A DNA stretch of 64,000 nt. Origin: Deefgea rivuli DSM 18356. Lineage in GTDB: Bacteria; Pseudomonadota; Gammaproteobacteria; Burkholderiales; Chitinibacteraceae. A model generated the notes under the pieces. It had not been told where the DNA came from and did no database searches. It saw nothing but the letters and a program-made list of their open reading frames with translations. The position numbers and the translations under genes were made by a program. Positions 1 through 64,000 of the stretch are shown here, in pieces. How positions within the stretch are numbered: the first letter of the stretch is position 1; each line of letters opens with the position of its first letter. Location of the stretch: positions 124,001-188,000 of the forward strand of contig NZ_JHVM01000008.1 in assembly GCF_000620145.1 (NCBI RefSeq). The letters run 5' to 3'.

Positions 1-185
1 GCCAGATAGCAGATCAACCCCAAACCGAACAAACTCGCCGCCAGCATCGCCAAACCGCGTGGCAATGCGCTGGCTAAATGCGACGGGGGCGATTCCAACT
101 CAGCCCACTGCGCCAACTGAACGGTGTCTGCGCCACTCAAGCGATACTTGGCAGCCAACGCATAAATCGCTAAACGCATATTCAT
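1..185 (-). CDS. N-terminal fragment of a membrane protein, possibly DUF2157-like
   Basis: Reading the minus strand from 185 gives an open frame of about 61 residues that runs off the left edge. It starts MNMRLAIYALAAKYRL. A predicted helical stretch (to about residue 42) is followed by a hydrophobic segment (about residues 43-61) that looks like a first membrane span. ATG at 185 is preferred over ATG at 179 because an AGGA box lies about seven bases upstream of it. A short cytoplasmic helix before membrane spans recalls DUF2157 proteins, but too little is visible to assign a family. The gene is divergent from the photolyase. Confidence 0.55.
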   Translation of the reverse strand, partial: MNMRLAIYALAAKYRLSGADTVQLAQWAELESPPSHLASALPRGLAMLAASLFGLGLICYL

Positions 186-631
186 AATTTGATCCTGTGT
201 TGGATTGATTTGGCGCTACTTAAATCGTAAGTCAGCTTCAATGCATGTTGTGCAATTTACGCTGATTGCCCCTGCTCGCGCTACAACGCGTCCAAGGTAG
301 CGCGATTAAATGTGAGGAATGAAACACTGCCGCAGCATTTTTTAATCAACATGATGCAGCGGCGCAAAGCAAGCAAAGCGAGATGCCAACAGCTAGACGA
401 ATCGCGTTGCCAGGCCAAATTTTGTAGCAAAAACTTGGCTTGCGTGCTGATATAAAGCCACCATCGGCCGCTACGAGCGATGGTGCAGTGTTAAGATGGC
501 GAATTCACTACGCCGCGCCAATCCACACGATTTAAAGCGCGGCCACCAATACCGCAGCAAGCAATGGGTATATCTACGCAGCCATTACTTAGAAAAGCCT
601 AGATCGATATACCCACAATAAGGAACTCAAT
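186..631. other. Intergenic region between divergent genes
   Basis: No convincing gene is visible in this 446-bp gap. It holds a perfect 9-bp stem (276-284 with 297-305, 12-base loop) without a T-run, so it is not a clear terminator. It also holds one copy of the 49-bp GGGTAT/ATACCC repeat (566-614) just before the photolyase ribosome site (AAGGA near 619-624). Promoters for both divergent genes must lie here, but none stands out. Confidence 0.5.
566..614. repeat. 49-bp GGGTAT-N37-ATACCC element, copy A
   Basis: GGGTAT at 566-571 and ATACCC at 609-614 are exact inverted ends, exactly 49 bp outer length. The interior carries the family core (AGCCATTACTTA then AAAAGCCTAGAT). It is intergenic, ending five bases before the photolyase ribosome binding site, so it lies in the 5' leader or promoter of that gene. 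Confidence 0.8.
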
Positions 632-2089
632 ATGACCACCACCGCCCTCGTTTGGCTGCGCCGCGATTTGCGCCTGTTTGACCACCACGCTATGTATGAA
701 GCCTTAAAAAATGCCGATCAAGTGGTGTTGGCGTTTGTGTTTGATACGACGATTTTAAAAGATTTACCCAAGCAAGACCGCCGCGTTGAGTTTATTTGGG
801 AAGCACTGAAAGAAATCAAAACCGAATTGCGTCAATACAATACCGATTTGGTCGTGCGCCACGGTGATCCACTTACTGAAATCCCCGCGCTGGTTGAGCA
901 ATTTGGTATTACTGCGGTGTACTGCAATCGAGATTACGAGCCACAAGCGATTGCTCGTGATAAGTATGTCGCTGCAAGCCTTAAAGAAAAAGGCGTGTAC
1001 TTCAATACCTACAAAGATCAAGTCATCTTTGAACAAGATGAAGTACTGACGCAAACCGGCGGCATGTATAGCGTGTTTTCGCCGTATAAACGCACTTGGC
1101 TGGCCAAACTTCGCGACAAAGATTTGGCGGCCTACCCGATCCATCATGTCATCAAAAACCTCAAACCACTGAAATCGCAATATTTTCCCAGCCTCAAAGA
1201 ACTGGGTTTTGCCAAAACCAATCTGACGCAACTCAAAGCGCCATTGGGCATGAGTGGCGGCGAGAAACTGTTTGAAGACTTCAAACGCCGCATCAGCGAT
1301 TACAAAGACGCGCGCGACTATCCGGCGATCAAAGGTGTTTCTTATCTATCGGCGCATATTCGCTTCGGTACGGTGTCGATCCGTGAATTGGCGCGTTTCG
1401 CGCACGAGCACGGCGGCATTGGTGCAGAAACGTGGTTGTCGGAACTGATTTGGCGCGAATTTTATGCACAAATTCTGTGGCATAGACCCGATGTGGTCGA
1501 GCATGCGTTCAAGCCTGAATTTGACACATTGCCGTTCCCAAATCACCCCGAGCTATTTGCCGCGTGGTGCGCGGGCGAAACCGGCTATCCAATTGTCGAC
1601 GCAGCAATGCGCCAATTGACGCAAACCGGGTTTATGCACAACCGTTTGCGGATGATTACGGCGAGTTTCTTGGTTAAAGATTTGCTAGTTGATTGGCGCT
1701 GGGGCGAGAAATTTTTCGCCGAACACCTGCTCGATTACGACTTAGCCAGCAATAACGGCGGCTGGCAATGGGCGGCCTCGACGGGCTGCGACGCGCAACC
1801 GTATAACCGGATTTTTAATCCGGTATTGCAATCAGAAAAATTCGACGCACAAGGCAAATTTATCCGCCGCTACGTACCAGAACTCGCCGAATTGCCGGAT
1901 GTGGCGATTCACGCGCCGTGGGAATTCTCGGCCAACGATAGACGCGGCTCGCTGTTTGTTAGCTTTTTAGAGCAAACCGACTACTTCCCACCGATCGTGA
2001 ACCACGCCGAACAACGCGCCGCAACGTTGGCGATGTATAAAATGCACAAAGGCTACGGGCCAAGTGGTGATGATGAGCATGACGAATAA
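632..2089 (+). CDS. phrB: Deoxyribodipyrimidine photo-lyase (class I CPD photolyase)
   Basis: Uses blue light to split cyclobutane pyrimidine dimers in DNA, with FADH- as catalytic cofactor and an antenna chromophore in the N-terminal domain. The 485 residues match the usual class I length of about 470-490. The N-terminal Rossmann-like antenna domain begins VWLRRDLRLFDHHA. The C-terminal FAD domain has the family signature SNNGGWQWAASTGCDAQPY followed by RIFNP. ATG at 632 has an AAGGA box eight to twelve bases upstream. It stands alone and converges on a YjdF-type gene across a bidirectional terminator. A cryptochrome of the same fold is the main alternative, but the signature fits photolyase. 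Confidence 0.95.
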   Translation: MTTTALVWLRRDLRLFDHHAMYEALKNADQVVLAFVFDTTILKDLPKQDRRVEFIWEALKEIKTELRQYNTDLVVRHGDPLTEIPALVEQFGITAVYCNRDYEPQAIARDKYVAASLKEKGVYFNTYKDQVIFEQDEVLTQTGGMYSVFSPYKRTWLAKLRDKDLAAYPIHHVIKNLKPLKSQYFPSLKELGFAKTNLTQLKAPLGMSGGEKLFEDFKRRISDYKDARDYPAIKGVSYLSAHIRFGTVSIRELARFAHEHGGIGAETWLSELIWREFYAQILWHRPDVVEHAFKPEFDTLPFPNHPELFAAWCAGETGYPIVDAAMRQLTQTGFMHNRLRMITASFLVKDLLVDWRWGEKFFAEHLLDYDLASNNGGWQWAASTGCDAQPYNRIFNPVLQSEKFDAQGKFIRRYVPELAELPDVAIHAPWEFSANDRRGSLFVSFLEQTDYFPPIVNHAEQRAATLAMYKMHKGYGPSGDDEHDE

Positions 2090-2117
2090 GCGTCATTTCA
2101 CTCAGTAATGCCCATGG

Positions 2118-2149
2118 AAAAGCCCAATCCTTTAAAAGATTGGGCTTTT
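2118..2149. terminator. Bidirectional intrinsic terminator
   Basis: AAAAGCCCAATC (2118-2129) pairs perfectly with GATTGGGCTTTT (2138-2149) around an 8-base loop. T-runs lie on both strands because A and T tracts flank the stem. It sits between the converging phrB and yjdF-type genes and can serve both. Confidence 0.9.
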
Positions 2150-2173
2150 TTATTGAATTTTTTCAACTTTAAA

Positions 2174-2803
2174 TCAACGCTTCTGCCGCTCCGCCATCCG
2201 CCGCAATTGCGCATCTTGCCAAGGCGCAAAAATCAGCAAGGCACTAATCGCCCCCAACAAAGCGAAAAACATATCCGATTGCGTATCCCACGGATCGCCT
2301 TGTGTACCCAGAAATTCATCCGCGCCTTGCCCCAACATCAATGCCGCCGCCCATTCGATCAGCTCATAACTCGCACTAATCGCCAGCACGATCGAGACAA
2401 CAATGAAATTGAGCATTTTCTTGCCCTGAACAATCTGCTGCCGCAGCAAAATTTCGCGCGCGATCAGCGCTGGCACCAAGCCTTGGAAAAAATGGCCGAT
2501 TTTGTCGTACGGGTTGCGCGATAGCTCAAACCATTCTTGCAAACTAAAACCCAGCGGTACGCGGGCGTAAGTGTATGTGCCGCCCAAAATCAGTACCAGC
2601 GCATGCAAGAAAATGCCGCAATACAGTAAATCAGTCAGTGGGAATTTTTTGTAAGTCCACAGCATCACTGGCAGCGCGATCACAATCGGAAACACTTCCA
2701 GCGCCCACGTCATGCGTTCATACGGCTGCCAAGCCGAAACCGCCAAGGCCATCAGCAATACGACCAGCAGTGCGATATGCAGTTGCTTGCTTTGAGCCTC
2801 CAT
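2174..2803 (-). CDS. yjdF: Inner membrane protein, DUF2238 (YjdF) family
   Basis: A 209-residue polytopic membrane protein with about six hydrophobic segments. It carries the conserved stretch YDKIGHFFQGLVPALIARE and a later SASYELIEW... GTQGDPWDTQSDM region, both typical of DUF2238/YjdF, whose molecular function is not established. The start at 2803 is followed by a short hydrophilic N-terminus and then the first span. It converges with phrB and is divergent from gabT. No operon partner is visible. Confidence 0.85.
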   Translation of the reverse strand: MEAQSKQLHIALLVVLLMALAVSAWQPYERMTWALEVFPIVIALPVMLWTYKKFPLTDLLYCGIFLHALVLILGGTYTYARVPLGFSLQEWFELSRNPYDKIGHFFQGLVPALIAREILLRQQIVQGKKMLNFIVVSIVLAISASYELIEWAAALMLGQGADEFLGTQGDPWDTQSDMFFALLGAISALLIFAPWQDAQLRRMAERQKR

Positions 2804-2909
2804 TTTATTTCCCCTTTATATTGATGTAATCGATGTATTGTCTCGACCTTCTCACACAAACGCATTGAGCGTCTATTCTAAAAGCACCTTTCTCCAACTC
2901 AGGTGCGCC

Positions 2910-4187
2910 ATGAATCCCAATGAAACTCTCCTTGCCCGCCAACAAGCAGCTACGCCGCGTGGCGTTGGCGTGATGGCGCCGTTTTTTGTCGATCATGCAA
3001 AAAATGCCGAGCTGTGGGATGTGACGGGGCGACGGTTTATTGATTTTGCTGGCGGCATTGCGGTTCTGAATACCGGTCATCGCCATCCCGACGTCATCGC
3101 GGCGGTGAGCGCGCAGCTCGAGCTGTTCACGCACAGCTGCTATCAAGTCGTGCCGTATGAATCGTATATTCGCCTCGCCGAACGACTCAATGCACTCACG
3201 CCCGGTGCGCACGCGAAGAAAACGGCGTTTTTTTCCACTGGCGCTGAGGCGGTTGAGAATGCGATCAAAATCGCGCGCGCTGCCACGGGGCGCAGCGGCG
3301 TGATTGCATTTAGCGGCGGATTTCATGGCCGCACGATGATGGGCATGGCGCTGACCGGCAAAATCGTGCCATATAAAGTTGGCTTTGGCCCCTTCCCCGC
3401 CGATGTGTTTCATGTACCGTTTCCCAATGCGCTGCATCATGTGTCGGTGGCCGATTCCTTAGCCGCCATCACCGCGCTATTCAAAGCCAGCATTGATCCC
3501 AAACGCGTTGCCGCGATTATTCTGGAACCAATTCAAGGCGAAGGCGGATTTTATATTGCGCCACCTGAGTTGATGCGCGCGCTGCGCCAGCTGTGCGACG
3601 AACACGGTATTTTACTGATTGCCGATGAAATCCAAACTGGCTTCGCGCGCACTGGGCGCTGGTTTGCAATGGATCATTACGATGTACTGCCCGACTTGAT
3701 AACGCTGGCCAAATCGCTGGCTGGCGGTTTTCCACTATCGGCCGTCGTGGGTCGCAGTGAAATCATGGACGCACCCGCGCCGGGTGGGCTGGGCGGCACT
3801 TACGCCGGTAGCCCGATTGCGATTGCTGCCGCGCATGCGGTACTGGATGTGATTGAGCACGAGCAATTGAATCACCGAGCTAACACCCTAGGTATACGCC
3901 TGCAAGCTTTATTAAATAATCTACAGAAGGTAATACCCAATATAGCTGAAGTTCGTGGCCTAGGCGCGATGATTGCCGTTGAATTTATGCAAAACGCCAC
4001 GCCCGATATCGACTTCACCAAGCGCGTGCAAGCGGAGGCTTTACGGCGCGGGCTGATTTTGCTCAGCTGCGGCGTGTACGCTAATGTGCTGCGTTTCTTG
4101 TTTCCACTGACCATTAGCGACGCGGTGTTTGATGAAGGCTTAGCGATTTTGGAAGCGGCGCTGTTTGCAGCTCATCTGGATTCGTAG
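2910..4187 (+). CDS. gabT: 4-aminobutyrate aminotransferase (class III PLP aminotransferase)
   Basis: Transfers the amino group of 4-aminobutyrate (or the related 5-aminovalerate) to 2-oxoglutarate, yielding succinate semialdehyde and glutamate. From ATG 2910 the protein is 425 residues, the E. coli GabT length. The upstream in-frame extension to 2838 is rejected because an AGG box precedes 2910 and the family N-terminus aligns there. Visible PLP features are GAEAVENAIKIAR, SGGFHGRT, the DEIQTGFARTG segment and the Schiff-base lysine in TLAKSLAGGFPLSAV. A gabD-like dehydrogenase lies 6 kb downstream beyond a sugar operon. Residues around 328-343 are encoded by a copy of the 49-bp repeat, without a length change relative to E. 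coli GabT as I recall it. Confidence 0.9.
   Translation: MNPNETLLARQQAATPRGVGVMAPFFVDHAKNAELWDVTGRRFIDFAGGIAVLNTGHRHPDVIAAVSAQLELFTHSCYQVVPYESYIRLAERLNALTPGAHAKKTAFFSTGAEAVENAIKIARAATGRSGVIAFSGGFHGRTMMGMALTGKIVPYKVGFGPFPADVFHVPFPNALHHVSVADSLAAITALFKASIDPKRVAAIILEPIQGEGGFYIAPPELMRALRQLCDEHGILLIADEIQTGFARTGRWFAMDHYDVLPDLITLAKSLAGGFPLSAVVGRSEIMDAPAPGGLGGTYAGSPIAIAAAHAVLDVIEHEQLNHRANTLGIRLQALLNNLQKVIPNIAEVRGLGAMIAVEFMQNATPDIDFTKRVQAEALRRGLILLSCGVYANVLRFLFPLTISDAVFDEGLAILEAALFAAHLDS
3890..3938. repeat. 49-bp element, copy E, inside gabT
   Basis: AGGTAT at 3890 and ATACCC ending at 3938 have the family spacing. The core AAGCTTTATTAAATA is identical to that of intergenic copy B at 13235; I count 35 of 49 positions identical between E and B. 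The local codons are AT-rich compared with the rest of gabT, yet the reading frame is intact. Confidence 0.7.
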
Positions 4188-4710
4188 ATCGGCTTGCTTC
4201 ATAGAGGCACAGCGTGCAAGCCATTGTCGGGATGAATCCCGACCTACAAATCCGCATGCATTCAATATGACTGACTACGAACGCCCACCTGCTCGCAAAT
4301 GACGGTTTGATAGTGTGCTGATGATGTTCTGAAACAGAGGCATCATCAGCAGTATCTGCACACAATTTTCTCCCGTTCGTCCGCAGCTTTCAAACCAACA
4401 AGTAAAACGGCGGCGTTGTGGTTTAACCGTGCAACCCTGCCAAATCCGTGATTTTACTCAGCACAGCCGCCAAAAACACACCTCCAACGTTTAACTTGAA
4501 TCTCCCCAGCACAAGCCAAAACGTTTCAAACGATTGTTTACTAAGGGTTTTTATATATATAAATCCTGTTGATTTATTAATTCAACACGCCTAATCTATA
4601 TATAAATCAAGTTGACTTATTAATTAAAGCGCCTTGATTTCTTGGATTGCATTAACCAACAAAAACAGAAAACAGTCACCAGACCCATGTATTTTCACAG
4701 GAGAAAGACC
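4188..4710. other. Intergenic region upstream of the sugar operon
   Basis: Just past gabT is a perfect 18-bp palindrome GTCGGGATGAATCCCGAC (4226-4243), a REP-like hairpin without a T-run. A second hairpin has 11-bp arms TGCTGATGATG (4316-4326) and CATCATCAGCA (4341-4351). The right part turns very AT-rich and carries a tandem repeat with promoter-like hexamers (listed separately). I see no gene here. Confidence 0.6.
4554..4628 (+). promoter_or_regulatory. Tandem operator-like repeats and candidate promoter of the frc-type operon
   Basis: A 32-bp unit occurs at 4554-4585 and 4597-4628, with 28 of 32 positions identical. Each unit is TATATATAAATC, two variable bases, then a near-palindrome GTTGA(T/C)TTATTAATT(C/A)A. 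The starts are 43 bp apart, close to four helical turns. A plausible promoter overlaps copy 1: TTGATT (4569-4574), a 17-bp spacer, TAATCT (4592-4597). This is inferred to be the binding site of the ROK repressor encoded in the operon; no binding is shown by sequence alone. Confidence 0.5.
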
Positions 4711-5712
4711 ATGCAATTGAATCGCGTTCACGCTGCTATCGCCACCGCAGCTTTATTGAGCACCCTGCCCGCTTTTGCTGCTGAGCCTGTTATCGGCTTG
4801 ATTACTAAAACCGATACCAATCCGTTTTTCGTCAAAATGAAAGAAGGTGCGACGGCTCAAGCGCAAGCCAAAGGCGCGAAACTGCTGTCTGCAGCGGGCA
4901 AAACCGATGGCGATAATGCGGGGCAAGTGACTGCGATTGAAAACATGATTGCGGCTGGCGCAAAAACGATTTTGATTACGCCGAGTGATTCCAAAGCCAT
5001 CGTGCCGTCAATCAAAAAAGCGCGCGCTCAAGGCGTGTTGGTGATTGCGCTCGATAGCCCGACCGAGCCTGCGGACGCGACCGATGCGCTGTTTGCGACA
5101 GATAATTTTAAAGCCGGCGTGTTGATTGGCGAATACGCCAAGGCAACGCTGAACGGCAAGCCCGTCAAAATAGCAATGTTGGATTTATTTCCCGGCCACC
5201 CTGTTGGCGCACAGCGACATAACGGCTTTTTGCAGGGTTTTGGCTTGAAGTCATTGGATGCAAAAAACAATCAGCTAGCCAAACCCGCCGAGGTCGTCTG
5301 CATGGCCGATAGTTTTGGCGATCAAGCCAAGGGCCAAACGGCGATGGAAAATTGCCTACAAAAAAATCCAGATATCAATTTGGTTTACACGATCAACGAG
5401 CCTGCCGCTGCAGGCGCCTTTAATGCGCTAAAAAAAGCCGGTAAAGAAAAAGACGTACTGATTGTTTCAGTCGATGGTGGTTGCCAAGGGGTGAAAGACG
5501 TCGCAGCGGGGAAAATTGCCGCGACCTCACAGCAATACCCACTCAAGATGGCATCGATGGGCGTTGATGCAGGGATTGAATACGCCAAAACCGGCAAAAA
5601 GCCATCCGGCTATACCGACACCGGCGTGGCCTTGATTGCCGCCAAACCAGTCACTGGTGTGGATAGCAAATCGGCCAAAGTGGGCATGGATTTATGCTGG
5701 GGCAATAAGTAA
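4711..5712 (+). CDS. frcB: Fructose-type sugar ABC transporter, periplasmic binding protein
   Basis: Captures a sugar in the periplasm and hands it to the FrcC-type permease. From ATG 4711, with an AGGAG box upstream, it is 333 residues. Residues 1-23 are a Sec signal ending AFA-AEP. The mature protein is a type I (ribose/galactose class) binding fold with LITKTDTNPFFVKMKEGA, LDLFPGHPVGAQRHNG and VYTINEPAAAGAFNALKKAG, strongly reminiscent of rhizobial FrcB. It is the first gene of an operon with permease, ATPase, mutarotase, ROK regulator and kinase. Fructose is inferred from similarity; ribose or another pyranose is possible. Confidence 0.8.
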   Translation: MQLNRVHAAIATAALLSTLPAFAAEPVIGLITKTDTNPFFVKMKEGATAQAQAKGAKLLSAAGKTDGDNAGQVTAIENMIAAGAKTILITPSDSKAIVPSIKKARAQGVLVIALDSPTEPADATDALFATDNFKAGVLIGEYAKATLNGKPVKIAMLDLFPGHPVGAQRHNGFLQGFGLKSLDAKNNQLAKPAEVVCMADSFGDQAKGQTAMENCLQKNPDINLVYTINEPAAAGAFNALKKAGKEKDVLIVSVDGGCQGVKDVAAGKIAATSQQYPLKMASMGVDAGIEYAKTGKKPSGYTDTGVALIAAKPVTGVDSKSAKVGMDLCWGNK

Positions 5713-5786
5713 GTCACTCCACTGCCGGATCAATGCATGAGCCGCGATCCGGCCTTCATTCTATCTGCATCAGCAAGGAGCGCTTT

Positions 5787-6746
5787 ATGCCCAGCTGGAA
5801 AGAACACCTACCCTCGCTCGGCACGCTTGGGCCATTTATTGCGCTATTTTTAGCGTGCAGCTTTTTCTCATTTCAAAGTGAGCATTTCCTAAGCGGTGCT
5901 AATTTTTCACTGATTTTGCAGCAAGTCATGGTCGTTGGCCTGATCGCGATTGGTCAAACGCTGATTATCCTCACTGCGGGTATCGATCTATCTTGCGGCA
6001 TGGTGATGGCGCTGGGCGGCGTGGTGATGACTAAAGTCGCCCACGACTACGGCCTGCCGCCGATTGTGGCGATCGGTATTGGCCTCGCCGTGACGTCATT
6101 ATTTGGCCTCATCAACGGCTTATTGGTGACTCGCATCAAGTTGCCACCGTTTATTGTGACCTTGGGCACGATGAATATCGCTTTTGCGCTCACCCAGCTG
6201 TATTCGCAATCGCAAACCATTACCGATCTACCACCAGCAATGACTTTTTTGGGCACGACATTTAGCCTCGGGCAAACCCAAGTGGCTTATGGCACGGTGC
6301 TGATGCTGGCGATGTATGGCCTGTCTTGGCTCTGGTTGCGCGAAACGGCAAATGGTCGGCATATTTACGCCGTCGGCAATAGCCCAGAAGCCACTCGCCT
6401 GACGGGGATTCCCACGCATCGCGTTTTACTGATGGCCTATGTCTTGGCTGGATTGTGCTACGGCATTGCATCGCTGCTATCGGTTGCCCGTACTGGCGTA
6501 GGCGATCCCAACGCCGGTCAAACCGAAAATCTGGATGCGATTACCGCTGTCGTTTTGGGTGGCACCAGCCTGTTTGGTGGACGCGGTATTATTATTGGCT
6601 CTTTAGTCGGCGCGATGATTGTTGGGGTATTTCGCAATGGCCTAACGCTTATGGGCGTTTCATCGGTATACCAAATACTTATTACTGGCATTCTCGTTAT
6701 TCTGGCTGTGGCCACCGATCAGCTTTCACGTAAAGGAGGCCGCTAA
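5787..6746 (+). CDS. frcC: Sugar ABC transporter permease (FrcC/RbsC type)
   Basis: Forms the inner-membrane channel for the sugar delivered by the binding protein. The 319 residues have about eight to ten hydrophobic spans. Family signatures are visible: QTLIILTAGIDLSCGMVMALGG in the first half and the cytoplasmic loop AVGNSPEATRLTGIP. ATG 5787 has AAGGAG six bases upstream; the longer frame from 5733 lacks such a site. The stop overlaps the ATPase start (TAATG at 6744-6748), so the two are translationally coupled. A 49-bp repeat copy lies near its 3' end (6625-6673). Confidence 0.85.
   Translation: MPSWKEHLPSLGTLGPFIALFLACSFFSFQSEHFLSGANFSLILQQVMVVGLIAIGQTLIILTAGIDLSCGMVMALGGVVMTKVAHDYGLPPIVAIGIGLAVTSLFGLINGLLVTRIKLPPFIVTLGTMNIAFALTQLYSQSQTITDLPPAMTFLGTTFSLGQTQVAYGTVLMLAMYGLSWLWLRETANGRHIYAVGNSPEATRLTGIPTHRVLLMAYVLAGLCYGIASLLSVARTGVGDPNAGQTENLDAITAVVLGGTSLFGGRGIIIGSLVGAMIVGVFRNGLTLMGVSSVYQILITGILVILAVATDQLSRKGGR
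6625..6673. repeat. 49-bp element, copy K, inside frcC
   Basis: GGGTAT (6625-6630) and ATACCA (6668-6673) stand at the exact 49-bp family spacing. The interior lacks the AT-rich core of intergenic copies, so only the half-sites and spacing match. Taken alone this copy could be chance; it is listed because four other genic copies share the geometry. Confidence 0.45.
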
Positions 6747-7582
6747 TGAGCCACGTTACGGTTATGGAAAACAACGCAGCACCGCTCACCACGCCAGCCC
6801 GTGCGCTGGTGATGGAAGCACGCGGTTTAGTTAAACGCTACGGCCAAGTCACTGCGCTCGACGGCGCTGATTTTGAGCTGCGCGCAGGTGAAATCTTGGC
6901 AGTCATTGGCGACAATGGCGCGGGAAAATCGTCGCTGATCAAAGCATTATCAGGCGCGCTAGAACCTGATAGCGGTGAGATTTTACTCGATGGGCAAGCC
7001 GTTAGTTTCAAAAGCCCAATCGAAGCGCGCCGTGCTGGCATCGAAACCGTTTATCAAGAGCTGGCCGTCGCTCCGGCGATGACGATTGCAGAGAATTTAT
7101 TTCTGGGCAGAGAAATTTACCGCCCTAATTTTCTAGGTAGCTGGTTTGGCGCACTGGATAAAAAGCGAATGCTCAAAGACAGTATCGCTTATATGCAAGA
7201 GCTGAAAATCGGTATTCGTTCGATGAGCCAAGCGGTTGAAACCCTATCGGGCGGGCAACGCCAAGGCGTCGCCGTAGCCCGCGCCGCCGCCTTTGCTCGG
7301 CATGTGGTGATTATGGATGAACCCACCGCAGCCTTGGGTGTGAAGGAAGGCAATATGGTGCTGGAGCTGATTCGCAATGTGCGTGATCGTGGCCTGCCTG
7401 TCGTGCTGATTAGCCACAATATGCCGCACGTTTTTGAAATCGCCGACCGCATTCACGTCGCCCGACTCGGCCGCCGCGCCGCGATTCTAAACCCCAAAGC
7501 GATTACGATGAGCGATGCGGTGGCGGTAATGACGGGCGCAATGCGACCGGAAGCCATTCCTACTGAATGGCTAAGTAACTAA
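6746..7582 (+). CDS. frcA: Sugar ABC transporter ATP-binding protein (FrcA type)
   Basis: Hydrolyses ATP to drive the permease. The 278 residues form one nucleotide-binding domain, unlike two-domain RbsA, which is the FrcA arrangement. Walker A is GDNGAGKSSLIK, the signature is LSGGQRQGVAVARA, Walker B is HVVIMDEPTAALG, and the switch histidine is in VVLISHN. ATG 6746 overlaps the permease stop and has AAAGGAGG directly upstream. The next gene follows after 175 bp containing a long inverted repeat, so downstream genes may be attenuated relative to the transporter. Confidence 0.88.
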   Translation: MSHVTVMENNAAPLTTPARALVMEARGLVKRYGQVTALDGADFELRAGEILAVIGDNGAGKSSLIKALSGALEPDSGEILLDGQAVSFKSPIEARRAGIETVYQELAVAPAMTIAENLFLGREIYRPNFLGSWFGALDKKRMLKDSIAYMQELKIGIRSMSQAVETLSGGQRQGVAVARAAAFARHVVIMDEPTAALGVKEGNMVLELIRNVRDRGLPVVLISHNMPHVFEIADRIHVARLGRRAAILNPKAITMSDAVAVMTGAMRPEAIPTEWLSN

Positions 7583-7613
7583 ATCTATTTAGAATCAAGG
7601 TCAAAACAAGGAA

Positions 7614-7701
7614 TCCACGAAAGACACGAAAAGCACGAACAAGGGCAAAAAGTATGATGACTTTAGATTTCTTTTTCGTGTTTTTTCGTGAATTTCGTGG
7701 A
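7614..7701. repeat. Long inverted repeat built of CACGAAA units
   Basis: The left arm (about 7614-7640) has three CACGAA units (CCACGAAAGACACGAAAAG then CACGAA). The right arm (about 7672-7701) is its imperfect reverse complement, ending TTTCGTGGA. The hairpin would have about 27-bp arms and a 31-base loop. It sits between frcA and the mutarotase gene on a presumed single transcript. A half-sized relative lies at 11882-11918. This resembles intergenic repeats seen in many proteobacteria, here with an mRNA-hairpin geometry. Confidence 0.7.
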
Positions 7702-7757
7702 CAAACAGGTTTGCTTTAAATTTTGCCTAAGCCCATCACTCAATCAAGGAAATCACC

Positions 7758-8210
7758 ATGCTCAAAGGGATAGATCCACTAATTACGCCCGATTTATTAA
7801 AGGTCTTGGCCGAAATGGGCCATGGGGATGAAATCGTCGTCGCCGATGCCAACTTTACGGCGGCCTCACTCGCAGCAGGTAAACCTTTGCTGCATCTAGC
7901 TGGCGCAGGTGTAGCGCGCGCCGTGCATGCCATCACGAGCCTATTTCCGCTTGAGCAAGAAGTGCCTGCCGTGGCGTATATGCAGGTCAGTCATCAAGAA
8001 GCAGGCTGGCGTAGCGCTTTGCAACAGCAAGTGCTGCAAGAGCTGATTGAGCCCGGTTTTGTGCTGGAATCGCAATGCGAAGCGGTGGAACGATTTGCTT
8101 TCTATGAGCGAGTCAAGCAGGCTTACGCGATTGTGCTCACTGGAGAGTTGCAACCCTATGGCAATTTCATACTCAAAAAAGGGGTAATTTGTGAGCCACT
8201 TGCAGGATAA
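7758..8210 (+). CDS. RbsD/FucU family sugar mutarotase
   Basis: Proteins of this family speed interconversion of sugar anomers so that the kinase gets its preferred form. The 150 residues start MLKGIDPLITPDLLKVLAEMGHGDEI, the hallmark of FucU/RbsD, including the His of MGHGD. The C-terminal half has AFYERVKQAYAIVLTGELQPYGN, typical of FucU. ATG 7758 has an AAGGAAA box. Its place between a FrcA-type ATPase and a ROK regulator suggests it acts on the imported sugar. Substrate (fructose, fucose or ribose) cannot be read from the sequence. Its last 20 bases overlap the next gene. Confidence 0.85.
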   Translation: MLKGIDPLITPDLLKVLAEMGHGDEIVVADANFTAASLAAGKPLLHLAGAGVARAVHAITSLFPLEQEVPAVAYMQVSHQEAGWRSALQQQVLQELIEPGFVLESQCEAVERFAFYERVKQAYAIVLTGELQPYGNFILKKGVICEPLAG

Positions 8211-9423
8211 TTTGGCGGCCAAAGCCAGCAAACTCAAGCCGCGCGGCTCGTCGCAAGGCGGCTTGCGCCAATACAATGAGCGCGTCGTTTTGCAAACGAT
8301 CAGGCTCAATGGCCCGCTGTCGGGCGCAGAAATTGCTCGGCTCACCCGCCTCACCGCGCAATCCATTTCATCGATCACCAAGCGTCTGCTCGACGATGAG
8401 TTACTGGCCAAAGAAACCCCACAGCGCGGCAAAGTCGGTCAACCTTCAGTGCCTTTAGCGCTCAATCCCGATGGCGCATTTGCGATTGGCGTCAAAGTGG
8501 GTCGCCGTAGCTTGGATGTTTTGCTGGTGGATTTCACCGGCACCGTGCGCGAGCGCTGGGATCTGGACTACCATTTTGCCCAACCCGAGCAAGTGTTGGC
8601 GCACATTGCTGAATGCCTAGTAAAAATTCGTGCGGCGCTGCCCGAGTCGCATTGGGAACGCATCCAAGGCATTGGCATCGCCGCGCCACTCAATATGGGC
8701 GGTTGGCAGCAATTATTGGGCTTAGAAAGCGAAGCCGCAGCACGCTGGGATGGTTTTGCGCTCGACGATGAAGTCGCCGCCCTTTCGGGCCTGCCAGTGC
8801 AATCGATCAAAGACACCTCCGCCGCCTGCGTCGCCGAATTGGTCGCGGGGCGTGGCCGTGATATTCGCAATTTTGTGTATGTTTTTGTCGATACCTTTAT
8901 CGGCGGTGGCTTGGTTTTGGAAAGCCATCTGCACATCGGCCAACACGGCAATGCGGGCGCTCTGGGCTCTTTGCCACTGGGCATGGCCAGTAAAGGCCAA
9001 AATGGCACGCAATTACTCAATGTGGCATCGCTGTATAAATTAGAAAATCGCTTTATCAACGCAGGGCTTGATGGCCGCGCCACTTGTGACGAGCGCGCGA
9101 TGCAGGCGGAATATCGCCCGCACACCGAAGCCTGGCTACAAGAAGCCGCCCCCGCCATCGCGCTGGGCTTACTTAATACCGCCTGCTTGCTCGATTTAGA
9201 AGGCGTGATTTTGGATGGCTGCTTTTGCCGTGAACTGCAAGCCGCACTGATTCAAGCCATCGTCAGCGCGATGCACGATTTTAATTGGGAAGGCGTCACC
9301 CCGCCGCAACTGCTAGCAGGCGCGATAGGCTCAGATGCCCGCGCCCTCGGCGGCGCCCTACTGCCCCTGTATGCCAACTTCGCGCCCGATCGCGATTTAT
9401 TTCTCAAACTGGACCACGAGTAA
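8191..9423 (+). CDS. ROK family transcriptional repressor without the zinc motif
   Basis: Probably represses the sugar operon and responds to the sugar or its phosphate. The GTG start at 8191 is preceded by AGGGG and overlaps the mutarotase gene by 20 bases. Residues about 28-75 form a winged helix-turn-helix (GPLSGAEIARLTRLTAQSISSITKRL). The rest is a ROK/ASKHA fold, but two family motifs are altered: the kinase phosphate loop reads VKVGRRS rather than DxGGT, and the C-x-C-G-x-x-G-C zinc motif is absent (the region reads LPLGMASKGQNGTQLL). So it should be a regulator, not a kinase, with a noncanonical effector site. The kinase gene follows after two bases. Confidence 0.82.
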   Translation: MSHLQDNLAAKASKLKPRGSSQGGLRQYNERVVLQTIRLNGPLSGAEIARLTRLTAQSISSITKRLLDDELLAKETPQRGKVGQPSVPLALNPDGAFAIGVKVGRRSLDVLLVDFTGTVRERWDLDYHFAQPEQVLAHIAECLVKIRAALPESHWERIQGIGIAAPLNMGGWQQLLGLESEAAARWDGFALDDEVAALSGLPVQSIKDTSAACVAELVAGRGRDIRNFVYVFVDTFIGGGLVLESHLHIGQHGNAGALGSLPLGMASKGQNGTQLLNVASLYKLENRFINAGLDGRATCDERAMQAEYRPHTEAWLQEAAPAIALGLLNTACLLDLEGVILDGCFCRELQAALIQAIVSAMHDFNWEGVTPPQLLAGAIGSDARALGGALLPLYANFAPDRDLFLKLDHE

Positions 9424-9425
9424 GC

Positions 9426-10355
9426 ATGATGCCCACTTCACACACTGCATTGCCTGAATTCATCGCCGCTGGTGAAGCACTAACCGACATGATTCGCGTC
9501 GACGGCGATCAATGGATCAGCAAAGTTGGCGGTTCCACTTGGAATGTCGCCCGTGTGATGGCGGGCTTTGGTATACGCAGTGCTTTTGCCGGCGCGGTGA
9601 GCACCGATTGTTTTGGCCAAGATTTAGTTGCCGCCAGCCAAGAGGCGGGTTTAGATTTACGCTTTATGCAGCAAGTGCAAAAGTCGCCCCTGTTGGCGAT
9701 GGTGTACTCCGCGCATCCGCCACAATATTTCTTTGTCGGCGACGATGCCGCCGATCTGCATTTCAATCCAGCCCAATTACCAGAAGGCTGGCAGAGCGCG
9801 GTGAAATGGGTTCACTTTGGCGGCATTAGTTTGGCGCGGCAACCGCTGGCGGCGACCTTGATTGCGCTGGCAATTCAACTCAAAGCCCAAGGCGTCAAAA
9901 TCAGTTACGACCCCAATTTTCGCGTGCTGATGGATGAACAATATGATGCAACGCTCAAAACCATGACCCAACTGGCCGACATCATCAAAATCTCGGATGA
10001 AGATCTGCAAGGGCTATTTCGCAGCGATGACATCGACGGCGCTTTGAATACGCTAATGAGCTGGAATCCACAAGCGCATTATTTATATACCCGTGGCGCG
10101 GCAGGAGCGAGTTTAATTGTTGCGACAGAACGCTGCGATCATCCAGCAATTGACGTCATCGTCGGCGATACGGTAGGTGCAGGCGACGCCTCAATGGGCG
10201 GCCTAATTTACAGCCTAATGCAACAGCCACAGCGCAGCACCGCAGAGCATTTACGCTTTGCCATCGCCAGCGGCGCAGCCGCCTGCCAACACAAAGGCGC
10301 AAATCCACCGAGCCTAGCCTCAGTGTTGGCGCTGTACCAGCAGGCATCAAAATAG
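9426..10355 (+). CDS. PfkB family sugar kinase (fructokinase/ribokinase type)
   Basis: Phosphorylates the imported sugar with ATP. From ATG 9426 (two bases after the ROK stop) it is 309 residues. The N-terminal PfkB signature is GGSTWNVARVMAGFG and the catalytic C-terminal one is DTVGAGDASMGGLIYSL, with the base Asp in GAGD. The longer frame from 9285 overlaps the ROK gene deeply and is rejected. By context it is the FrcK-equivalent of the operon. Fructose phosphorylation would feed the aldolase encoded nearby, but the sugar is inferred. Confidence 0.85.
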   Translation: MMPTSHTALPEFIAAGEALTDMIRVDGDQWISKVGGSTWNVARVMAGFGIRSAFAGAVSTDCFGQDLVAASQEAGLDLRFMQQVQKSPLLAMVYSAHPPQYFFVGDDAADLHFNPAQLPEGWQSAVKWVHFGGISLARQPLAATLIALAIQLKAQGVKISYDPNFRVLMDEQYDATLKTMTQLADIIKISDEDLQGLFRSDDIDGALNTLMSWNPQAHYLYTRGAAGASLIVATERCDHPAIDVIVGDTVGAGDASMGGLIYSLMQQPQRSTAEHLRFAIASGAAACQHKGANPPSLASVLALYQQASK

Positions 10356-10430
10356 GCTAAGCAGCCTCATTCCTGCACCGCGCCAACAGAGTCTACAATG
10401 GTCCTACCTATTTAGATCTCGGAAACGCCA

Positions 10431-11870
10431 ATGAAACTCGCTGACCCTAGCCTGCTCAAAACCCAATGCTTGATTAACGGCATCTGGTGCGGCGAGCCGC
10501 AACTGATCGTCACCAATCCTGCGAATGGCAGTGAGATCGCCAAAGTGCCGCGCTTTGGCGCGACAGAAACCAGCGAAGCGATTGCAGCCGCCAACGCAGC
10601 ACTGCCCACTTGGCGCGCTAAATCCGGCAAAGAGCGCAGCCATATTTTGCGGCGCTGGTTTGAATTGCTAATGCAAAACCAGGAAGACCTCGCGCAAATC
10701 ATGACGGCTGAGCAAGGTAAACCACTGGCCGAAGCGCGCGGTGAGATTGCCTATGCCGCCAGTTTTATTGAGTGGTTTGCAGAAGAAGCCAAGCGCGTTT
10801 ACAGCGAAGTGATGCCGCATCCGCAAGCGGGTTCGCGCATCCTCACGCTCAAACAGCCCGTCGGCGTGTGCGCGGCGATTACGCCGTGGAATTTCCCAGC
10901 GGCAATGATTACGCGCAAAGCCGGCCCCGCACTGGCGGCGGGTTGCACAATAATTATCAAGCCTGCATCACAAACACCATTAACGGCGCTGGCCTTGGTC
11001 GCTTTAGCCGAACGCGCAGGCGTTCCGGCTGGCGTCATCAATATTGTCACCGGCAGCGCGCGCGAAATTGGCGCGGCGCTGACCGCCAGCCCCGTTGTGC
11101 GCAAACTCTCGTTCACCGGATCCACCGAAACCGGCCGCGAATTGATGGCCGCGTGTGCGCCGACGATCAAAAAATTGTCGCTCGAACTGGGCGGCAACGC
11201 GCCATTTATCGTGTTTGACGACGCTGATTTGGACGCCGCAGTGCATGGCGCGATGCTGAGCAAATTTCGCAACGCGGGGCAAACCTGCGTCTGCGCCAAT
11301 CGGATTTTGGTGCAAGCTGGCGTTTACGATGCCTTTGCCAGCAAACTGGCGGCGGCAATGACCAAGCTGCAAGTCGGCGACGGCACCGCTGACGGCGTGA
11401 CGACTGGGCCACTAATCGACGAAAACGCCGTCGCCAAAGTGGAAGAACACATCAGCGATGCGCTCAGCAAAGGCGCTTCTGTTTTGGCAGGCGGCACGCG
11501 GCACGCACTCGGCGGCACATTTTTCACGCCGACTTTGCTCGGTAACGTCACACCCACAATGAAAATCGCGAAGGAAGAAACCTTCGGCCCCGTCGCCCCG
11601 CTATTCAAATTTGAAACTGAAGAACAAGCAATCCAAATGGCCAATGACACCGAGTTTGGCTTGGCGAGTTATTTCTATACGCAAAATCTCGCCCGTAGCT
11701 TTCGCGTCGCCGAAGCGCTCGAATGCGGCATGGTCGGCATCAATACGGGCATGATCTCCAACGAAGTCGGGCCATTTGGCGGCATCAAGCAATCTGGACT
11801 CGGGCGTGAAGGATCGAAATATGGGATTGAGGAATACTTGGAAGTGAAATATCTGTGTATTGCTGGATAA
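10431..11870 (+). CDS. gabD: NAD(P)-dependent aldehyde dehydrogenase, succinate-semialdehyde type
   Basis: Oxidises succinate semialdehyde to succinate, completing 4-aminobutyrate degradation started by GabT. The 479 residues match GabD (about 482). The cofactor and catalytic motifs are ITPWNFPAAMITRKAGPALA, the general base Glu in LSLELGGNAPFIVF, and the nucleophile Cys in FRNAGQTCVCANR. The C-terminus has GIKQSGLGREGSKYG. GABA use is supported by gabT 6 kb upstream, although the sugar operon lies between them. Glycolaldehyde or another aldehyde is an alternative if the gene belongs to the sugar operon. Confidence 0.85.
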   Translation: MKLADPSLLKTQCLINGIWCGEPQLIVTNPANGSEIAKVPRFGATETSEAIAAANAALPTWRAKSGKERSHILRRWFELLMQNQEDLAQIMTAEQGKPLAEARGEIAYAASFIEWFAEEAKRVYSEVMPHPQAGSRILTLKQPVGVCAAITPWNFPAAMITRKAGPALAAGCTIIIKPASQTPLTALALVALAERAGVPAGVINIVTGSAREIGAALTASPVVRKLSFTGSTETGRELMAACAPTIKKLSLELGGNAPFIVFDDADLDAAVHGAMLSKFRNAGQTCVCANRILVQAGVYDAFASKLAAAMTKLQVGDGTADGVTTGPLIDENAVAKVEEHISDALSKGASVLAGGTRHALGGTFFTPTLLGNVTPTMKIAKEETFGPVAPLFKFETEEQAIQMANDTEFGLASYFYTQNLARSFRVAEALECGMVGINTGMISNEVGPFGGIKQSGLGREGSKYGIEEYLEVKYLCIAG

Positions 11871-11881
11871 AAAAATCGGGA

Positions 11882-11918
11882 TCACGAAAGGCACGAAAAA
11901 TGCCGAAAAACACGAAAG
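11882..11918. repeat. CACGAAA repeat, short relative of 7614-7701
   Basis: Reads TCACGAAAGGCACGAAAAA, a spacer, then ACACGAAAG. It shares the unit order of the left arm at 7614. It lies just after gabD and lacks the matching right arm, so it looks like a half-element. Confidence 0.55.
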
Positions 11919-11938
11919 CCAAATAGGGAAAATACATT

Positions 11939-11987
11939 AGGTATATGGTTGTAGGTATTATTTAATAATAACTACAACCATATACCG
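11939..11987. repeat. 49-bp element, copy G, near-perfect palindrome between convergent genes
   Basis: The arms GGTATATGGTTGTA (11940-11953) and TACAACCATATACC (11973-11986) are perfectly complementary. The inner parts also pair with a single mismatch around a central TA. From A11939 to G11987 the length is the family 49 bp. It lies between gabD and fba, which converge, so it may act as a hairpin terminator or barrier, though it lacks a clear T-run. Confidence 0.75.
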
Positions 11988-11993
11988 TAGATA

Positions 11994-13031
11994 TTAATTA
12001 CACTTTTCCATCATCTTCACCAAATTTACCGGCTTAATCTTCTCCCCCTGCCCCGCAGCACCAAAATCAATATAACGGGCGCGGCAGACGGCGGCCATTG
12101 CGGCGATTGCGGGTTTTAGATATTGCCGTGGATCGAAATCAGCGGGGTTTTCGATCAAATGCTGGCGAATTGCGCCGGTCATTGCGAGGCGCAAATCGGT
12201 GTCGATATTAATTTTCCGTACGCCCCAACGAATTGCGCGCTGAATTTCTTCGACCGGCACACCCCAAGTCGGTTTTAAATCGCCGCCAAAATCACGCACT
12301 TGTTGCAGCAAATCTTGCGGCACGCTGGAAGAGCCGTGCATCACCAAATGCGTATTAGGCACCGCATCGTGGATTTCTTTGATGCGATCAATATCGAGCA
12401 CTGCACCGGTGGGTGGCGATGAGAATTTATACGCGCCGTGACTGGTGCCAATCGCAATCGCCAGCGCATCCACACCCGTCGCCGCGACAAAGGCTTTGGC
12501 TTGCCATGGGTCGGTGAGCATTTCGGCATGCGTGAGCATGCGGCTCGCGCCGACACCGTCTTCCTCTTCACCCATGCCAGTATCAAGCCGCCCGAGGCAA
12601 CCAAGTTCACCTTCAACCGACACACCAAAGCTATGCGCCATTTTGACCACTTCGCGCGTCACTTCGACGTTGTAGTCGTAGCTCGACGGCGTTTTGCCAT
12701 CCATCATCAGTGAGCCGTCCATCATCACACTGGAAAAACCGTGCGTAATTGCACTCAAACATATAGCTGGACTAGTGCCGTGATCTTGGTGCATCACAAT
12801 CGGCAAATGCGGATAACTCGCGACTGCGCCTTGAATCATTTGCCGCAAAAAGAGTTCCCCAGCGTATTTTCGCGCTCCGGCGCTAGCTTGCAAGATAACG
12901 GGGCTTTTGGTGGCATCGGCCGCTTGCAAAATCGCTTGGACTTGCTCCAAATTATTCACATTAAAGGCAGGCACACCGTAACCGTGTTCGGCGGCGTGAT
13001 CGAGGATTTGATTCAGCGAAACGAGTGGCAT
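11994..13031 (-). CDS. fba: Class II fructose-bisphosphate aldolase (Calvin-cycle subtype)
   Basis: Reversibly splits fructose 1,6-bisphosphate into dihydroxyacetone phosphate and glyceraldehyde 3-phosphate; zinc dependent. From ATG 13031 it is 345 residues, starting [20 protein letters not shown], the usual N-terminus of the CbbA/Fba type. Zinc and active-site motifs are VMHQDHG and [17 protein letters not shown] precedes 13031, and the longer frame to 13127 is rejected. Placed near a fructose-type operon, it probably links imported fructose to glycolysis. It converges with gabD across the palindrome at 11939. Confidence 0.93.
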
Positions 13032-13780
13032 GGCTTTTCCTTGTTGCGTTGCACCAGCGAACTGTAGGTGGGAAAACTCAAGCTGCCAAATCGGGAAATT
13101 CAGCATTCGGGAAAGCACTAAAACCACTTGGGCCCAATTGAAAAGCGCCTACGCCAAAGCCACAGCAGCACGCAATGCCGCAGCGCAGCAAAGCCATCGT
13201 GAGTAGCTAGGTCAAGATTAATCAGTATGCTCATGGGTATATAAACAAAAGCTTTATTAAATAAAGCACAGATAGCAATACCCATAATAAAAAAACATCG
13301 AGCCATTGCACATCAAAGTGCCAAACCAAGCAGGCTGAGCAGCTCGTCATTCTAGCGCACCGACATTCGCGTGGCGCCAGGCTAAATCCAATCCTAAACT
13401 CGATGCAGACCAAAACATCGTTTTACGCCACATCAGTCATGTTAAAAAAATAAGCAAATGAACAACGCCGACAACGAAACCTCGCATTTTGGGTAAAAAT
13501 AAATTTATCCTGATCGCCATGGTTTCATGCGTACTTAGATTGAGGAGGTTTTACTTGTATTGCGACGATACGCTTTAAAGCCGATCTAGGAATTGGTAGC
13601 ATTTAGGACTAACTGACTCGCCGCCAATTAGTCTTAAGCGACTAAAAACAAAGCAGGATAAAATCAGGCCAATACAGGATTTATCGCCGTTCATTTCCAG
13701 TATCATCATGTCACGCTGCACAAACGCTAAATTAGCCAAAGCCGACAGCGGCAAAAATCATTATTGAAGGTCGACCATCC
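13032..13780. other. Large intergenic region between fba and the MFS gene
   Basis: About 750 bp between divergent genes, with no credible long gene. It carries copy B of the 49-bp repeat. A strong GAGGAGG Shine-Dalgarno-like string at about 13541-13548 precedes only a tiny 7-codon frame starting TTG, so I do not call a gene. The promoter of fba must lie in the left part and that of the MFS gene in the right. Confidence 0.5.
13235..13283. repeat. 49-bp GGGTAT-N37-ATACCC element, copy B
   Basis: GGGTAT (13235-13240) and ATACCC (13278-13283), 49 bp. The core GCTTTATTAAATAAAGC is itself a palindrome, giving nested inverted repeats. The ends extend as ATGGGTAT and ATACCCAT. It is intergenic. Confidence 0.82.
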
Positions 13781-14995
13781 ATGACGCAAGCTCCTGCGCT
13801 ATTTCGTAACCGTAATTTTGGCCTTTTATGGCTGGCGTCAATTATTGGTAATTTTGCGCTCGCGATCGCGATGATGGCTGAGACTTGGTACGTCGTAAAA
13901 ACTTTGGGCGCGAAAGAGCAGCTCGGTTTGGTGATGATTGCAGGCTCAGTACCCCGCATTGCGCTGATGGCCATTGGTGGCGTGCTGGCCGATAGGATGT
14001 CGCGCAGCCGGATTATTCTGATTTCGCTAGGTTTACGGGTGTTGCTGCTGTTTGCTTTGGTCGGCTTATTGCACATCAATCGCTTGGATATTTGGGCGCT
14101 GACGATATTTGCGTTTTTATACGGTTCGCTCGATGCATTTTTCTGGCCTGCGCGCGATACGCTGACGCCGGCCATCGTGCCGGAAAGCGATTTAATGCGC
14201 GCCAATTCAATTATGTTGACGAGTAATCAAGTCGGCATGGTATTTGGCCCCGTTTTAGGTGGCGCGATGTTGGCGCTGATGAGTTACGAAGCCATTTTTG
14301 GCCTCACCGGCAGCATGTTATTGATTGCGACTATCTGTATTGCGTTTATTAAAGAACCCGCCAATCAAGTGGTTCGAGTTGCTAAATCAATGCTGAACGA
14401 GCTAAAAGAAGGCGTGATTTACGCAGTGCAAACGCCGGTTTTGCGCGCGCTGATGCTGATTTACATTACCGCCAATCTCTTATTTATGGGCCCCTTGGCG
14501 CTGGGTATTCCAATTATTGTCGCTGATTATTTGCATGGCGAAGCCAGTACGCTGTCGTATTTGCAAAGTGCATTTGCCGCAGGCATGGTGCTGGGCGGGA
14601 TTTTGTTGACGATCTATCCGCCAAGTAAAAAACGCCTCTTGATGATTACGGTGATTATTGCGCTAGAAGGGCTGTTGCTCTCGGCACTGCCTTTTACGCC
14701 GTGGATTTGGGCGGCTGTGGGGATACAGTTTTTAATCGGTATGGGTGTGGCGGGTAATAATGTACCGATGATGTCTTTGATTCAGCAATCGGCAGACCGC
14801 GATAAGCTCGGCCGCGTGATGAGCTTGAATAATATGGTGTCGATGGGCTTGTCACCGGTGTCGTATGCGCTAGTCACAGCGATGCTCGCTGCTCACATCA
14901 GCATCAGCTGGATTATGCCGATTTTCGGTGTCACGATGGCGTTGGTGATGTTGGGTTTGACGCTGCAACTCAAAGTCATTCGTACTCAAGATTAG
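13781..14995 (+). CDS. MFS transporter (MFS_3/EntS-like exporter)
   Basis: A 404-residue protein with about 12 predicted membrane spans, in the inner membrane. It starts ALFRNRNFGLLWLASIIGNFA and has a GGVLADRMSRSR loop between spans 2 and 3, the MFS signature loop. The family includes enterobactin-type and macrolide-type exporters driven by the proton gradient. The substrate cannot be read. ATG 13781 follows an AAGG at moderate distance. The next gene starts 62 bp downstream, so the two may be cotranscribed. Confidence 0.82.
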   Translation: MTQAPALFRNRNFGLLWLASIIGNFALAIAMMAETWYVVKTLGAKEQLGLVMIAGSVPRIALMAIGGVLADRMSRSRIILISLGLRVLLLFALVGLLHINRLDIWALTIFAFLYGSLDAFFWPARDTLTPAIVPESDLMRANSIMLTSNQVGMVFGPVLGGAMLALMSYEAIFGLTGSMLLIATICIAFIKEPANQVVRVAKSMLNELKEGVIYAVQTPVLRALMLIYITANLLFMGPLALGIPIIVADYLHGEASTLSYLQSAFAAGMVLGGILLTIYPPSKKRLLMITVIIALEGLLLSALPFTPWIWAAVGIQFLIGMGVAGNNVPMMSLIQQSADRDKLGRVMSLNNMVSMGLSPVSYALVTAMLAAHISISWIMPIFGVTMALVMLGLTLQLKVIRTQD

Positions 14996-15057
14996 GCCGA
15001 TATATTTGCTGATTTGCCCTATAAAGAAAAATAAATTTTTTTATAGGGGTACGCAAC

Positions 15058-15636
15058 ATGGTCGAACTACCTATCGGTGGATCAGCAACGCATAACCCCG
15101 AATTAAATTGGTGCCAAGTCCGCGAAACGCTATTGATGCTAGGGATCGCAGTGGCGCAAGTTCGGCATGCGATGGATGAAGGAAGTACCTCATTTAGTAC
15201 GCTATCGACCTCATTTGCCAGTACGTATATGCATATCGAAGAGCTAAAAACAACGCTTGCTCAATCTAACTTAGCAGTTCCCGCCGAATTGCAACTCGCA
15301 GAGCGCGTGACTGAAATCAGTGCGCAAAACAGCAAATCCATTGTTGCTTTTCAATTTTATGATCGACTCTCACAGCGCCTAGACCATGTTTGCGGCACAA
15401 TTAGCCAATTGGCAAGCTTAGTCTCAGACCCCACTCAAATCGATCAACCTGATGCTTGGCTGGCATTACAACAGCGTATCCGCTCACAATTTTCAATGGA
15501 ACAAGAAAAAGTATTATTCGATGCCATTTTAAGTGGCATGCCAATTAGCGAAGCACTCGTCATGGCAGGAAATATGAATGATGCATTGGCCGCTGATATT
15601 AAAAAACCTGACGATGGCGAGATTGAGTTTTTTTAA
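15058..15636 (+). CDS. Hypothetical helical protein with a CheZ-like D-x-x-x-Q motif
   Basis: A 192-residue, mostly helical soluble protein with no signal peptide. Residues 98-109 (FQFYDRLSQRLD) place D102 and Q106 in the D-x-x-x-Q pattern that gives CheZ its phosphatase activity (FQDLTGQ in E. coli). As in CheZ, the motif is in a long amphipathic helix and the acidic C-terminus ends in aromatic residues (GEIEFF), where CheZ has its CheY-binding tail. No chemotaxis genes adjoin it; a CheY-like gene lies 6.7 kb away. AGGGG precedes ATG 15058. The function is a hypothesis; the family could equally be an uncharacterised signalling partner. Confidence 0.6.
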   Translation: MVELPIGGSATHNPELNWCQVRETLLMLGIAVAQVRHAMDEGSTSFSTLSTSFASTYMHIEELKTTLAQSNLAVPAELQLAERVTEISAQNSKSIVAFQFYDRLSQRLDHVCGTISQLASLVSDPTQIDQPDAWLALQQRIRSQFSMEQEKVLFDAILSGMPISEALVMAGNMNDALAADIKKPDDGEIEFF

Positions 15637-16172
15637 ATTTAAAGCCCAAACCTCACGACCTAAAGCAGCATTGCCTTATCCTCTTTGACCCACCTCTAAT
15701 AAAGCTGTGGCACAAAAAACCACAGTTCTCTCCCCAACTCGTGAAATCGAGTTCATCTTACAACAAAACAAACCCTTGATTTAATTGAATTAAATAAAAA
15801 TCAAAACACCATTTATGTAGCTCAAGCCCTAGGGTATTCCCTAATCTGAGGCAAGCAGGCATAGTCGTTCCAGATTATTCATTTGGAATTAACGGCGCTG
15901 CGCGCTGGCAATTTCAAAAGAAAATTGAGACGAATTTCTAGCACATAAGAAATCGTCGTTCAATAGCAGCATGCAATTGCATTTTGTGAGGGTCAGTCGT
16001 AAAACCAAGGTTTTCTTGCATCGTTGTATCGCCTTACCGAGCTTGTTTGCACGGTCTGCGATGTCTACGTCTTGCCATAAAATTTTGCACAATGTCTGAT
16101 CAGCCCAAAAAGCCTGCAAAACCATGCTGATAACGTAGTACCCATAAAAACCTCAAAAAAAGGATGGAGCAG
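15637..16172. other. Intergenic region upstream of the deacetylase
   Basis: A short stem CTGTGG/CCACAG with a 9-base loop (about 15702-15722) follows the CheZ-like gene without a T-run. The remainder is AT-rich around 15775-15815 and then unremarkable. No gene is supported. The promoter of the deacetylase should be here, but none is clear. Confidence 0.45.
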
Positions 16173-18323
16173 ATGCAATTTAGCAAAACAATTGTTGTGA
16201 GTGTCTTAGTCAGTGCGGGGCTATTTGCTAGCGCCGCACATGCACTTTCACCAACACCCAACCCAACGGCAACCGCACCGAGCTACCCAGCTTGGGACAG
16301 TGCCAGCACTTACACAGCAGGCCAACGGGTCACACAAAATGGCGCTACGTATGAAGCGCAGTGGTGGACCAAGGGCGACAACCCTGCGACAGCGGGAGAA
16401 TGGGGCGCATGGAAAATTGTCACTATCGTGGCAACACCTGCCCCAACTGCAACCGCAACTGCAACACCACCCAGAGCAACACCACCAAGCCGTCCAGTAA
16501 GTTCAATTACCGATCCTTATCCTGGCACATGCACACCGCCGTATGGCCCTCCATCTTGGAAATTGAATCAGCAATACGTTGTAGGAAATGCCGTCACCCC
16601 CACTGAAGGTGGCCCGATGGTGGTATTCAAAGCCCTAGTTGCGCACCTGAGTAACGAGACCAATCAGCCACATTACGTCGCGGCGAATAACACCGTCACT
16701 TATGACCCCAATTTATGGCAAGCACTAAAGCTCAGTCCTGCGCCATGCCCAACGCCGTCAGCAACACCAACGGCAAGTCCAACACCATTAACCACCCCAA
16801 CACCAAGCGCTACTCCAACTACAACACCAATCGTGATTGATACCATGGTGTGGAATAGCGCCACCGTTTACACCGCAGGCAAACGCGCCACTTACAATGG
16901 CCGCCTCTATGAAGCCAAGTGGTACACCGTGGGTGAAACCCCAAGCGCATCAGGTAGCTGGGGAGTTTGGAAAGATTTGGGTATCATCGCCTCACCATCA
17001 CCAACCCCAGCCGTCACGTTCCCGCCGATTGTTGGCTGCGCCACATTGTGGGACTCCAGCAAAACCTATGCCGCAGGTAGCGTGGTCAGCATACAGCGCC
17101 CAGGCGCTAATTCATGCGGTGTCGTCAAATACAATTATGGCGCGCTACGAGATAGCTCAGCGCAAATCCCAGATGGTTCACCGACTGCATGGAAGCAATT
17201 AGACAATGGCTGCTGGCTCAGTGGTTGCAATCCACCGACACCGACACCGATCACGTCTGCCAGCCCAAGGCCAACACCAAGCATAGAATCCATGCAAGTC
17301 CCTACTTGGAAAGATGGTGTCGCTGCGGCCTACTCGATGATGCATGACGATTTGTGCGCCTGGGTGACCGATGGCCAAATCGACTTTGCTGCGCCAGCCT
17401 TAAAACAGCGTGGTTTAGTCGCTTCATTCGGCATGATTACCGGAAGTTGTGGCGATAAACACTGGAATGCCGCCAAGCAATTCATCGCCGATGGCAATGA
17501 GATCTTTAGCCATTCACGCAGCCATACCGATGCCAATAGCGTCACTTGGGATGCCGCAACGCAAATTAGTGGCTCAAGCGATGATATCGCGGCGCATTTA
17601 GATGGCTATCGCCCAAGTTTCTTTGCTTGGCCTTCTGATGTTGCAGCGGATGCACCGATGACGTACCTGCGCACGGCGAACGGCTTTATCGGTGGACGTG
17701 CCGCCAATCGTGTCAATGAAACGGGTATGGTGGTGTACGACGGCCATGGCTCGGGCGTGAATGCGACTACAGTTGCAGATCCATTCCAAATCAAAGACGA
17801 TATGTTCACCTTGACCGCACAATGGTCGCCGTATGAAACGCAAGTGAAAGCCGGTGGCGATTTGCTGAACTTGCATGTGGATGCGGCGATTGCCAACGGA
17901 GGCTGGGCGAATCGCACCATGCACGGCGTAAATGATACCTCGTGGAACAGTGTGCCATTAGCGCAATACACCGCGCATTTGGATTATCTCAAAACCAAAG
18001 TCGACGCACGTTTACTCTGGGTAGCTACGCCTTCCAATGTCTTGAAATACAGCAAGGCGCGCGCGGCTTGCCGTCCAGATTTAAGCAGTGCAGTGATTAC
18101 ATTTGCCAGCAGCGATGCCGAGTGCGTTAAGTTTGCCACGCCACTGACGCTGAAGATTGCCGGCCGACATCTAGACGGCATCCAAGCCATCCAAGCCGGT
18201 AAGCAAGTCCCTCGCATGCTAAACAAAATGATTTATGTTGACGGTCAAGCAGTTCCTCAAGAGGAGAACTTCTTGATCACGGTTGATCCACTTGCTGGTC
18301 CAGTCACTTTTAATCATATTTAA
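16173..18323 (+). CDS. Secreted polysaccharide deacetylase with CBM5/12-like modules (probable chitin deacetylase)
   Basis: Likely removes acetyl groups from chitin or chitooligomers outside the cell. From ATG 16173 (GGAG just upstream) it is 716 residues. A Sec signal (1-24, ending AHA) is followed by a CBM5/12-like module (about 38-83, WDSASTYTAGQRV... WWTKGDNP). Then come an unassigned domain (about 117-188), a second CBM5/12 (about 224-269), and a cysteine-containing variant (about 289-345, LWDSSKTYAAGSVV). Thr/Pro/Ser linkers join them. The NodB-type domain (about 376-560) has the metal residues H391-D392-D393 and H447/H451 (SHSRSHTD). The C-terminal 150 residues are unassigned. An earlier in-frame ATG at 16164 is less likely. 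A terminator follows. Confidence 0.82.
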   Translation: MQFSKTIVVSVLVSAGLFASAAHALSPTPNPTATAPSYPAWDSASTYTAGQRVTQNGATYEAQWWTKGDNPATAGEWGAWKIVTIVATPAPTATATATPPRATPPSRPVSSITDPYPGTCTPPYGPPSWKLNQQYVVGNAVTPTEGGPMVVFKALVAHLSNETNQPHYVAANNTVTYDPNLWQALKLSPAPCPTPSATPTASPTPLTTPTPSATPTTTPIVIDTMVWNSATVYTAGKRATYNGRLYEAKWYTVGETPSASGSWGVWKDLGIIASPSPTPAVTFPPIVGCATLWDSSKTYAAGSVVSIQRPGANSCGVVKYNYGALRDSSAQIPDGSPTAWKQLDNGCWLSGCNPPTPTPITSASPRPTPSIESMQVPTWKDGVAAAYSMMHDDLCAWVTDGQIDFAAPALKQRGLVASFGMITGSCGDKHWNAAKQFIADGNEIFSHSRSHTDANSVTWDAATQISGSSDDIAAHLDGYRPSFFAWPSDVAADAPMTYLRTANGFIGGRAANRVNETGMVVYDGHGSGVNATTVADPFQIKDDMFTLTAQWSPYETQVKAGGDLLNLHVDAAIANGGWANRTMHGVNDTSWNSVPLAQYTAHLDYLKTKVDARLLWVATPSNVLKYSKARAACRPDLSSAVITFASSDAECVKFATPLTLKIAGRHLDGIQAIQAGKQVPRMLNKMIYVDGQAVPQEENFLITVDPLAGPVTFNHI

Positions 18324-18345
18324 ATAGTCACAGCAGCTAAAACCG

Positions 18346-18380
18346 ATCCCCCGCCCAGACTTCTGGATGGGGGATTTTTT
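18346..18380 (+). terminator. Intrinsic terminator after the deacetylase
   Basis: ATCCCCC (18346-18352) pairs with GGGGGAT (18369-18375), followed by a run of T's. It is 23 bp past the deacetylase stop. Confidence 0.9.
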
Positions 18381-18453
18381 CTACCCAAAACAACTACTTA
18401 GCATTGCCCAGACTGTGGTATGCTGCGCACCTTTCTTGTAATTGAACTACGCC

Positions 18454-18849
18454 ATGACCCGTGAAATCCTCAACCGCACCGAACTCCATGATCCTGATAC
18501 ATGGGTGAAATTCACCAAAGGCAAATGCGACGATTGCTATTCAGGCTGCTGTACGATGCCGGTCGAAGTAAAAATCGGCGATTTAATCCGCATGGGCGTA
18601 GTGGATGAATTCGACAAAGATGAACCGGCGAAAAACATCGCCAAGCGTTTAATGAAAGCGAAGATTATTGAGCATTTCAATTTCAAACATGAAATTTACA
18701 CGCTCTACCGCCGTGGTACTCGCGACTGTACTTTTCTGGATGAGAAAACCCGTCTGTGCACAATTTACGATAAGCGCCCAAATACCTGCCGTAATCACCC
18801 AGCAGTAGGGCCAAAGCCAGGTTTCTGCGCTTATATTCGCTTCTTTTGA
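18454..18849 (+). CDS. YkgJ family cysteine-cluster protein
   Basis: A 131-residue protein with the CxxCxxxCC cluster (CDDCYSGCC, residues 26-34) and later cysteines in RDCTFLD, RLCTIYD, NTCRNHP and GFCAY. This matches the YkgJ/UPF0153 family, thought to bind zinc or iron; its physiological role is unknown. ATG 18454 is preferred over the TTG at 18442, though neither has a strong Shine-Dalgarno. A copy of the 49-bp repeat follows 7 bp after the stop. Confidence 0.82.
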   Translation: MTREILNRTELHDPDTWVKFTKGKCDDCYSGCCTMPVEVKIGDLIRMGVVDEFDKDEPAKNIAKRLMKAKIIEHFNFKHEIYTLYRRGTRDCTFLDEKTRLCTIYDKRPNTCRNHPAVGPKPGFCAYIRFF

Positions 18850-18855
18850 TTTAAA

Positions 18856-18904
18856 GGGTATCACCAGCTAGCCATTATTAAATAAAGCCTAGATGGCAAT
18901 ACCC
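18856..18904. repeat. 49-bp GGGTAT-N37-ATACCC element, copy C
   Basis: GGGTAT (18856-18861) and ATACCC (18899-18904), 49 bp. The inner arms CTAGCC and GCCTAG surround a TTATTAAATAAA core. It is intergenic, between the ykgJ-type gene and the next hypothetical gene. Confidence 0.82.
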
Positions 18905-18964
18905 ATAGAATATTAATCTAGCTCACCCGCATCGCACTGGCATTGAGCCAATCAGGAAATAAAC

Positions 18965-19459
18965 ATGCAACAGCAAATTATTGAACTCTTTGAATTCATC
19001 GCCGATGGCGGCCTCGACCAAGATGATATTTTGGCAATGACTGCCGAAGTAATGGCCGCACAACAAGATCCAGACGCATATCGCGCGCGCCACGAGGCAG
19101 GATTCTATGCAGAAAGTGCCGCAATGCCACTCTGGGAAACCGTGATGCTGGAACAATTAGCCGATGGCTTACTGTTTAACGCGACTAGCGTGCCAGCGCT
19201 ATACGCGCAAATTAGCGAAGCTTTTGGTGAAGATGAATTGGATCTTAAAGCGGAAGCACTCGATGGTTTGACTGATATTTCGGCGATTAAAGCAATCCAA
19301 GATGAATTGAACCCTAATTTCACTTTGGTGGATCTGAGCAGCAAGCCACAGCAAATCGTATTGATCCGCACGCATAATTTGGCTAACTTCCTCAAACTAT
19401 GCAAAGCACTGAATATTCAAGCGGAATCGACGTTCGATAATTTATTCAATACTAAATAA
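18965..19459 (+). CDS. Conserved hypothetical protein, 164 residues
   Basis: An acidic, soluble protein with no signal or membrane segment, starting MQQQIIELFEFIADGGLD. The N-terminal half is helical; the second half has a hydrophobic beta-like stretch QQIVLIRTHNLANFLKLC. I do not recognise the family with confidence. Base composition and codon use look native. It lies 60 bp after repeat copy C and converges with a periplasmic binding protein gene. Confidence 0.75.
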   Translation: MQQQIIELFEFIADGGLDQDDILAMTAEVMAAQQDPDAYRARHEAGFYAESAAMPLWETVMLEQLADGLLFNATSVPALYAQISEAFGEDELDLKAEALDGLTDISAIKAIQDELNPNFTLVDLSSKPQQIVLIRTHNLANFLKLCKALNIQAESTFDNLFNTK

Positions 19460-19511
19460 TCAGATCTATTTTTTAAAATTAATGCCATTCTGCGATAAAT
19501 GCACAATGGCA

Positions 19512-20249
19512 TTATTTATATGTAATGCCGTATTTTTTGAAAATCGTTTCTAAAGTGCCATTCTGCTTGATGATCTTCAATCCTTCATTAAATGACTCAA
19601 TCCATTCCTTGTGATTTGGGTTCTTCACACCACTCACCACATACAGCGGATTAAGCGCCAAATTACCATTCACTAACTCCAGCTCGGCAAATAATTTCGG
19701 ATTATTTTGTGTAATGGTGTAGTTTGTGACGGCTTCATCATCGAGCGTCAGATCAATTCTTTTAGCCTGTAGCTTCTTCAAGTTTGTTAATAAATCATTA
19801 GAATCTTCGCGTGTAAATAAATTCGATTGTTTAAACGCATCGCTATACGCATACCCTCGAGTTACACCAATCACTTTTCCTTTTAAGCTATCAATGCCCG
19901 TGTATTCAAAAGAATCGCCTTTCAGTTTAACAAACCGAATGGTATTACTCAGGTAAGAAGTGCTAAATAAGAACTGTTTTGAGCGCGCCTCGGTAAACCA
20001 CATATTGGGCAAAATATCGTAAACGCCACTTTGCACGCCCGCTTCTGCCCTCGCCCACGGCACATATTCAACTTTAACCTCATGCCCCTGTGTTTTATAC
20101 GCAGCGCGGATAACCTCAATGGATAAGCCACCAGTCGGATTATTTGGATCAACGAACGGCGGAAATGGATCAGACACCGCCACGATGGTTTTCGCCCCAG
20201 TCGACGCAGCCCAACACAGCAGCAAAAAATACCAGCACCAGCGTTTCAT
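19512..20249 (-). CDS. Periplasmic solute-binding protein, SBP_bac_3 family
   Basis: A 245-residue protein with a Sec signal (about 1-19, ending TGA-KTI). The mature part is the type II binding fold of polar amino-acid transporters: VAVSDPFPPFVDP, GLSIEVIRAAYKTQG, YVPWARAEAGVQSGVYDILP, and GKVIGVTRGYAYSD. There is no adjacent permease or ATPase, so it may be an orphan receptor or borrow a transporter such as the solitary ATPase at 43346. The ligand is unknown. Confidence 0.82.
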   Translation of the reverse strand: MKRWCWYFLLLCWAASTGAKTIVAVSDPFPPFVDPNNPTGGLSIEVIRAAYKTQGHEVKVEYVPWARAEAGVQSGVYDILPNMWFTEARSKQFLFSTSYLSNTIRFVKLKGDSFEYTGIDSLKGKVIGVTRGYAYSDAFKQSNLFTREDSNDLLTNLKKLQAKRIDLTLDDEAVTNYTITQNNPKLFAELELVNGNLALNPLYVVSGVKNPNHKEWIESFNEGLKIIKQNGTLETIFKKYGITYK

Positions 20250-20352
20250 TAGCTACCTCAACAAAGCAAAGTACAACTATGGGTATAGTCGTCAGCAGCA
20301 ATCAAACAAGTGAAATAAATTTGAACGACAGAAATTAAAAGCCTAGCGTCGT

Positions 20353-20754
20353 TTAGTAAGTCACTTTTCCCCGTAAAGCCTTCACCGTTCCTCGCAATTG
20401 CTTTCCTTCTAACCTGCGTTGCTTTGATCCAAAAGTCGGCTTTGTGGCGCGACGCGGTTTTACCACCACCGCAGCGGCATTAATTAAAGCCAATAAACGC
20501 GCCACCGCATCGAGCCGATTGGCTTCTTGGCTGCGCGAAGTTTGCGCTTTAATCACCACAACGCCATCTTTAGTAATTCGATGATCGTTCAGCGCCAGCA
20601 GGCGCTCTTTTAGCTCATCAGGCAAAGACGAATTGGCAATCGAAAAACGCAAATGGACGGCGCTAGAAACTTTATTAACGTTCTGTCCACCCGCCCCCTG
20701 CGCGCGAATGGCGGAAAATTCAATTTCCGCTTCGGGAATACTGCTTATTTTCAT
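20353..20754 (-). CDS. arfB: Alternative ribosome-rescue factor ArfB (peptidyl-tRNA hydrolase)
   Basis: Rescues ribosomes stalled without a stop codon by hydrolysing peptidyl-tRNA. The 133 residues begin MKISSIPEAEIEFSAIRAQG and contain the catalytic GGQ in GAGGQNVNKVSSAVHLRF. The basic C-terminal tail (RRATKPTFGSKQRR then KALRGK) is the part that enters the empty mRNA channel. It lacks the codon-recognition domains of full release factors. It appears monocistronic. Confidence 0.93.
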   Translation of the reverse strand: MKISSIPEAEIEFSAIRAQGAGGQNVNKVSSAVHLRFSIANSSLPDELKERLLALNDHRITKDGVVVIKAQTSRSQEANRLDAVARLLALINAAAVVVKPRRATKPTFGSKQRRLEGKQLRGTVKALRGKVTY

Positions 20755-20867
20755 TACTAAAACCTAGTTCATTATTTTTCTGGATTAAATAAACCCAATT
20801 AGCTCAGCGCTTTATCTCACGTTAAAATTGCCTGCTCGCATCAAAACGAGCAGCAAGCTTTTAAAGA

Positions 20868-21572
20868 TTATTCATTATCAACAAATCGAAATGGGACACT
20901 AAACACCACTTCGCTTTCAATCGCCGTATCACCTTGTTTTGCTGGGACAAAACGCCATTTTTCCAACACAGTTTGATAAGCCGCATTATCTAAACGCGTA
21001 AATCCACTCGATTTTTCAATTTTGACCGCTAAAGGCTCACCTTTAACGCCCACTTTCACCCATAAACCTACCGTACCTGATTCGCCCTTCACTTTCGATA
21101 AATAGGGCATTTCTGGCTTTGGATTTTGTAAATGCGCCGCACGATATTGTGCAGGCACAATTTTAGCCTGTGCTTCGACGGCATGTGCAGTATTGGCAGC
21201 CAACGCAGCTGATTTACTTTCTACATCTGCCACATTGGCAACGACCGTGCTCGTCGCTGAAGTTGTCTTTATCACTGGCGCTGGCGCAATCGCAGATGCG
21301 GGTTCGGCTTTTTTTAGCGCGGCATTTGATTTCATCGCCTGCGTCATTGCGACAGGCGCAGGTGCTGATTGCGACAGTTTACGCGGCGCTAAGGGCTGGG
21401 CTTCAGTTTTAACAAGCGCTTGCCGCACACGTTCAGTCGCCGCTGCGCCTTGCAACATCACGGCCAATGCACTGGGTGCAGTTACCTGCGCGCTCGCCCC
21501 CCATCCGCTCCACGCCCACAGCACGATCGCATGAAATAACATCGAATAGAGCAAGGCACTTCGCCAAGTCAT
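20868..21572 (-). CDS. TonB family energy-transducer-like protein
   Basis: A 234-residue protein with an N-terminal membrane anchor (about 5-22), a long Ala/Pro/Lys periplasmic spacer (about 35-140) and a C-terminal TonB-like domain (about 145-230). That domain contains MPYLSKVKGESGTVGLWVKV and EKWRFVPAKQGD. It would couple the proton-motive force to outer-membrane receptors. No exbB/exbD adjoin it. The TonB-dependent receptor at 25490 is a possible client. The spacer is low in proline-repeat character compared with classical TonB. Confidence 0.8.
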   Translation of the reverse strand: MTWRSALLYSMLFHAIVLWAWSGWGASAQVTAPSALAVMLQGAAATERVRQALVKTEAQPLAPRKLSQSAPAPVAMTQAMKSNAALKKAEPASAIAPAPVIKTTSATSTVVANVADVESKSAALAANTAHAVEAQAKIVPAQYRAAHLQNPKPEMPYLSKVKGESGTVGLWVKVGVKGEPLAVKIEKSSGFTRLDNAAYQTVLEKWRFVPAKQGDTAIESEVVFSVPFRFVDNE

Positions 21573-21702
21573 TGCACCAGCCTTTGAATTTGGAGTCGAA
21601 TAAATTCAATTCCTACATTGCCATTCATGATGATTTACCTAAACTGAGGTGGAGGCGCAAACGATTTTGTGACAAAGCGTGAAGCCAAAAGGACTAAAGG
21701 CC

Positions 21703-21732
21703 ATACGACAAGGCAAAACTACGATGCAAGAC
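21703..21732. repeat. Short dispersed repeat, copy 1
   Basis: TACGACAAGGCA, a 5-base spacer, then ACGATGCAAGAC. The same two 11- to 12-mers are adjacent at 43235-43257. It lies in the leader of the receiver-domain gene. Confidence 0.45.
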
Positions 21733-21797
21733 CGGGTGGCCTTGGGCCAAAATTTTTGCTTTACTACTTAAAACCACGCCTCTATTGGAATCCCTTC

Positions 21798-22160
21798 ATG
21801 CCTTTTACCATGCTTATTGTTGACGACAGCCGTGTTTCCCGAATGATGCTACGCGCCTACTTTGTCGAGCAACGCCCAACTTGGCATTATCTTGAAGCGG
21901 CCAACGGTCTTGAAGCCATTGATCTGGCGCAGCAACATGTCCTTCAGTTAGTGTCAATGGACTTAAATATGCCCGGCATGGATGGCCTTGAAGCTGGCGC
22001 ACAAATCAAGGCGCAACAACCCAACTGCTGCATTGTGCTACTCACAGCCAATATTCAAAGCAGCACGCAAGAGCGCGCACTGGCGGCAGGTTTGCATTTT
22101 ATTCCCAAACCCATCACCGCCGATACAGTATCAAAAATCCTCACTGTTGCCGGAGCCTAA
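21798..22160 (+). CDS. CheY-like single-domain response regulator
   Basis: A 120-residue receiver domain with no output domain. Acidic pocket D9/D10 (LIVDDSRVS), phospho-acceptor D55 (VSMDLNMPGMDG), T83 (LLTANIQ) and K104 (IPKPI) are all present, so it should be phosphorylatable. ATG 21798 is chosen because the receiver fold starts at once; the frame upstream to 21669 reads through a repeat. It is the first of three tightly spaced genes with a CheC-like phosphatase (3-bp gap) and a diguanylate cyclase. Confidence 0.87.
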   Translation: MPFTMLIVDDSRVSRMMLRAYFVEQRPTWHYLEAANGLEAIDLAQQHVLQLVSMDLNMPGMDGLEAGAQIKAQQPNCCIVLLTANIQSSTQERALAAGLHFIPKPITADTVSKILTVAGA

Positions 22161-22163
22161 ATC

Positions 22164-22775
22164 ATGCTGGAACTCGGTTCACTCCAGCGCGATGCGCTCT
22201 GCGAAATTTTCAATATCAGCGTCGGCCAAGCCGCTGCAACGATGAGTCAAATTATCAACGAAGAAATCATGCTTTCGGTGCCTGAAATTGCATTTTATAG
22301 CGTTGCCGAAGCCGGTGTTTATTTAGATCAAACCAGCCCGCGCATTTGCGGCGTGCGGCAAAGTTTTGAAGGTAATTTTCACGGTAATGCCTTACTGATT
22401 TTCCCCGAAGCACGCAGCCTTGATTTGGTGCGACTGATGATGGGCAATAATCTACCCATTGAGCAGCTCACCGAACTCGAACAAGACGCACTCTCCGAAA
22501 TCGGCAATATTATTCTGAACTCTTGTCTCGGTTCATTAGCGGATATTTTCGATCAATCTTTTAATTGTGGCTTACCGTCATTACATATTGGCTCGGGGAC
22601 TTCAGTCTTAAAAGAATGCGATGCTGATCATGTGGTCATGATTTTAAAAATCCAATTTTCACTCGCCGCCCGCGAACTACACGGCTATGTGGTGTTTATT
22701 ATGAATGCCAATTCCTTGGATTTGCTCAATGAGGCGATCAATCGTTTCTTGGGCGAAATTCCAAACCAAGGTTAA
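22164..22775 (+). CDS. CheC-like receiver phosphatase
   Basis: Expected to dephosphorylate a CheY-type receiver. The 203 residues carry both E-x-x-N active-site helices of the CheC family: E14/N17 in CEIFNIS and E112/N115 in SEIGNII. Two-site architecture is the CheC pattern. No CheD partner gene is seen. Tight linkage to the CheY-like gene upstream and a GGDEF gene 6 bp downstream suggests a dedicated phospho-signalling switch feeding c-di-GMP output. Confidence 0.87.
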   Translation: MLELGSLQRDALCEIFNISVGQAAATMSQIINEEIMLSVPEIAFYSVAEAGVYLDQTSPRICGVRQSFEGNFHGNALLIFPEARSLDLVRLMMGNNLPIEQLTELEQDALSEIGNIILNSCLGSLADIFDQSFNCGLPSLHIGSGTSVLKECDADHVVMILKIQFSLAARELHGYVVFIMNANSLDLLNEAINRFLGEIPNQG

Positions 22776-22781
22776 GCCATC

Positions 22782-23738
22782 ATGAACAAAGCCGCTAACG
22801 ACGCGCCTTTATTACTCTTTAGTACCTTTGATGCCTTAGAGCTGGGTATTTTAATCCTCAATAGCAAAGGCGAAATTGCACTGTGGAATCGTTGGCTAGT
22901 TAAGGCTTCTGGGCAAAGATCTGACGATTTAATCGGCTTGCCGCTCGCTATTGCATTTCCCGAGCTAAAAAACAGCCGTGTCGAACAAGCGGTCAAACTT
23001 GCGATTGAAAAAGATCAATCGTCCTTTTTATCGCAATGCCTGAACCGTGCGCCATTTAATTTATTTCGTCCACAAAATGACGACGAAGCCCCCATGCGGA
23101 TGCAGCAGCAAATTCAAATCACACCGCTACGCCAATTTAATAATGAACAATTTTGTCTTATTCAAATTCAGGACGTTACGGCATCGGTATTGCGCGAAAA
23201 AATCCTACAAGAACGCGCCGCTGAACTCCATCGTTTTGCCTATCAAGATGGCCTGACGGGCGTACCTAATCGTCGCTATTACGAAGAAAAGCTCGAAGAA
23301 GAATGGCGACGTGCGATCCGGCACAATCATCCGCTCAGCTTACTGATGATCGACATTGATTATTTTAAACGCTACAACGATGCCCTCGGCCACCAACAAG
23401 GCGACACCTGTTTGCAAGACATCGCCCGTGCTTTGCAAGCCACACTGCGCCGCCCGGACGATGTCATCGCACGTTATGGCGGCGAAGAATTTGTCGTGCT
23501 GCTGCCATTCACGCCACTCGCAGGCTGTATCACGATTGCCGAACAATTGCTGTACGCCGTTCGTGGCTTAAAGCGTGCACATCCCGATTCTCCACATCAA
23601 ATTGTTACCGTCAGCATCGGCTGCGCCAGCATTAATCCTAGTCGGGACTCCGACTCCAGCATCTTGGTGCAAGAAGCTGATTTGGCGCTTTACTTTGCCA
23701 AACAACATGGCCGAAACCAGCTTCACGATAGCCATTAA
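22782..23738 (+). CDS. PAS-GGDEF diguanylate cyclase
   Basis: Makes cyclic di-GMP from two GTP. The 318 residues have an N-terminal PAS-like sensor (about 8-125, ELGILILNSKGEIALWN) and a GGDEF domain (about 150-315). The active loop is ARYGGEEFVVLLP, a functional GGEEF. An inhibitory I-site RxxD (RPDD) sits five residues before it. No membrane spans are seen, so it is cytoplasmic. It is the last gene of the receiver-CheC-cyclase operon; a MITE-like element starts 2 bp after its stop. Confidence 0.92.
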   Translation: MNKAANDAPLLLFSTFDALELGILILNSKGEIALWNRWLVKASGQRSDDLIGLPLAIAFPELKNSRVEQAVKLAIEKDQSSFLSQCLNRAPFNLFRPQNDDEAPMRMQQQIQITPLRQFNNEQFCLIQIQDVTASVLREKILQERAAELHRFAYQDGLTGVPNRRYYEEKLEEEWRRAIRHNHPLSLLMIDIDYFKRYNDALGHQQGDTCLQDIARALQATLRRPDDVIARYGGEEFVVLLPFTPLAGCITIAEQLLYAVRGLKRAHPDSPHQIVTVSIGCASINPSRDSDSSILVQEADLALYFAKQHGRNQLHDSH

Positions 23739-23739
23739 T

Positions 23740-24009
23740 CTAGGGCCTGTTGACGTTTGGTTTACGATTGCGCTGGAGCGGATTTCGCGGCGAATCAAGG
23801 CGTAATGAGCGATGCATAGCGGGCTATTCGAGCGAGTTACAACGCGGAGTTGCCGCGAAAAACGCCCAGCCCTTCGGGTTTGGCGGCTTTTGGCCTGATG
23901 CGGCGTTACAAAGCGCTAACTTAGAATGCTAAGTGGCGCGCTTCGTGCCTTGCCTCAGGCCAAAATCCGCACAAACGCAGCTCGCAAACCAAACGTCAAC
24001 AGACCCTAG
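23740..24009. mobile_element. MITE-like element, 270 bp, with long terminal inverted repeats
   Basis: The ends are inverted repeats of about 24 bp with one mismatch: CTAGGG, a variable base, then CTGTTGACGTTTGG on the left and its complement on the right (23740-23763 and 23986-24009). CTAG at both tips is either part of the repeat or a target duplication. There is no transposase. The interior is GC-rich and shows a hairpin-rich stretch. Similar non-autonomous intergenic repeats are, from general knowledge, widespread in beta- and gammaproteobacteria. It separates the convergent GGDEF and PepSY genes and supplies the PepSY stop codon. Confidence 0.8.
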
Positions 24010-25493
24010 GCACGACGCCGCCGTAACAGCAGCAAGCCCATCACCGCCAACGCCACGTTCGCTGCAGCAAAGCTCGCCAAAATCACATCGCGCGCGTCTT
24101 TACCCAAGCCATCCAGCCAATGCCATTTGTGCAAATAAGCAAAGCTATAACCCTCAAGTCGATCGCGCTGCTCAACCAAGGTCGAAAATTGCCCTGTTGC
24201 CGGCTCGATATACCAAGTCGACTGTGCTGCATTGGCCAAACTCACTCGATAGACTGGTAAGCGTTTTTGGAAAAACCCATATTCGCCAGCAAATTTACTA
24301 ATCAACTCGACCGACTGAATCGGTGCCTTCTCTAACTCCATCCCCACACCCATTGCCCGCACTAAATCGGCTGCATGTTGCTGTGCCGCGCCAGCAACAG
24401 GTTGACCGTGATGATTCAAATAAGTCGGCAAGGCATTAGGCGCAGCAGGTGCCGCCGTGTGGTGCGCATGTTCACCGCCCGCCACCGGTTTAGCAGCGCC
24501 TTGCACCAGCCATAATGCTTGCCCTGCCACATTCACCGCAGTTAGGCTCGTTACGCCCGCTGGGATTTGATGTAGTGCCGGTAAACTTGTTAACGCTTTG
24601 GGCGCTAGAACAGCAGGAGGTGTACGGCTGAACCATAGATGGATCAAGCCACTGCTGGCAATACAGAGGCCTGCAATACCAAACAGCAAGCCCATTTTTC
24701 GATGCACACGGCGCAATAACGGCTGATTGCTGCGCAAAGTTTTTGCACGCGAGCGGATCACATACATCGCCAATCCAGCGCCCATCGTCAGCAGCGTGAG
24801 TCCCAGCATCACACTCATGCCGATCAATTTAATGGGTTCACTCGCCCAAGCCCAGGTATGCAGCAGCACAAATACGCCCATCAGTGTGTGTTTGGTTTGG
24901 TCGCTCAGCGCCGCCAGCCGTGATCCTTCGGTATCGACAAAAGCGAGCATGCCATCATCGCGTGCAAACTCCACGCGCCACACCGGCAACAATTTATTGA
25001 TCGCAGGATAATCGCGGCCAAACTCGGTGATTCGCGTCATGCTGCGAATTTCACTTTTCGCGTCACCAGTTAAAGCGCGCGCCAGTTTTTCAGCTTGCTG
25101 CGTTTCAGCAGTCGCGATTTCTGCGCCACTATCCGCAGCAAACCAGCGCGCCGCAGGCAATACGCCATTCACGCGCGCTTCCTGCACACGCCATGCCGCT
25201 TGCTGATTGAGCATTAATAGGCGCACCGACTGAACTGAATGCTCCGTATTGCTCCAACGACCTTGTGCCAAGGCGCTTAAAGGAGTCGGCATCAAATTAC
25301 TCGGCAAAGCCGCCGCAGGCGGCAAAGGCTGCACTTTCGGTGACAGCGCCGACATAATCGGATGCATCACGCCGCTCAAGCCCCACACCACAACAGCGAT
25401 CCCTGCCACCCAAGCCAGAGCGCGATGCCAACGCACAAACATCGCCAAACTATTTTTTGGTGCAGTCTGAATCACCACTTCTTCGCGCTTCAT
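24006..25493 (-). CDS. PepSY-domain membrane protein, siderophore/metal-reductase-like
   Basis: A 495-residue inner-membrane protein with PepSY_TM features: RWHRALAWVAGIAVVVWGLSG at the N-terminus, RVHRKMGLLFGIAGLCIASSG in the middle and HKWHWLDGL near the end, with conserved membrane histidines that may bind haem. Related proteins reduce ferric or cupric substrates after outer-membrane uptake. ATG 25493 overlaps the stop of the TonB-dependent receptor (ATGA), so they are coupled. The stop codon TAG at 24006-24008 lies in the tip of the MITE-like element, so the native C-terminus may have been slightly altered. Confidence 0.82.
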   Translation of the reverse strand: MKREEVVIQTAPKNSLAMFVRWHRALAWVAGIAVVVWGLSGVMHPIMSALSPKVQPLPPAAALPSNLMPTPLSALAQGRWSNTEHSVQSVRLLMLNQQAAWRVQEARVNGVLPAARWFAADSGAEIATAETQQAEKLARALTGDAKSEIRSMTRITEFGRDYPAINKLLPVWRVEFARDDGMLAFVDTEGSRLAALSDQTKHTLMGVFVLLHTWAWASEPIKLIGMSVMLGLTLLTMGAGLAMYVIRSRAKTLRSNQPLLRRVHRKMGLLFGIAGLCIASSGLIHLWFSRTPPAVLAPKALTSLPALHQIPAGVTSLTAVNVAGQALWLVQGAAKPVAGGEHAHHTAAPAAPNALPTYLNHHGQPVAGAAQQHAADLVRAMGVGMELEKAPIQSVELISKFAGEYGFFQKRLPVYRVSLANAAQSTWYIEPATGQFSTLVEQRDRLEGYSFAYLHKWHWLDGLGKDARDVILASFAAANVALAVMGLLLLRRRRA

Positions 25494-27616
25494 TGTGCAG
25501 ACTCCGCTGATTTCGCCGCACCCACTGATTGAGCTACGCCAAAGGCCCAACTCATCCCCAGTAAAAACGTCCGTGGTGCACCAGGGCTGTAGGTGTCTTG
25601 TGCATCGGGGCTACGTGCGCCCTGCCCTTTGTAGCTGGACGCAGCAACTTCGGCGTAATGTTTATCCAGCACATTGCTCACGCTGGCCCATAAAGTTAGG
25701 TTTTTAAATTTATATTCACCACGCAAATTAAGCAGGGTATGTCCACCGTACTCAACCTGATTACTATCATCCATCCAATACTTACCCAAATATGCCGTTT
25801 CTACGCCTAAGCGTACTTCGCTGATTGGGCGATAGACGATTTCCATTTGCCCTTGCCAACGCGGCGCGGCGGGAATGTCGTAGCCAGCAAAATTCAAAGT
25901 CGGTGACGGTTTGTATTCACGGTAAATATGCCTTGCATATTGCCCTGCAAAATTCATGCTCCACGCCGTATTCGCCGTCCAATTTAAGCCCAGCTCAATC
26001 CCTTCATGCCGCGTTTGCCCTGCATTACGTGGCTCGGATTTGCCTGGAACGATGGTGTAATTGACCAATTCATCTTCACCATCAAGTCGATAGATTGATG
26101 CATCCAGTTTCAATCCGGCCATAAGCTGACTACGTAAACCAAGTTCAAACTGATCAAATTTAGCGGCTTTTAAATTGGGCGTAATCGCGCTGGAAAACAG
26201 TGAATTCACTTCGGGCGGCGTAAAGCCAACGCTGTAGCCGCTATAAAAGAATAAGTCCGGTGCGGCCTGCCAAGTCACGCCCGCTTTCGGTGACGCATTC
26301 GAAAATGACTGTTCTTGTGACTCACCACCGGTCGTCGCCGAGGCGACAAGATGATTGCTAAAGTCATAGACGACGCGGTCATAACGCAGCCCCGCATTGA
26401 TGCCCCAAGCTTCGTTCAATTTATAACTAGCGTCGCCATACACCGCTTGATTGCTCAAATCCACGCTGTAATCACGGCGAATTGAACCCTTGGTGTACGA
26501 CAGATATTTACCGCTGACCGGATCGCGCACAATCGCTAAATTTTGCTCGCGCGCATCTTGCGGGCTGGCTTCAGCCAAAGCGCCGACGGTCAATTTCAGC
26601 GCGTCCCATTGCTGGCGATGAAACGCCGTTGCGCCCAAGGACGTAAAGCTATTATCCGTCGTACGACCACTCGCAGTTTTTGGTCCGGTATTAAAAATCA
26701 AATAACTTGGCAGTTGATTCGTCGTGTTATCACGGTAATACAGCGTCGCGCTGGTTTTACCGCCTGCATTCAATTCACCTTCCAATCCCGTCGCCGCGCG
26801 CAAAGCTTCCACTTCGCGGTAGGTGAAGGTGTTGTAGGAAAAACCGGGGCGCGTATTAAAGTCGGTCGGATTTAAACTACCCGGCATATCGGTATCGAGC
26901 TGCGAATACGTCAGCGTCGATTTCCACAGCAGCGATTCATTAATCCAATGATCGCCGCGTAGGGTTAGGCCAGTTTTATCCATTTCATTATGATCTTGCC
27001 AACCATCGCGGCGCGCCGCTTGATAGCCTGCAATTCGAAAGCCAGTATCGCCCCACGAGTTACCACCAGTAAGGTCTACACGGCGATACCCTTGATCACT
27101 GATTTGGCCACCCAGCACCAAAGTCGGGCTAGTTGGTGGTGCTGCCGTAGTGAAATTGACTGCGCCGCCCACCGCATTACTGCCGTACAAGCTCGACGCT
27201 GGGCCTTTCACAACTTCAATCCCATCGGCACCCGACAGATTAATTTCATACAGCGCATTGTGATTAAAAATCCCCACCGGACGAATCGGCACGCCGTCTT
27301 CCAAATATTGATACACGGCGGCGTAGCTCATGGGTTGGCGGATCGACATACTGTGCTGCTCATTGCCCAAATCGGTCATATGCACGCCGGGAACGCGGTC
27401 GAGCACTTGGCCGATAAACGTCGGCTTAATGTCTTGTAAAACTTGTTGATTCACTTTACCGATTGAAATCGGCGCTTGGGCCAGCGGCGTAGCTTCACGC
27501 GTGGCACTGACCACGACGTCTTCCAATTGTGTGACTTCGGCGTGTACGGAGATAGAAAGTAGAGCGAGCACCAGCGGACGTAGCGCCAATTTTGGGCGAG
27601 TAAGCGTAGAAAACAT
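25490..27616 (-). CDS. TonB-dependent outer-membrane receptor
   Basis: Imports a scarce metal complex across the outer membrane. From ATG 27616 (AGGA upstream) it is 708 residues with a signal peptide ending VHA. A TonB box-like EDVVVSATRE is followed by the plug domain (about 50-160, with VVKGPASSLYGSNAVGGAVNF) and a 22-strand barrel. The C-terminus ends in an Ala-rich tail rather than the usual terminal Phe; the preceding FLLGMSWAF is probably the last strand. A DUF2946 gene lies upstream on the same strand and a PepSY protein downstream, a setting that suggests copper or iron uptake. Confidence 0.88.
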   Translation of the reverse strand: MFSTLTRPKLALRPLVLALLSISVHAEVTQLEDVVVSATREATPLAQAPISIGKVNQQVLQDIKPTFIGQVLDRVPGVHMTDLGNEQHSMSIRQPMSYAAVYQYLEDGVPIRPVGIFNHNALYEINLSGADGIEVVKGPASSLYGSNAVGGAVNFTTAAPPTSPTLVLGGQISDQGYRRVDLTGGNSWGDTGFRIAGYQAARRDGWQDHNEMDKTGLTLRGDHWINESLLWKSTLTYSQLDTDMPGSLNPTDFNTRPGFSYNTFTYREVEALRAATGLEGELNAGGKTSATLYYRDNTTNQLPSYLIFNTGPKTASGRTTDNSFTSLGATAFHRQQWDALKLTVGALAEASPQDAREQNLAIVRDPVSGKYLSYTKGSIRRDYSVDLSNQAVYGDASYKLNEAWGINAGLRYDRVVYDFSNHLVASATTGGESQEQSFSNASPKAGVTWQAAPDLFFYSGYSVGFTPPEVNSLFSSAITPNLKAAKFDQFELGLRSQLMAGLKLDASIYRLDGEDELVNYTIVPGKSEPRNAGQTRHEGIELGLNWTANTAWSMNFAGQYARHIYREYKPSPTLNFAGYDIPAAPRWQGQMEIVYRPISEVRLGVETAYLGKYWMDDSNQVEYGGHTLLNLRGEYKFKNLTLWASVSNVLDKHYAEVAASSYKGQGARSPDAQDTYSPGAPRTFLLGMSWAFGVAQSVGAAKSAESAQ

Positions 27617-27719
27617 GATGAAATCCTGAGCGCAAAGCGAGCTTTGCGATAGCAATAGGCTGGCATAGCGCGCAGCCGCGATAAAGCACTTTGAAGTTTT
27701 TAAAAAGTGATTTGAGCGA

Positions 27720-28106
27720 TCAGGAATTCAGTGGAGGGCCACGAGGAGGCGGTGGAATGGCATAGGATTGAGATGAAAAACTAATCGACAGCGCAGGCAG
27801 ATCAATACTTGAATACGAGGGGCTAGCCAGTAAAACGCTGGCCGTAGAAAGCGGCGCTATCGCATGCCAACTGGCTGCGGCACACACGGGGCAAAACATC
27901 ATCTTGCCCGCTTGATCGTCCTGCTCGCTGGCAGGATTGGCCGACATCGATGGTGCTTTTTCTCCGGTAACACACCATGCAGGACTCACATCAGCTTGCG
28001 TTACCGCTGCATGCGCGAATGGCAGCAACATTTGGCAAATAATTGCCAAAAGCGCGCAGTACGCAGCAAACCGATGAATTAATCGACGAAGCACAGTGGC
28101 ACCCAA
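27720..28106 (-). CDS. DUF2946 family protein
   Basis: A 128-residue exported or membrane-anchored protein. It has a hydrophobic segment near residues 12-33, an internal CPVC motif (MMFCPVCAAAS) and a C-terminal PPPPRGPP, all typical of DUF2946. The family often sits beside copper genes, and a metal-binding role is inferred. The frame opens at TTG 28106; a GTG a few codons inside is an alternative and neither has a clear ribosome site. It lies 103 bp upstream of the TonB-dependent receptor on the same strand. Confidence 0.75.
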   Translation of the reverse strand: MGATVLRRLIHRFAAYCALLAIICQMLLPFAHAAVTQADVSPAWCVTGEKAPSMSANPASEQDDQAGKMMFCPVCAAASWHAIAPLSTASVLLASPSYSSIDLPALSISFSSQSYAIPPPPRGPPLNS

Positions 28107-28270
28107 GAATGTAAATTCGCGCCGAGTATAGCGTAAATATTCACATTGCCAATAACCATTTGTAAGCTAATTGCTTACTGCATTGCAGCATTTTTGCATG
28201 ACAAATTCGTTTGGTTCAGCTTCGACTTTAACGTACAATCGCCGAAATTCTGTGGAAATCCGCCTAAGTC

Positions 28271-28654
28271 ATGCACCATTTCTATCGACAATCTAAGCTA
28301 ATCTGGTTCGCGCTATTTGCGCTGAGCCTGTTTTGGCTATTGCCGTTAATTCATGCTGCGCAATTGGCCAGTCAACAAAGCACCGATGTACAACCCGCAT
28401 TCTGTAGCAGCGTAACAACACAATCGACACAAAGTTCCAACCCCATCCCTTCCCAACCCCAGCCTATTAGTAAATGTCCTATTTGCATCAGTAGTTCAGT
28501 AACTCATTGGGCGCTACCTCCAGCGCCTGCCGTTTTACCTTCATTTCATTCAAACACAAGTCTGCTCCGGCAAGTGCGAATTGAAGGTTTTTTTATACCG
28601 GCTCCTCCACATACCCTCCCCCAGAGTCAAGCGCCACCCTTTGCTTTGCTTTGA
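28271..28654 (+). CDS. DUF2946-like small exported protein
   Basis: 127 residues with a signal or anchor segment (about 9-28), a CPIC motif (SKCPICISS) in a Ser/Pro-rich context and a proline-rich tail ending QAPPFALL. It matches the layout of the DUF2946 protein encoded divergently 160 bp away, so they look like diverged paralogues. It lies upstream of the PCu(A)C gene on the same strand, which supports a copper-related role. Function is inferred from context only. Confidence 0.7.
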   Translation: MHHFYRQSKLIWFALFALSLFWLLPLIHAAQLASQQSTDVQPAFCSSVTTQSTQSSNPIPSQPQPISKCPICISSSVTHWALPPAPAVLPSFHSNTSLLRQVRIEGFFIPAPPHTLPQSQAPPFALL

Positions 28655-28811
28655 TTACAAAGATATACCCTAGCTTTAGAACATCGTTCTTAAGTCTTTC
28701 TATTGCGCATTGTGAAATCATCTGTGCCACGTCAATGATTGTGTCCTAATAAAAAAACAATAAATCAGAGCACGAATCGCAATTTGATTTTTATCCTTTA
28801 AAGGAATTTCC

Positions 28812-29285
28812 ATGCTTAAAAAATTAATCTGCACAGCCATGCTTTGCCTTTCCAGCATTGCCGCCTTCGCCCACGACTACACACTTGGCGATATCACGAT
28901 TGACCATCCGTGGGCGCGAGCAACACCGCCAAAAGCAATGAATGCTGGCGTTTTTATGCTGCTAACCAGCCAAAGCGGTGATCAACTGATTGCAGTCAGC
29001 AGCGAAATCGCCAATAAAACCGAAGTGCATGAAATGAAAATGGTCGATGGCGTCATGAAGATGCGCCCACTGCCGGCAGGCTTGACGCTTACGCCACAAC
29101 AAACCGTTAAACTCGTGCCGGGTAGCTTTCACATCATGCTGCTGGGTATTAAGCAAGCACTCAAAGAAAATGATGCATTTCCACTGACACTCACATTTGC
29201 TAAAGCGGGAAAAATCACCGTCAATGTCAAAGTGCAAGCCATGACTGATTTGACCGCCGACACGCCAAAACACGGCCACAATTAA
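28812..29285 (+). CDS. pccA: Periplasmic copper chaperone PCu(A)C
   Basis: Binds Cu(I) in the periplasm and delivers it, in well-studied cases, to the CuA site of cytochrome oxidase. The 157 residues have a signal peptide (1-20, ending AFA) and the metal motif H-x-M...H-x-M seen as VHEMKMVDG and SFHIMLLG. An early HPWARATPPKAMNAGVF is also characteristic. A His-containing tail (KHGHN) may add metal binding. AAGGAA precedes ATG 28812. The next gene follows after 23 bp. Confidence 0.9.
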   Translation: MLKKLICTAMLCLSSIAAFAHDYTLGDITIDHPWARATPPKAMNAGVFMLLTSQSGDQLIAVSSEIANKTEVHEMKMVDGVMKMRPLPAGLTLTPQQTVKLVPGSFHIMLLGIKQALKENDAFPLTLTFAKAGKITVNVKVQAMTDLTADTPKHGHN

Positions 29286-29308
29286 TTCACTCCAGTTGAC
29301 TGAAAATC

Positions 29309-29776
29309 ATGAAAAAATATTTCACCATTATTAGCCTGCTGCTACTCAGCTTAACGACGTCAGTATGGGCCGATGAACACAGCAATATTATCGCCAGTAT
29401 GAAAGCCGTTTGGGACAAGCCAGATAATCCACTCATTGTTAAGCCCGTGATTATCGCGGATGACTTCGCGATTGCGGGTTGGTTGCAAGGAGAAAAAGGA
29501 GGTCGAGCCCTCCTCAAAAAAGGCCATCATGGCTGGCAAACCCTGCTTTGCGCCGGCCAGATCACCCCCAGTTTGCTAAAGCAAGCGGGCGTGCCTAAAA
29601 CCAGTGCAGAACTATTAATTCTGAAGCAAACCAGCGCAGAAAAAGGGCTATCTCAAAGCGATCGATCTCAGCTATCCTCGTTTATTGGCGTGCTTAAAAT
29701 GGATGCAGCACATGCATCAGGCCAACATCACCCGCACACTGCCTCCGCTGCATCAGCAGTACATCATTCGCATTAA
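29309..29776 (+). CDS. Copper-uptake-associated periplasmic protein
   Basis: 155 residues with a signal peptide (1-21, ending VWA). The mature part has VWDKPDNPLIVKPVIIADDFAIAG and WLQGEKGGRALLKK, a family annotated elsewhere as associated with copper uptake. The C-terminus is His-rich (HHPHTA, then VHHSH), which would bind metal. It is cotranscribed with pccA. The exact biochemical role is unknown. Confidence 0.8.
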   Translation: MKKYFTIISLLLLSLTTSVWADEHSNIIASMKAVWDKPDNPLIVKPVIIADDFAIAGWLQGEKGGRALLKKGHHGWQTLLCAGQITPSLLKQAGVPKTSAELLILKQTSAEKGLSQSDRSQLSSFIGVLKMDAAHASGQHHPHTASAASAVHHSH

Positions 29777-29787
29777 TTCTGCTTAAA

Positions 29788-29814
29788 TACCGCAGCAATC
29801 AACTTGCTGCGGTA
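29788..29814 (+). terminator. Candidate terminator of the pccA operon
   Basis: TACCGCAGCAA (29788-29798) pairs perfectly with TTGCTGCGGTA (29804-29814) around a 5-base loop. It is 12 bp past the preceding stop codon. The following bases are AT-rich (CTATTTATA) but not a pure T-run. Confidence 0.65.
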
Positions 29815-29927
29815 CTATTTATACGGTAATAAATACCAATCTCAAGTCAGATGTAATTAAGCACTTCATGTGAATACTTGCAGCTGTCATACTGCACATA
29901 CCCGCCAAATTATTTCAAGGAGCCCGC

Positions 29928-31136
29928 ATGCATCATGACACGCCACTTTTAACGACCTTGGTGCTGGGGCTAGGTTTAGCCTATTTATTTGGCATGTTGG
30001 CGCACCGCTTTAAAATGCCGCCGCTGGTGGGCTACTTGGTCGCGGGGATTGTTGTTGGTCCATTTACGCCAGGGCTGATGGCCAATCAAGAACTCGCAAC
30101 CGAATTAGCTGAAATTGGTGTGATTTTGCTGATGTTTGGTGTTGGCCTGCATTTTTCGATCAAAGACTTAATGAGTGTCAAAAAGATTGCGATTCCTGGC
30201 GCAGTTGTGCAAATCGCCATTGCCACGCTAATGGGAATGGGGCTTTCGCATTTAATGGGCTGGCCATGGGGACAAGGTTTCGTCTTTGGTTTAGCGCTCT
30301 CAGTCGCCAGTACGGTTGTATTACTCAAAGCCTTACAAAAACACGATGTCGAACACACAGAACAAGGCCGAATTGCGATTGGCTGGTTGATTGTTGAAGA
30401 TTTAGCGATGGTGCTGGCATTGGTCTTACTGCCTGCGATGGCCGGCTTATTGGGCGGTATTGGCAGCAATAGCAGTGAAGGCATCGGTGAATTGGTCTTG
30501 CTCACGCTAGGTAAAGTGATCGGTTTCGTGGCTTTTATGCTGATCATTGGTCGCCGCGTAATTCCGTGGGCCTTAGAAAAAACCGTTTGGACTGGCAGCC
30601 GAGAACTATTCCGTTTGGGCGTATTAGCGATCGCCTTGGGCGTGGCTTATGGCGCATCAAAACTCTTTGGCGTTTCATTTGCACTCGGCGCATTTTTTGC
30701 CGGTATGGTGCTCGCCGAATCCGAATTTAGCCAACGTGCGGCCGAAGAATCATTACCACTGCGCGATGCGTTTTCCGTACTGTTTTTTGTCTCGGTCGGG
30801 ATGTTGTTCGATCCAAGTATTATTATCCAACACCCTTTCGCGTTGGTTGGCACGGTGCTGGTGATTGTCATCGGTAAATCACTCGCTGCATGGGGCATTG
30901 TTCGCGCTTACGGCTACAACAGCTCCACCGCCAGTACGATTGCCGCCAGCTTGGCGCAGATTGGCGAATTCTCGTTTATTCTCGCCACGCTGGGAATGTC
31001 GCTTGGGCTACTCAATTCTGACGCGAATGCGCTAATTATTGCGGGTGCTTTAATTTCTATATTGCTCAATCCGCTGTTGTTTTCGATCTTACTTCGCAAG
31101 ATACCGGATACTGGTACTGAGCCAAAGACCTCGTAA
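29928..31136 (+). CDS. Monovalent cation:proton antiporter, CPA2/Kef family
   Basis: An inner-membrane exchanger of K+ or Na+ for H+. The 402 residues contain about 12 spans. It starts LGLGLAYLFGMLAHRFKMP and has the CPA2 stretch LAEIGVILLMFGVGLHFS, the paired helix VASTVVLLKAL and a GEFSFILATLG motif. It ends after the transmembrane domain, so the TrkA-N nucleotide-binding domain of full KefB/KefC is missing; regulation by NAD(H) or glutathione is therefore not expected. AAGGAG precedes ATG 29928. Confidence 0.86.
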   Translation: MHHDTPLLTTLVLGLGLAYLFGMLAHRFKMPPLVGYLVAGIVVGPFTPGLMANQELATELAEIGVILLMFGVGLHFSIKDLMSVKKIAIPGAVVQIAIATLMGMGLSHLMGWPWGQGFVFGLALSVASTVVLLKALQKHDVEHTEQGRIAIGWLIVEDLAMVLALVLLPAMAGLLGGIGSNSSEGIGELVLLTLGKVIGFVAFMLIIGRRVIPWALEKTVWTGSRELFRLGVLAIALGVAYGASKLFGVSFALGAFFAGMVLAESEFSQRAAEESLPLRDAFSVLFFVSVGMLFDPSIIIQHPFALVGTVLVIVIGKSLAAWGIVRAYGYNSSTASTIAASLAQIGEFSFILATLGMSLGLLNSDANALIIAGALISILLNPLLFSILLRKIPDTGTEPKTS

Positions 31137-31161
31137 AATAAGGGCTACAACCCAATACCCA
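31113..31161. repeat. 49-bp element, degenerate copy I, over the antiporter stop codon
   Basis: TGGTAC (31113-31118) and ATACCC (31156-31161) at 49-bp spacing. The right half AAATAAGGGCTACAACCCAAT resembles the family right half. One base of the left half-site departs from the consensus. It spans the last eight codons of the Kef-type gene and abuts the terminator at 31165. Confidence 0.55.
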
Positions 31162-31164
31162 AGC

Positions 31165-31200
31165 AATAAAAAAAGCGCCCGAAGGCGCTTTTTTTATTGC
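31165..31200. terminator. Bidirectional intrinsic terminator
   Basis: A perfect 16-bp palindrome arm CAATAAAAAAAGCGCC (31165-31180), loop CGAA, and its complement (31185-31200). T-runs exist on both strands. It serves the converging antiporter and tkt genes. Confidence 0.93.
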
Positions 31201-31212
31201 GGGAGATAAAAC

Positions 31213-33213
31213 TTACTTCACCAATGCTTTCGCACGAGCCACTACGTTTTCTACCGTGAAACCAAAATGCTTAAAGAGCAATGGCGCTGGTGCAGATTCA
31301 CCAAAGGTATCGATACCAATCACGTCGCCTTCTAGGCCAACATATTTGCGCCAGAAATCGCTGGTTCCAGCTTCGACGGCCAAACGTGGCACGCCCGCTG
31401 GCAAGACTGATGCTTTATACGCGGCGTCTTGTTTGTCGAATACATTGGTAGATGGCATTGAAACCACGCGCACCGCAGTACCGGCTGCTGCCAGTTCTGC
31501 CGCTGCTTTCACAGCCAGATCAACTTCTGAGCCCGTTGCGATAATCACAACTTGCGGATTTGCTGCATCAACGAGCACATAAGCGCCTTTGGCGATGTCG
31601 GCGATTTGCTGCTCAGTACGCGTTTGGAATTGCAAGTTTTGGCGCGTGAATACCAATGAAGATGGTGTAGTGCGCTCACCAATCGCAGCAGCCCAAGCCA
31701 CCACCGATTCAACGGTGTCGCACGGACGCCATGTGTTCATATTTGGCGTGCAGCGCAGAATTTGCATTTGTTCAACTGGTTGATGCGTTGGACCGTCTTC
31801 GCCCAGACCAATCGAATCGTGCGTGTAAACGAAAATATTATTGGTTTTCATCAACGCAGCCATGCGTAATGCATTGAGTGCGTATTCGCAGAACATCAGG
31901 AAGGTGCCGCCAAACGGACGGAAACCGCCGTGCAGAACGAGTCCATTCATGATCGCGCTCATACCAAACTCACGTACACCGTAGCTGATATGGTTGCCCG
32001 AAATTTGGCCATTTTCAACTTTCAAGCTCGTTGAGCCTTTCCAGTTGGTCAAATTAGAACCCGTCAAATCAGCTGAGCCGCCGAGCATTTCTGGTGCTGA
32101 TGGGCACAGCGCCGACAAAGCATTTTGGCTGGCTTTACGCGTCGCGATGGTTTCAGCTTTGGTATTTGCATCAGCAACAGCGGCTGCAACTACTTCGTTC
32201 CAATTGGCAGGCAATTCGCCTTTCATACGGCGCGTAAATTCAGCCGCTTCCGCAGGGAATTGCGCCGCGTATTTCGCGAACAATCCATCCCACTCAGCTT
32301 CCCACGCTGCACCAGCTGCTTTTTTATCCCAACCTGCATACACCTCAGCAGGGATTTCAAATGGTGCGTGTGACCAACCAATCGCTTCGCGCGTCAAGGC
32401 GATTTCAGCATCGCCCAATGGCGCGCCGTGACAATCGTGACTGGCGGCTTTATTTGGCGAGCCTTTACCGATAATCGTTTTGCAGCAAATTAGCGTTGGT
32501 TTTTTAGTTTCAGCTTTGGCCGCATCAATCGCCGCTTCCAGCGCATCCACATCATGCCCATCGACATCGGCAATCACATGCCAGCCGTAAGATTCAAAGC
32601 GTTTTGGCGTGTCATCGGTAAACCAGCCTTCAACGTGGCCGTCGATGGAAATACCATTGTCGTCCCAGAAAGCGACCAATTTGCCCAAGCCCAAAGTACC
32701 AGCGTAAGAGCAAGCTTCATGCGAAATGCCTTCCATCAAGCAACCGTCACCCATAAACACGTAAGTGTAATGGTCAACGATATCTAAACCTGGCTTGTTA
32801 AATTGTGCGGCAAGCAGTTTTTCTGCGAGCGCAAAACCGACTGCATTGGTAATACCTTGGCCGAGCGGACCGGTCGTGGTTTCAACGCCTGGCGTGTAAT
32901 GCAGCTCTGGATGGCCTGGCGTTTTAGAATGAAATTGACGGAAGCTTTTCAGATCATCCATCGATAAATCGTAACCTGTCAGATGCAGCAAAGCGTATTG
33001 CAGCATCGAGCCGTGGCCGTTGGACAAAATAAAGCGATCACGATTCGCCCAAGCGGTATTTTGTGGATTGAAGCGCATTTTGCTGCCCCACAAAGCCAAA
33101 CCGATTTCGGCCATACCCATCGGCGCGCCCGGATGACCCGAATTGGCTTTTTGCACAGCATCCATTGCCAGTGCACGAATTGCATTTGCTAAATCAGTAC
33201 GCGTTGCTGCCAT
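31213..33213 (-). CDS. tkt: Transketolase
   Basis: Moves two-carbon units between sugar phosphates in the pentose phosphate pathway using thiamine diphosphate. The 666 residues match the bacterial length. Visible motifs are the N-terminal [22 protein letters not shown], the ThDP-binding [13 protein letters not shown]...DDN segment and the C-terminal-half [17 protein letters not shown] 33213 with AGGAAAC upstream is chosen over the GTG one codon before it. It has its own promoter region and ends at a bidirectional terminator. Confidence 0.95.
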
Positions 33214-33578
33214 CACAGTTTCCTCAGATTAAATTGAGCGCTTCATGCGCAAACTTGATTAAAACCACCATTCATAGAAAACAAAACGTTTGTCTCTTAT
33301 GAGTTTGGCCGTCCCCACGCAAGCGGGTTTGGAATGCTTTGCAGCGAGAATATTTATTCGCTACCGTCAAAATACTTGCTGTCTCTGCACTAAAAAAATG
33401 ACAGTACATAAAAAAACAGACACGCCAGCATTGTACTCATGCCAGCGCATCTATGATATTGCTTTGGCGCAAAGCTCAGTGCTTGAGCAAAAGTTTTCTA
33501 GCCTCGTGTTGTCGCAAGTCGTATTCAATGTACGGTCTGCGGCTGTGGCACTTTAGCAGCTCACTTTTGCTAAGCACA
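33214..33578. other. Intergenic region between phaC and tkt
   Basis: 365 bp between two minus-strand genes. Near 33553-33573 a weak TTAGCA/TGCTAA stem may end phaC transcription. The rest should hold the tkt promoter. The short frame visible here on the plus strand lacks a ribosome site or coding character. Nothing else is recognisable. Confidence 0.45.
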
Positions 33579-35306
33579 TTACTCTAAAACATAACTACCT
33601 GGCGCGGCGCAAAGCTTAGGATGCGCGCGGCTAGAGAGTTTAGGTTTTACTTGCTCACCTGAATACGGTTTCAGCCATTCAATCCAGTTCGGCCACCATG
33701 AACCAGCAACTTTTTCTTGGCCTTGCAACCAATCTTCAGCACCCTGCGCAGCGGCGGGCTGGCCTTGCCAATAGCTGCGTTTGGATTTTGGCCCCGGCGG
33801 ATTGATGATGCCAATAATGTGGCCTGAGGTCGATAAGGTGAATGTCACTGGTGCAGCGACCCGATCCACCAAGGTAAACGTCTGTTTCCACGGCGCGATA
33901 TGGTCTTCTTCGGCGCTAACCATATAAATCGGCTGCGTGATTTTGCCCAAATCAATCGGCTGCCCGGCAATCGTCAGCGCATCGGGCTGAATCATTTTAT
34001 TGTGCCAATACAATTCGCGCAGATACGTGTGGTGCATTTTTTTCGGCATCCGTGTCGTATCCATATTCCAATACAACACATCAAACGCCATCGGCGTTTC
34101 GCCCATTAAATAATTGCTCGCCCAGTAGTTCCAAACGAGGCTATTGCTACGCAGCATACGGAAACTCGCGGCCATATCTTTGCCATCGAGATAACCTTTG
34201 CGCTCCATAATGGTATCGATGTAATCAAGGCCATCTTCGTCGATAAAGACTTCAATATCGCCGGGACGTTCAAAATCGGTCAACGTGGTCAATAAGGTCG
34301 TTGATGCCACAGGCACTTGCTCTGGATTTTTCCGATTCGCCCAAGCGAGGTACAAACTCACCAAAGTACCGCCAATGCAATAACCCAATAAATTGACTTT
34401 ATCGCTACCCGAAATTTCGCGTGCCACATCGATGATTTTGGCGATGCCATCAGTCAAATAGTCATCCATACCGACTTCGGCCATAGACGCATCTGGATTT
34501 TTCCAGCTTGTCACAAACACCGAAAATCCTTGATCGACTAGATATTTAATAATGCTTTTTTGTGGGTTTAAATCGAGGACGTAATATTTGTTAATCCACG
34601 GCGACACCAAAACCAGCGGAACCTTATGAACTGTTGGGGTATTGGCCTCGTAGTGAATCACTTCAAGGAGTTTACCCCGATACACCACCGCGCCTTCGGT
34701 CGTAGCGAGGTTTTCACCGACGGTAAATGCCGATAAATCAGTCATCGCAATATCGCCAGCGGCTTTATCACGTTTAAAGTTTTCCCAACCTTGCTGCAAG
34801 CTCTCGCCACGCGTCGCCAGCGCTTTGGCTAAGGCCGTTGGATTAGTCAGCAGAAAATTAGTTGGAGCCAATGCATTGAGGAATTGGCGTAGCCAAAAAG
34901 CAGATTTGCTGCGTTCTTGCTCGGTCAACCCCGGCGTGGCGTAGAGGGAGTTTTGTAGCCAGCGCGTATTGAGCAAATAATATTCTTTGATGCTGTCCCA
35001 GAAGGGCGAATCACACCAAATCGGATCAGTAAACCGCGGGTCTTCTGGATGGGGAGGAATACAGTCAGAATCGGGCTCACCCAAATAACGGCGCAGCGTA
35101 AAACCTTGCAAACGAACTAGATCATTCACATAGCGACTGAGCGCAGTGTGTAATTCTGTAGGATGCGTCAACCACGCTTGCTGCGCCTTCGATGTTGTTG
35201 CCAATAAGCCAAATGGATCAAGGGTTTGGCGTAACTGATGTTTCAGCTGCTGATTGCGCGCGGCTTGATCGATATAAAATTGCTCAAACACTGATGATTC
35301 AGACAT
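33579..35306 (-). CDS. phaC: Class I poly(3-hydroxyalkanoate) synthase
   Basis: Polymerises 3-hydroxyacyl-CoA into storage polyester on granule surfaces. From ATG 35306 (GGGGAAG upstream) it is 575 residues, the class I size. It has the N-terminal PhaC domain and an alpha/beta-hydrolase fold with the lipase-like box GYCIGG, where C310 is the catalytic nucleophile. VLVSPWINKYYVLDLNPQ and the C-terminal SGHIIGIINPP with the catalytic His follow family sequences. phaA, phaB and phasin genes are not in the neighbourhood. Confidence 0.94.
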   Translation of the reverse strand: MSESSVFEQFYIDQAARNQQLKHQLRQTLDPFGLLATTSKAQQAWLTHPTELHTALSRYVNDLVRLQGFTLRRYLGEPDSDCIPPHPEDPRFTDPIWCDSPFWDSIKEYYLLNTRWLQNSLYATPGLTEQERSKSAFWLRQFLNALAPTNFLLTNPTALAKALATRGESLQQGWENFKRDKAAGDIAMTDLSAFTVGENLATTEGAVVYRGKLLEVIHYEANTPTVHKVPLVLVSPWINKYYVLDLNPQKSIIKYLVDQGFSVFVTSWKNPDASMAEVGMDDYLTDGIAKIIDVAREISGSDKVNLLGYCIGGTLVSLYLAWANRKNPEQVPVASTTLLTTLTDFERPGDIEVFIDEDGLDYIDTIMERKGYLDGKDMAASFRMLRSNSLVWNYWASNYLMGETPMAFDVLYWNMDTTRMPKKMHHTYLRELYWHNKMIQPDALTIAGQPIDLGKITQPIYMVSAEEDHIAPWKQTFTLVDRVAAPVTFTLSTSGHIIGIINPPGPKSKRSYWQGQPAAAQGAEDWLQGQEKVAGSWWPNWIEWLKPYSGEQVKPKLSSRAHPKLCAAPGSYVLE

Positions 35307-35449
35307 AAAGCTTCCCCAATCGTGACGATCAACCTTCAATCTACGTTGCGGCGCAACAAAAAACAAGCGTAGTTTTCCCTATTAGGCGGCTTAATTTTTC
35401 GGCAATAAATCTATATTTTTCTAAAGACATTAAGAAACTAAATAAGCCA

Positions 35450-36142
35450 TCAACGCGCGGCCACCAGTGAGCGAGCAAACTCTAAACGCTCCACCGTACC
35501 GACATCCAGCCATTCGCCACGATAACACTCACCACTCACCTGCCCTGCTGCCATTGCCTTTAGCAAACAGGGCAATAAAGGCATCGCCGCATCCGTTGGC
35601 ACGCCAGCAAAAAACGCGGGTTGATACGCTGCAATGCCGCAAAAAGTGTAGGGCGTGTCGCTCTCGCCGCAAGGCTGAACCATGCCATCGCGCAAAGTCA
35701 GATCGCGGCCTGTTGGATAACCGGCTTTGGGCACCAAGACTAAATGCGCCAATGCGCCACTGACAGGCAATTGCTCAGCGGTTTTACTCAGCGACGTAAA
35801 ATCAAAATCAGTGAACACATCACCATTCACCACCATAAATGGCGCATCGCCGAGTAAGGGCAAAGCGCGTGCAATCCCCGCAGCCGTTTCTAAAGCTTGG
35901 GTTTCAGCCGAATATTGAATCTGCACACCAAAAGCCGCGCCGTCACCCAGTTCAGCCTCAATTTGCGCACCCAACCAAGCATGATTAATCACAATATCGC
36001 GCACACCAGCGGCAGCAAGGCGGCGTAAATGCCAGCCTATCAGCGGCGTTCCGCCGACATCGAGTAGCGGCTTAGGCATCACATCAGTTAAAGGCCGCAT
36101 CCGTTCGCCACGACCCGCAGCGAGTATCATTGCTTTAGTCAT
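35450..36142 (-). CDS. murU: N-acetylmuramate alpha-1-phosphate uridylyltransferase
   Basis: Converts MurNAc-1-phosphate and UTP to UDP-MurNAc in the cell-wall recycling route that bypasses de novo MurA/MurB. The 230 residues open with the nucleotidyltransferase signature AMILAAGRGERMRPLTD and contain MPKPLLDVGGTPLIGWHL and VVNGDVFTD. Assignment rests on pairing with amgK and the lptD neighbourhood as in Pseudomonas; sequence alone would only say sugar nucleotidyltransferase. Unusually, an unrelated gene lies between amgK and murU and overlaps the murU start by 8 bp. Confidence 0.88.
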   Translation of the reverse strand: MTKAMILAAGRGERMRPLTDVMPKPLLDVGGTPLIGWHLRRLAAAGVRDIVINHAWLGAQIEAELGDGAAFGVQIQYSAETQALETAAGIARALPLLGDAPFMVVNGDVFTDFDFTSLSKTAEQLPVSGALAHLVLVPKAGYPTGRDLTLRDGMVQPCGESDTPYTFCGIAAYQPAFFAGVPTDAAMPLLPCLLKAMAAGQVSGECYRGEWLDVGTVERLEFARSLVAAR

Positions 36143-36665
36143 TGTTCTTGTCGCTCATCTTTTTCATATATTTTTTCTCTATTTCCCATACCATCGAAAC
36201 AGTCAAACCAAATAGGATTAGCAAATAAAACAAGACCACTGTGTCAAAATTTTTAAACCATCGATTCTGAATATTTTTTCTGGCTTTTTCTTTAGAGTAA
36301 ATAACTGTTCCTGTTTTAATGTCTTCAATTTGTACTAAAAACCGCATCCTTCGAGTTGAATCGAACATCTGACCAGTAACATCGACCCACTGAACCTCGA
36401 CATAGCGACCCTCTAGCTGTGAGTAGCAACCACGACCTGAATACCCTCTACTTGGCCCGTATGAGGTCCAATATGCGATGCCATTAATTAGGCCTATTGA
36501 GTTTTTTCCATTTTTAGTACAACGCAAAATACCACGGTCAACATGAATCAATTCATCTGCAATGATTGGCTCTGGAAAGGGTTCATCAAAATAAAACCAA
36601 GCCACTCCCAACATAAAAATAATAATCCAGAAGCAACTGGCTTTGCGTAGGCCGAACATGCACAA
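36135..36665 (-). CDS. Unrecognised membrane protein inserted between amgK and murU
   Basis: 176 residues with a hydrophobic N-terminal span (about 10-25), an extracytoplasmic middle containing CTKNGKNSIGLINGIAYW, SQLEGRYVEVQWVDV and SRGYSGRGCYSQ, and a second span (about 143-162). Two cysteines in the middle part could form a disulfide. It is more AT-rich than its neighbours and has no family I recognise (a DUF3592-like fold is a weak guess). Its last codons overlap murU (ATGACTAA), so murU translation may depend on it. The higher AT content suggests later acquisition. Confidence 0.7.
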   Translation of the reverse strand: MCMFGLRKASCFWIIIFMLGVAWFYFDEPFPEPIIADELIHVDRGILRCTKNGKNSIGLINGIAYWTSYGPSRGYSGRGCYSQLEGRYVEVQWVDVTGQMFDSTRRMRFLVQIEDIKTGTVIYSKEKARKNIQNRWFKNFDTVVLFYLLILFGLTVSMVWEIEKKYMKKMSDKNND

Positions 36666-36694
36666 ACTCTATATGTAATTTTTTCAAAAAAGAA

Positions 36695-37687
36695 TCAAAA
36701 ACTAAATCCAGTTTCTACCGGCGTGCCGTGCAGATTAAGTAACAAACGCCCAAGCGGCGTCAGCTCGCTATAACGCAAACACACTTGGCGCACATATTGG
36801 AATACACGCGGAATGTCGGCTTGGTATTGCGATTTATTGTCGCGGTATTTCAAGCGCGCAAACAGACCAAGGATTTTCAGATGACGTTGTAAACCTGCCA
36901 TTTCAAAGGCCAAATAAAAATCGCCAAAATCCTCATGCACCGGCAGACCTGCAGCGCGGGCTTGCTCCCAATAACGAATCGCCAAATCCAGCGCAAAGGT
37001 TTCGCCAAATTCGATATAAGCATCGCGTAATAAAGACACTAAATCGTAAGCAATCGGGCCTTTCACTGCGTCTTGAAAATCAATCAAACGCAGCGCGTCG
37101 TTTTGCACCAAGATATTGCGCGAATGGAAATCTCTATGCATAAACACCGTCGGCTGGCTCAGAATTCGCGTGGTAATCAGCGCGCACGAGCGCTCCCATG
37201 TGGCCAATTCTTTACCGCTTAAAGTCACGCCAAATTGCTGACCAAAATACCATTCGAGGCAAATATTGAGTTCACGCTGAATAAATTCGCCATCAAACCT
37301 GGGCAAACCATCGTCCGAGGTATTGGCTTGCAGATCAACAAGCATTTTGATTGCACGCAGATACCATGCTTTAGCGGTTTCTTCATTGAGTAAACTCGCC
37401 AAAGTCACATCACCTAAATCTTCAAGCACAACAAAACCCAGACTTAAATCTTGCTCGTACACCGCTGGCACTGCAATATCAGCGCCAGCCAATTGCTGCT
37501 GACGCGCCAAAAACGGCGCGGCATCGAATACCGCCGGATCAAACTCCATGATGATGACGCTGCGATCAGGATAAGTTGCACGCCAATATTGCCGCACACT
37601 CGCGTCCTCAGCCGCCAAAACTACAGATTGTGGCGCACTGCCGTGGACTTGCTGTAACCAATTGGAGAGCTGTTCGCTGCGATTCAT
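36695..37687 (-). CDS. amgK: N-acetylmuramate/N-acetylglucosamine kinase
   Basis: Phosphorylates the anomeric position of MurNAc or GlcNAc for peptidoglycan recycling. The 330 residues from ATG 37687 have an aminoglycoside-phosphotransferase fold: catalytic loop VFMHRDFHSRNILV and metal-binding LRLIDFQDAVKGP. It is divergent from lptD, the same arrangement known from Pseudomonas. The frame to 37813 would run into the lptD leader and is rejected. A genic copy of the 49-bp motif lies at 37318-37366. Confidence 0.88.
   Translation of the reverse strand: MNRSEQLSNWLQQVHGSAPQSVVLAAEDASVRQYWRATYPDRSVIIMEFDPAVFDAAPFLARQQQLAGADIAVPAVYEQDLSLGFVVLEDLGDVTLASLLNEETAKAWYLRAIKMLVDLQANTSDDGLPRFDGEFIQRELNICLEWYFGQQFGVTLSGKELATWERSCALITTRILSQPTVFMHRDFHSRNILVQNDALRLIDFQDAVKGPIAYDLVSLLRDAYIEFGETFALDLAIRYWEQARAAGLPVHEDFGDFYLAFEMAGLQRHLKILGLFARLKYRDNKSQYQADIPRVFQYVRQVCLRYSELTPLGRLLLNLHGTPVETGFSF
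37318..37366. repeat. 49-bp element, copy L, inside amgK
   Basis: AGGTAT (37318-37323) and ATACCA (37361-37366) at the exact family spacing. The interior does not carry the palindromic core. Single-copy evidence is weak; it matters as one of five genic sites with the same geometry. Confidence 0.45.
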
Positions 37688-37783
37688 TTGAAATTTCGGC
37701 CTTATTGACAACGTTTGATAAGAAAGTTCGGGGCGTTTACTGCTAGAATCCTCCAATTCTATCAAAGTAATGACAAAAGCCAC

Positions 37784-39955
37784 ATGCGGGTGCGCAATTC
37801 TCCTCCCTACCAAATTAATATCGTGGCCCTGTCCTTGGCCGTGCTGCCGATGTTCGCGTACGCAACCAGTTCAGAGCAGCCTGTCGAGCCGCCCATTTTC
37901 ATCGAGGCCGATCAAGCCAGCGTGCAAGAAGGACAATATTCTGAAGCGCGCGGCAATGTGATTGTGAATCGCGATGGCGTCGTCGTGAATGCCGACTGGG
38001 TCAAATACGAGCTGGAAGCCGATCGTGTTCATGCCGGTGACGCCGTCAAAATGGTACAAAAAGGCGATACGCTCGAAGGCACGACGCTGAATATGACCAT
38101 CAACACGCGCGTTGGCGAGATGGACAACCCGATTTATCACATGGCAGAAGGCTTGGTGCGCGGGGATGGCGTCAAAGTGCTATTTGCTGGGCAAGATAAA
38201 TACCGGATTCAGCGCGGCCGAATGACCACTTGCCGTGATGGACAAGATGACTGGTATTTACATGCCGAAGAAATTGATCTGGATTACACCACCAACTACG
38301 GCCAAGCATGGCATGGTTGGGCCGAATTTAAAGGCGTACCGTTTTTCTACTACCCTTGGGTTGATTTTCCGCTCGATGGCGGCAGAAAATCAGGCTTTTT
38401 AATGCCCACTTTTGGCTATAGCAACACCAATGGCTTGCAATACAGCCAACCTTATTACTGGAATATTGCCCCGAATTACGATGCCACAATCACGCCAGGC
38501 TATTACGGTAAACGTGGTGTGATGCTGGGTGGCGAGTTTCGTTACCTGCAGCCGGAATACGCTGGGATTATTCGTGCGGCGGGGATTAAAGACAATGAAA
38601 CCGATACCGACCGCTATGGTGTTTACTTTCAGCACAATCAAACGCTCACGGATCGCTTATCTCTCAATCTGAGTTATCAGAAAGTCTCTGACTCTGATTA
38701 TTTTATTGATTTTTCTGACTCCCTGGCTGGCGCATCACAAGTCAATTTACCGCAAGAAGCGCTGCTTAATTATAACGGCGACTTCTGGTCGACTTATTTG
38801 CGCGTGCAGCGCTACCAAACACTGCAAACGCCAAGCAATCCGGTCGACATTCCCTACTGGCGGATGCCGCAGTGGTATTTCACCGCTGCGCCACAAGTGG
38901 GCTATGGCTTAGAAACCCGTATTAGCGGCGAAATAACTCGCTTTGTGAATGACACCAAGGTGCATGGCGACCGCGCTTGGATTAATCCAAGTGTGAGTTT
39001 ACCGCTCGCCAATAGCTACGCTTTTATTACGCCACGTTTGAGCGTGCAGGCCAATACTTACCGCTCTGAATCGGCTTCTGGGCAAAATCTGGGGAGCGAG
39101 TCATTGGTCGTGCCGATAGCAAGCATCGATTCAGGACTGTTTTTTGAACGCGAAGGCGAATTATTTGGCTCTGGGATTGTACAAACACTAGAGCCGCGAG
39201 CTTACTACCTCTACGCACCCTACAAATCACAGGCCAATATTCCCAATTACGATTCGGCACTCGCCACCTTGTCTTGGTCGCAACTCTTTGCCGAGAATAA
39301 ATTTACGGGCCGCGACCGCGTTAATGATGCGAACAATCTAACTTTAGCTGTGAGTTCGCGGATTTTTGACGATGCTAGCGGGATTGAACGTTTCTCACTG
39401 GGTGTCGGTCAGCAGTTTTATTTAAGCTCACCCAAAGTCACTTTATCGGGCCAAGACAATGCCTCTGAAGAAAAAGATTCCAATTTATTTCTAACCGTAG
39501 GCAGCCAGCTACCGTATAACGTTAACGTTAATTATTTGCTGCAACAAGACTTAAACAGTCAACGGACAATGAATGCCGAATTGGATTTGAACTGGACACC
39601 GAGTGAGTTTAAAACGCTGAACCTGCGCTATGCACGCAATCAAGATCTCGAACAAGTTTCAATGTCCGGACAATGGCCGATTAGCAATGGTTGGTATGCT
39701 GTTGGTCGCCAAAACTATTCACTTAAAGACAGTAAATCACTAGAGACGATTGCTGGGCTTGAATATAATGCCGGCTGTTGGGCGCTGCGCTTTGCCGCAC
39801 AGCGCTATGTCACGACCAATGACAAGTACAAAACAAACTATTTTGCAGTCTTAGAATTAGGCGGTTTGGCAGGAATTGGGATGAACCCGATCAGCTTATT
39901 GAAGCAATCCATCCCAGGTTATGCTGACACTTACCGCACCCCAAAACTTCGTTAA
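37784..39955 (+). CDS. lptD: LPS-assembly protein LptD
   Basis: Inserts lipopolysaccharide into the outer leaflet together with LptE. The 723 residues have a signal peptide (about 1-28, ending YA), an N-terminal OstA/beta-jellyroll domain (about 36-145, FIEADQASVQEGQYSEARGN) and a large C-terminal barrel. Only two obvious cysteines remain in the mature protein, one in MTTCRDGQDDW and one in AGCWALRF, whereas E. coli has four. A single inter-domain disulfide would be possible. ATG 37784 puts a typical signal peptide first. surA, an LptD-folding chaperone, follows 12 bp downstream. Confidence 0.93.
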   Translation: MRVRNSPPYQINIVALSLAVLPMFAYATSSEQPVEPPIFIEADQASVQEGQYSEARGNVIVNRDGVVVNADWVKYELEADRVHAGDAVKMVQKGDTLEGTTLNMTINTRVGEMDNPIYHMAEGLVRGDGVKVLFAGQDKYRIQRGRMTTCRDGQDDWYLHAEEIDLDYTTNYGQAWHGWAEFKGVPFFYYPWVDFPLDGGRKSGFLMPTFGYSNTNGLQYSQPYYWNIAPNYDATITPGYYGKRGVMLGGEFRYLQPEYAGIIRAAGIKDNETDTDRYGVYFQHNQTLTDRLSLNLSYQKVSDSDYFIDFSDSLAGASQVNLPQEALLNYNGDFWSTYLRVQRYQTLQTPSNPVDIPYWRMPQWYFTAAPQVGYGLETRISGEITRFVNDTKVHGDRAWINPSVSLPLANSYAFITPRLSVQANTYRSESASGQNLGSESLVVPIASIDSGLFFEREGELFGSGIVQTLEPRAYYLYAPYKSQANIPNYDSALATLSWSQLFAENKFTGRDRVNDANNLTLAVSSRIFDDASGIERFSLGVGQQFYLSSPKVTLSGQDNASEEKDSNLFLTVGSQLPYNVNVNYLLQQDLNSQRTMNAELDLNWTPSEFKTLNLRYARNQDLEQVSMSGQWPISNGWYAVGRQNYSLKDSKSLETIAGLEYNAGCWALRFAAQRYVTTNDKYKTNYFAVLELGGLAGIGMNPISLLKQSIPGYADTYRTPKLR

Positions 39956-39967
39956 AGGCACTACCGT

Positions 39968-41257
39968 ATGAAGACTCAGACCTTGCTACGTACAGCAACG
40001 CTTACTTTAACGCTGTTCAGCAGCTCCTTGATGGCTGAAATCATTACCGCAGATCGCGTTATTGCGATTGTGAATCGTAATGCCATCACTCAAGTCGAGC
40101 TGAACCAGAAAATAAATACCGTTCGCGCAAATCTGACAAAACAAAATGTCAAAGCGCCGCCCGAGCAAGTTTTGCAAGAGCAGGTTTTAGAGCGCTTGAT
40201 TCTGGATCAACTGCAACTGCAGTATGCCCAGCAATCAGGTATTCGCATTGACGACAATCAGCTAGAAGCGGCAATCAACCGAATTGCAGCGCAAAATGAA
40301 ATGTCTTTACCGCAGTTTCGCAAAAAACTCGAAGAAACCGGCATTACGTGGCGTGCATTTCGCGATCAAATTCGCCAAGAAATGACCTTGTCGCGCCTAA
40401 AAGATCGGGAGATCGACAATAAAGTCGTTGTCACTGAATCTGAAATTGATGACTACCTCAAACTTGCCGCCAATAAAGCGCAAATGGAATACGATCTGGC
40501 GCAAATTTTTGTGCCACTACCGGAAAATGCGAGTCCAGATCAAATTCAAGAGCGCCGCTTGCGGATTCAATCTGCACGCCAAGAACTCGAAACGGGCGCC
40601 TCATTTGCCAGTGTCGCGGCCAGCTATTCAGGTGACAAAAACGCCAACTCGGGTGGCGCTTTAGGCTGGCGTCCGGCTGGCTCACTGCCACCGGCATTTA
40701 CCGCCCTACTCGACAAATTGCAGCCCGGCGGGCTAACCGACATTGTGCGTAGCCCTGCTGGTTTCCACGTTTTCAAATTGATTGATAAACGCACCCAGCA
40801 AGAGCAAGTGGTGGTGCAGCAGACTCGCGCGCACCATATTTTAATTCGTAGCAACGAAATCACCTCGACTACCGATGCAAAACAAAAATTAGCGCAATTG
40901 CGCCTCCGAATTGTCAACGGTGAGAAATTTGAAGATCTAGCGAAAGCGTTTTCTGACGATGCCACCGCCCCCAAAGGTGGCGATTTAGGCTGGCTCAATC
41001 CAGGTGAAACCGTACCCGATTTTGAACGAGCGATGGATGCGCTAAAAATTGGTGAAGTGAGTGCGCCAGTGCAAAGCCCATTTGGTTTTCACATTATTCG
41101 CGTGGATGAGCGCCGCAAACAAGACGTCACGCTAGAGCGGGCTCGCTTCAAGTTACGTAGTGAATTAAAACAACGTAAAGCTGAAGAGCAATATGACGAC
41201 TGGCTACGCCAATTGCGTGACCGCGCTCATATCGAAATTCGTTTGAAGGACGAGTAA
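39968..41257 (+). CDS. surA: Periplasmic chaperone/peptidyl-prolyl isomerase SurA
   Basis: Escorts unfolded outer-membrane proteins, LptD among them, through the periplasm. The 429 residues have a signal peptide (1-23, ending LMA), a SurA N-terminal chaperone domain (about 25-160) and two parvulin domains (about 170-275, GGALGWRPAG, and 285-385, KGGDLGWLNPGE). Its stop overlaps the pdxA start (TAATG), indicating coupled translation. The lptD-surA-pdxA-rsmA order is the classic proteobacterial one. Confidence 0.95.
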   Translation: MKTQTLLRTATLTLTLFSSSLMAEIITADRVIAIVNRNAITQVELNQKINTVRANLTKQNVKAPPEQVLQEQVLERLILDQLQLQYAQQSGIRIDDNQLEAAINRIAAQNEMSLPQFRKKLEETGITWRAFRDQIRQEMTLSRLKDREIDNKVVVTESEIDDYLKLAANKAQMEYDLAQIFVPLPENASPDQIQERRLRIQSARQELETGASFASVAASYSGDKNANSGGALGWRPAGSLPPAFTALLDKLQPGGLTDIVRSPAGFHVFKLIDKRTQQEQVVVQQTRAHHILIRSNEITSTTDAKQKLAQLRLRIVNGEKFEDLAKAFSDDATAPKGGDLGWLNPGETVPDFERAMDALKIGEVSAPVQSPFGFHIIRVDERRKQDVTLERARFKLRSELKQRKAEEQYDDWLRQLRDRAHIEIRLKDE

Positions 41258-42267
41258 TGCAATCTGTATTGGCGATCACCACCGGAGAACCTGCAGGTAT
41301 TGGCCCAGAGCTTTGTATCAAATTAGCTCACAGCAATATACCCAATCCATTAGTCTTATTGGCTGATCGCCAATTATTAATCGAGCGTGCGGCATGCGTT
41401 GGCATTGATTACGCCGAAGTTGCCGCTTGGCCCGATTATCACACAGGCAGTAATGCGCCCATTTCGATCTTGCACATTCCATTAGCTGCGCCCTGTATTG
41501 CTGGGCAACTCAATCCAGCTAACTCAGCGTATGTACTGGCTTTGCTTGATCGCGCGATTGATGGCTGTGTCGCTAAGGAATTTGCTGCCATTGTCACTGC
41601 ACCGCTGCATAAAGGTGTCATTAATGATGCCAAGCTGGGCGGGTATTTCTCTGGGCATACCGAATACCTTGCTGAGCGAACCAATACCCAGCAGGTCGTC
41701 ATGATGCTGGCGGGCGAGTATACCAACGAGAAAAAAATGATGCGCGTCGCGCTGGCGACAACCCATCTGCCACTCAAAGACGTTTCCAGCGCACTTACAG
41801 CAGAGTCACTCGAAAACACACTGCGCATTTTGCAGCAAGATTTACAGCAGCAATTTGGCTTGCCGCAACCGCGAATCTTGGTCGCAGGTCTGAATCCGCA
41901 TGCAGGTGAAAGCGGTCATATGGGGCGCGAAGAAATTGACGTCATCATTCCAGTGCTCAACAAACTGCGCGCAGAAGGCATGACGCTAATTGGCCCCCTA
42001 CCCGCTGATACCTTATTTAATCCACCGATTCTGGCGCAAGGCGATGCGGTTTTGGCGATGTATCACGACCAAGGCTTGCCAGTTTTGAAGTTTGCGACAT
42101 TTGGCGCGGGCATTAACATCACACTCGGCCTGCCGATTATCCGCACTTCGGTCGATCATGGCACCGCACTCGATTTAGCCGGCACAGGCCGCGCTGAAGT
42201 CGGTAGCTTAATTTCTGCAACGCAACTCGCTGCAACACTCTGTGCATCACACTCATTAACGTCCTAG
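41257..42267 (+). CDS. pdxA: 4-hydroxythreonine-4-phosphate dehydrogenase
   Basis: NAD-dependent oxidation of 4-phosphohydroxy-L-threonine in pyridoxal phosphate synthesis. The 336 residues match the family. Motifs include TTGEPAGIGPELC at the start, GHTEYLAERT, GLNPHAGESGHMG and MYHDQGLPVLKF, containing metal-binding histidines. The gene carries two copies of the 49-bp motif (41295 and 41641), both over strongly conserved protein segments. A terminator follows, separating it from rsmA. Confidence 0.94.
   Translation: MQSVLAITTGEPAGIGPELCIKLAHSNIPNPLVLLADRQLLIERAACVGIDYAEVAAWPDYHTGSNAPISILHIPLAAPCIAGQLNPANSAYVLALLDRAIDGCVAKEFAAIVTAPLHKGVINDAKLGGYFSGHTEYLAERTNTQQVVMMLAGEYTNEKKMMRVALATTHLPLKDVSSALTAESLENTLRILQQDLQQQFGLPQPRILVAGLNPHAGESGHMGREEIDVIIPVLNKLRAEGMTLIGPLPADTLFNPPILAQGDAVLAMYHDQGLPVLKFATFGAGINITLGLPIIRTSVDHGTALDLAGTGRAEVGSLISATQLAATLCASHSLTS
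41295..41343. repeat. 49-bp element, copy H, inside pdxA
   Basis: AGGTAT (41295-41300) and ATACCC (41338-41343), 49 bp. Interior shares AGCTTT and TTAGCTCACAG-like parts with intergenic copies. It encodes GIGPELCIKLAHSNIPN, part of a universally conserved PdxA region, so it cannot be a recent insertion. Confidence 0.6.
41641..41689. repeat. 49-bp element, copy J, inside pdxA
   Basis: GGGTAT (41641-41646) and ATACCC (41684-41689), exact consensus half-sites at the family distance. It encodes GYFSGHTEYLAERTNTQ, including the conserved GHTE motif. The interior has no AT-rich core. Confidence 0.55.
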
Positions 42268-42339
42268 CGCTGGGCTTCTCTACTTGGTTTTTTGCAAAAC
42301 GACCAACGGGAAAGCGACTCGCGAAGACTGTTTTACAAT

Positions 42340-42367
42340 AGCGAGGAAACTCGCTTTTTTATTTTTG
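42340..42367 (+). terminator. Intrinsic terminator between pdxA and rsmA
   Basis: GCGAG (42341-42345), loop GAAA, CTCGC (42350-42354), followed by TTTTTTATTTTT. A separate palindrome GTTCCCGCTGGGAAC at about 42371-42385 lies between it and the rsmA ribosome site and could modulate translation. Confidence 0.85.
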
Positions 42368-42395
42368 TCTGTTCCCGCTGGGAACAAGGATTCAC

Positions 42396-43181
42396 ATGGC
42401 ACACATCCCACGCAAACGCTTTGGGCAAAACTTTTTGCAAGACCAAGGTGTCATCGCAGGCATTATCAATGCCGTTGACCCACAAGCGGGCGACGTTATT
42501 GTTGAAATTGGACCGGGCTTGGCCGCGCTCACTGCGCCGCTATTGGCCTGTGTACCGCAACTGAATGTCGTTGAAATCGACCGCGATATTGTCAGTCATT
42601 TATCCAATATTTATCCGCCAGAACGCCTTATCATTCACAACGCCGATGCGCTGAGTTTTGATTTTGGTGCGCTCGCGCGCGAAATTGCGCCGGGCAAACG
42701 TATCAAATTAGTCGGCAACCTGCCCTACAATATTTCGACACCGCTACTGTTTCATCTCGCAAGCTTTGCCGACATTATTTACGACATGCATTTTATGCTG
42801 CAAAAAGAAGTCGTCGAACGCATGGTGGCCGAGCCGAGCACCACCGATTACGGCCGTTTGTCCATCATGCTGCAATACCGTTATTTGATGGATCACATTA
42901 TCGACGTTCCGCCAGAATCGTTCGACCCACCGCCTAAAGTCGATTCGGCCGTAGTGCGGATGGTGCCGTACGACACGCTGCCCTACCCCGCTAAAAACGA
43001 AGAGCATCTACGCAAACTGGTGCAGACCGCCTTCTCGCAACGCCGCAAAACGCTACGCAATAATTTGAAAGGCATTACCAACGATCAAGTGCTCGCCGAT
43101 TTGGGCATTGATCCAAGCTGCCGCCCTGAGAATGTCAGCGTCGCTCAATATGTGGCGCTCAGCAATGCCTTAGCAAACTAA
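42396..43181 (+). CDS. rsmA: 16S rRNA dimethyladenosine transferase KsgA/RsmA
   Basis: Dimethylates two adjacent adenosines near the 3' end of 16S rRNA during small-subunit maturation, using S-adenosylmethionine. The 261 residues start [18 protein letters not shown] and contain the SAM site [11 protein letters not shown] and catalytic NLPYNIS. ATG 42396 has AAGGA upstream. A terminator upstream suggests it has its own promoter or depends on readthrough from pdxA. Confidence 0.95.
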
Positions 43182-43234
43182 GTACCCGTGCAATAGTTTA
43201 GGCAAGGCGGGCAAGGCGCAGACAGTACCTTGAG

Positions 43235-43257
43235 TACGACAAGGCACGATGCAAGAC
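43235..43257. repeat. Short dispersed repeat, copy 2
   Basis: TACGACAAGGC directly followed by ACGATGCAAGAC, the same words as at 21703-21732. It lies in the 164-bp gap between rsmA and the ABC ATPase gene, whose neighbouring bases also contain repeated GGCAAGGCG strings. Confidence 0.45.
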
Positions 43258-43345
43258 AATTTTTGCCTCACTCGTGCCTCATCTGCTAAGGGATTTCCCC
43301 GCTAGGCTAAGACTTAATACCCTCACAAAATGACAGGCTCAAATA

Positions 43346-44104
43346 ATGAATGCCAACGTGACCATGATTCGCTTTAATAATGTCAATAAATGGTATGGCC
43401 GTGACCACCATGTATTAAAAAACCTCAACCTTGAGGTGAAGCAAGGCGAAGTTGTGGTCGTTTGCGGCCCCTCCGGCTCGGGAAAGTCGACGCTGATTCG
43501 CACCATTAATCAGCTTGAGCCGATTAATGACGGTGAAATCTGGGTAGATGGGATTCAAGCTAATAGTACGAAAACCAATATCAATAAATTGCGTGAAGAT
43601 GTGGGCTTTGTATTCCAGCATTTCAACCTCTACCCCCACCTCTCCGTGCTAGAAAACATCACGCTAGCGCCGATTACCGTAAAAAAAACCGCCCCCGCCG
43701 AAGCGAATCAACGAGCCTTAGAGCTGCTAGAACGCGTGGGTTTATTGAATAAAAAAGATACTTACCCAAGTAATCTTTCAGGTGGACAACAACAGCGCGT
43801 CGCGATTGCACGCGGTCTGGCGATGAATCCACGCGTGATGTTGTTTGATGAGCCAACCAGCGCGCTTGATCCTGAAATGATCGGTGAAGTGCTCAGCGTG
43901 ATGAAGCAGCTCGCGGAATCGGGCATGACCATGATGGTCGTGACGCATGAAATGGGCTTTGCCCGTGAAGTGGCTGATCGCGTGATTTTTCTCGATCATG
44001 GTGAGATTGTCGAAGACACGATGCCAGAAAGCTTTTTCACTAATCCGCAAACCGATCGCGCCAAGCAGTTTTTACGCCAAATTCTGGCACCAATGCATCA
44101 ATAA
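43346..44104 (+). CDS. Amino-acid ABC transporter ATP-binding protein (GlnQ type)
   Basis: Powers uptake of a polar amino acid. The 252 residues have all NBD motifs: Walker [15 protein letters not shown]-loop [17 protein letters not shown], signature [14 protein letters not shown], Walker [15 protein letters not shown] and switch VVTHEMGFA. No permease or binding protein adjoins it, so it is a solitary subunit. The orphan binding protein at 19512 is one possible partner. A strong terminator follows. Confidence 0.9.
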
Positions 44105-44122
44105 ATGGCTTACTGCTTGCCC

Positions 44123-44158
44123 AATAAAAAAGCTTAGCATGCGCTAAGCTTTTTTATT
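44123..44158. terminator. Bidirectional intrinsic terminator
   Basis: A perfect 16-bp arm AATAAAAAAGCTTAGC (44123-44138), loop ATGC, and its complement (44143-44158). A- and T-tracts make it work on both strands, between the ABC ATPase and the converging GGDEF-EAL gene. Confidence 0.93.
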
Positions 44159-44171
44159 AACTAATATCGAT

Positions 44172-44220
44172 AGGTATTTTCTCATAACCATTGATTATTA
44201 ATGCCTACACAGACATACCC
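44172..44220. repeat. 49-bp element, copy F
   Basis: AGGTAT (44172-44177) and ATACCC (44215-44220), 49 bp. The core AACCATTGATTATTAATGCC fits the family. It is intergenic and its last base is the last base of the GGDEF-EAL stop codon. Confidence 0.75.
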
Positions 44221-46832
44221 TACATCTTTGCCAGTAAACCCAAGCGCATCCACAACTCGGCGACCCCCGCCGGAACCGGTTCACTAAAATAAAATCCCTG
44301 CATATAATTCACGCCCAAACCTTGCAAGAAGCGCGCCGTTTCTAGGTTTTCTACACCTTCAATCACCAGATCTAATTGCAGGCCTTGCGCCATTTGCGCA
44401 ATAGCCTGCATCACACGGCGGCCCTCTTCGGTATGCAAACGCTGCGCGAATGACACGTCCACTTTGAGCATTTGTGCAGGCATTTCATGCAATTGCGAGA
44501 GTGACGAATAACCCGTACCAAAGTCATCAATCGCCAGCTCGAATCCTGCCAAACGCAACTGGCGTAAATGTCGCATTTGCCGCGAATAATCGGTCAGTGC
44601 GACGCTTTCGGTAATTTCTAAAATCACATCCGATGGCCGCAAACGGAACTGGCTTAAACGTTCGACCAATTGCGTTACAAAATTAGGCAAGAATAATTGG
44701 CTGCGCGAGATATTAATCATCATTTTCTGCGCCAAACCCACATCACGCCAATCACGCAGCTTCGCAAACGCAATCAGCATAATTTGCTCAGACAACTCTT
44801 GAATAAGGCCGACTTTTTCCGCCATTGGAATAAATAATTCAGGGCTAATCCAGCCACTTTTATCATCCAGCCAACGCGCCAACGCTTCGACCGCAATCAC
44901 TTCTCCGGTACGGGAATTGACAATCGGCTGGTAAAACACTTGCAAACCACCGTGCTTAATTGCGCTGGAAAGCCGCGACTGTATCGCCACATGCTCACGA
45001 CCCAAAGCTTTTAAATGCACAATATCGCTGTAGAAACAGGCGTTATTACGACCCGCGTGTTTGGCGTGGTACATCGTGTGATCGGCGGCCGACAATAGCT
45101 CTTCGCCGCTTTCTGCGTTATCCGGATAAATCGCAAAACCGACTGAAATCGTCGGCTGAGTCTCCATGCCATTAATACTAATCGTCTCCCGCGCTGCCGA
45201 GCGCAGTAACTCGGCAATTTGCTTGAGCTGATTGCTGTCTTTCAAATGGGGAATCAAAGCAATAAATTCATCGCCACCCCAACGCGCCAACACAGCATCT
45301 TCGGGCAAGACCGCTTTGAGACGTCGTGACAAACTGATTAATAATTCATCACCGGTTTTATGGCCAAACGCATCATTAATTTGTTTAAAGTGATCTAAAT
45401 CGATAAATCCCAAGCCCACTTTACAGTTTTCCACCCGCGCCTCATCAATCGCGCGGTGCAGCTCATCATCGAGTAATAATCGATTCGGCAGACTAGTCAG
45501 CCCGTCATACAGCGCCAACTGAGTAATATGCTGCTCATTTAAGTGCGCCACTGTCACATCACGCAACACGCCGCGCAAACCCGCCACTTTGCCATCAGGG
45601 CCTTGGTGCGCGATTAAGCGTGCCTCTACCCAAATAAACTCACCATCGTCGCGCATGAGTCTAAAACGCACGCTCGCGGGTTCTGCCGATTTCACCATTT
45701 GCGCCAGCACGCTCCCCACCAGACTCGTGTCTTCTGGGTAAACCCAAGACAATAAAGAGCGGCCGATATCTTGGCTTAGATGGCGTGGATCAATGCCGCG
45801 CAGACGAGGCCAAACGGCGGTGGTTTCGGTTAAATGCCCTGCAGGCGATAAATCGATAATCGCTTCTTCCAACAAATTGAGCGTATCGAGCATGGTTTTT
45901 TTACGTGCGGCATCTTGCATCAACACGGTGACGTCTTGCATTAGCACCACAGCATGCTGCTTGGTACCGGCACTTACTGGCTGCAAGCGCACTAAAAAGC
46001 AGATATTGCCCTGCGCCAGCGTACAGTGAAACTGCATACTGGCGTGACCTGCTAGTAATTTTGGCAGTCGATGCACCAATTCACTGGCCAGCTCGAACGG
46101 CAGCGCAACGGTCAATGGACGACCCAACAAAGTCTCAACAGGCGGCAAGCTCGGGTGCCCCGACCAGACTTGGCAAATCACGCCATTGGGTTCCAGCTCA
46201 AACACCATATCTTGCGTACCGCCCACCAAAGCGCGGAGGCGCTGCTGATTGGCGAGTGACTCAGCTTCCACTTTGGCTTTCAGCAAAGCTTGCGCCACAT
46301 GATTGGCCAGCATCGACAATAAACGCAGCTCGGTGCTCTCTCGTTGCTGACGCTCATCATCATTTAAAAAAATCAAAAACCCGAATAAATGCCCATTGTC
46401 TAAGAGCGGAATGCAGAGCAACTGGCGCACGCCGACTTGGGCCAATAGCATTTGCTCAGCCAAAGGAAGCTCCAGCAAAGACTTATTTAATATCATACCC
46501 ACAGTAAGGGTATCGGCCAGTAGCGGATACTGATCATAGGCTAGCGAGACAAACGGTTGGGGGGTATTTATCGCCAGATGGCATTCCTGATCACGCCACG
46601 CCGCAACCATGCGCGCGACTTTACCATCAGCCTCATTCAAGTACAGCCCCGTCATACTGCTGTGCGATGCCTCACCCAAAGTACGCAACATTTCAATCAA
46701 CGCGTCCGGATCATCCGCGTTAGCGAGCAAACTCACGACATTGTCAAAGGCATTAAAATAGGTGTGATAAACACCTAGCGCCTCGTGAGCGGCATAGTTC
46801 GCTGATATTGAAGAAAAATTCTCTGGCTGCAC
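44220..46832 (-). CDS. GAF-PAS-PAS-GGDEF-EAL cyclic di-GMP protein
   Basis: An 870-residue cytoplasmic signalling protein that may make and break cyclic di-GMP. In order: a GAF-like domain (about 20-195), two PAS-like domains (about 195-310 and 315-430), GGDEF (about 440-600) and EAL (about 610-865). The GGDEF motif is intact (ARWGGDEFIALIP), as is EAL (VEALARWLD), with the IDDFGTGYSS and VIEGVE motifs of active phosphodiesterases. Which activity dominates is not predictable. It starts at GTG 46832 with GGGGC upstream. No membrane span is seen. Confidence 0.9.
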   Translation of the reverse strand: MQPENFSSISANYAAHEALGVYHTYFNAFDNVVSLLANADDPDALIEMLRTLGEASHSSMTGLYLNEADGKVARMVAAWRDQECHLAINTPQPFVSLAYDQYPLLADTLTVGMILNKSLLELPLAEQMLLAQVGVRQLLCIPLLDNGHLFGFLIFLNDDERQQRESTELRLLSMLANHVAQALLKAKVEAESLANQQRLRALVGGTQDMVFELEPNGVICQVWSGHPSLPPVETLLGRPLTVALPFELASELVHRLPKLLAGHASMQFHCTLAQGNICFLVRLQPVSAGTKQHAVVLMQDVTVLMQDAARKKTMLDTLNLLEEAIIDLSPAGHLTETTAVWPRLRGIDPRHLSQDIGRSLLSWVYPEDTSLVGSVLAQMVKSAEPASVRFRLMRDDGEFIWVEARLIAHQGPDGKVAGLRGVLRDVTVAHLNEQHITQLALYDGLTSLPNRLLLDDELHRAIDEARVENCKVGLGFIDLDHFKQINDAFGHKTGDELLISLSRRLKAVLPEDAVLARWGGDEFIALIPHLKDSNQLKQIAELLRSAARETISINGMETQPTISVGFAIYPDNAESGEELLSAADHTMYHAKHAGRNNACFYSDIVHLKALGREHVAIQSRLSSAIKHGGLQVFYQPIVNSRTGEVIAVEALARWLDDKSGWISPELFIPMAEKVGLIQELSEQIMLIAFAKLRDWRDVGLAQKMMINISRSQLFLPNFVTQLVERLSQFRLRPSDVILEITESVALTDYSRQMRHLRQLRLAGFELAIDDFGTGYSSLSQLHEMPAQMLKVDVSFAQRLHTEEGRRVMQAIAQMAQGLQLDLVIEGVENLETARFLQGLGVNYMQGFYFSEPVPAGVAELWMRLGLLAKM

Positions 46833-46879
46833 AAAAGCCCCAAGTAATATTCAAGTTAGCTTTTTGACTTCAAACGAAA

Positions 46880-46904
46880 AACGGGAACCGATTCGATTCC
46901 CGTT
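46880..46904 (-). terminator. Intrinsic terminator after topA
   Basis: AACGGGAA (46880-46887) pairs with TTCCCGTT (46897-46904). On the minus strand it is followed by a T-run, placing it just after the topA stop. Confidence 0.8.
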
Positions 46905-46908
46905 GTAT

Positions 46909-49209
46909 TTACTTCGGTTCTTTTTCTGGCGGTGGTATCAGCACTTCGCTGTAACCACATTCCTTCTGTGGACACACTTTCTCTGTACCACGGCGTTTAG
47001 TGACTTTAATCGTCATAATCGGCCATTTGCATTGCGGGCACGCCTCCAACACTGGCGGATTCCACGTTGCATACTTGCAATCTGGATAGGTATTGCATGA
47101 ATAGAACAATTTACCGTAACGGCTCTTACGCTCAATCAAACTACCTTTATGACACTCAGGGCATTCAATCCCAGTGTCTTTCGGTTTTTCCAGTGGTTCG
47201 ATATGCTTACATTTTGGATACGCCGAGCAACCAATGAATTTACCGTAACGACCCAATTTGATATGCAGCGGTGATTCACATTTCGGGCAAGTTCGATCTG
47301 GCACCACTTCAGGCTCAAGTGGCACTGCATCCGGATCATCACCAATATTGCGGGTGTAATCACACTCTGGATACGAGGTGCAGCTAATAAAGCGACCACG
47401 ACGCCCTAAGCGGATCGATAGTTTATGCTTACCGCATTTCGGGCAATCTTCATCCATCGCTTCATGCGTTGCTTCAGCACGCGATAAAGCTTGTTTTTCT
47501 TCGACCTGCTTATGAAATTTAACCCAGAACTCTTCCAGCACCGGAATCCATTCACGACTACCGTTGGAAATTTCATCGAGCTTGTCTTCCAATTTCGCCG
47601 TGAAATTGTAATCGACGTACTGCGTGAAATGCTCGGACAAAAACTTATTCACCACTTCACCGGTGTCGGTCGGCGTGAAGCGTTTTTTATCCAAAATCAC
47701 GTATTCGCGATCTTTCAGCGTAAAAATAATCGACGCATAAGTTGAAGGACGGCCAATGCCGAATTCTTCCAGCGATTTGACTAAACTTGCTTCAGTAAAG
47801 CGCGGCGGTGGTTGCGTGAAATGCTGCTCGCCAGAGATTTTTTCGACTGGCAGCGCATCGCCTTCCGTCATCACCGGCAGACGGGCTTCATCTTCGTCAT
47901 CATCCACATCGTCGGCATCTTCTTGATATACGGCGATAAAGCCAGGAAATACCAAGGTTTGCCCCGTCGCGCGGAATAGATTTTCGGGACCACCAACTGC
48001 GATATCAACTGCCACCGTATCAAATTTTGCCGACGTCATTTGACAGGCCAGCGTGCGCTTCCAAATCATTTGATACAGCTTGAATTGTTCTGGCGACAGG
48101 AAGGTTTTTACTGATTCTGGCGTGCGATGAATCGATGTAGGACGTACGGCCTCATGCGCTTCTTGCGCATTTTTGGCTTTATTTTTATAAGCAATAGGAT
48201 CTTTGGGCAGATAATCTTTATCAAACTGCTCACTGATATAGCCGCGAATTTCAGCCAAAGCGTCATTTGATAATGCCACCGAGTCGGTACGCATATAGGT
48301 AATCAAACCGACTGTTTCACCGCCGAGATTAATCCCTTCATACAGTTGCTGCGCTGTACGCATGGCTCTATCGGTTGTAAATCCAAGTTTACGTACCGCT
48401 TCTTGTTGCAAAGTTGAAGTCGTAAATGGCGCAGCAGGGCTGCGCGATTTCTTTTTCTTTTCAACTGAATGAACAACGGCGTCTTTACCCGCCAAGCCAT
48501 TCAAAATGGTAGTTTGCTCAGCTTCGTTCGGAATATCAAACTGATCGAGCTTCTTGCCTTGCCAAGTCGTGAGCTTGGCCGCCACTTTGCTGCGGCCTTT
48601 TTTGGTATCCAGATGAATCGACCAATATTCTTGCGGATTAAACGCGCGAATTTCAATTTCACGCTCGCAAATCAAGCGCAGCGCAGGGCTTTGCACCCGA
48701 CCAGCGGATAGGCCTGTGCGCACCTTGCGCCACAATAGCGGAGATAGATTAAAACCGACCAAATAATCCAGCGCGCTACGTGCTTGCTGTGCATTGACCA
48801 AATTGAAATCAATATCACGTGGATTGGCGACGGCATGCAATACAGCGGTTTCAGTAATTTCATGAAACACGACTCGTTTAAAGGTTTTCTCAGGGCTAAC
48901 TAACTTTTTAGCCTTGAGAATTTCCATGATGTGCCAAGAAATGGCTTCACCTTCGCGGTCCGGATCGGATGCGAGGTAGACGTGATCGGCAGCTTCAACC
49001 GCATCACAAATGGCATCGACGTGCTTTTTGTTTTTATCGATAACCTGGTACTTCATTTTGAAGTCTTTCTCAGGATCAACCGAACCCGACTTGCGAACTA
49101 ATCCGCGCACGTGTCCGTAAGAGGCAAGGATTTGAAAATCCTTGCCTAAGTATTTTTGCAGAGTTTTCGCTTTCGAAGGCGACTCAACGATAAGTAGATT
49201 GGCCGGCAT
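46909..49209 (-). CDS. topA: DNA topoisomerase I
   Basis: Relaxes negative supercoils by transient single-strand cleavage. The 766 residues begin with a Toprim domain (LLIVESPSKAKTLQKYLG; metal acidic cluster in ASDPDREGE). The active tyrosine is in GLITYMRTDSVALS. Four C-terminal zinc-ribbon repeats follow (CPKC, CPKC, CPEC and CPQC units). ATG 49209 has GGGGAA upstream. It follows smg and dprA in the conserved betaproteobacterial order. Confidence 0.96.
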   Translation of the reverse strand: MPANLLIVESPSKAKTLQKYLGKDFQILASYGHVRGLVRKSGSVDPEKDFKMKYQVIDKNKKHVDAICDAVEAADHVYLASDPDREGEAISWHIMEILKAKKLVSPEKTFKRVVFHEITETAVLHAVANPRDIDFNLVNAQQARSALDYLVGFNLSPLLWRKVRTGLSAGRVQSPALRLICEREIEIRAFNPQEYWSIHLDTKKGRSKVAAKLTTWQGKKLDQFDIPNEAEQTTILNGLAGKDAVVHSVEKKKKSRSPAAPFTTSTLQQEAVRKLGFTTDRAMRTAQQLYEGINLGGETVGLITYMRTDSVALSNDALAEIRGYISEQFDKDYLPKDPIAYKNKAKNAQEAHEAVRPTSIHRTPESVKTFLSPEQFKLYQMIWKRTLACQMTSAKFDTVAVDIAVGGPENLFRATGQTLVFPGFIAVYQEDADDVDDDEDEARLPVMTEGDALPVEKISGEQHFTQPPPRFTEASLVKSLEEFGIGRPSTYASIIFTLKDREYVILDKKRFTPTDTGEVVNKFLSEHFTQYVDYNFTAKLEDKLDEISNGSREWIPVLEEFWVKFHKQVEEKQALSRAEATHEAMDEDCPKCGKHKLSIRLGRRGRFISCTSYPECDYTRNIGDDPDAVPLEPEVVPDRTCPKCESPLHIKLGRYGKFIGCSAYPKCKHIEPLEKPKDTGIECPECHKGSLIERKSRYGKLFYSCNTYPDCKYATWNPPVLEACPQCKWPIMTIKVTKRRGTEKVCPQKECGYSEVLIPPPEKEPK

Positions 49210-49262
49210 GGTTCCCCAAGGCAGCAGAGATTCGAAAACTGGAGTGTGTGGCGCAGCTCACC

Positions 49263-49721
49263 TTAGTGTAAGGCAAACCCTTCGCGACCAAACAACAACT
49301 CCTCGATAAGGAGATTGGTTAAAGCATCACGCTTTTGCCAAATCACCATTAAAACTATTAATTTAATCCGCTCCAGCACGACCTCACCATCCGGTTCACG
49401 CCAAAGTCGATCTAGCACCAACTCACGCTCACCTGCACTTAACACTCGCGTGGCATCCAAAGAGTGTAAGAAAGCAGCAGCCTCTTCACTGAGGCGCTCT
49501 AATTCAATCGGATGCAAAGAGCGAAAGCCCAACTCTTTAGAATCCAACATTTGATACGGCGTGATATCGATTTGCTTTAATTCAGATAACCAAGTCAAAG
49601 CGTCGTGAATATCTTCACCCTCAAAGCCCGCCAAAGATAGTTTTTTGGCCAGCAAAGACATATCTGGCAAGCCATCTGCGTTGTAAAACTGCTCAAAAAG
49701 GTAAGCAAGGACTTCTAACAT
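49263..49721 (-). CDS. smg: Smg family protein (DUF494)
   Basis: 152 residues, starting MLEVLAYLFEQFYNADGLPD, with the family core GFEGEDIHDALTWLSEL. Smg proteins lie next to dprA in many proteobacteria, but their role is not established. It is predicted to be a soluble, mostly helical acidic protein. It starts 8 bp after dprA, so the two are in one operon. Confidence 0.9.
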   Translation of the reverse strand: MLEVLAYLFEQFYNADGLPDMSLLAKKLSLAGFEGEDIHDALTWLSELKQIDITPYQMLDSKELGFRSLHPIELERLSEEAAAFLHSLDATRVLSAGERELVLDRLWREPDGEVVLERIKLIVLMVIWQKRDALTNLLIEELLFGREGFALH

Positions 49722-49729
49722 AATCTAAT

Positions 49730-50839
49730 TTAAACCCCACCGCCAATGCGTTGATAGCGTCCGCCAGGCAAAGAAGCCAGCTTCCCTTCTAATTCCAAAC
49801 CCAACAGAATCTCGCACAGCGCCGCATTCGTCAAGCCAGTCTTTTCAATTAACGTTTCTAAATCGATCGGATCCCAGCCTAATACATCCCATATTGCTAA
49901 ATCACTACCGCTCTGTTCGACCTGATTTTTGGCTACTGTTGGTACAGTAAATAAATCATTCCCAAAACATAATTCAGCCAAAATATCATCCGCCGACTCG
50001 ACTAACTTGGCTCCATTTTTAATTAAAGCATGGCAGCCCTTCGCTAACGGAGAATGAATTGATCCAGGAATAGCGAACACTTCACGCCCAATATCGACTG
50101 CCTGACGGGCGGTGATTAAAGAGCCGCTCCCCAGAGCGGCCTCCACCACCAAACAACCCAAACCCAGTGCCGCAATAATCCGATTACGCTGCGGAAAATG
50201 CCCAGCTAGCGGCGGCGAACCCAGCGCAAACTCAGATAGAATCAAGCCTTCTTTAGCCAGTTGGTGCGCTAAGTCACGGTTGCTGGCAGGATAAATTCGA
50301 TCCAAGCCAGTGCCAATGACAGCAATGCTCGATCCCTGCCCTACCAAACCACCACGATGCGCTGCGGCATCAATCCCGCTGGCCAAACCACTGACAATAC
50401 ACAAACCACCACCCGATAAATGCTGAGCAAACGCTTGTGCATTCGTAACGCCTTGCGGGGTGGAGTTACGACTTCCTACAATACTGAGTGCGGGCTTTTT
50501 CAATAAATTCAAGTCACCTTTCGCATACAGCAGCGTTGGCGGATCAGGTAAAGACAATAGTTGAGAAGGATATCGGACATCATTCAAAGTCAACAGGACG
50601 TGATTTTCATCTTCCAACCAATCCATTGTTGCTTTAAGTTCTGGGTAATCAAGGCGCTGAGCCGCATTAATAATTGCATCACCCAGCACGGGCGAGACCA
50701 ATCCTTTCAACTCCGCGCGTGATGCAGCAAAAATAGCTGCGGGCTCACCCAGAGCCCGCAACAATAACAATTGGCTACGAACTCCCAAACCTGAAATTAG
50801 GGAGAAGCGTAGCCAAGTTTCTAATTCAGCATCAAACAA
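49730..50839 (-). CDS. dprA: DNA-processing protein DprA
   Basis: Loads RecA on incoming single-stranded DNA during natural transformation. The 369 residues contain the Rossmann-like core: SIVGSRNSTPQGVTNAQ, VSGLASGIDAAAHRGGL, GTGLDRIYPASNRDLA and FPQRNRIIAAL. A winged-helix C-terminal domain (about 300-369) is present. The start is a TTG at 50839, two bases after the LysM gene's stop; no in-frame ATG occurs early enough to cover the N-terminal SAM-like region. Presence suggests competence potential. Confidence 0.92.
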   Translation of the reverse strand: MFDAELETWLRFSLISGLGVRSQLLLLRALGEPAAIFAASRAELKGLVSPVLGDAIINAAQRLDYPELKATMDWLEDENHVLLTLNDVRYPSQLLSLPDPPTLLYAKGDLNLLKKPALSIVGSRNSTPQGVTNAQAFAQHLSGGGLCIVSGLASGIDAAAHRGGLVGQGSSIAVIGTGLDRIYPASNRDLAHQLAKEGLILSEFALGSPPLAGHFPQRNRIIAALGLGCLVVEAALGSGSLITARQAVDIGREVFAIPGSIHSPLAKGCHALIKNGAKLVESADDILAELCFGNDLFTVPTVAKNQVEQSGSDLAIWDVLGWDPIDLETLIEKTGLTNAALCEILLGLELEGKLASLPGGRYQRIGGGV

Positions 50840-50841
50840 TA

Positions 50842-51915
50842 TTATTCTGCTTCTACCGCCGCCTCAGCCCGAACTTCATCACCAATATTCACTGGCAAGG
50901 TGCTATCAAGCACCAGCGCATAAGAGACTTTTGGGAAAACGCGGTAAACAAATAAATTCCCACTCCGAATTGGCGGTGTGAACCGAGTTGGCTCAGAACT
51001 AACTTCTTTTTTGATTTCACGCGGTGCTTTATAGCTAAATAAAACAGTCCCCACATCCACGCCGTGCAAGGCGCCACGATTCAGAACAACGGTCGTTAAG
51101 GAGCCTGCTTCAGTCACACCGCCATAAGTTGAAATCACTTTTCCGGAAATCGCCTGCGCTGGCAGGTGAGGGACATAATTAATAAATTGCTTTTCCGGCG
51201 CACGAATTAAACGATCACCGACAGTGATTTCTTGGCGGCTGCTCACAACCACTAAAGTTGAAACATCGCCTTCGCGTGTCACACGCACATCGCCCAAATA
51301 GTTCACTTCGATACCGATGACTTCTTTCGGATCATCCGGATTAATTAATTCTTTACCTTTACGAAACACCTGCCAAGTTTCCCCAGCAGCCGCATCCATA
51401 AAATCTACCGAATAAATTTGCTCACCCGGACCAAACAACAAGCGGTTATCTGGGCCCGCAGCAATGCGCGGCGCAGCCGTGAAGTCCTCAACGCTCATCA
51501 CCAGTGGCTTCGATAAAAACGGCTCAATCGACGTGTATGGGATACTCGCAATAGCGCCACCCGAATTTGGGATTTCACGAATTCGTGGGCTCAGTTTGCC
51601 TGTGCCACTACGTCCGTCCACTTTCTGGTTTTTAAGTAGCTTTAAACGTGGCTGCCCGCTGGATGTATCCAGCACGATGACATCACCAGGGTAAATCCAG
51701 TGCGGATTTTTAATGTCTTCTTTATTGAGTTGCCAGATTTCCGGCCAGCGCCAAGGCTGGTTTAAGAATTTCCCAGAAATTCCCCATAAAGTATCACCCT
51801 TCACCACGACATAGCGGTCAGGGGCATTCTTAGCCAATTTAAGTTCATCAGCCAATAGTGGAGCAGAAAGAAAACCTGCCACGAGAAGTAGCGATACAAT
51901 GGATTTACGCATCAT
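50842..51915 (-). CDS. LysM peptidoglycan-binding protein
   Basis: 357 residues with a signal peptide (about 1-22, ending LLA) and an N-terminal LysM module (about 34-85, YVVVKGDTLWGISGKFL... WIYPGDVIVL). The rest is an extracellular domain of unknown function, found upstream of dprA in many betaproteobacteria. It should be periplasmic and bound to cell wall. Two tandem ATGs (51915, 51912) are both possible starts. It is divergent from def across a 168-bp AT-rich promoter region. Confidence 0.88.
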   Translation of the reverse strand: MMRKSIVSLLLVAGFLSAPLLADELKLAKNAPDRYVVVKGDTLWGISGKFLNQPWRWPEIWQLNKEDIKNPHWIYPGDVIVLDTSSGQPRLKLLKNQKVDGRSGTGKLSPRIREIPNSGGAIASIPYTSIEPFLSKPLVMSVEDFTAAPRIAAGPDNRLLFGPGEQIYSVDFMDAAAGETWQVFRKGKELINPDDPKEVIGIEVNYLGDVRVTREGDVSTLVVVSSRQEITVGDRLIRAPEKQFINYVPHLPAQAISGKVISTYGGVTEAGSLTTVVLNRGALHGVDVGTVLFSYKAPREIKKEVSSEPTRFTPPIRSGNLFVYRVFPKVSYALVLDSTLPVNIGDEVRAEAAVEAE

Positions 51916-52083
51916 GATTTGAGCCCAGTTCTTGCGGTTAATCGATCCACAAGCAAAAATTCAAAAGAAGTTGATTGATATGGCCTTGATATCACAACCA
52001 AATCAACCCATATCCAATATAATATATTCTATAGCTTATCTATTATTAATTCTGCATATAAACTTTTGGTCTAGCAAGCAAAC

Positions 52084-52587
52084 ATGGCAATCTTAAACAT
52101 TCTGCACTATCCCGACGAGCGCTTACATACAATTGCGCAGCCTGTGACTGTTTTTGACACAGTCCTGCAACGTCAAATCGACGACATGGCAGAAACCATG
52201 TACGCCGCACCAGGTATAGGCTTGGCCGCGTCACAAGTCGACTTTCATCAGCGATTGGTCGTTATAGACATTTCTGAAGAGAAAAACGAACTACTGGTTC
52301 TGATCAATCCACAAATTATCAGTGCTGACGGTCATACCACATACGAAGAAGGCTGTTTGTCGGTGCCTGGTATTTATGAAGAGGTTGAGCGCGCCGAAAC
52401 GCTCACGGTGCAAGCCTTGGATCGCCACGGAAAACCTTTCACCTTGCATGCAGAAGGTCTACTGGCCATTTGCATTCAACACGAAATCGATCATTTAGAC
52501 GGTAAGATTTTTGTCGAAAAACTCTCTCGCCTCAAGCTCAGTCGTATTGTGCAAAAAATCAAAAAAAATCAAAAAAAAACCATGTGA
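52084..52587 (+). CDS. def: Peptide deformylase
   Basis: Removes the formyl group from nascent N-terminal methionine. The 167 residues carry all three motifs: [16 protein letters not shown] and the metal-binding QHEIDHLDG. The C-terminus is a Lys-rich tail ([10 protein letters not shown]) encoded by several A-tracts of 6-9 bases, which are prone to slippage. It is followed after 146 bp by fmt, the enzyme that adds the formyl group. Confidence 0.95.
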
Positions 52588-52588
52588 G

Positions 52589-52631
52589 TTGCGATAGCAG
52601 TCGCTCAGTCTAACGTAACAAACTATCGCAA
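52589..52631. other. Long-loop inverted repeat after def
   Basis: TTGCGATAG (52589-52597) and CTATCGCAA (52623-52631) are perfect 9-bp arms with a 25-base loop. There is no T-run. It lies 2 bp after the def stop and may be an mRNA-end hairpin or nothing. Confidence 0.35.
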
Positions 52632-52733
52632 ACACTGGGCAACTTATAGAAACAGGTTCTCAAACGGACTTTTAGCACCACGCAAATCCCTTGCTGACTT
52701 GTCCACACCTCACACTTTGATACCGCACATACG

Positions 52734-53660
52734 ATGAAAATTATTTTCGCAGGAACTCCCGATTTTGCGGCTCAAGCACTCAGTGCGCTGATCGCTGCGG
52801 GGCATGAAATCGTCATGGTGCTCACTCAGCCTGATCGCCCGAGTGGCCGTGGCATGAAGCTCACGCCTTCTGCCGTGAAAAATGTCGCTCTAGAGCAGCA
52901 AATCCCAGTGTACCAGCCTGAAAAATTACGCAGCGCAGAGCAACAAGCACCTTTAATGGGTATAGACGCCGATGTCATGGTGGTTGCTGCTTACGGCCTG
53001 ATACTACCGCAAATTATTTTAGATTTACCGCGCTTTGGTTGCCTGAATATTCATGCTTCATTGCTGCCGCGCTGGCGCGGTGCTGCACCGATTCAGCGCG
53101 CGATTTTGGCTGGTGATCAAGCCACCGGCATCACCATTATGCAAATGGATGTAGGGCTAGATACCGGTGATATGTTGTCGGTGCATGTGACGCCGATCAT
53201 GCCAGATGACAATGCCGCCACCTTGCACGACAAACTGGCAGCACAAGGTGCAGAGGCGATTGTCGATGCGCTGGCTAATTTAAGCAGCCTAGAACGCCGC
53301 GTGCAGCCCGCAGAAGGCGTCACTTACGCTGAGAAATTAAGCAAAGAAGAAGCATTGATTGATTGGACGCAGACAGCCACGCAGTTGGATTTAAAAATCC
53401 GTGCCTTTAACCCCTTCCCTAGCGCACAAACCTCACTCGATGGCGTTATATTGAAATTATGGCGCGCCACGCCCATCGACGGAACAGGCGTGATCGGTTC
53501 GATTATCGCCATCGATAAAGAAGCCATCACCATCGCCTGTGGCAGCGGCGCTTTGCGCGTCACTGAATTACAAAAATCCGGCGGCAAGCGTTTGAGTGCT
53601 AATGCGTTTTTAGCCGGCTCTCCACTTGAAGTTGGCACGCAATTTGCAGTTAACGTTTAA
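52734..53660 (+). CDS. fmt: Methionyl-tRNA formyltransferase
   Basis: Formylates initiator Met-tRNA using 10-formyltetrahydrofolate. The 308 residues have the catalytic-core signature [20 protein letters not shown] and the N-terminal [17 protein letters not shown]. The C-terminal OB-like domain (about 205-305) is present. It sits in the conserved def-fmt-htpX-rsmB order. Confidence 0.95.
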
Positions 53661-53695
53661 TTTCATCGCGCAGCCCCACGCAAGGAATCAGCCTC

Positions 53696-54547
53696 ATGGA
53701 TAACTGGTTTAAAACGACGCTACTGATGGCCGCCATTTTGGCGCTGTTTATGCTGATGGGTGGACTCATTGGTGGCCGTAGCGGCATGTTGATGGCACTG
53801 ATTTTGGGTGGCGGAATGAATATTTTCGCTTACTGGAACTCGGACAAGATGGTGCTCAAAATGTATAACGCGCATCAAGTCGATGCGCGTACTGCACCCG
53901 AACTCTATGGCATGGTCGAAGAACTTGCGCGCAACGCCGGCTTGCCGATGCCTAAAGTTTTCGTTATTGATGAAGACCAACCCAATGCCTTTGCGACGGG
54001 GCGCAATCCAGAAAATGCCGCCGTTGCGGCCACTACGGGCATTATGCGCGTGCTGTCGTATCGTGAATTACGCGGCGTAATGGCGCATGAATTAGCCCAT
54101 GTGCAACATAGGGACATTTTGATTTCAACGATTTCGGCAACGATGGCCGGTGCAATTTCGGCACTCGCCAACTTTGCGATGTTTTTCGGTGGCCGCGACA
54201 GCAACGGCAATAGCATCAATCCAATTGCCAGAATTGCTCTCGCGCTGCTCGCGCCACTTGCTGCTAGCGTGATCCAAATGGCGATTTCCCGCTCACGCGA
54301 ATTTGAAGCCGATGCGGGCGGCGCACGGATTTCGGGAGATCCAGCAGCACTGGCCGATGCCTTATTAAAAATTGAAGCCTTTGCGCGTGGCATTCCACTC
54401 CATACCGCTGAAGCGCATCCAGCAACGGCGCAAATGATGATTATCAACCCCTTGCGTGGCGGCGGCCTGCAAGATTTATTTCGCACTCATCCACGCACCG
54501 AAGAGCGCGTTACGCGGCTCAGAAACATGAGCCACGGCAGAATTTAA
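53696..54547 (+). CDS. htpX: Membrane zinc metalloprotease HtpX
   Basis: An inner-membrane protease that degrades misfolded membrane proteins. The 283 residues have N-terminal spans (about 5-25 and 30-45), the HExxH site in [12 protein letters not shown], a third ligand in [10 protein letters not shown] and two further spans (about 145-165, 175-195). The size matches the family. Confidence 0.94.
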
Positions 54548-54554
54548 CCATTAA

Positions 54555-54603
54555 GGGTATTTAGTTGCATGCCTTAGCCACTAAAGCCCACAGATCAATA
54601 CCC
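54555..54603. repeat. 49-bp GGGTAT-N37-ATACCC element, copy D
   Basis: GGGTAT (54555-54560) and ATACCC (54598-54603), 49 bp. The interior is less AT-rich than other intergenic copies but keeps ATGCC and TAAAGCC in register. It lies between htpX and rsmB, directly before a hairpin. Confidence 0.75.
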
Positions 54604-54606
54604 CCA

Positions 54607-54627
54607 AGCCCGACTTTTGGTCGGGCT
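54607..54627 (+). terminator. Hairpin, possible htpX terminator
   Basis: AGCCCGAC (54607-54614) pairs perfectly with GTCGGGCT (54620-54627), loop TTTTG. AT-rich bases follow but no proper T-run, so termination may be partial. Confidence 0.6.
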
Positions 54628-54647
54628 AATAATTTGGACAATACATA

Positions 54648-55946
54648 ATGTTTATCACTCAGAAATTAGCCAGCCAAACGGTCGCTCAAGTTTTAGCAGG
54701 AAAAAATCTCACCGAAGCGCTCAATGCCGTTTGGCGAAATAACCCCGACCTCGAATCAGGTCAACGCGGCGCAATTCAGGATATTAGCTATGGCACTTTA
54801 CGCCAACTTGGTCTAGTAGAAGGCGTTTTAAAACAATTATTACGCAGCCCTTTGCACGAAGCTGAACTTAAATCGCTACTACTGATCAGCATCTACCAAC
54901 TACAATTCTCACGCGCTGCACCCCACACCATCGTGGATCATGCGGTCAAAGTAGCGGCGCAAACCGGTAGTGGCTTTGGCAAAGGCCTGGTCAATGGCGT
55001 ATTGCGTAGCTTTTTACGCGGAAAAGACGAACTTGTTCGCCGTGCTCAAGCCAACGAAGTGGGTCAATATTCGCACCCAGCTTGGTGGATTAAAACCATG
55101 AAAGCGGCTTACCCAGAGCAATGGCAAGACATCCTGAACGCCAATAATCAGCATCCGCCGATGACATTGCGCGTCAATCCACAGCACACCACCGTCAATG
55201 ATTATTTGAATTTACTGAGCACTAGCAATATCGATGCCGTCGTATTGGATGACAGTGCGATCTGTCTCAAACGCCCAACAAGTGTGGATTCTTTACCACA
55301 CTTTTTTGATGGTTGGGTTTCGGTACAAGATTGGGGCGCACAAGCGGCCGCAAAGTTACTCGACTTGCAAGATGGGCAATCCGTGCTGGACGCTTGCGCG
55401 GCGCCAGGCGGTAAGACTGGGCATATTTTAGAAACCGCTAAGGTCACTTTAACCGCGCTAGATAACGATGCAATGCGCCTTAAACGCGTTGAAGACAATC
55501 TAAAACGACTTAATAAATCAGCGACCTTACTGCTTGGTGACGCATCAGAACCTAATACTTGGTGGAATGGTCAGCAATTTGATCGCATTCTTGCTGACGT
55601 GCCTTGCTCAGCGACCGGTGTGACGCGCCGCCATCCTGACATCAAGTGGCTGCGCCGCAATGAAGACCTGGCTAATTTTGCTCGCCAGCAGGCAAAAATG
55701 CTCGATGCGCTCTGGCCGCTCGTAGCGCCAAACGGCAAACTCCTGTACGCTACGTGCTCTGTTTTTCCTATAGAAAATGCCGCTTCAGCCGAAGCTTTTG
55801 CACTACGCCATCCAGATGCAAAACGCTTGGATCTACCTGTTCAAGCGCTGCCTCATGGTCAATCTATAGATGGTCAGTTATTACCCACTGCGGAACATGA
55901 TGGTTTTTATTACGCTCTATTCGTAAAGACCCCGCATGAAATCTAA
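54648..55946 (+). CDS. rsmB: 16S rRNA m5C967 methyltransferase RsmB
   Basis: Methylates cytosine in 16S rRNA. The 432 residues have a NusB-like N-terminal domain (about 1-140) and a SAM-dependent domain with LDACAAPGGKTGHILE, the conserved DVPCSATGVTRRHPDI (catalytic Cys in PCS) and YATCSVFPIENA. The last residues (FVKTPHEI) are foreign: an integrative element is inserted at the DGFYYAL codons. The displaced native 3' end, encoding ALFSKS and a stop, is found at 61944-61972. The protein is thus intact but with a rewritten tail. Confidence 0.94.
   Translation: MFITQKLASQTVAQVLAGKNLTEALNAVWRNNPDLESGQRGAIQDISYGTLRQLGLVEGVLKQLLRSPLHEAELKSLLLISIYQLQFSRAAPHTIVDHAVKVAAQTGSGFGKGLVNGVLRSFLRGKDELVRRAQANEVGQYSHPAWWIKTMKAAYPEQWQDILNANNQHPPMTLRVNPQHTTVNDYLNLLSTSNIDAVVLDDSAICLKRPTSVDSLPHFFDGWVSVQDWGAQAAAKLLDLQDGQSVLDACAAPGGKTGHILETAKVTLTALDNDAMRLKRVEDNLKRLNKSATLLLGDASEPNTWWNGQQFDRILADVPCSATGVTRRHPDIKWLRRNEDLANFARQQAKMLDALWPLVAPNGKLLYATCSVFPIENAASAEAFALRHPDAKRLDLPVQALPHGQSIDGQLLPTAEHDGFYYALFVKTPHEI
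55897..55915. repeat. attL core of the integrative element
   Basis: ATGATGGTTTTTATTACGC, identical to 61931-61949. It encodes the conserved DGFYYA end of RsmB, so the attachment site is inside a conserved coding sequence. Confidence 0.9.
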
Positions 55947-57465
55947 TATTCCATTGAATCAACCAGTTACTGCTACAGAAAGTGCTACACGGAGTGCTAC
56001 AGAGGACAGCTCCGTGCAACTGGTTTTCAAACGCCCTACTTCAGCAAATTGGCAAACCCGCTACCTAATTCCCGAAGATGTGAAAGGGGCATTCCCAGAT
56101 TCGCCCAACGGTCAAAAATGGAAATCAACAGAAACTGAAGACAAGGGTCAGGCAGAATTATTTGCCGTCCAGTTTCTAGCGGACTGCCTGCGTCAATCAG
56201 AGATGTACCGCCACTTCAAAATTTGGGCTGCTATTGAAGTCACCCGTCTACCTCAAACAGAAGCAATCCAATTCGCACTACGACTAAAAACAGGTTACGC
56301 ATGGGAGCTTTACCAAGAGCAACGAGAAACCCAAGGTCAAATTATGCGAGTCGCTGCGGAGGCTTTGGGACTACCGATAGGGGAGAGTAATTCTTTCGTC
56401 GTTACAGCACCAGAAACAACCCATAGTGACGCTACACCTCTGCACACCAGCGGAACTACGCGAACTCAGCAAAGCTCAGCACCAGCGGTTAAAACGCAAA
56501 GCAAATCTACGGGCAGCAAGAAACTCACGCCTGATGGGTTCGAGAAGCTACTAACGCAATTACAAAGTGAACGCGCTCGTAATGGAAAGCCGCGTAAAGC
56601 GTCCTCACTGTCCTCTTGGGAAACCGTTGCGCGTGACTTTATGAAGTTTGTAGTTGATACGAATCAGACAGAAGTGCATGAAGCGCTGGGGCTGGATTAC
56701 AGAGACTGGCTGCGTGAGAGGAACTTATCCGCCAACACTCAAACGACACGCCTAGGTGCTTTGTCTGGCTGGTTCGACACAGGTAAACAATTGCGTATTG
56801 TGACGCTAAATCCCTTTATTAAAGTAAAAGGACTGGGAGCACCTCAACAAGACCGCGAATGTTGGCAAGCCCCCGATATGCGTACTATTCTAACCAACCT
56901 TCCGAGCGCAGAGGAAAACCCTTTGCTGCATTGGGCTGTGCGTATTGGCGCGGTAACGGGCATGCGAGGTGGTGAAGTAACGCAGCTACGCCCTCAAGAC
57001 GTCATGAAGTCTGACGGCTTTGTTTTCGTTTATGTCACACCTGAAGGCAGTAAAACCGAAGTACCCCGCTGGATACCCTTGCATACATCCGTTGCTGATG
57101 AGTTCTGGGGCTGGTTTCAGGAAGTAGGCTCAAAGCAACCAGAACGTATATTCAACGGCGTATCCTTAAAGGCTGGCTTATGGTCGCACAACTACAATAA
57201 AGCTTGGCGAAACCTGCGTAAAGCCTGTGGTTTGTATCGCAAAGGTATGGACTTCCATAGTCTTCGCCACTCGGTTGAAACATGGCAGCGTGGTATTGAA
57301 GGAATGCAAGATTCTTATTGCCGAGCAATGACTGGGCGCGCAGAAAAAGGCTCAAGCAATGGTTATGGAACGATTGCCGATGCATTGACATTTGCCCATA
57401 TCATCACTAAGGCGCAGCTATGGTATGACATAAAGACCAAAACATTAGCAGCCCCCGTTGATTAA
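55936..57465 (+). CDS. Tyrosine recombinase/integrase of the rsmB island
   Basis: Catalyses integration and excision at the rsmB site. The 509 residues have an N-terminal arm-binding/DUF6538-like part (about 30-60, FKRPTSANWQTRYLIPEDVK), a linker, a core-binding SAM-like domain (about 200-285) and a catalytic domain (about 310-495). Catalytic residues seen: R344 (TGMRGGE), H441 and R444 (DFHSLRHSVETW), and the likely nucleophile Tyr near 477 (SNGYGTI). ATG 55936 overlaps the rewritten rsmB end by 11 bp, so it may be read from the rsmB transcript. Confidence 0.9.
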   Translation: MKSNIPLNQPVTATESATRSATEDSSVQLVFKRPTSANWQTRYLIPEDVKGAFPDSPNGQKWKSTETEDKGQAELFAVQFLADCLRQSEMYRHFKIWAAIEVTRLPQTEAIQFALRLKTGYAWELYQEQRETQGQIMRVAAEALGLPIGESNSFVVTAPETTHSDATPLHTSGTTRTQQSSAPAVKTQSKSTGSKKLTPDGFEKLLTQLQSERARNGKPRKASSLSSWETVARDFMKFVVDTNQTEVHEALGLDYRDWLRERNLSANTQTTRLGALSGWFDTGKQLRIVTLNPFIKVKGLGAPQQDRECWQAPDMRTILTNLPSAEENPLLHWAVRIGAVTGMRGGEVTQLRPQDVMKSDGFVFVYVTPEGSKTEVPRWIPLHTSVADEFWGWFQEVGSKQPERIFNGVSLKAGLWSHNYNKAWRNLRKACGLYRKGMDFHSLRHSVETWQRGIEGMQDSYCRAMTGRAEKGSSNGYGTIADALTFAHIITKAQLWYDIKTKTLAAPVD

Positions 57466-57648
57466 CACCTAATTCATCCGCCTAATTTCATCGGACGCCA
57501 CCCGCTTACCAATTTAGCCACAGCCAAACTTGGATTGCAGCCCACTTTGATTGAAGGGTTTAAACTATGCGACAGGCAGCAGTCGGCCAGAAGCGGAAAC
57601 TCCGAGTATTGCCTCATTTGTTCAATGAAACAATTTAAGTGAGTGGAA

Positions 57649-57987
57649 ATGAACTTCTCTGAATATTATCTTGCTTTTCAAAAGTACTTAGATGTGCCAG
57701 AAGGAAGTTACTTTCCCAAAGAAATTGCAGCCTGTTTAGCAGCAGGGTATGAACTAAATCTTACCTTTGAGCAAATGAAATTATTTTTAGCAAAGCGCAC
57801 TGAAATAACAAGTGTAACCGTAGGTTTGATTTCTCGAACCACATCCCCAGAGGTAATTGAACAAATTCAACAAGCTAGGAATGCTGGCTTAGTGCATCCA
57901 AAAGAAATCTTAGCAACATTCCAGCCTAGTCAGGTTCGCAGTGAGTTGCATGAAAAAATATTCCGCTTAGACATCCTAAGTAAATAG
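57649..57987 (+). CDS. Island hypothetical protein 1 (112 residues)
   Basis: A small, soluble, mostly helical protein beginning MNFSEYYLAFQKYLDVPEGS. It has no recognised domain. ATG 57649 has GTGGA just upstream; a GTG two codons earlier is an alternative. It is AT-richer than the chromosome backbone. It is flanked by copies of a short repeat (near 57581 and at 58021), the same layout as the next two genes. Confidence 0.65.
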   Translation: MNFSEYYLAFQKYLDVPEGSYFPKEIAACLAAGYELNLTFEQMKLFLAKRTEITSVTVGLISRTTSPEVIEQIQQARNAGLVHPKEILATFQPSQVRSELHEKIFRLDILSK

Positions 57988-58020
57988 AGCTGAGTAACTA
58001 GTAAACGTTAAGAATTAACA

Positions 58021-58060
58021 TTTCCGCTTTGGGTCGGGTGCAGTAGCTCAAGTCGGCCAG
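58021..58060. repeat. Island 40-bp repeat, copy 1
   Basis: Starts TTTCCGCTTTGGGTCGGGTG and ends AGTCGGCCAG; 36 of 40 positions match 58688-58727. A shorter relative (AGTCGGCCAGAAGCGG) lies at 57581-57596. The left and right parts are partly complementary and can fold. Confidence 0.75.
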
Positions 58061-58175
58061 AAACAGACTTGTGGTAGTGCCGTAAAGCATTCACTCGTGC
58101 ATACAGCCATGAGAATATTGGTGGCGTCGGGTGTTATTCATTCACGCTCGACTCCGCCATTCTGGTGCACGCCGA

Positions 58176-58193
58176 TTAACTCAAACATTAGGC
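58176..58193 (+). repeat. Right half of an integron-type attC site
   Basis: TTAACTCAAACATTAGGC, closely like the conserved attC end (TTAACTCA...GCGTTAGGC) of integron gene cassettes, placed 4 bp before the ATG of the next gene, the usual distance in cassettes. Confidence 0.6.
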
Positions 58194-58197
58194 CGCT

Positions 58198-58572
58198 ATG
58201 CCTGAGCTATTGTGGAATCCCGTCGAATTTCTTGAAGCACTTAATGTCGTTCCAACTGAAGGCGAGTATGGAACTTATTATCTCTATCTTGTTGAACAAG
58301 CTGGGTTGCGACTCGAACTTTCTGTCTATCCTCTTGATAGTGATATTTCTGTCAAGATTTATGCGGGCCAGCAAGCAGAACCAATTATCAATCTTCAGTT
58401 GCTAGATTGCCCTGCAGCTAGAGTGGCGCAAGACAAGCGTGGACAGTACATAGAATTTGCTGCGGCAAATGCCTTTACCGGGCGCTATGATGAAACTTCT
58501 GCCGCTCCATATGGCTTTCGTCTCTGGCTAAATCCATATCTACAGATTGAACCTTACTCTTATCCAAGTTAG
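58198..58572 (+). CDS. Island hypothetical protein 2, integron-cassette-like gene
   Basis: 124 residues, soluble, no signal or spans; starts MPELLWNPVEFLEAL. The composition is beta-rich (RLELSVYPLDSDISVKIYAG), and I do not recognise a family. There is no clear ribosome site; instead the ATG follows an attC-like right end by 4 bp, and an attC-like left end (GTCTAATTATTTGGTC from 58587) follows the stop by 14 bp. That is the layout of an integron gene cassette. No integron integrase is in the window, so the cassette must have been captured elsewhere. Confidence 0.7.
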   Translation: MPELLWNPVEFLEALNVVPTEGEYGTYYLYLVEQAGLRLELSVYPLDSDISVKIYAGQQAEPIINLQLLDCPAARVAQDKRGQYIEFAAANAFTGRYDETSAAPYGFRLWLNPYLQIEPYSYPS

Positions 58573-58583
58573 TCAGACAAAAT

Positions 58584-58610
58584 GCGGTCTAATTATTTGG
58601 TCAACGTGAC
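58584..58610 (+). repeat. Left half of an integron-type attC site
   Basis: GTCTAATTATTTGGTCAACG (58587-58606) compares with the typical cassette end CCTAACAATTCGTTCAAGC. It lies 14 bp after the stop of the cassette-like gene. Confidence 0.5.
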
Positions 58611-58687
58611 GACTCAAAGATACGCTTTGGGTGGCCTAAAACGAGAATAACTAAGCACGTTCGGCGTCTGCTTCTTGCACAATCCAC

Positions 58688-58727
58688 TTTCCGCTATGGG
58701 TCGAGTGCAGTAGCTCTAGTCGGCCAA
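58688..58727. repeat. Island 40-bp repeat, copy 2
   Basis: Starts TTTCCGCTATGGGTCGAGTG; four mismatches to 58021-58060. It lies 30 bp before the start of the third small gene. A partial relative (TACGCTTTGGGTGGCC) is at about 58622-58637. Confidence 0.75.
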
Positions 58728-58756
58728 TAGCCGTCATTTAAATCATAGGTAATACC

Positions 58757-59101
58757 GTGAATTTCCCACCAAAACACATCCTCATTGACGCACTTCTAAC
58801 AGACAATTTTTATAATGTCGTCAGTCGTTTCCTTGATGGAAAATGGGGGGAACTACCTTCTGTTTGGAATTTATCATTTGATGAAGTAATTCAAGAAGGA
58901 ATACGTCGGGGTGTTGATTGCTTCATTATTGCCCGCCCCATCCATGAAGGCTATTGGCTATCTAAAAACGAAGATAAATATGTAGTGCAATATTTTGAAC
59001 GTGGCACAAACTTTGATATCTGTGAGTTCATTGATTTGAACTGTGCGTTTAAACACTACCTGCAATGCAAAATTAATTATTACCAATTGCAGTGTGCTTA
59101 A
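58757..59101 (+). CDS. Island hypothetical protein 3 (114 residues)
   Basis: A small soluble protein starting NFPPKHILIDALLTDNFYN, with FDEVIQEGIRRGVDCFIIARP in the middle and a Tyr/Cys-rich end. No family recognised. The frame opens at a GTG (58757) with AGGT upstream. AT-rich codon use sets it apart from backbone genes. It is followed 9 bp later by a hairpin related to the island repeat. Confidence 0.65.
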   Translation: MNFPPKHILIDALLTDNFYNVVSRFLDGKWGELPSVWNLSFDEVIQEGIRRGVDCFIIARPIHEGYWLSKNEDKYVVQYFERGTNFDICEFIDLNCAFKHYLQCKINYYQLQCA

Positions 59102-59110
59102 TTCTCTCAA

Positions 59111-59134
59111 GTCCGCTTTGGGTCGGAGGCGGAC
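59111..59134. repeat. Hairpin related to the island repeat
   Basis: GTCCGC (59111-59116) and GCGGAC (59129-59134) flank TTTGGGTCGGAG, which shares CCGCTTTGGGTCGG with the 40-bp repeat. It ends the gene-repeat alternation. Confidence 0.55.
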
Positions 59135-59342
59135 TTTCCATCTCAACGTCACGCATGCGTAACTTAATTATTGATTACCTTTGCTGAGCCGTTTCAGACA
59201 TCAGCAGATGAATCATCTAGCGCATAGTGCTTACCTGATACAGGATAACTCAATGAATAACGCCAGAAGCCTTGTAAATACTGACTTTGAAGCACACTGA
59301 GTCAACACCTGTAGACCATCAAAAAGAACACCCTAAGCAACC

Positions 59343-60221
59343 TTAGAACTCATCAAGCTCATTGACCACTTCTTCCATTTCCCCATCCTCAGCAAACCTG
59401 ATTTGCTTGGGCGTAAAGTCTTGGAATGAGACCGTATTTTCACCTGCCAACCTAGCTAACTCGCGGCCGATGGCATGGTACACACTCTCAGCGCCAACAT
59501 CAGGGTCGCTAATGAGTTGATGCACTTCATTGTTGGCACAAACACGCTGAGCCAGCTTTGTGAGTTCACTTTCAGATGAATCACGGAAAGGCATCTCGCG
59601 TTTTTCACCTAGGCGACTTTGAGCTTGCACGGCATTCCAACATTGCCAATACTCTGACTCACATCCTGCCGAATCAACAAGAGCCCACTGCTCCTTCGCC
59701 AGCTTTACCATTCTTCGCGCTGTCGGCTCGCTCCAGCCAGTAAATGCAAATTTCTCATACAGAACCTTGCCAGTTATCTTTAGGTCGGGCTCTCCGCTCC
59801 CCAGCCACTGCCAAATGACATGATTGACCTCACTACTGGACATACCGAGTTGCTGCGGTAAGTTGGCTCTGAGCTGTGCGGTAATAATTTCTTCAGCACT
59901 CGCCTCGGAGATAATCTCAGCGTCCACCATACGAATTTGCCGATTGCTTGGCCGAAACTCATTCGCCTTCTTAATACCCGCAAGACGGTAATAGCCATCA
60001 AGCAGAATATAGCTGCCATTGTCATCCAGATAAACAAGAAGTCGTCCAAGCTTGTCCTTCAGGCTTGGTTCCAAGTTCAGCCTGCGGGCGAGTTCTTTAG
60101 GAAAGCGTTCTTCATGCTTGACTCGCTTGGGCTTCAGATACCAAGTCCATGCATCTGGCTGGTGGACATTATGAATCATTGTGATGCTATCAATTTTGAT
60201 GCGCTGGTAACTGGATTTCAT
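59343..60221 (-). CDS. ParB-like DNA-binding protein of the island
   Basis: 292 residues. The N-terminal part (about 1-115) has ParB/Spo0J-like features: a FPKELARRL segment, LVYLDDNGSYILLDGYYRLAGIKKA (the family's G-x-x-R-x-x-A pattern) and IITAQLRANLPQQLGMS. A helix-turn-helix-like part follows (about 125-180, SSSEVNHVIWQWLG... SEPTARRMVKLAKEQ). It may act in stability, regulation or partition of the excised element. No ParA ATPase is present. Its start overlaps the upstream gene stop by 4 bp (ATGA). Confidence 0.7.
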   Translation of the reverse strand: MKSSYQRIKIDSITMIHNVHQPDAWTWYLKPKRVKHEERFPKELARRLNLEPSLKDKLGRLLVYLDDNGSYILLDGYYRLAGIKKANEFRPSNRQIRMVDAEIISEASAEEIITAQLRANLPQQLGMSSSEVNHVIWQWLGSGEPDLKITGKVLYEKFAFTGWSEPTARRMVKLAKEQWALVDSAGCESEYWQCWNAVQAQSRLGEKREMPFRDSSESELTKLAQRVCANNEVHQLISDPDVGAESVYHAIGRELARLAGENTVSFQDFTPKQIRFAEDGEMEEVVNELDEF

Positions 60222-60580
60222 TTTTCCTCGACAGGGAAGGGAAACTTTATCGTGCTCAAGTCAACGTGCCTGATAACTACGGTGTCGATTTCATGGCGCT
60301 TGGCGCGTTGCTCAGTGGTCTTATTGAGGCGCTTCTTCTTGTATAACTGAGGTTCAGGCAGTTCCTTGGAGTGCCCTGCCAGTATTCTCTCGGCCAATTC
60401 AATGGCTGCTTGCCGCAAGAGTTTAGCCTCGGTGGTTTTCAGTTTGAGGGCTGCTGAACGCAAAATGCCGCGCTCTTGACCATCCATGTAACACGACACA
60501 CGTTCTGTACGCTGCTCCATAGGATGAAGCTTGGGGCGACCATGTGGCAGACTAAAAGGGTTTCCGAATGGATTGCTCAT
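60218..60580 (-). CDS. Small basic protein, probable ribbon-helix-helix DNA binder
   Basis: 120 residues, basic. Residues about 24-70 (ERVSCYMDGQERGILRSAAL then AKLLRQAAIELAERIL) have the strand-helix-helix pattern of ribbon-helix-helix proteins such as MobC or CopG relatives. The ATGA overlap couples it to the ParB-like gene. A role in autoregulation or relaxosome-like DNA binding is inferred; no relaxase is seen. Confidence 0.6.
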   Translation of the reverse strand: MSNPFGNPFSLPHGRPKLHPMEQRTERVSCYMDGQERGILRSAALKLKTTEAKLLRQAAIELAERILAGHSKELPEPQLYKKKRLNKTTEQRAKRHEIDTVVIRHVDLSTIKFPFPVEEK

Positions 60581-60858
60581 TATTTAGGCACTGTAATAGG
60601 TTTAAACGTACGAAGACAGAATCATGGATTTTGCTTCAATACTTGATGCCGCCCCTTTGCATTGCCTTTGCGAGCTTTCATCAGGAGTCGAGCAGAAACA
60701 CTTAAATAGGATTTAGGCCACATTCAAACAAATTTGCTCATCTGGCAGCAAGGTAAATAGTTGGTTTAATAACCCCAAACAATATTCACCAAGCTCCCCC
60801 AATTTTACATCCTGCCCCTCGGATTTTTAAAAGCACTGAAAATACACCACAGCATCAA

Positions 60859-61446
60859 TCAAGCATTTACTAAGTCACTACATGCTCTCTTCACGCTGCT
60901 GATACTGATACTGAAGTAATCCGCAGTGGCCTTGATGGTTGCCCCCTGCTCAGTTCGCCAAGCTTTTACTTCAGCGTCATCTATGGTCTTGGGTTTACCT
61001 TTATAGCGCCCCTCTTCCTTGGCAATGGCAATGCCACGACTCTGCATCTCACGACGATTCTTGTAGTCCGCTTCACCTTGAGCAGCCATGAAAGCCAGCA
61101 CAGCGTCTCTTACTGCCTTCTGCATGGGGTCTGTGGTTCTACCGTCAAACTCCATTCCATTCATGGTGCAAATTACTTTAACGCCCTTCTCCATTAGGCC
61201 ACGCATAGTTACATGCAGTTCATCGTAACGGCGGCTTATGCGGTCTAGCCAGCGTACATATAGCGTATCTCCTTCACGAACCACCTTTAGCAGCTCTTGC
61301 CAGCCCGTACGCTCCACTGGGGCTACGTGATAACCAGACACACCCTCATCAATAAAGGAACGCTCACAACCAAGCTCTGAGGCTTCGCGGCGTTGTTGTT
61401 CACTATTCTGTTCCGATGTAGAAACTCGACCATAGTAGAAGTCCAT
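60859..61446 (-). CDS. Serine recombinase (resolvase/invertase family)
   Basis: 195 residues. The N-terminal catalytic domain has the nucleophile S9 in YYGRVSTSEQ, DEGVSGYHVAPVERTGW, and LYVRWLDRISRRYDEL with the catalytic arginines. The C-terminal helix-turn-helix (about 150-192) includes ATADYFSISISSVKRA. It probably resolves dimers of the element or inverts a segment; its crossover site is not identified. It appears in a second recombination role besides the tyrosine integrase. Confidence 0.9.
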   Translation of the reverse strand: MDFYYGRVSTSEQNSEQQRREASELGCERSFIDEGVSGYHVAPVERTGWQELLKVVREGDTLYVRWLDRISRRYDELHVTMRGLMEKGVKVICTMNGMEFDGRTTDPMQKAVRDAVLAFMAAQGEADYKNRREMQSRGIAIAKEEGRYKGKPKTIDDAEVKAWRTEQGATIKATADYFSISISSVKRACSDLVNA

Positions 61447-61930
61447 GATGACTACCCTTTCATAAGCTCAATTAAGTTATAGCTCAATAATGCCATGTAG
61501 CTCAAAATACATCAACCCTAATGAACCAATATTTACGAGTATTCAGAGCGACTTTGAACGGGCTCTTTACGGTATAGGCTAATGAATCATTCATTCACGC
61601 GACATAGTGACTTGAACAAAGGAAAACTAAACGGGAAAGGCTACGGCAGGATTGAAGATAGAGATTGCATAAGCCTTGAGAATGCAAGCTTTGTAGGCTG
61701 AAGCACACCATTTTCGTACATTTAAAAAAACTCAAAGGGGCATGGGGGGATACAGGAAGACCCTAATACATCAGATACCCTCACGAAATTTTGCGGCATA
61801 ACCCTCGACCCTGTTACCATCTGCCAACAGCAGCGTATTCTCGCTCCAAATAATGCTACATAAAATAATATTCCGTGAAACTCTGCCCACAGATAACACA
61901 TTGATTTAAAAGAATAATTAGAATTTATAG
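61447..61930. other. Right-end noncoding part of the island
   Basis: 484 bp between the resolvase start and attR with no supported gene. It should contain the resolvase promoter and possibly its res site and the integrase arm sites. It becomes AT-rich towards attR (about 61850-61930). No strong repeat was found by eye. Confidence 0.45.
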
Positions 61931-61949
61931 ATGATGGTTTTTATTACGC
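61931..61949. repeat. attR core of the integrative element
   Basis: Identical to 55897-55915. The following bases (to 61972) continue as the native rsmB end, encoding ALFSKS and a TAA stop, proving which side is chromosomal. Confidence 0.9.
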
Positions 61950-62542
61950 ACTTTTTTCAAAATCGTAATTGGCGGCAATTGATTGCTGCTGTGCTGCTGC
62001 TATGCGCGATGAGTGCGTATGCCGGCAGCATCAAAACCATCAAATCCGAAGTTGAATTTAACGGTAACCGCATTGAGCTGGCAGCACGTTACGCAGTGAC
62101 CCTCTCGCCAGAAATTGAAACCGCGCTGAAAAATGGCTTATCACTGCCATTTACCTACGACTTCAAACTCACCCGACCGCATTTCTATGCTTGGTATCGT
62201 AGTGTCGCCGATAGCTTTAATCCAACGGCCAGCATTACCTACCGTCTGAGTTATCAGCCGCTCACGCGCCAATACCGCTTGAATACCGGAGGCTTAAGCC
62301 GCAGCTTTAATACCGCCGAAGAAGCGCTGCTTGCGCTTACTATTATTCGCAGTTGGGCAGTCTTAGAAAGTAGCAATATTACGCCTGAAGACTTTGCTGG
62401 CAAAATCCGCTTTCGCCTTGATCATTCACAGCTACCAAAATCGTATCAGCTCACAGCCTTGGGCGATGAAAGTTGGGTATTAGATTCTGGCTGGCAGGAA
62501 TTACAGCGTAATGCACCGCAGCCCGTTGAGGCCGCGCAATGA
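61931..62542 (+). CDS. DUF4390 exported protein
   Basis: 203 residues in the long form, with a signal or anchor (about 12-31, ending AYAG) and the DUF4390 body (EVEFNGNRIELAARYAVTLS, LTRPHFYAWYR). The family is found just before ntrY/ntrX in betaproteobacteria, role unknown. The start is uncertain: ATG 61931 and 61934 lie in the attR core, so before insertion the gene overlapped the end of rsmB in another frame. The stop overlaps the kinase start (ATGA). Confidence 0.82.
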   Translation: MMVFITHFFQNRNWRQLIAAVLLLCAMSAYAGSIKTIKSEVEFNGNRIELAARYAVTLSPEIETALKNGLSLPFTYDFKLTRPHFYAWYRSVADSFNPTASITYRLSYQPLTRQYRLNTGGLSRSFNTAEEALLALTIIRSWAVLESSNITPEDFAGKIRFRLDHSQLPKSYQLTALGDESWVLDSGWQELQRNAPQPVEAAQ

Positions 62543-64000
62543 AAAAGTTACTGATTTTTCTGGGTGTTTTAGGCACGATCCTACTGTTTTTGCTGGCCTC
62601 GGCGTCCGGCAATACCTCTGAATTATCACAATATTACAAACTAATCCTAACGCTGAATGGCGTTTTGTTGTTGGCTTTGGCGATTCTAGTTGGCTCCCGC
62701 CTAGCCCAGCTCTTAAAACGAGTTAAAAGCAAAGTATTTGGTTCGCGGCTCACGATGCGTATGGTGCTGATGTTTTCCTTAGTCGCCATTCTACCCGGCG
62801 CTTTGGTGTACACCTTATCGGTGCAATTTTTAAATCGCTCAATTGAAACTTGGTTTGATGTTCGCGTTGACAATGCACTCGATCGCGGCTTGAATTTGGG
62901 GCATAACGCGATTGATTATCAGCTTAATGATTTGCAACGCAAAGCCAGCGTCATCGCTTGGGATATTCACGATAACAGTATGAGCGCGCTGCTGGAGCGC
63001 CTGTCCAAATTACGTGATCAAACTGGCGTGCAAGAGATCACCTTATTCGATAATAACAGCCAAGTTCACGCCCATATCGGCAATGAATACGCGGGGCTTG
63101 TACCCAATCTGCCCGAGCGAAAAATCATTACCGAAGCCGAGCGCGGCTATTACAAAGGGATTGAAAACGACCCCGAGCATGGCTTAATCATGCGCGTTAT
63201 TGTGCAATTGCCGGGTAGTGAATTTTCTAATCGCGTCAAATTACTGCAATTGCTACAACCTGTTCCCAAACAGCTCGCTCAAGACGCTGAACTGGTTGAA
63301 CAAGTCCGCAGTGAATACAAACAACTCTCGCAATCTCGTGCTGGCTTAAAACTGATTTTTAGCCTGACGTTGACGATGGCATTGACGATGGCGCTACTGG
63401 GCGCTCTGGCCTTGGCGATTTACCTATCCGACAAACTTGCCGCACCGCTGTCGGTCTTAGCCGCCGGAACGCGCGCGGTGGCGCAAGGTGATTTTACGCA
63501 GCAACACCCCGTCATTAGCCGCGATGAACTCGGAATTTTGACTCATTCGTTTAATCGCATGACGCGCCAGCTCTCTGATGCGCGCGATACGCTAGAACAA
63601 AATCAAGCCGAGCAAGCCGAAGCCAAAGCCTATGTTGAAGCGATTTTAGGCTCGCTATCGGCGGGGGTGTTGTCGCTGGATGAAGACTGGCATTTACAAT
63701 CGGCCAATCACAGCGCGCTACGGATTTTAGGCTTAGATCCAAATCGAATTGGCACGCTGCCCTTGTCACAATGGAATGAAGCCTACCCGAACCTCACCGC
63801 ATTTTTTGCGCATACTATCCACGGTTTCTTATCAGATGACGAAGTCTGGCAAAGACAAATTGAGCTGGATGCTGAAAAACGCGTGCTCTTGGTGCGCGGT
63901 ACACGCCTCACGCAAAAAATTGATGGTAGCGAAGACTTGCATGGCTATGTAATGGTATTTGATGACATTACCGAATTACTGTCCGCACAGCGCGATGCCG
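62539..64000 (+). CDS. ntrY: NtrY-like sensor histidine kinase, partial
   Basis: Open from ATG 62539 to the window edge, 487 codons without a stop. It begins KKLLIFLGVLGTILLFLLA, and the first two to three spans lie in residues 1-95. A long periplasmic sensor region (about 110-280) is followed by a further span (about 280-300), a HAMP domain (SDKLAAPLSVLAAGTRAVAQG) and a PAS domain (about 345-480). The kinase core lies beyond the window. NtrY/NtrX systems regulate nitrogen, redox or envelope responses. The ATGA overlap with the DUF4390 gene indicates coupling. Confidence 0.88.
   Translation, partial: MKKLLIFLGVLGTILLFLLASASGNTSELSQYYKLILTLNGVLLLALAILVGSRLAQLLKRVKSKVFGSRLTMRMVLMFSLVAILPGALVYTLSVQFLNRSIETWFDVRVDNALDRGLNLGHNAIDYQLNDLQRKASVIAWDIHDNSMSALLERLSKLRDQTGVQEITLFDNNSQVHAHIGNEYAGLVPNLPERKIITEAERGYYKGIENDPEHGLIMRVIVQLPGSEFSNRVKLLQLLQPVPKQLAQDAELVEQVRSEYKQLSQSRAGLKLIFSLTLTMALTMALLGALALAIYLSDKLAAPLSVLAAGTRAVAQGDFTQQHPVISRDELGILTHSFNRMTRQLSDARDTLEQNQAEQAEAKAYVEAILGSLSAGVLSLDEDWHLQSANHSALRILGLDPNRIGTLPLSQWNEAYPNLTAFFAHTIHGFLSDDEVWQRQIELDAEKRVLLVRGTRLTQKIDGSEDLHGYVMVFDDITELLSAQRDA

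Follow-up and report, generated by a model that had tools for sequence, protein, structure and literature searches.

What are the 49-bp sequences with fixed inverted ends that recur in the genome of Deefgea rivuli DSM 18356, and what keeps them there? They came to light in a single stretch of 64,000 nucleotides (hereafter the window), for which a first-pass annotation had reported seven intergenic copies. All seven places exist, and six of them (566, 11939, 13235, 18856, 44172, and 54555) carry an exact GGTAT-N37-ATACC. The seventh, described as degenerate, is recognized as the 49-mer 31112-31160 by its matrix score of 30.6, but its left end, GGTAC, is inexact. The intergenic placement holds for the six exact copies but not in general, since five further exact copies that had been missed (3890, 6625, 37318, 41295, and 41641) lie within ORFs. 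The sites of the window are as follows, with no strand assigned to any of them and gene families named from Pfam.

566..614, exact 49-bp site, intergenic, upstream of the DNA photolyase gene (632-2089); matrix score 47.1
962..1010, site with one weak end, inside ORF 632-2089; matrix score 33.5
3890..3938, exact 49-bp site inside ORF 2838-4187 (class-III aminotransferase); score 36.1
6625..6673, exact 49-bp site inside ORF 5733-6746 (BPD_transp_2 permease); low interior score, 14.8
11939..11987, exact 49-bp site, intergenic, between the aldehyde dehydrogenase and class-II aldolase genes; score 41.4; judged by eye, none of the window's other exact copies (11 in all) is as palindromic
13235..13283, exact 49-bp site, intergenic, on the opposite side of the aldolase gene (11994-13127); score 39.6
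18856..18904, exact 49-bp site, intergenic, 6 bp past the stop of 18442-18849; score 47.6
27043..27091, probable site with weak ends, inside ORF 25490-27655; score 22.6
31112..31160, site whose left end is altered to GGTAC; it overlaps the final part of the Na/H exchanger gene (29928-31136); score 30.6
34637..34685, probable site inside ORF 33579-35366; score 17.4
37318..37366, exact 49-bp site inside ORF 36695-37813 (APH-type phosphotransferase family); also seen by synteny
41295..41343, exact 49-bp site near the start of pdxA (gene 41257-42267); also seen by synteny
41641..41689, second exact 49-bp site of pdxA; also seen by synteny, codon alignment, and matrix
44172..44220, exact 49-bp site in the convergent gap after the ABC-ATPase gene (43346-44104); also seen by synteny
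46508..46556, probable site inside ORF 44220-46832 (GGDEF/EAL protein); score 17.6
52958..53006, probable site inside ORF 52734-53660; score 16.1
54555..54603, exact 49-bp site, intergenic, 7 bp past the stop of 53696-54547 (M48 peptidase); score 36.5

The spacing of the two ends sets these sequences apart. The window holds 11 exact GGTAT-N37-ATACC and none at N30-36 or N38-45; over spacings N20-59, zero mismatches give 11 matches at N37, one at N23, and one at N53, and allowing one mismatch gives 19 at N37 against 0-6 at each other spacing. In the whole 3.7-Mb genome, 453 copies are found at N37 (4 with a reversed-pattern control), compared with about 4 matches per spacing elsewhere: 106 for the 29 spacings N8-36 pooled (control 31) and 122 for the 29 spacings N38-66 pooled (control 33). 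This excess over other spacings in window and genome rules out a spacing artefact, and the enrichment of N37 over its neighbors, on which the first-pass annotation had staked its proposal, is present. The observation is confirmed and is larger in extent than first noted. The statement that the length never varies by one base has to be corrected, as there is a minor N38 class (50 bp), with at least 17 members among the 50 plus-strand matches listed of the 122 (an even spread would give 1.7), 8 in the sampled DNA of a second genus (about 1 per other spacing; N36, none), and 3 in the sampled DNA of the own genus. Site length is therefore nearly, not absolutely, fixed. Extrapolation of matrix scans of sampled DNA, with matrices trained on the same DNA that they scanned (reversed-sequence control, 2-4 matches), gives about 1,000 sites per genome. 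Nearly half of the matrix sites are genic, a count that is approximate because the gene calls come from a simple script. The N23 spacing recurs four times in sampled own-genus DNA, at least once nested in an N37 site (11939). A length of 49 bp is not a multiple of 3.

The sites form a chromosome-wide system that is limited to three genera within the searched genomes. Hundreds of sites are present in all 15 genomes of the own genus (g1) and of two others (g4 and g5), whereas the other 28 genomes of the family have 0-8 sites each, and wider genome samples beyond the family are near background. Other dialects of the motif were looked for as dispersed spaced dyads, and none was found with 5-mers in 200 kb each of genomes G038 and G041 (spacings 20-69), nor with 4- and 5-mers in 240 kb of G030 (spacings 8-69), whose high counts seem to come from a single repeat array. 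The positive control of the scan of G038 and G041, in the second genus, returned GGTAT at N37 50 times against 0.51 expected; that scan covers no genome of the own genus, for which runs of N took up the rows. A literature search, made largely without subscription papers, yielded no paper on such a motif, and no known system explaining the 49-bp sites was found. The cyanobacterial HIP1 element is likewise palindromic, over-represented genome-wide, and lineage-limited, but it is an 8-bp sequence, GCGATCGC, and tied to methyltransferases, whereas the present site is bipartite and spans 49 bp (PMC4390886, in part).

The internal structure of the site points to a protein. Information is symmetric over the 49 positions, with peaks about 21, 10.5, and 0-5 bp from the dyad and little in the flanks, and the conserved positions show both dyad symmetry and helical phasing. 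The data favor the initial idea, in which a protein binds an element of fixed length with dyad symmetry and helical phasing, unlike a REP or MITE. A protein very probably reads the site, and it probably also bends the DNA there. The ends are constant and the interior consensus varies between genera, as would be expected if the binder co-evolves with its sites. Could the palindrome act as a hairpin instead, as a DNA cruciform or as RNA terminators and 3' ends? Sites do occur near gene ends (in genome G005, 33 of the 68 sites in tandem gaps begin between 16 bp before and 10 bp after the upstream stop), and in intergenic sites the two arms match each other more often than column composition alone predicts (z 4.3 and 2.6), an excess that hairpin formation or template-switch mutation could cause. 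Genic sites, however, show no such excess (z -1.0 and -0.4) and make up nearly half of the total, the ends stay fixed while the arms degenerate, and an Rfam search of the window returned no match, so that a hairpin function in place of protein sites is very unlikely.

The first-pass annotation had also viewed the copies as one family of elements. Copying is not what the sequences suggest: interiors are not common to different copies, and the clean in-gene case, the second pdxA site (41641..41689), occupies the same codons and is exact in 12 of 13 g1 and g4 genomes, with no indel relative to 6 outgroup genomes. As judged from these alignments, it is shown to have arisen by substitution, not by insertion. 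A REP-like or MITE-like mobile repeat, which the many dispersed near-palindromes with fixed ends might call to mind, is extremely improbable. MITEs and transposons insert as a unit and usually duplicate their target, but none of 161 intergenic sites has identical 5-10 bp flanks (2-bp identical flanks number 23, against 15 shuffled), the in-gene site lacks an indel, and interiors differ from copy to copy. REPs, which are also dispersed palindromic sequences, are extragenic, 20-40 bp long, and tagged GTAG or CGTC at one end (PMC3733652, in part); by contrast, the present sites have a fixed length, are genic in nearly half of the cases, end in GGTAT and ATACC, and share no copied interior.

The places of the sites are kept. 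Where DNA could be aligned, 13 of 19 sites have a counterpart in the same position in another genus, compared with 9 of 1793 random positions, and in the gaps between alignments 8 of 9 sites are kept, compared with 96 of 365 random positions; these figures concern the 28 placeable sites, two of them overlapping each other, among about 110 on the own contig, and the random positions come from 96-205 kb, the sites also from two smaller blocks. Within the window, an exact site is found at the place of 37318..37366 in 12 of 13 g1 and g4 genomes (a count from synteny, the codon alignment of ORF 36695-37813 having lost its register in six own-genus genomes), at that of the first pdxA site (41295..41343) in 10 of 13 and in one of two g5 genomes, and in the convergent gap of 44172..44220 in 10 of 13, with an interior that has diverged between genera. 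At the five site-end columns of pdxA, the commonest codon is used in 0.94 of genomes, against 0.63 at 156 other columns with an invariant amino acid. Selection would appear to hold sites in place across genera, and the constraint appears strong enough to fix particular codons in a core gene.

What such selection might serve is the next question. The site-bearing bacteria are classed near Neisseria, and the main rival explanation is that the sites mark self-DNA for natural transformation, as a palindromic counterpart to the uptake sequences of Neisseriaceae (DUS) and Pasteurellaceae (USS) that is kept across the genome by biased uptake and recombination. Like DUS and USS, with their hundreds to thousands of copies, the site is over-represented genome-wide (453 exact copies), genic as well as intergenic, lineage-limited, and divided into genus dialects through its interior. 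Its information content (27-28 bits, as an upper estimate) exceeds the 11.8 bits needed for locating the sites, and G005 encodes a ComEC-type competence protein (Pfam) with a counterpart in own-genome DNA. Significantly even spacing has been reported for uptake sequences too, in earlier work cited in PMC1939737 (in part). Known uptake sequences are nevertheless short (about 9-17 bp) and non-palindromic (PMC1939737 and PMC12616744, each in part), unlike this 49-bp, dyad-symmetric site with its fixed 37-bp interior, and no known uptake feature would seem to demand that the ends lie exactly 37 bp from each other. No obvious DUS is described for five genomes from Laribacter, Lutiella, Pseudogulbenkiania, and Chromobacterium (PMC3630211, in part); the main text of that paper contains neither the word Chitinibacter nor the word Deefgea. 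An uptake signal is on balance unlikely; if it were one, it would represent a second, palindromic solution to bacterial self-recognition.

The distribution among gaps bears on regulation. In G005, convergent gaps hold 37 sites in 17 kb, tandem gaps 68 in 74 kb, and divergent gaps only 3 in 25 kb. Exact sites in divergent gaps number 4 in 19 kb in G000 and 1 in 16 kb in G005; in the window alone, they are 2 of the 6 intergenic exact sites. The enrichment upstream of genes that marks promoter operators was not found, divergent gaps being the poorest. Another protein-read, genome-wide DNA signal, such as a hotspot for repair or recombination, a means of replication control, or an exceptionally large regulon, could account for a strong symmetric site with many hundreds of copies in kept places. 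Such a signal is rather improbable, as the 3 divergent-gap sites among 108 gap-assigned ones in G005 argue against a promoter-binding regulator, and a palindrome reads alike both ways, whereas Chi and KOPS are directional. Transposon, REP, terminator, and promoter readings all fit poorly.

Even spacing is seen in one of the two genomes tested. In G005 (800 kb), the coefficient of variation (CV) of spacing is 0.74, compared with 0.97 in class-matched simulations, none of 2000 being as low; on contig 1 of the own genome, which contains a run of 150 N, spacing is not more even than chance (CV 0.98, with 1059 of 2000 simulations as low). Our best explanation, which we hold tentatively, is that the 49-mers are predicted two-fold symmetric sites of a DNA-bending protein, most likely one that organizes the chromosome; the chances that this is the role, rather than uptake or another genome-wide one, are about even. 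One protein assembly, a dimer or tetramer, would occupy each 49-mer, hold the two GGTAT ends about 42 bp, or four helical turns, apart, contact the same side of the DNA both at one turn from the dyad and close to the AT-rich center, and bend or partly wrap the DNA. Such complexes, many hundreds in number and one per 3-4 kb at fixed chromosomal places, would then serve as architectural anchors or nucleoid domain boundaries in the three genera. MatP and its matS sites offer a parallel, with symmetric sites over the chromosome, protein-bound for matS and predicted to be so here. The matS sites are short, number in the tens, and are confined to one chromosomal region, whereas the present ones number many hundreds over all sampled stretches. 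If the anchors are real, domain boundaries would acquire fixed addresses, which could be relocated or deleted, and the link between nucleoid structure and selection would become testable.

The binding protein was not found by any of the searches run. Counts of ParB_N and H-NS across genomes follow no pattern, and highly expressed genes hold one motif match. Among 649 predicted proteins of G005, 108 have a match in sampled g1 or g5 DNA and none in sampled outgroup DNA; this list, read by eye (long proteins in part) and produced by a weak filter with little outgroup DNA, contained no convincing DNA-binding candidate. The AsnC/Lrp family, which includes DNA-wrapping global regulators, is absent from all 15 site-bearing genomes and present in all 28 other genomes of the family. 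Because the site-bearing genomes are closely related, this correlation counts as one event, not 15; the tree is midpoint-rooted and built on six proteins of one region from 21 genomes of 8 genera, with a single g9 genome. A bolder and doubtful extension would have about 1,000 sequence-specified bends pace the chromosome, with a new DNA-wrapping protein on each site. The sites would delimit loops or topological domains about 3.5 kb in size, and this architecture would have a single origin in a lineage that lacks the Lrp family, whose place it would take.

An HU-like extra protein has a match in all 15 site-bearing genomes (81-83% in g1, 90-100% in g4, and 52% in g5). It is ruled out as a sufficient binder since it is present in g9, which lacks the sites, and the genes adjoining it in four genomes revealed nothing telling. 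The g9 matches comprise seven of nine genomes at 62-64% and one partial match at 73%, and a further partial match, at 52%, occurs in one g6 genome.

The seven 49-bp elements singled out in the window by the first-pass annotation are all real: six are exact copies of GGTAT-N37-ATACC (hereafter, sites), and the seventh (31112-31160) has one end altered. In all, 11 exact copies occur in the window, with no match at an interior of 30-36 or 38-45 bp, and 21 places score at least 8 with a position matrix trained on the DNA scanned. Genome-wide, there are 453 exact N37 copies, whereas the reversed pattern occurs 4 times, and the sums for N8-36 and N38-66 are 106 and 122, i.e. about 4 per spacing, which bears out the predicted enrichment of this one spacing. 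The accompanying claim that the length never varies was slightly too strict: N37 dominates and the length is nearly invariant, but N38 copies also occur in this genome, its genus, and a second genus. N38 makes up 17 of the 50 plus-strand places among the matches listed for N38-66 in this genome; N37, N38, and N36 number 80, 3, and 1 in 624 kb of the own genus, and 125, 8, and 0 in 980 kb of the second.

Fifteen of 43 family genomes carry 259-542 copies (seven from the own genus, six from the second, and two from a third); the remaining 28 have 0-8, with 0-5 in reversed controls. Among 300 genomes of the order, four stand out (259-453 copies), all from these three genera, and the other 296 have only 0-8, the reversed control of the highest being 0. 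In a phylum sample of 397 genomes, the 396 beside the own reach at most 12 copies, and the genome with this maximum has 11 in the control. Another has 10 against 2. Within the own genus, exact sites number 339-453 in six genomes but just 259 in the seventh (G023). An unrelated genome of the phylum (G425) has five matches with different common arms, near GGTATCCACGACTT...AAGTCGTGGATACC, and these make up a separate near-palindrome family. Among named organisms, Deefgea chitinilytica has the PdxA closest to that of the window (81%), and the own genus is therefore taken as Deefgea; assigning the second to Chitinibacter is a guess. A tree of 21 genomes built from six proteins separates the three site-bearing genera from the rest with a support of 1.000, and the split that adds to them a family genus without sites, g9, is equally well supported. 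Midpoint rooting places the root on the branch leading to the three site-bearing genera, and g9 would likely be their sister only if the root were placed elsewhere.

Column information computed from exact sites (55 from the own genus, 50 from the second) is two-fold symmetric over all 49 positions, and the flanks carry little. The ends carry (G/A)GGTAT, one turn off the dyad comes T..A(G), and closer to the centre C.(A/T)T; the distances of these three conserved blocks from the dyad are about 21, 10.5, and 0-5 bp, and they therefore all lie on one helix face. This helical phasing points to DNA bending. The ten-base rhythm of TA steps in G005, a second-genus genome scanned over 800 kb, is clear at the ends only (0.95) and weak elsewhere. 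The ends are constant between the two genera while interior preferences shift (T in the own genus and A in the second at positions 13 and 19). Refined matrices found 131 sites in 464 kb of the own genus (3 in reversed sequence; both ends exact in 54) and 125 in 400 kb of the second (4 reversed; 49 exact), and a matrix scan of G005 found 236 (2 reversed), which would extrapolate to about 1,000 sites per genome. The information content is estimated at no more than 27-28 bits per site, whereas 11.8 bits are needed to locate the sites.

The G005 matrix sites are intergenic in 105 of 236 cases, genic in 113, and partial in 18, compared with 13%, 83%, and 4% of random places. Of the sites in gaps, 37 fall in convergent gaps (17 kb in total), 68 in tandem gaps (74 kb), and 3 in divergent gaps (25 kb), a preference shared by exact sites in 400-kb stretches; the six intergenic sites of the window alone fall two in each class. 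Almost half of the tandem-gap sites (33/68) start from 16 bp before to 10 bp after the upstream stop. One site adjoins three consecutive, similar pilin-like genes (L052:8082-9991), which have relatives in own-genome DNA and the first of which encodes an N-terminal methylation motif (Pfam).

Evenness along the chromosome was evaluated against 2000 simulations preserving genic and gap classes. In G005, the spacing CV is 0.74 versus 0.97 simulated (0/2000 as low), the variance/mean in 20-kb bins 0.46 versus 0.92 (12/2000), and the fraction of spacings below 1 kb 0.11 versus 0.24 (0/2000); the largest gap is unremarkable (294/2000). Genic sites lie a median of 2976 bp from a non-genic one, versus 1924 bp for random genic places. 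Own contig 1 shows no evenness (CV 0.98; 1059/2000). Ten proteins from its longest site-free stretches include tail tape-measure, tail tube, phage replication, and polysaccharide synthesis proteins, two integrases, a secretin, and a RecQ helicase; two had no match. Tailed-phage integrase, tail tube, and tape measure genes occupy a site-free region at about 378-397 kb (L034-L035), and an integrase, a secretin, and phage replication gene A cluster in another at about 296-304 kb (L030-L031). Long site-free stretches of G005, read by eye, also hold ordinary-looking genes, and site absence therefore extends beyond islands.

The pdxA region was compared in 21 genomes: 13 from the own and second genera, two from the third, and six outgroups. 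Twelve of the 13 have an exact second pdxA site in the same codons, with no indel relative to the outgroups; as 49 is moreover not divisible by three, this site did not arise by insertion. An exact first site occurs in 10/13 and in 1/2 third-genus genomes, some alignment rows having an indel close to its right end. The site in the gene at 36695-37813 is likewise exact in 12/13, and that after the ABC-ATPase gene in 10/13, with interiors diverging widely between genera. The six outgroup regions contain one pattern match in all, at another place. At invariant-amino-acid columns of pdxA, few and from one gene, the share of genomes using the most frequent codon is 0.94 for the 5 columns at site ends, 0.77 for the 12 inner ones, and 0.63 for the remaining 156. 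Collinear blocks between the own genome and G005 allowed 28 of about 110 own-contig sites to be placed, 21 of which have a second-genus site at the corresponding place. Within alignments, 13/19 were kept versus 9/1793 random positions; shared descent alone raises the former figure, and ten end bases would presumably seldom survive such divergence without selection. In gaps between alignments, 8/9 were kept versus 96/365.

The symmetry could also mean that sites function as hairpins, and intergenic arms do match each other beyond column composition (z 4.3 in the own genus, 2.6 in the second). However, a functional hairpin is expected to show in genes also, where no excess was found (z -1.0 and -0.4); site-strength variation or template-switch mutation would be simpler causes of the intergenic matching. 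No Rfam match was found anywhere in the window. Among 161 intergenic sites, none has flanks identical over 5-10 bp, and 23 have flanks identical over 2 bp versus 15 when shuffled.

The most economical reading of these sequence patterns is a predicted protein-bound site, probably DNA-bending, employed genome-wide. As its role, we rank chromosome organisation first and uptake specificity second. The uptake signals described in three papers are shorter than 49 bp (PMC1939737, PMC3630211, PMC12616744) and are called non-palindromic in two of them (PMC1939737, PMC12616744), unlike the 49-bp, two-fold symmetric sites described here. Earlier work cited in PMC1939737 reports significantly even spacing of uptake signals, and evenness alone thus cannot decide the role. 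A literature search found no paper on the GGTAT-N37-ATACC motif.

Comparison of the HU/IHF, extra HU-like, ParB_N, H-NS, and AsnC/Lrp families across the family genomes did not reveal the binder of the predicted site. HU/IHF members number 4-5 per site-bearing genome and 3-6 in others, and the numbers of ParB_N and H-NS members do not follow site presence. An extra HU-like protein matches in 15/15 site-bearing genomes, yet also in most of the site-less g9, and was rejected. This fourth HU-like protein (L218:8335-8634 and relatives in all three site-bearing genera and most of g9) has a slightly longer N-terminal part, and its gene neighbours in three second-genus genomes are unrelated. The absence of the AsnC/Lrp domain family from the site-bearing genera is notable (0/15 genomes in three related genera, 28/28 others in eight genera); because the 15 are closely related, this counts as one event. 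In one g9 genome (G030, L206-L217), several fixed spacings each give close to 30 dyads, which suggests an extended repeat array, perhaps a CRISPR.
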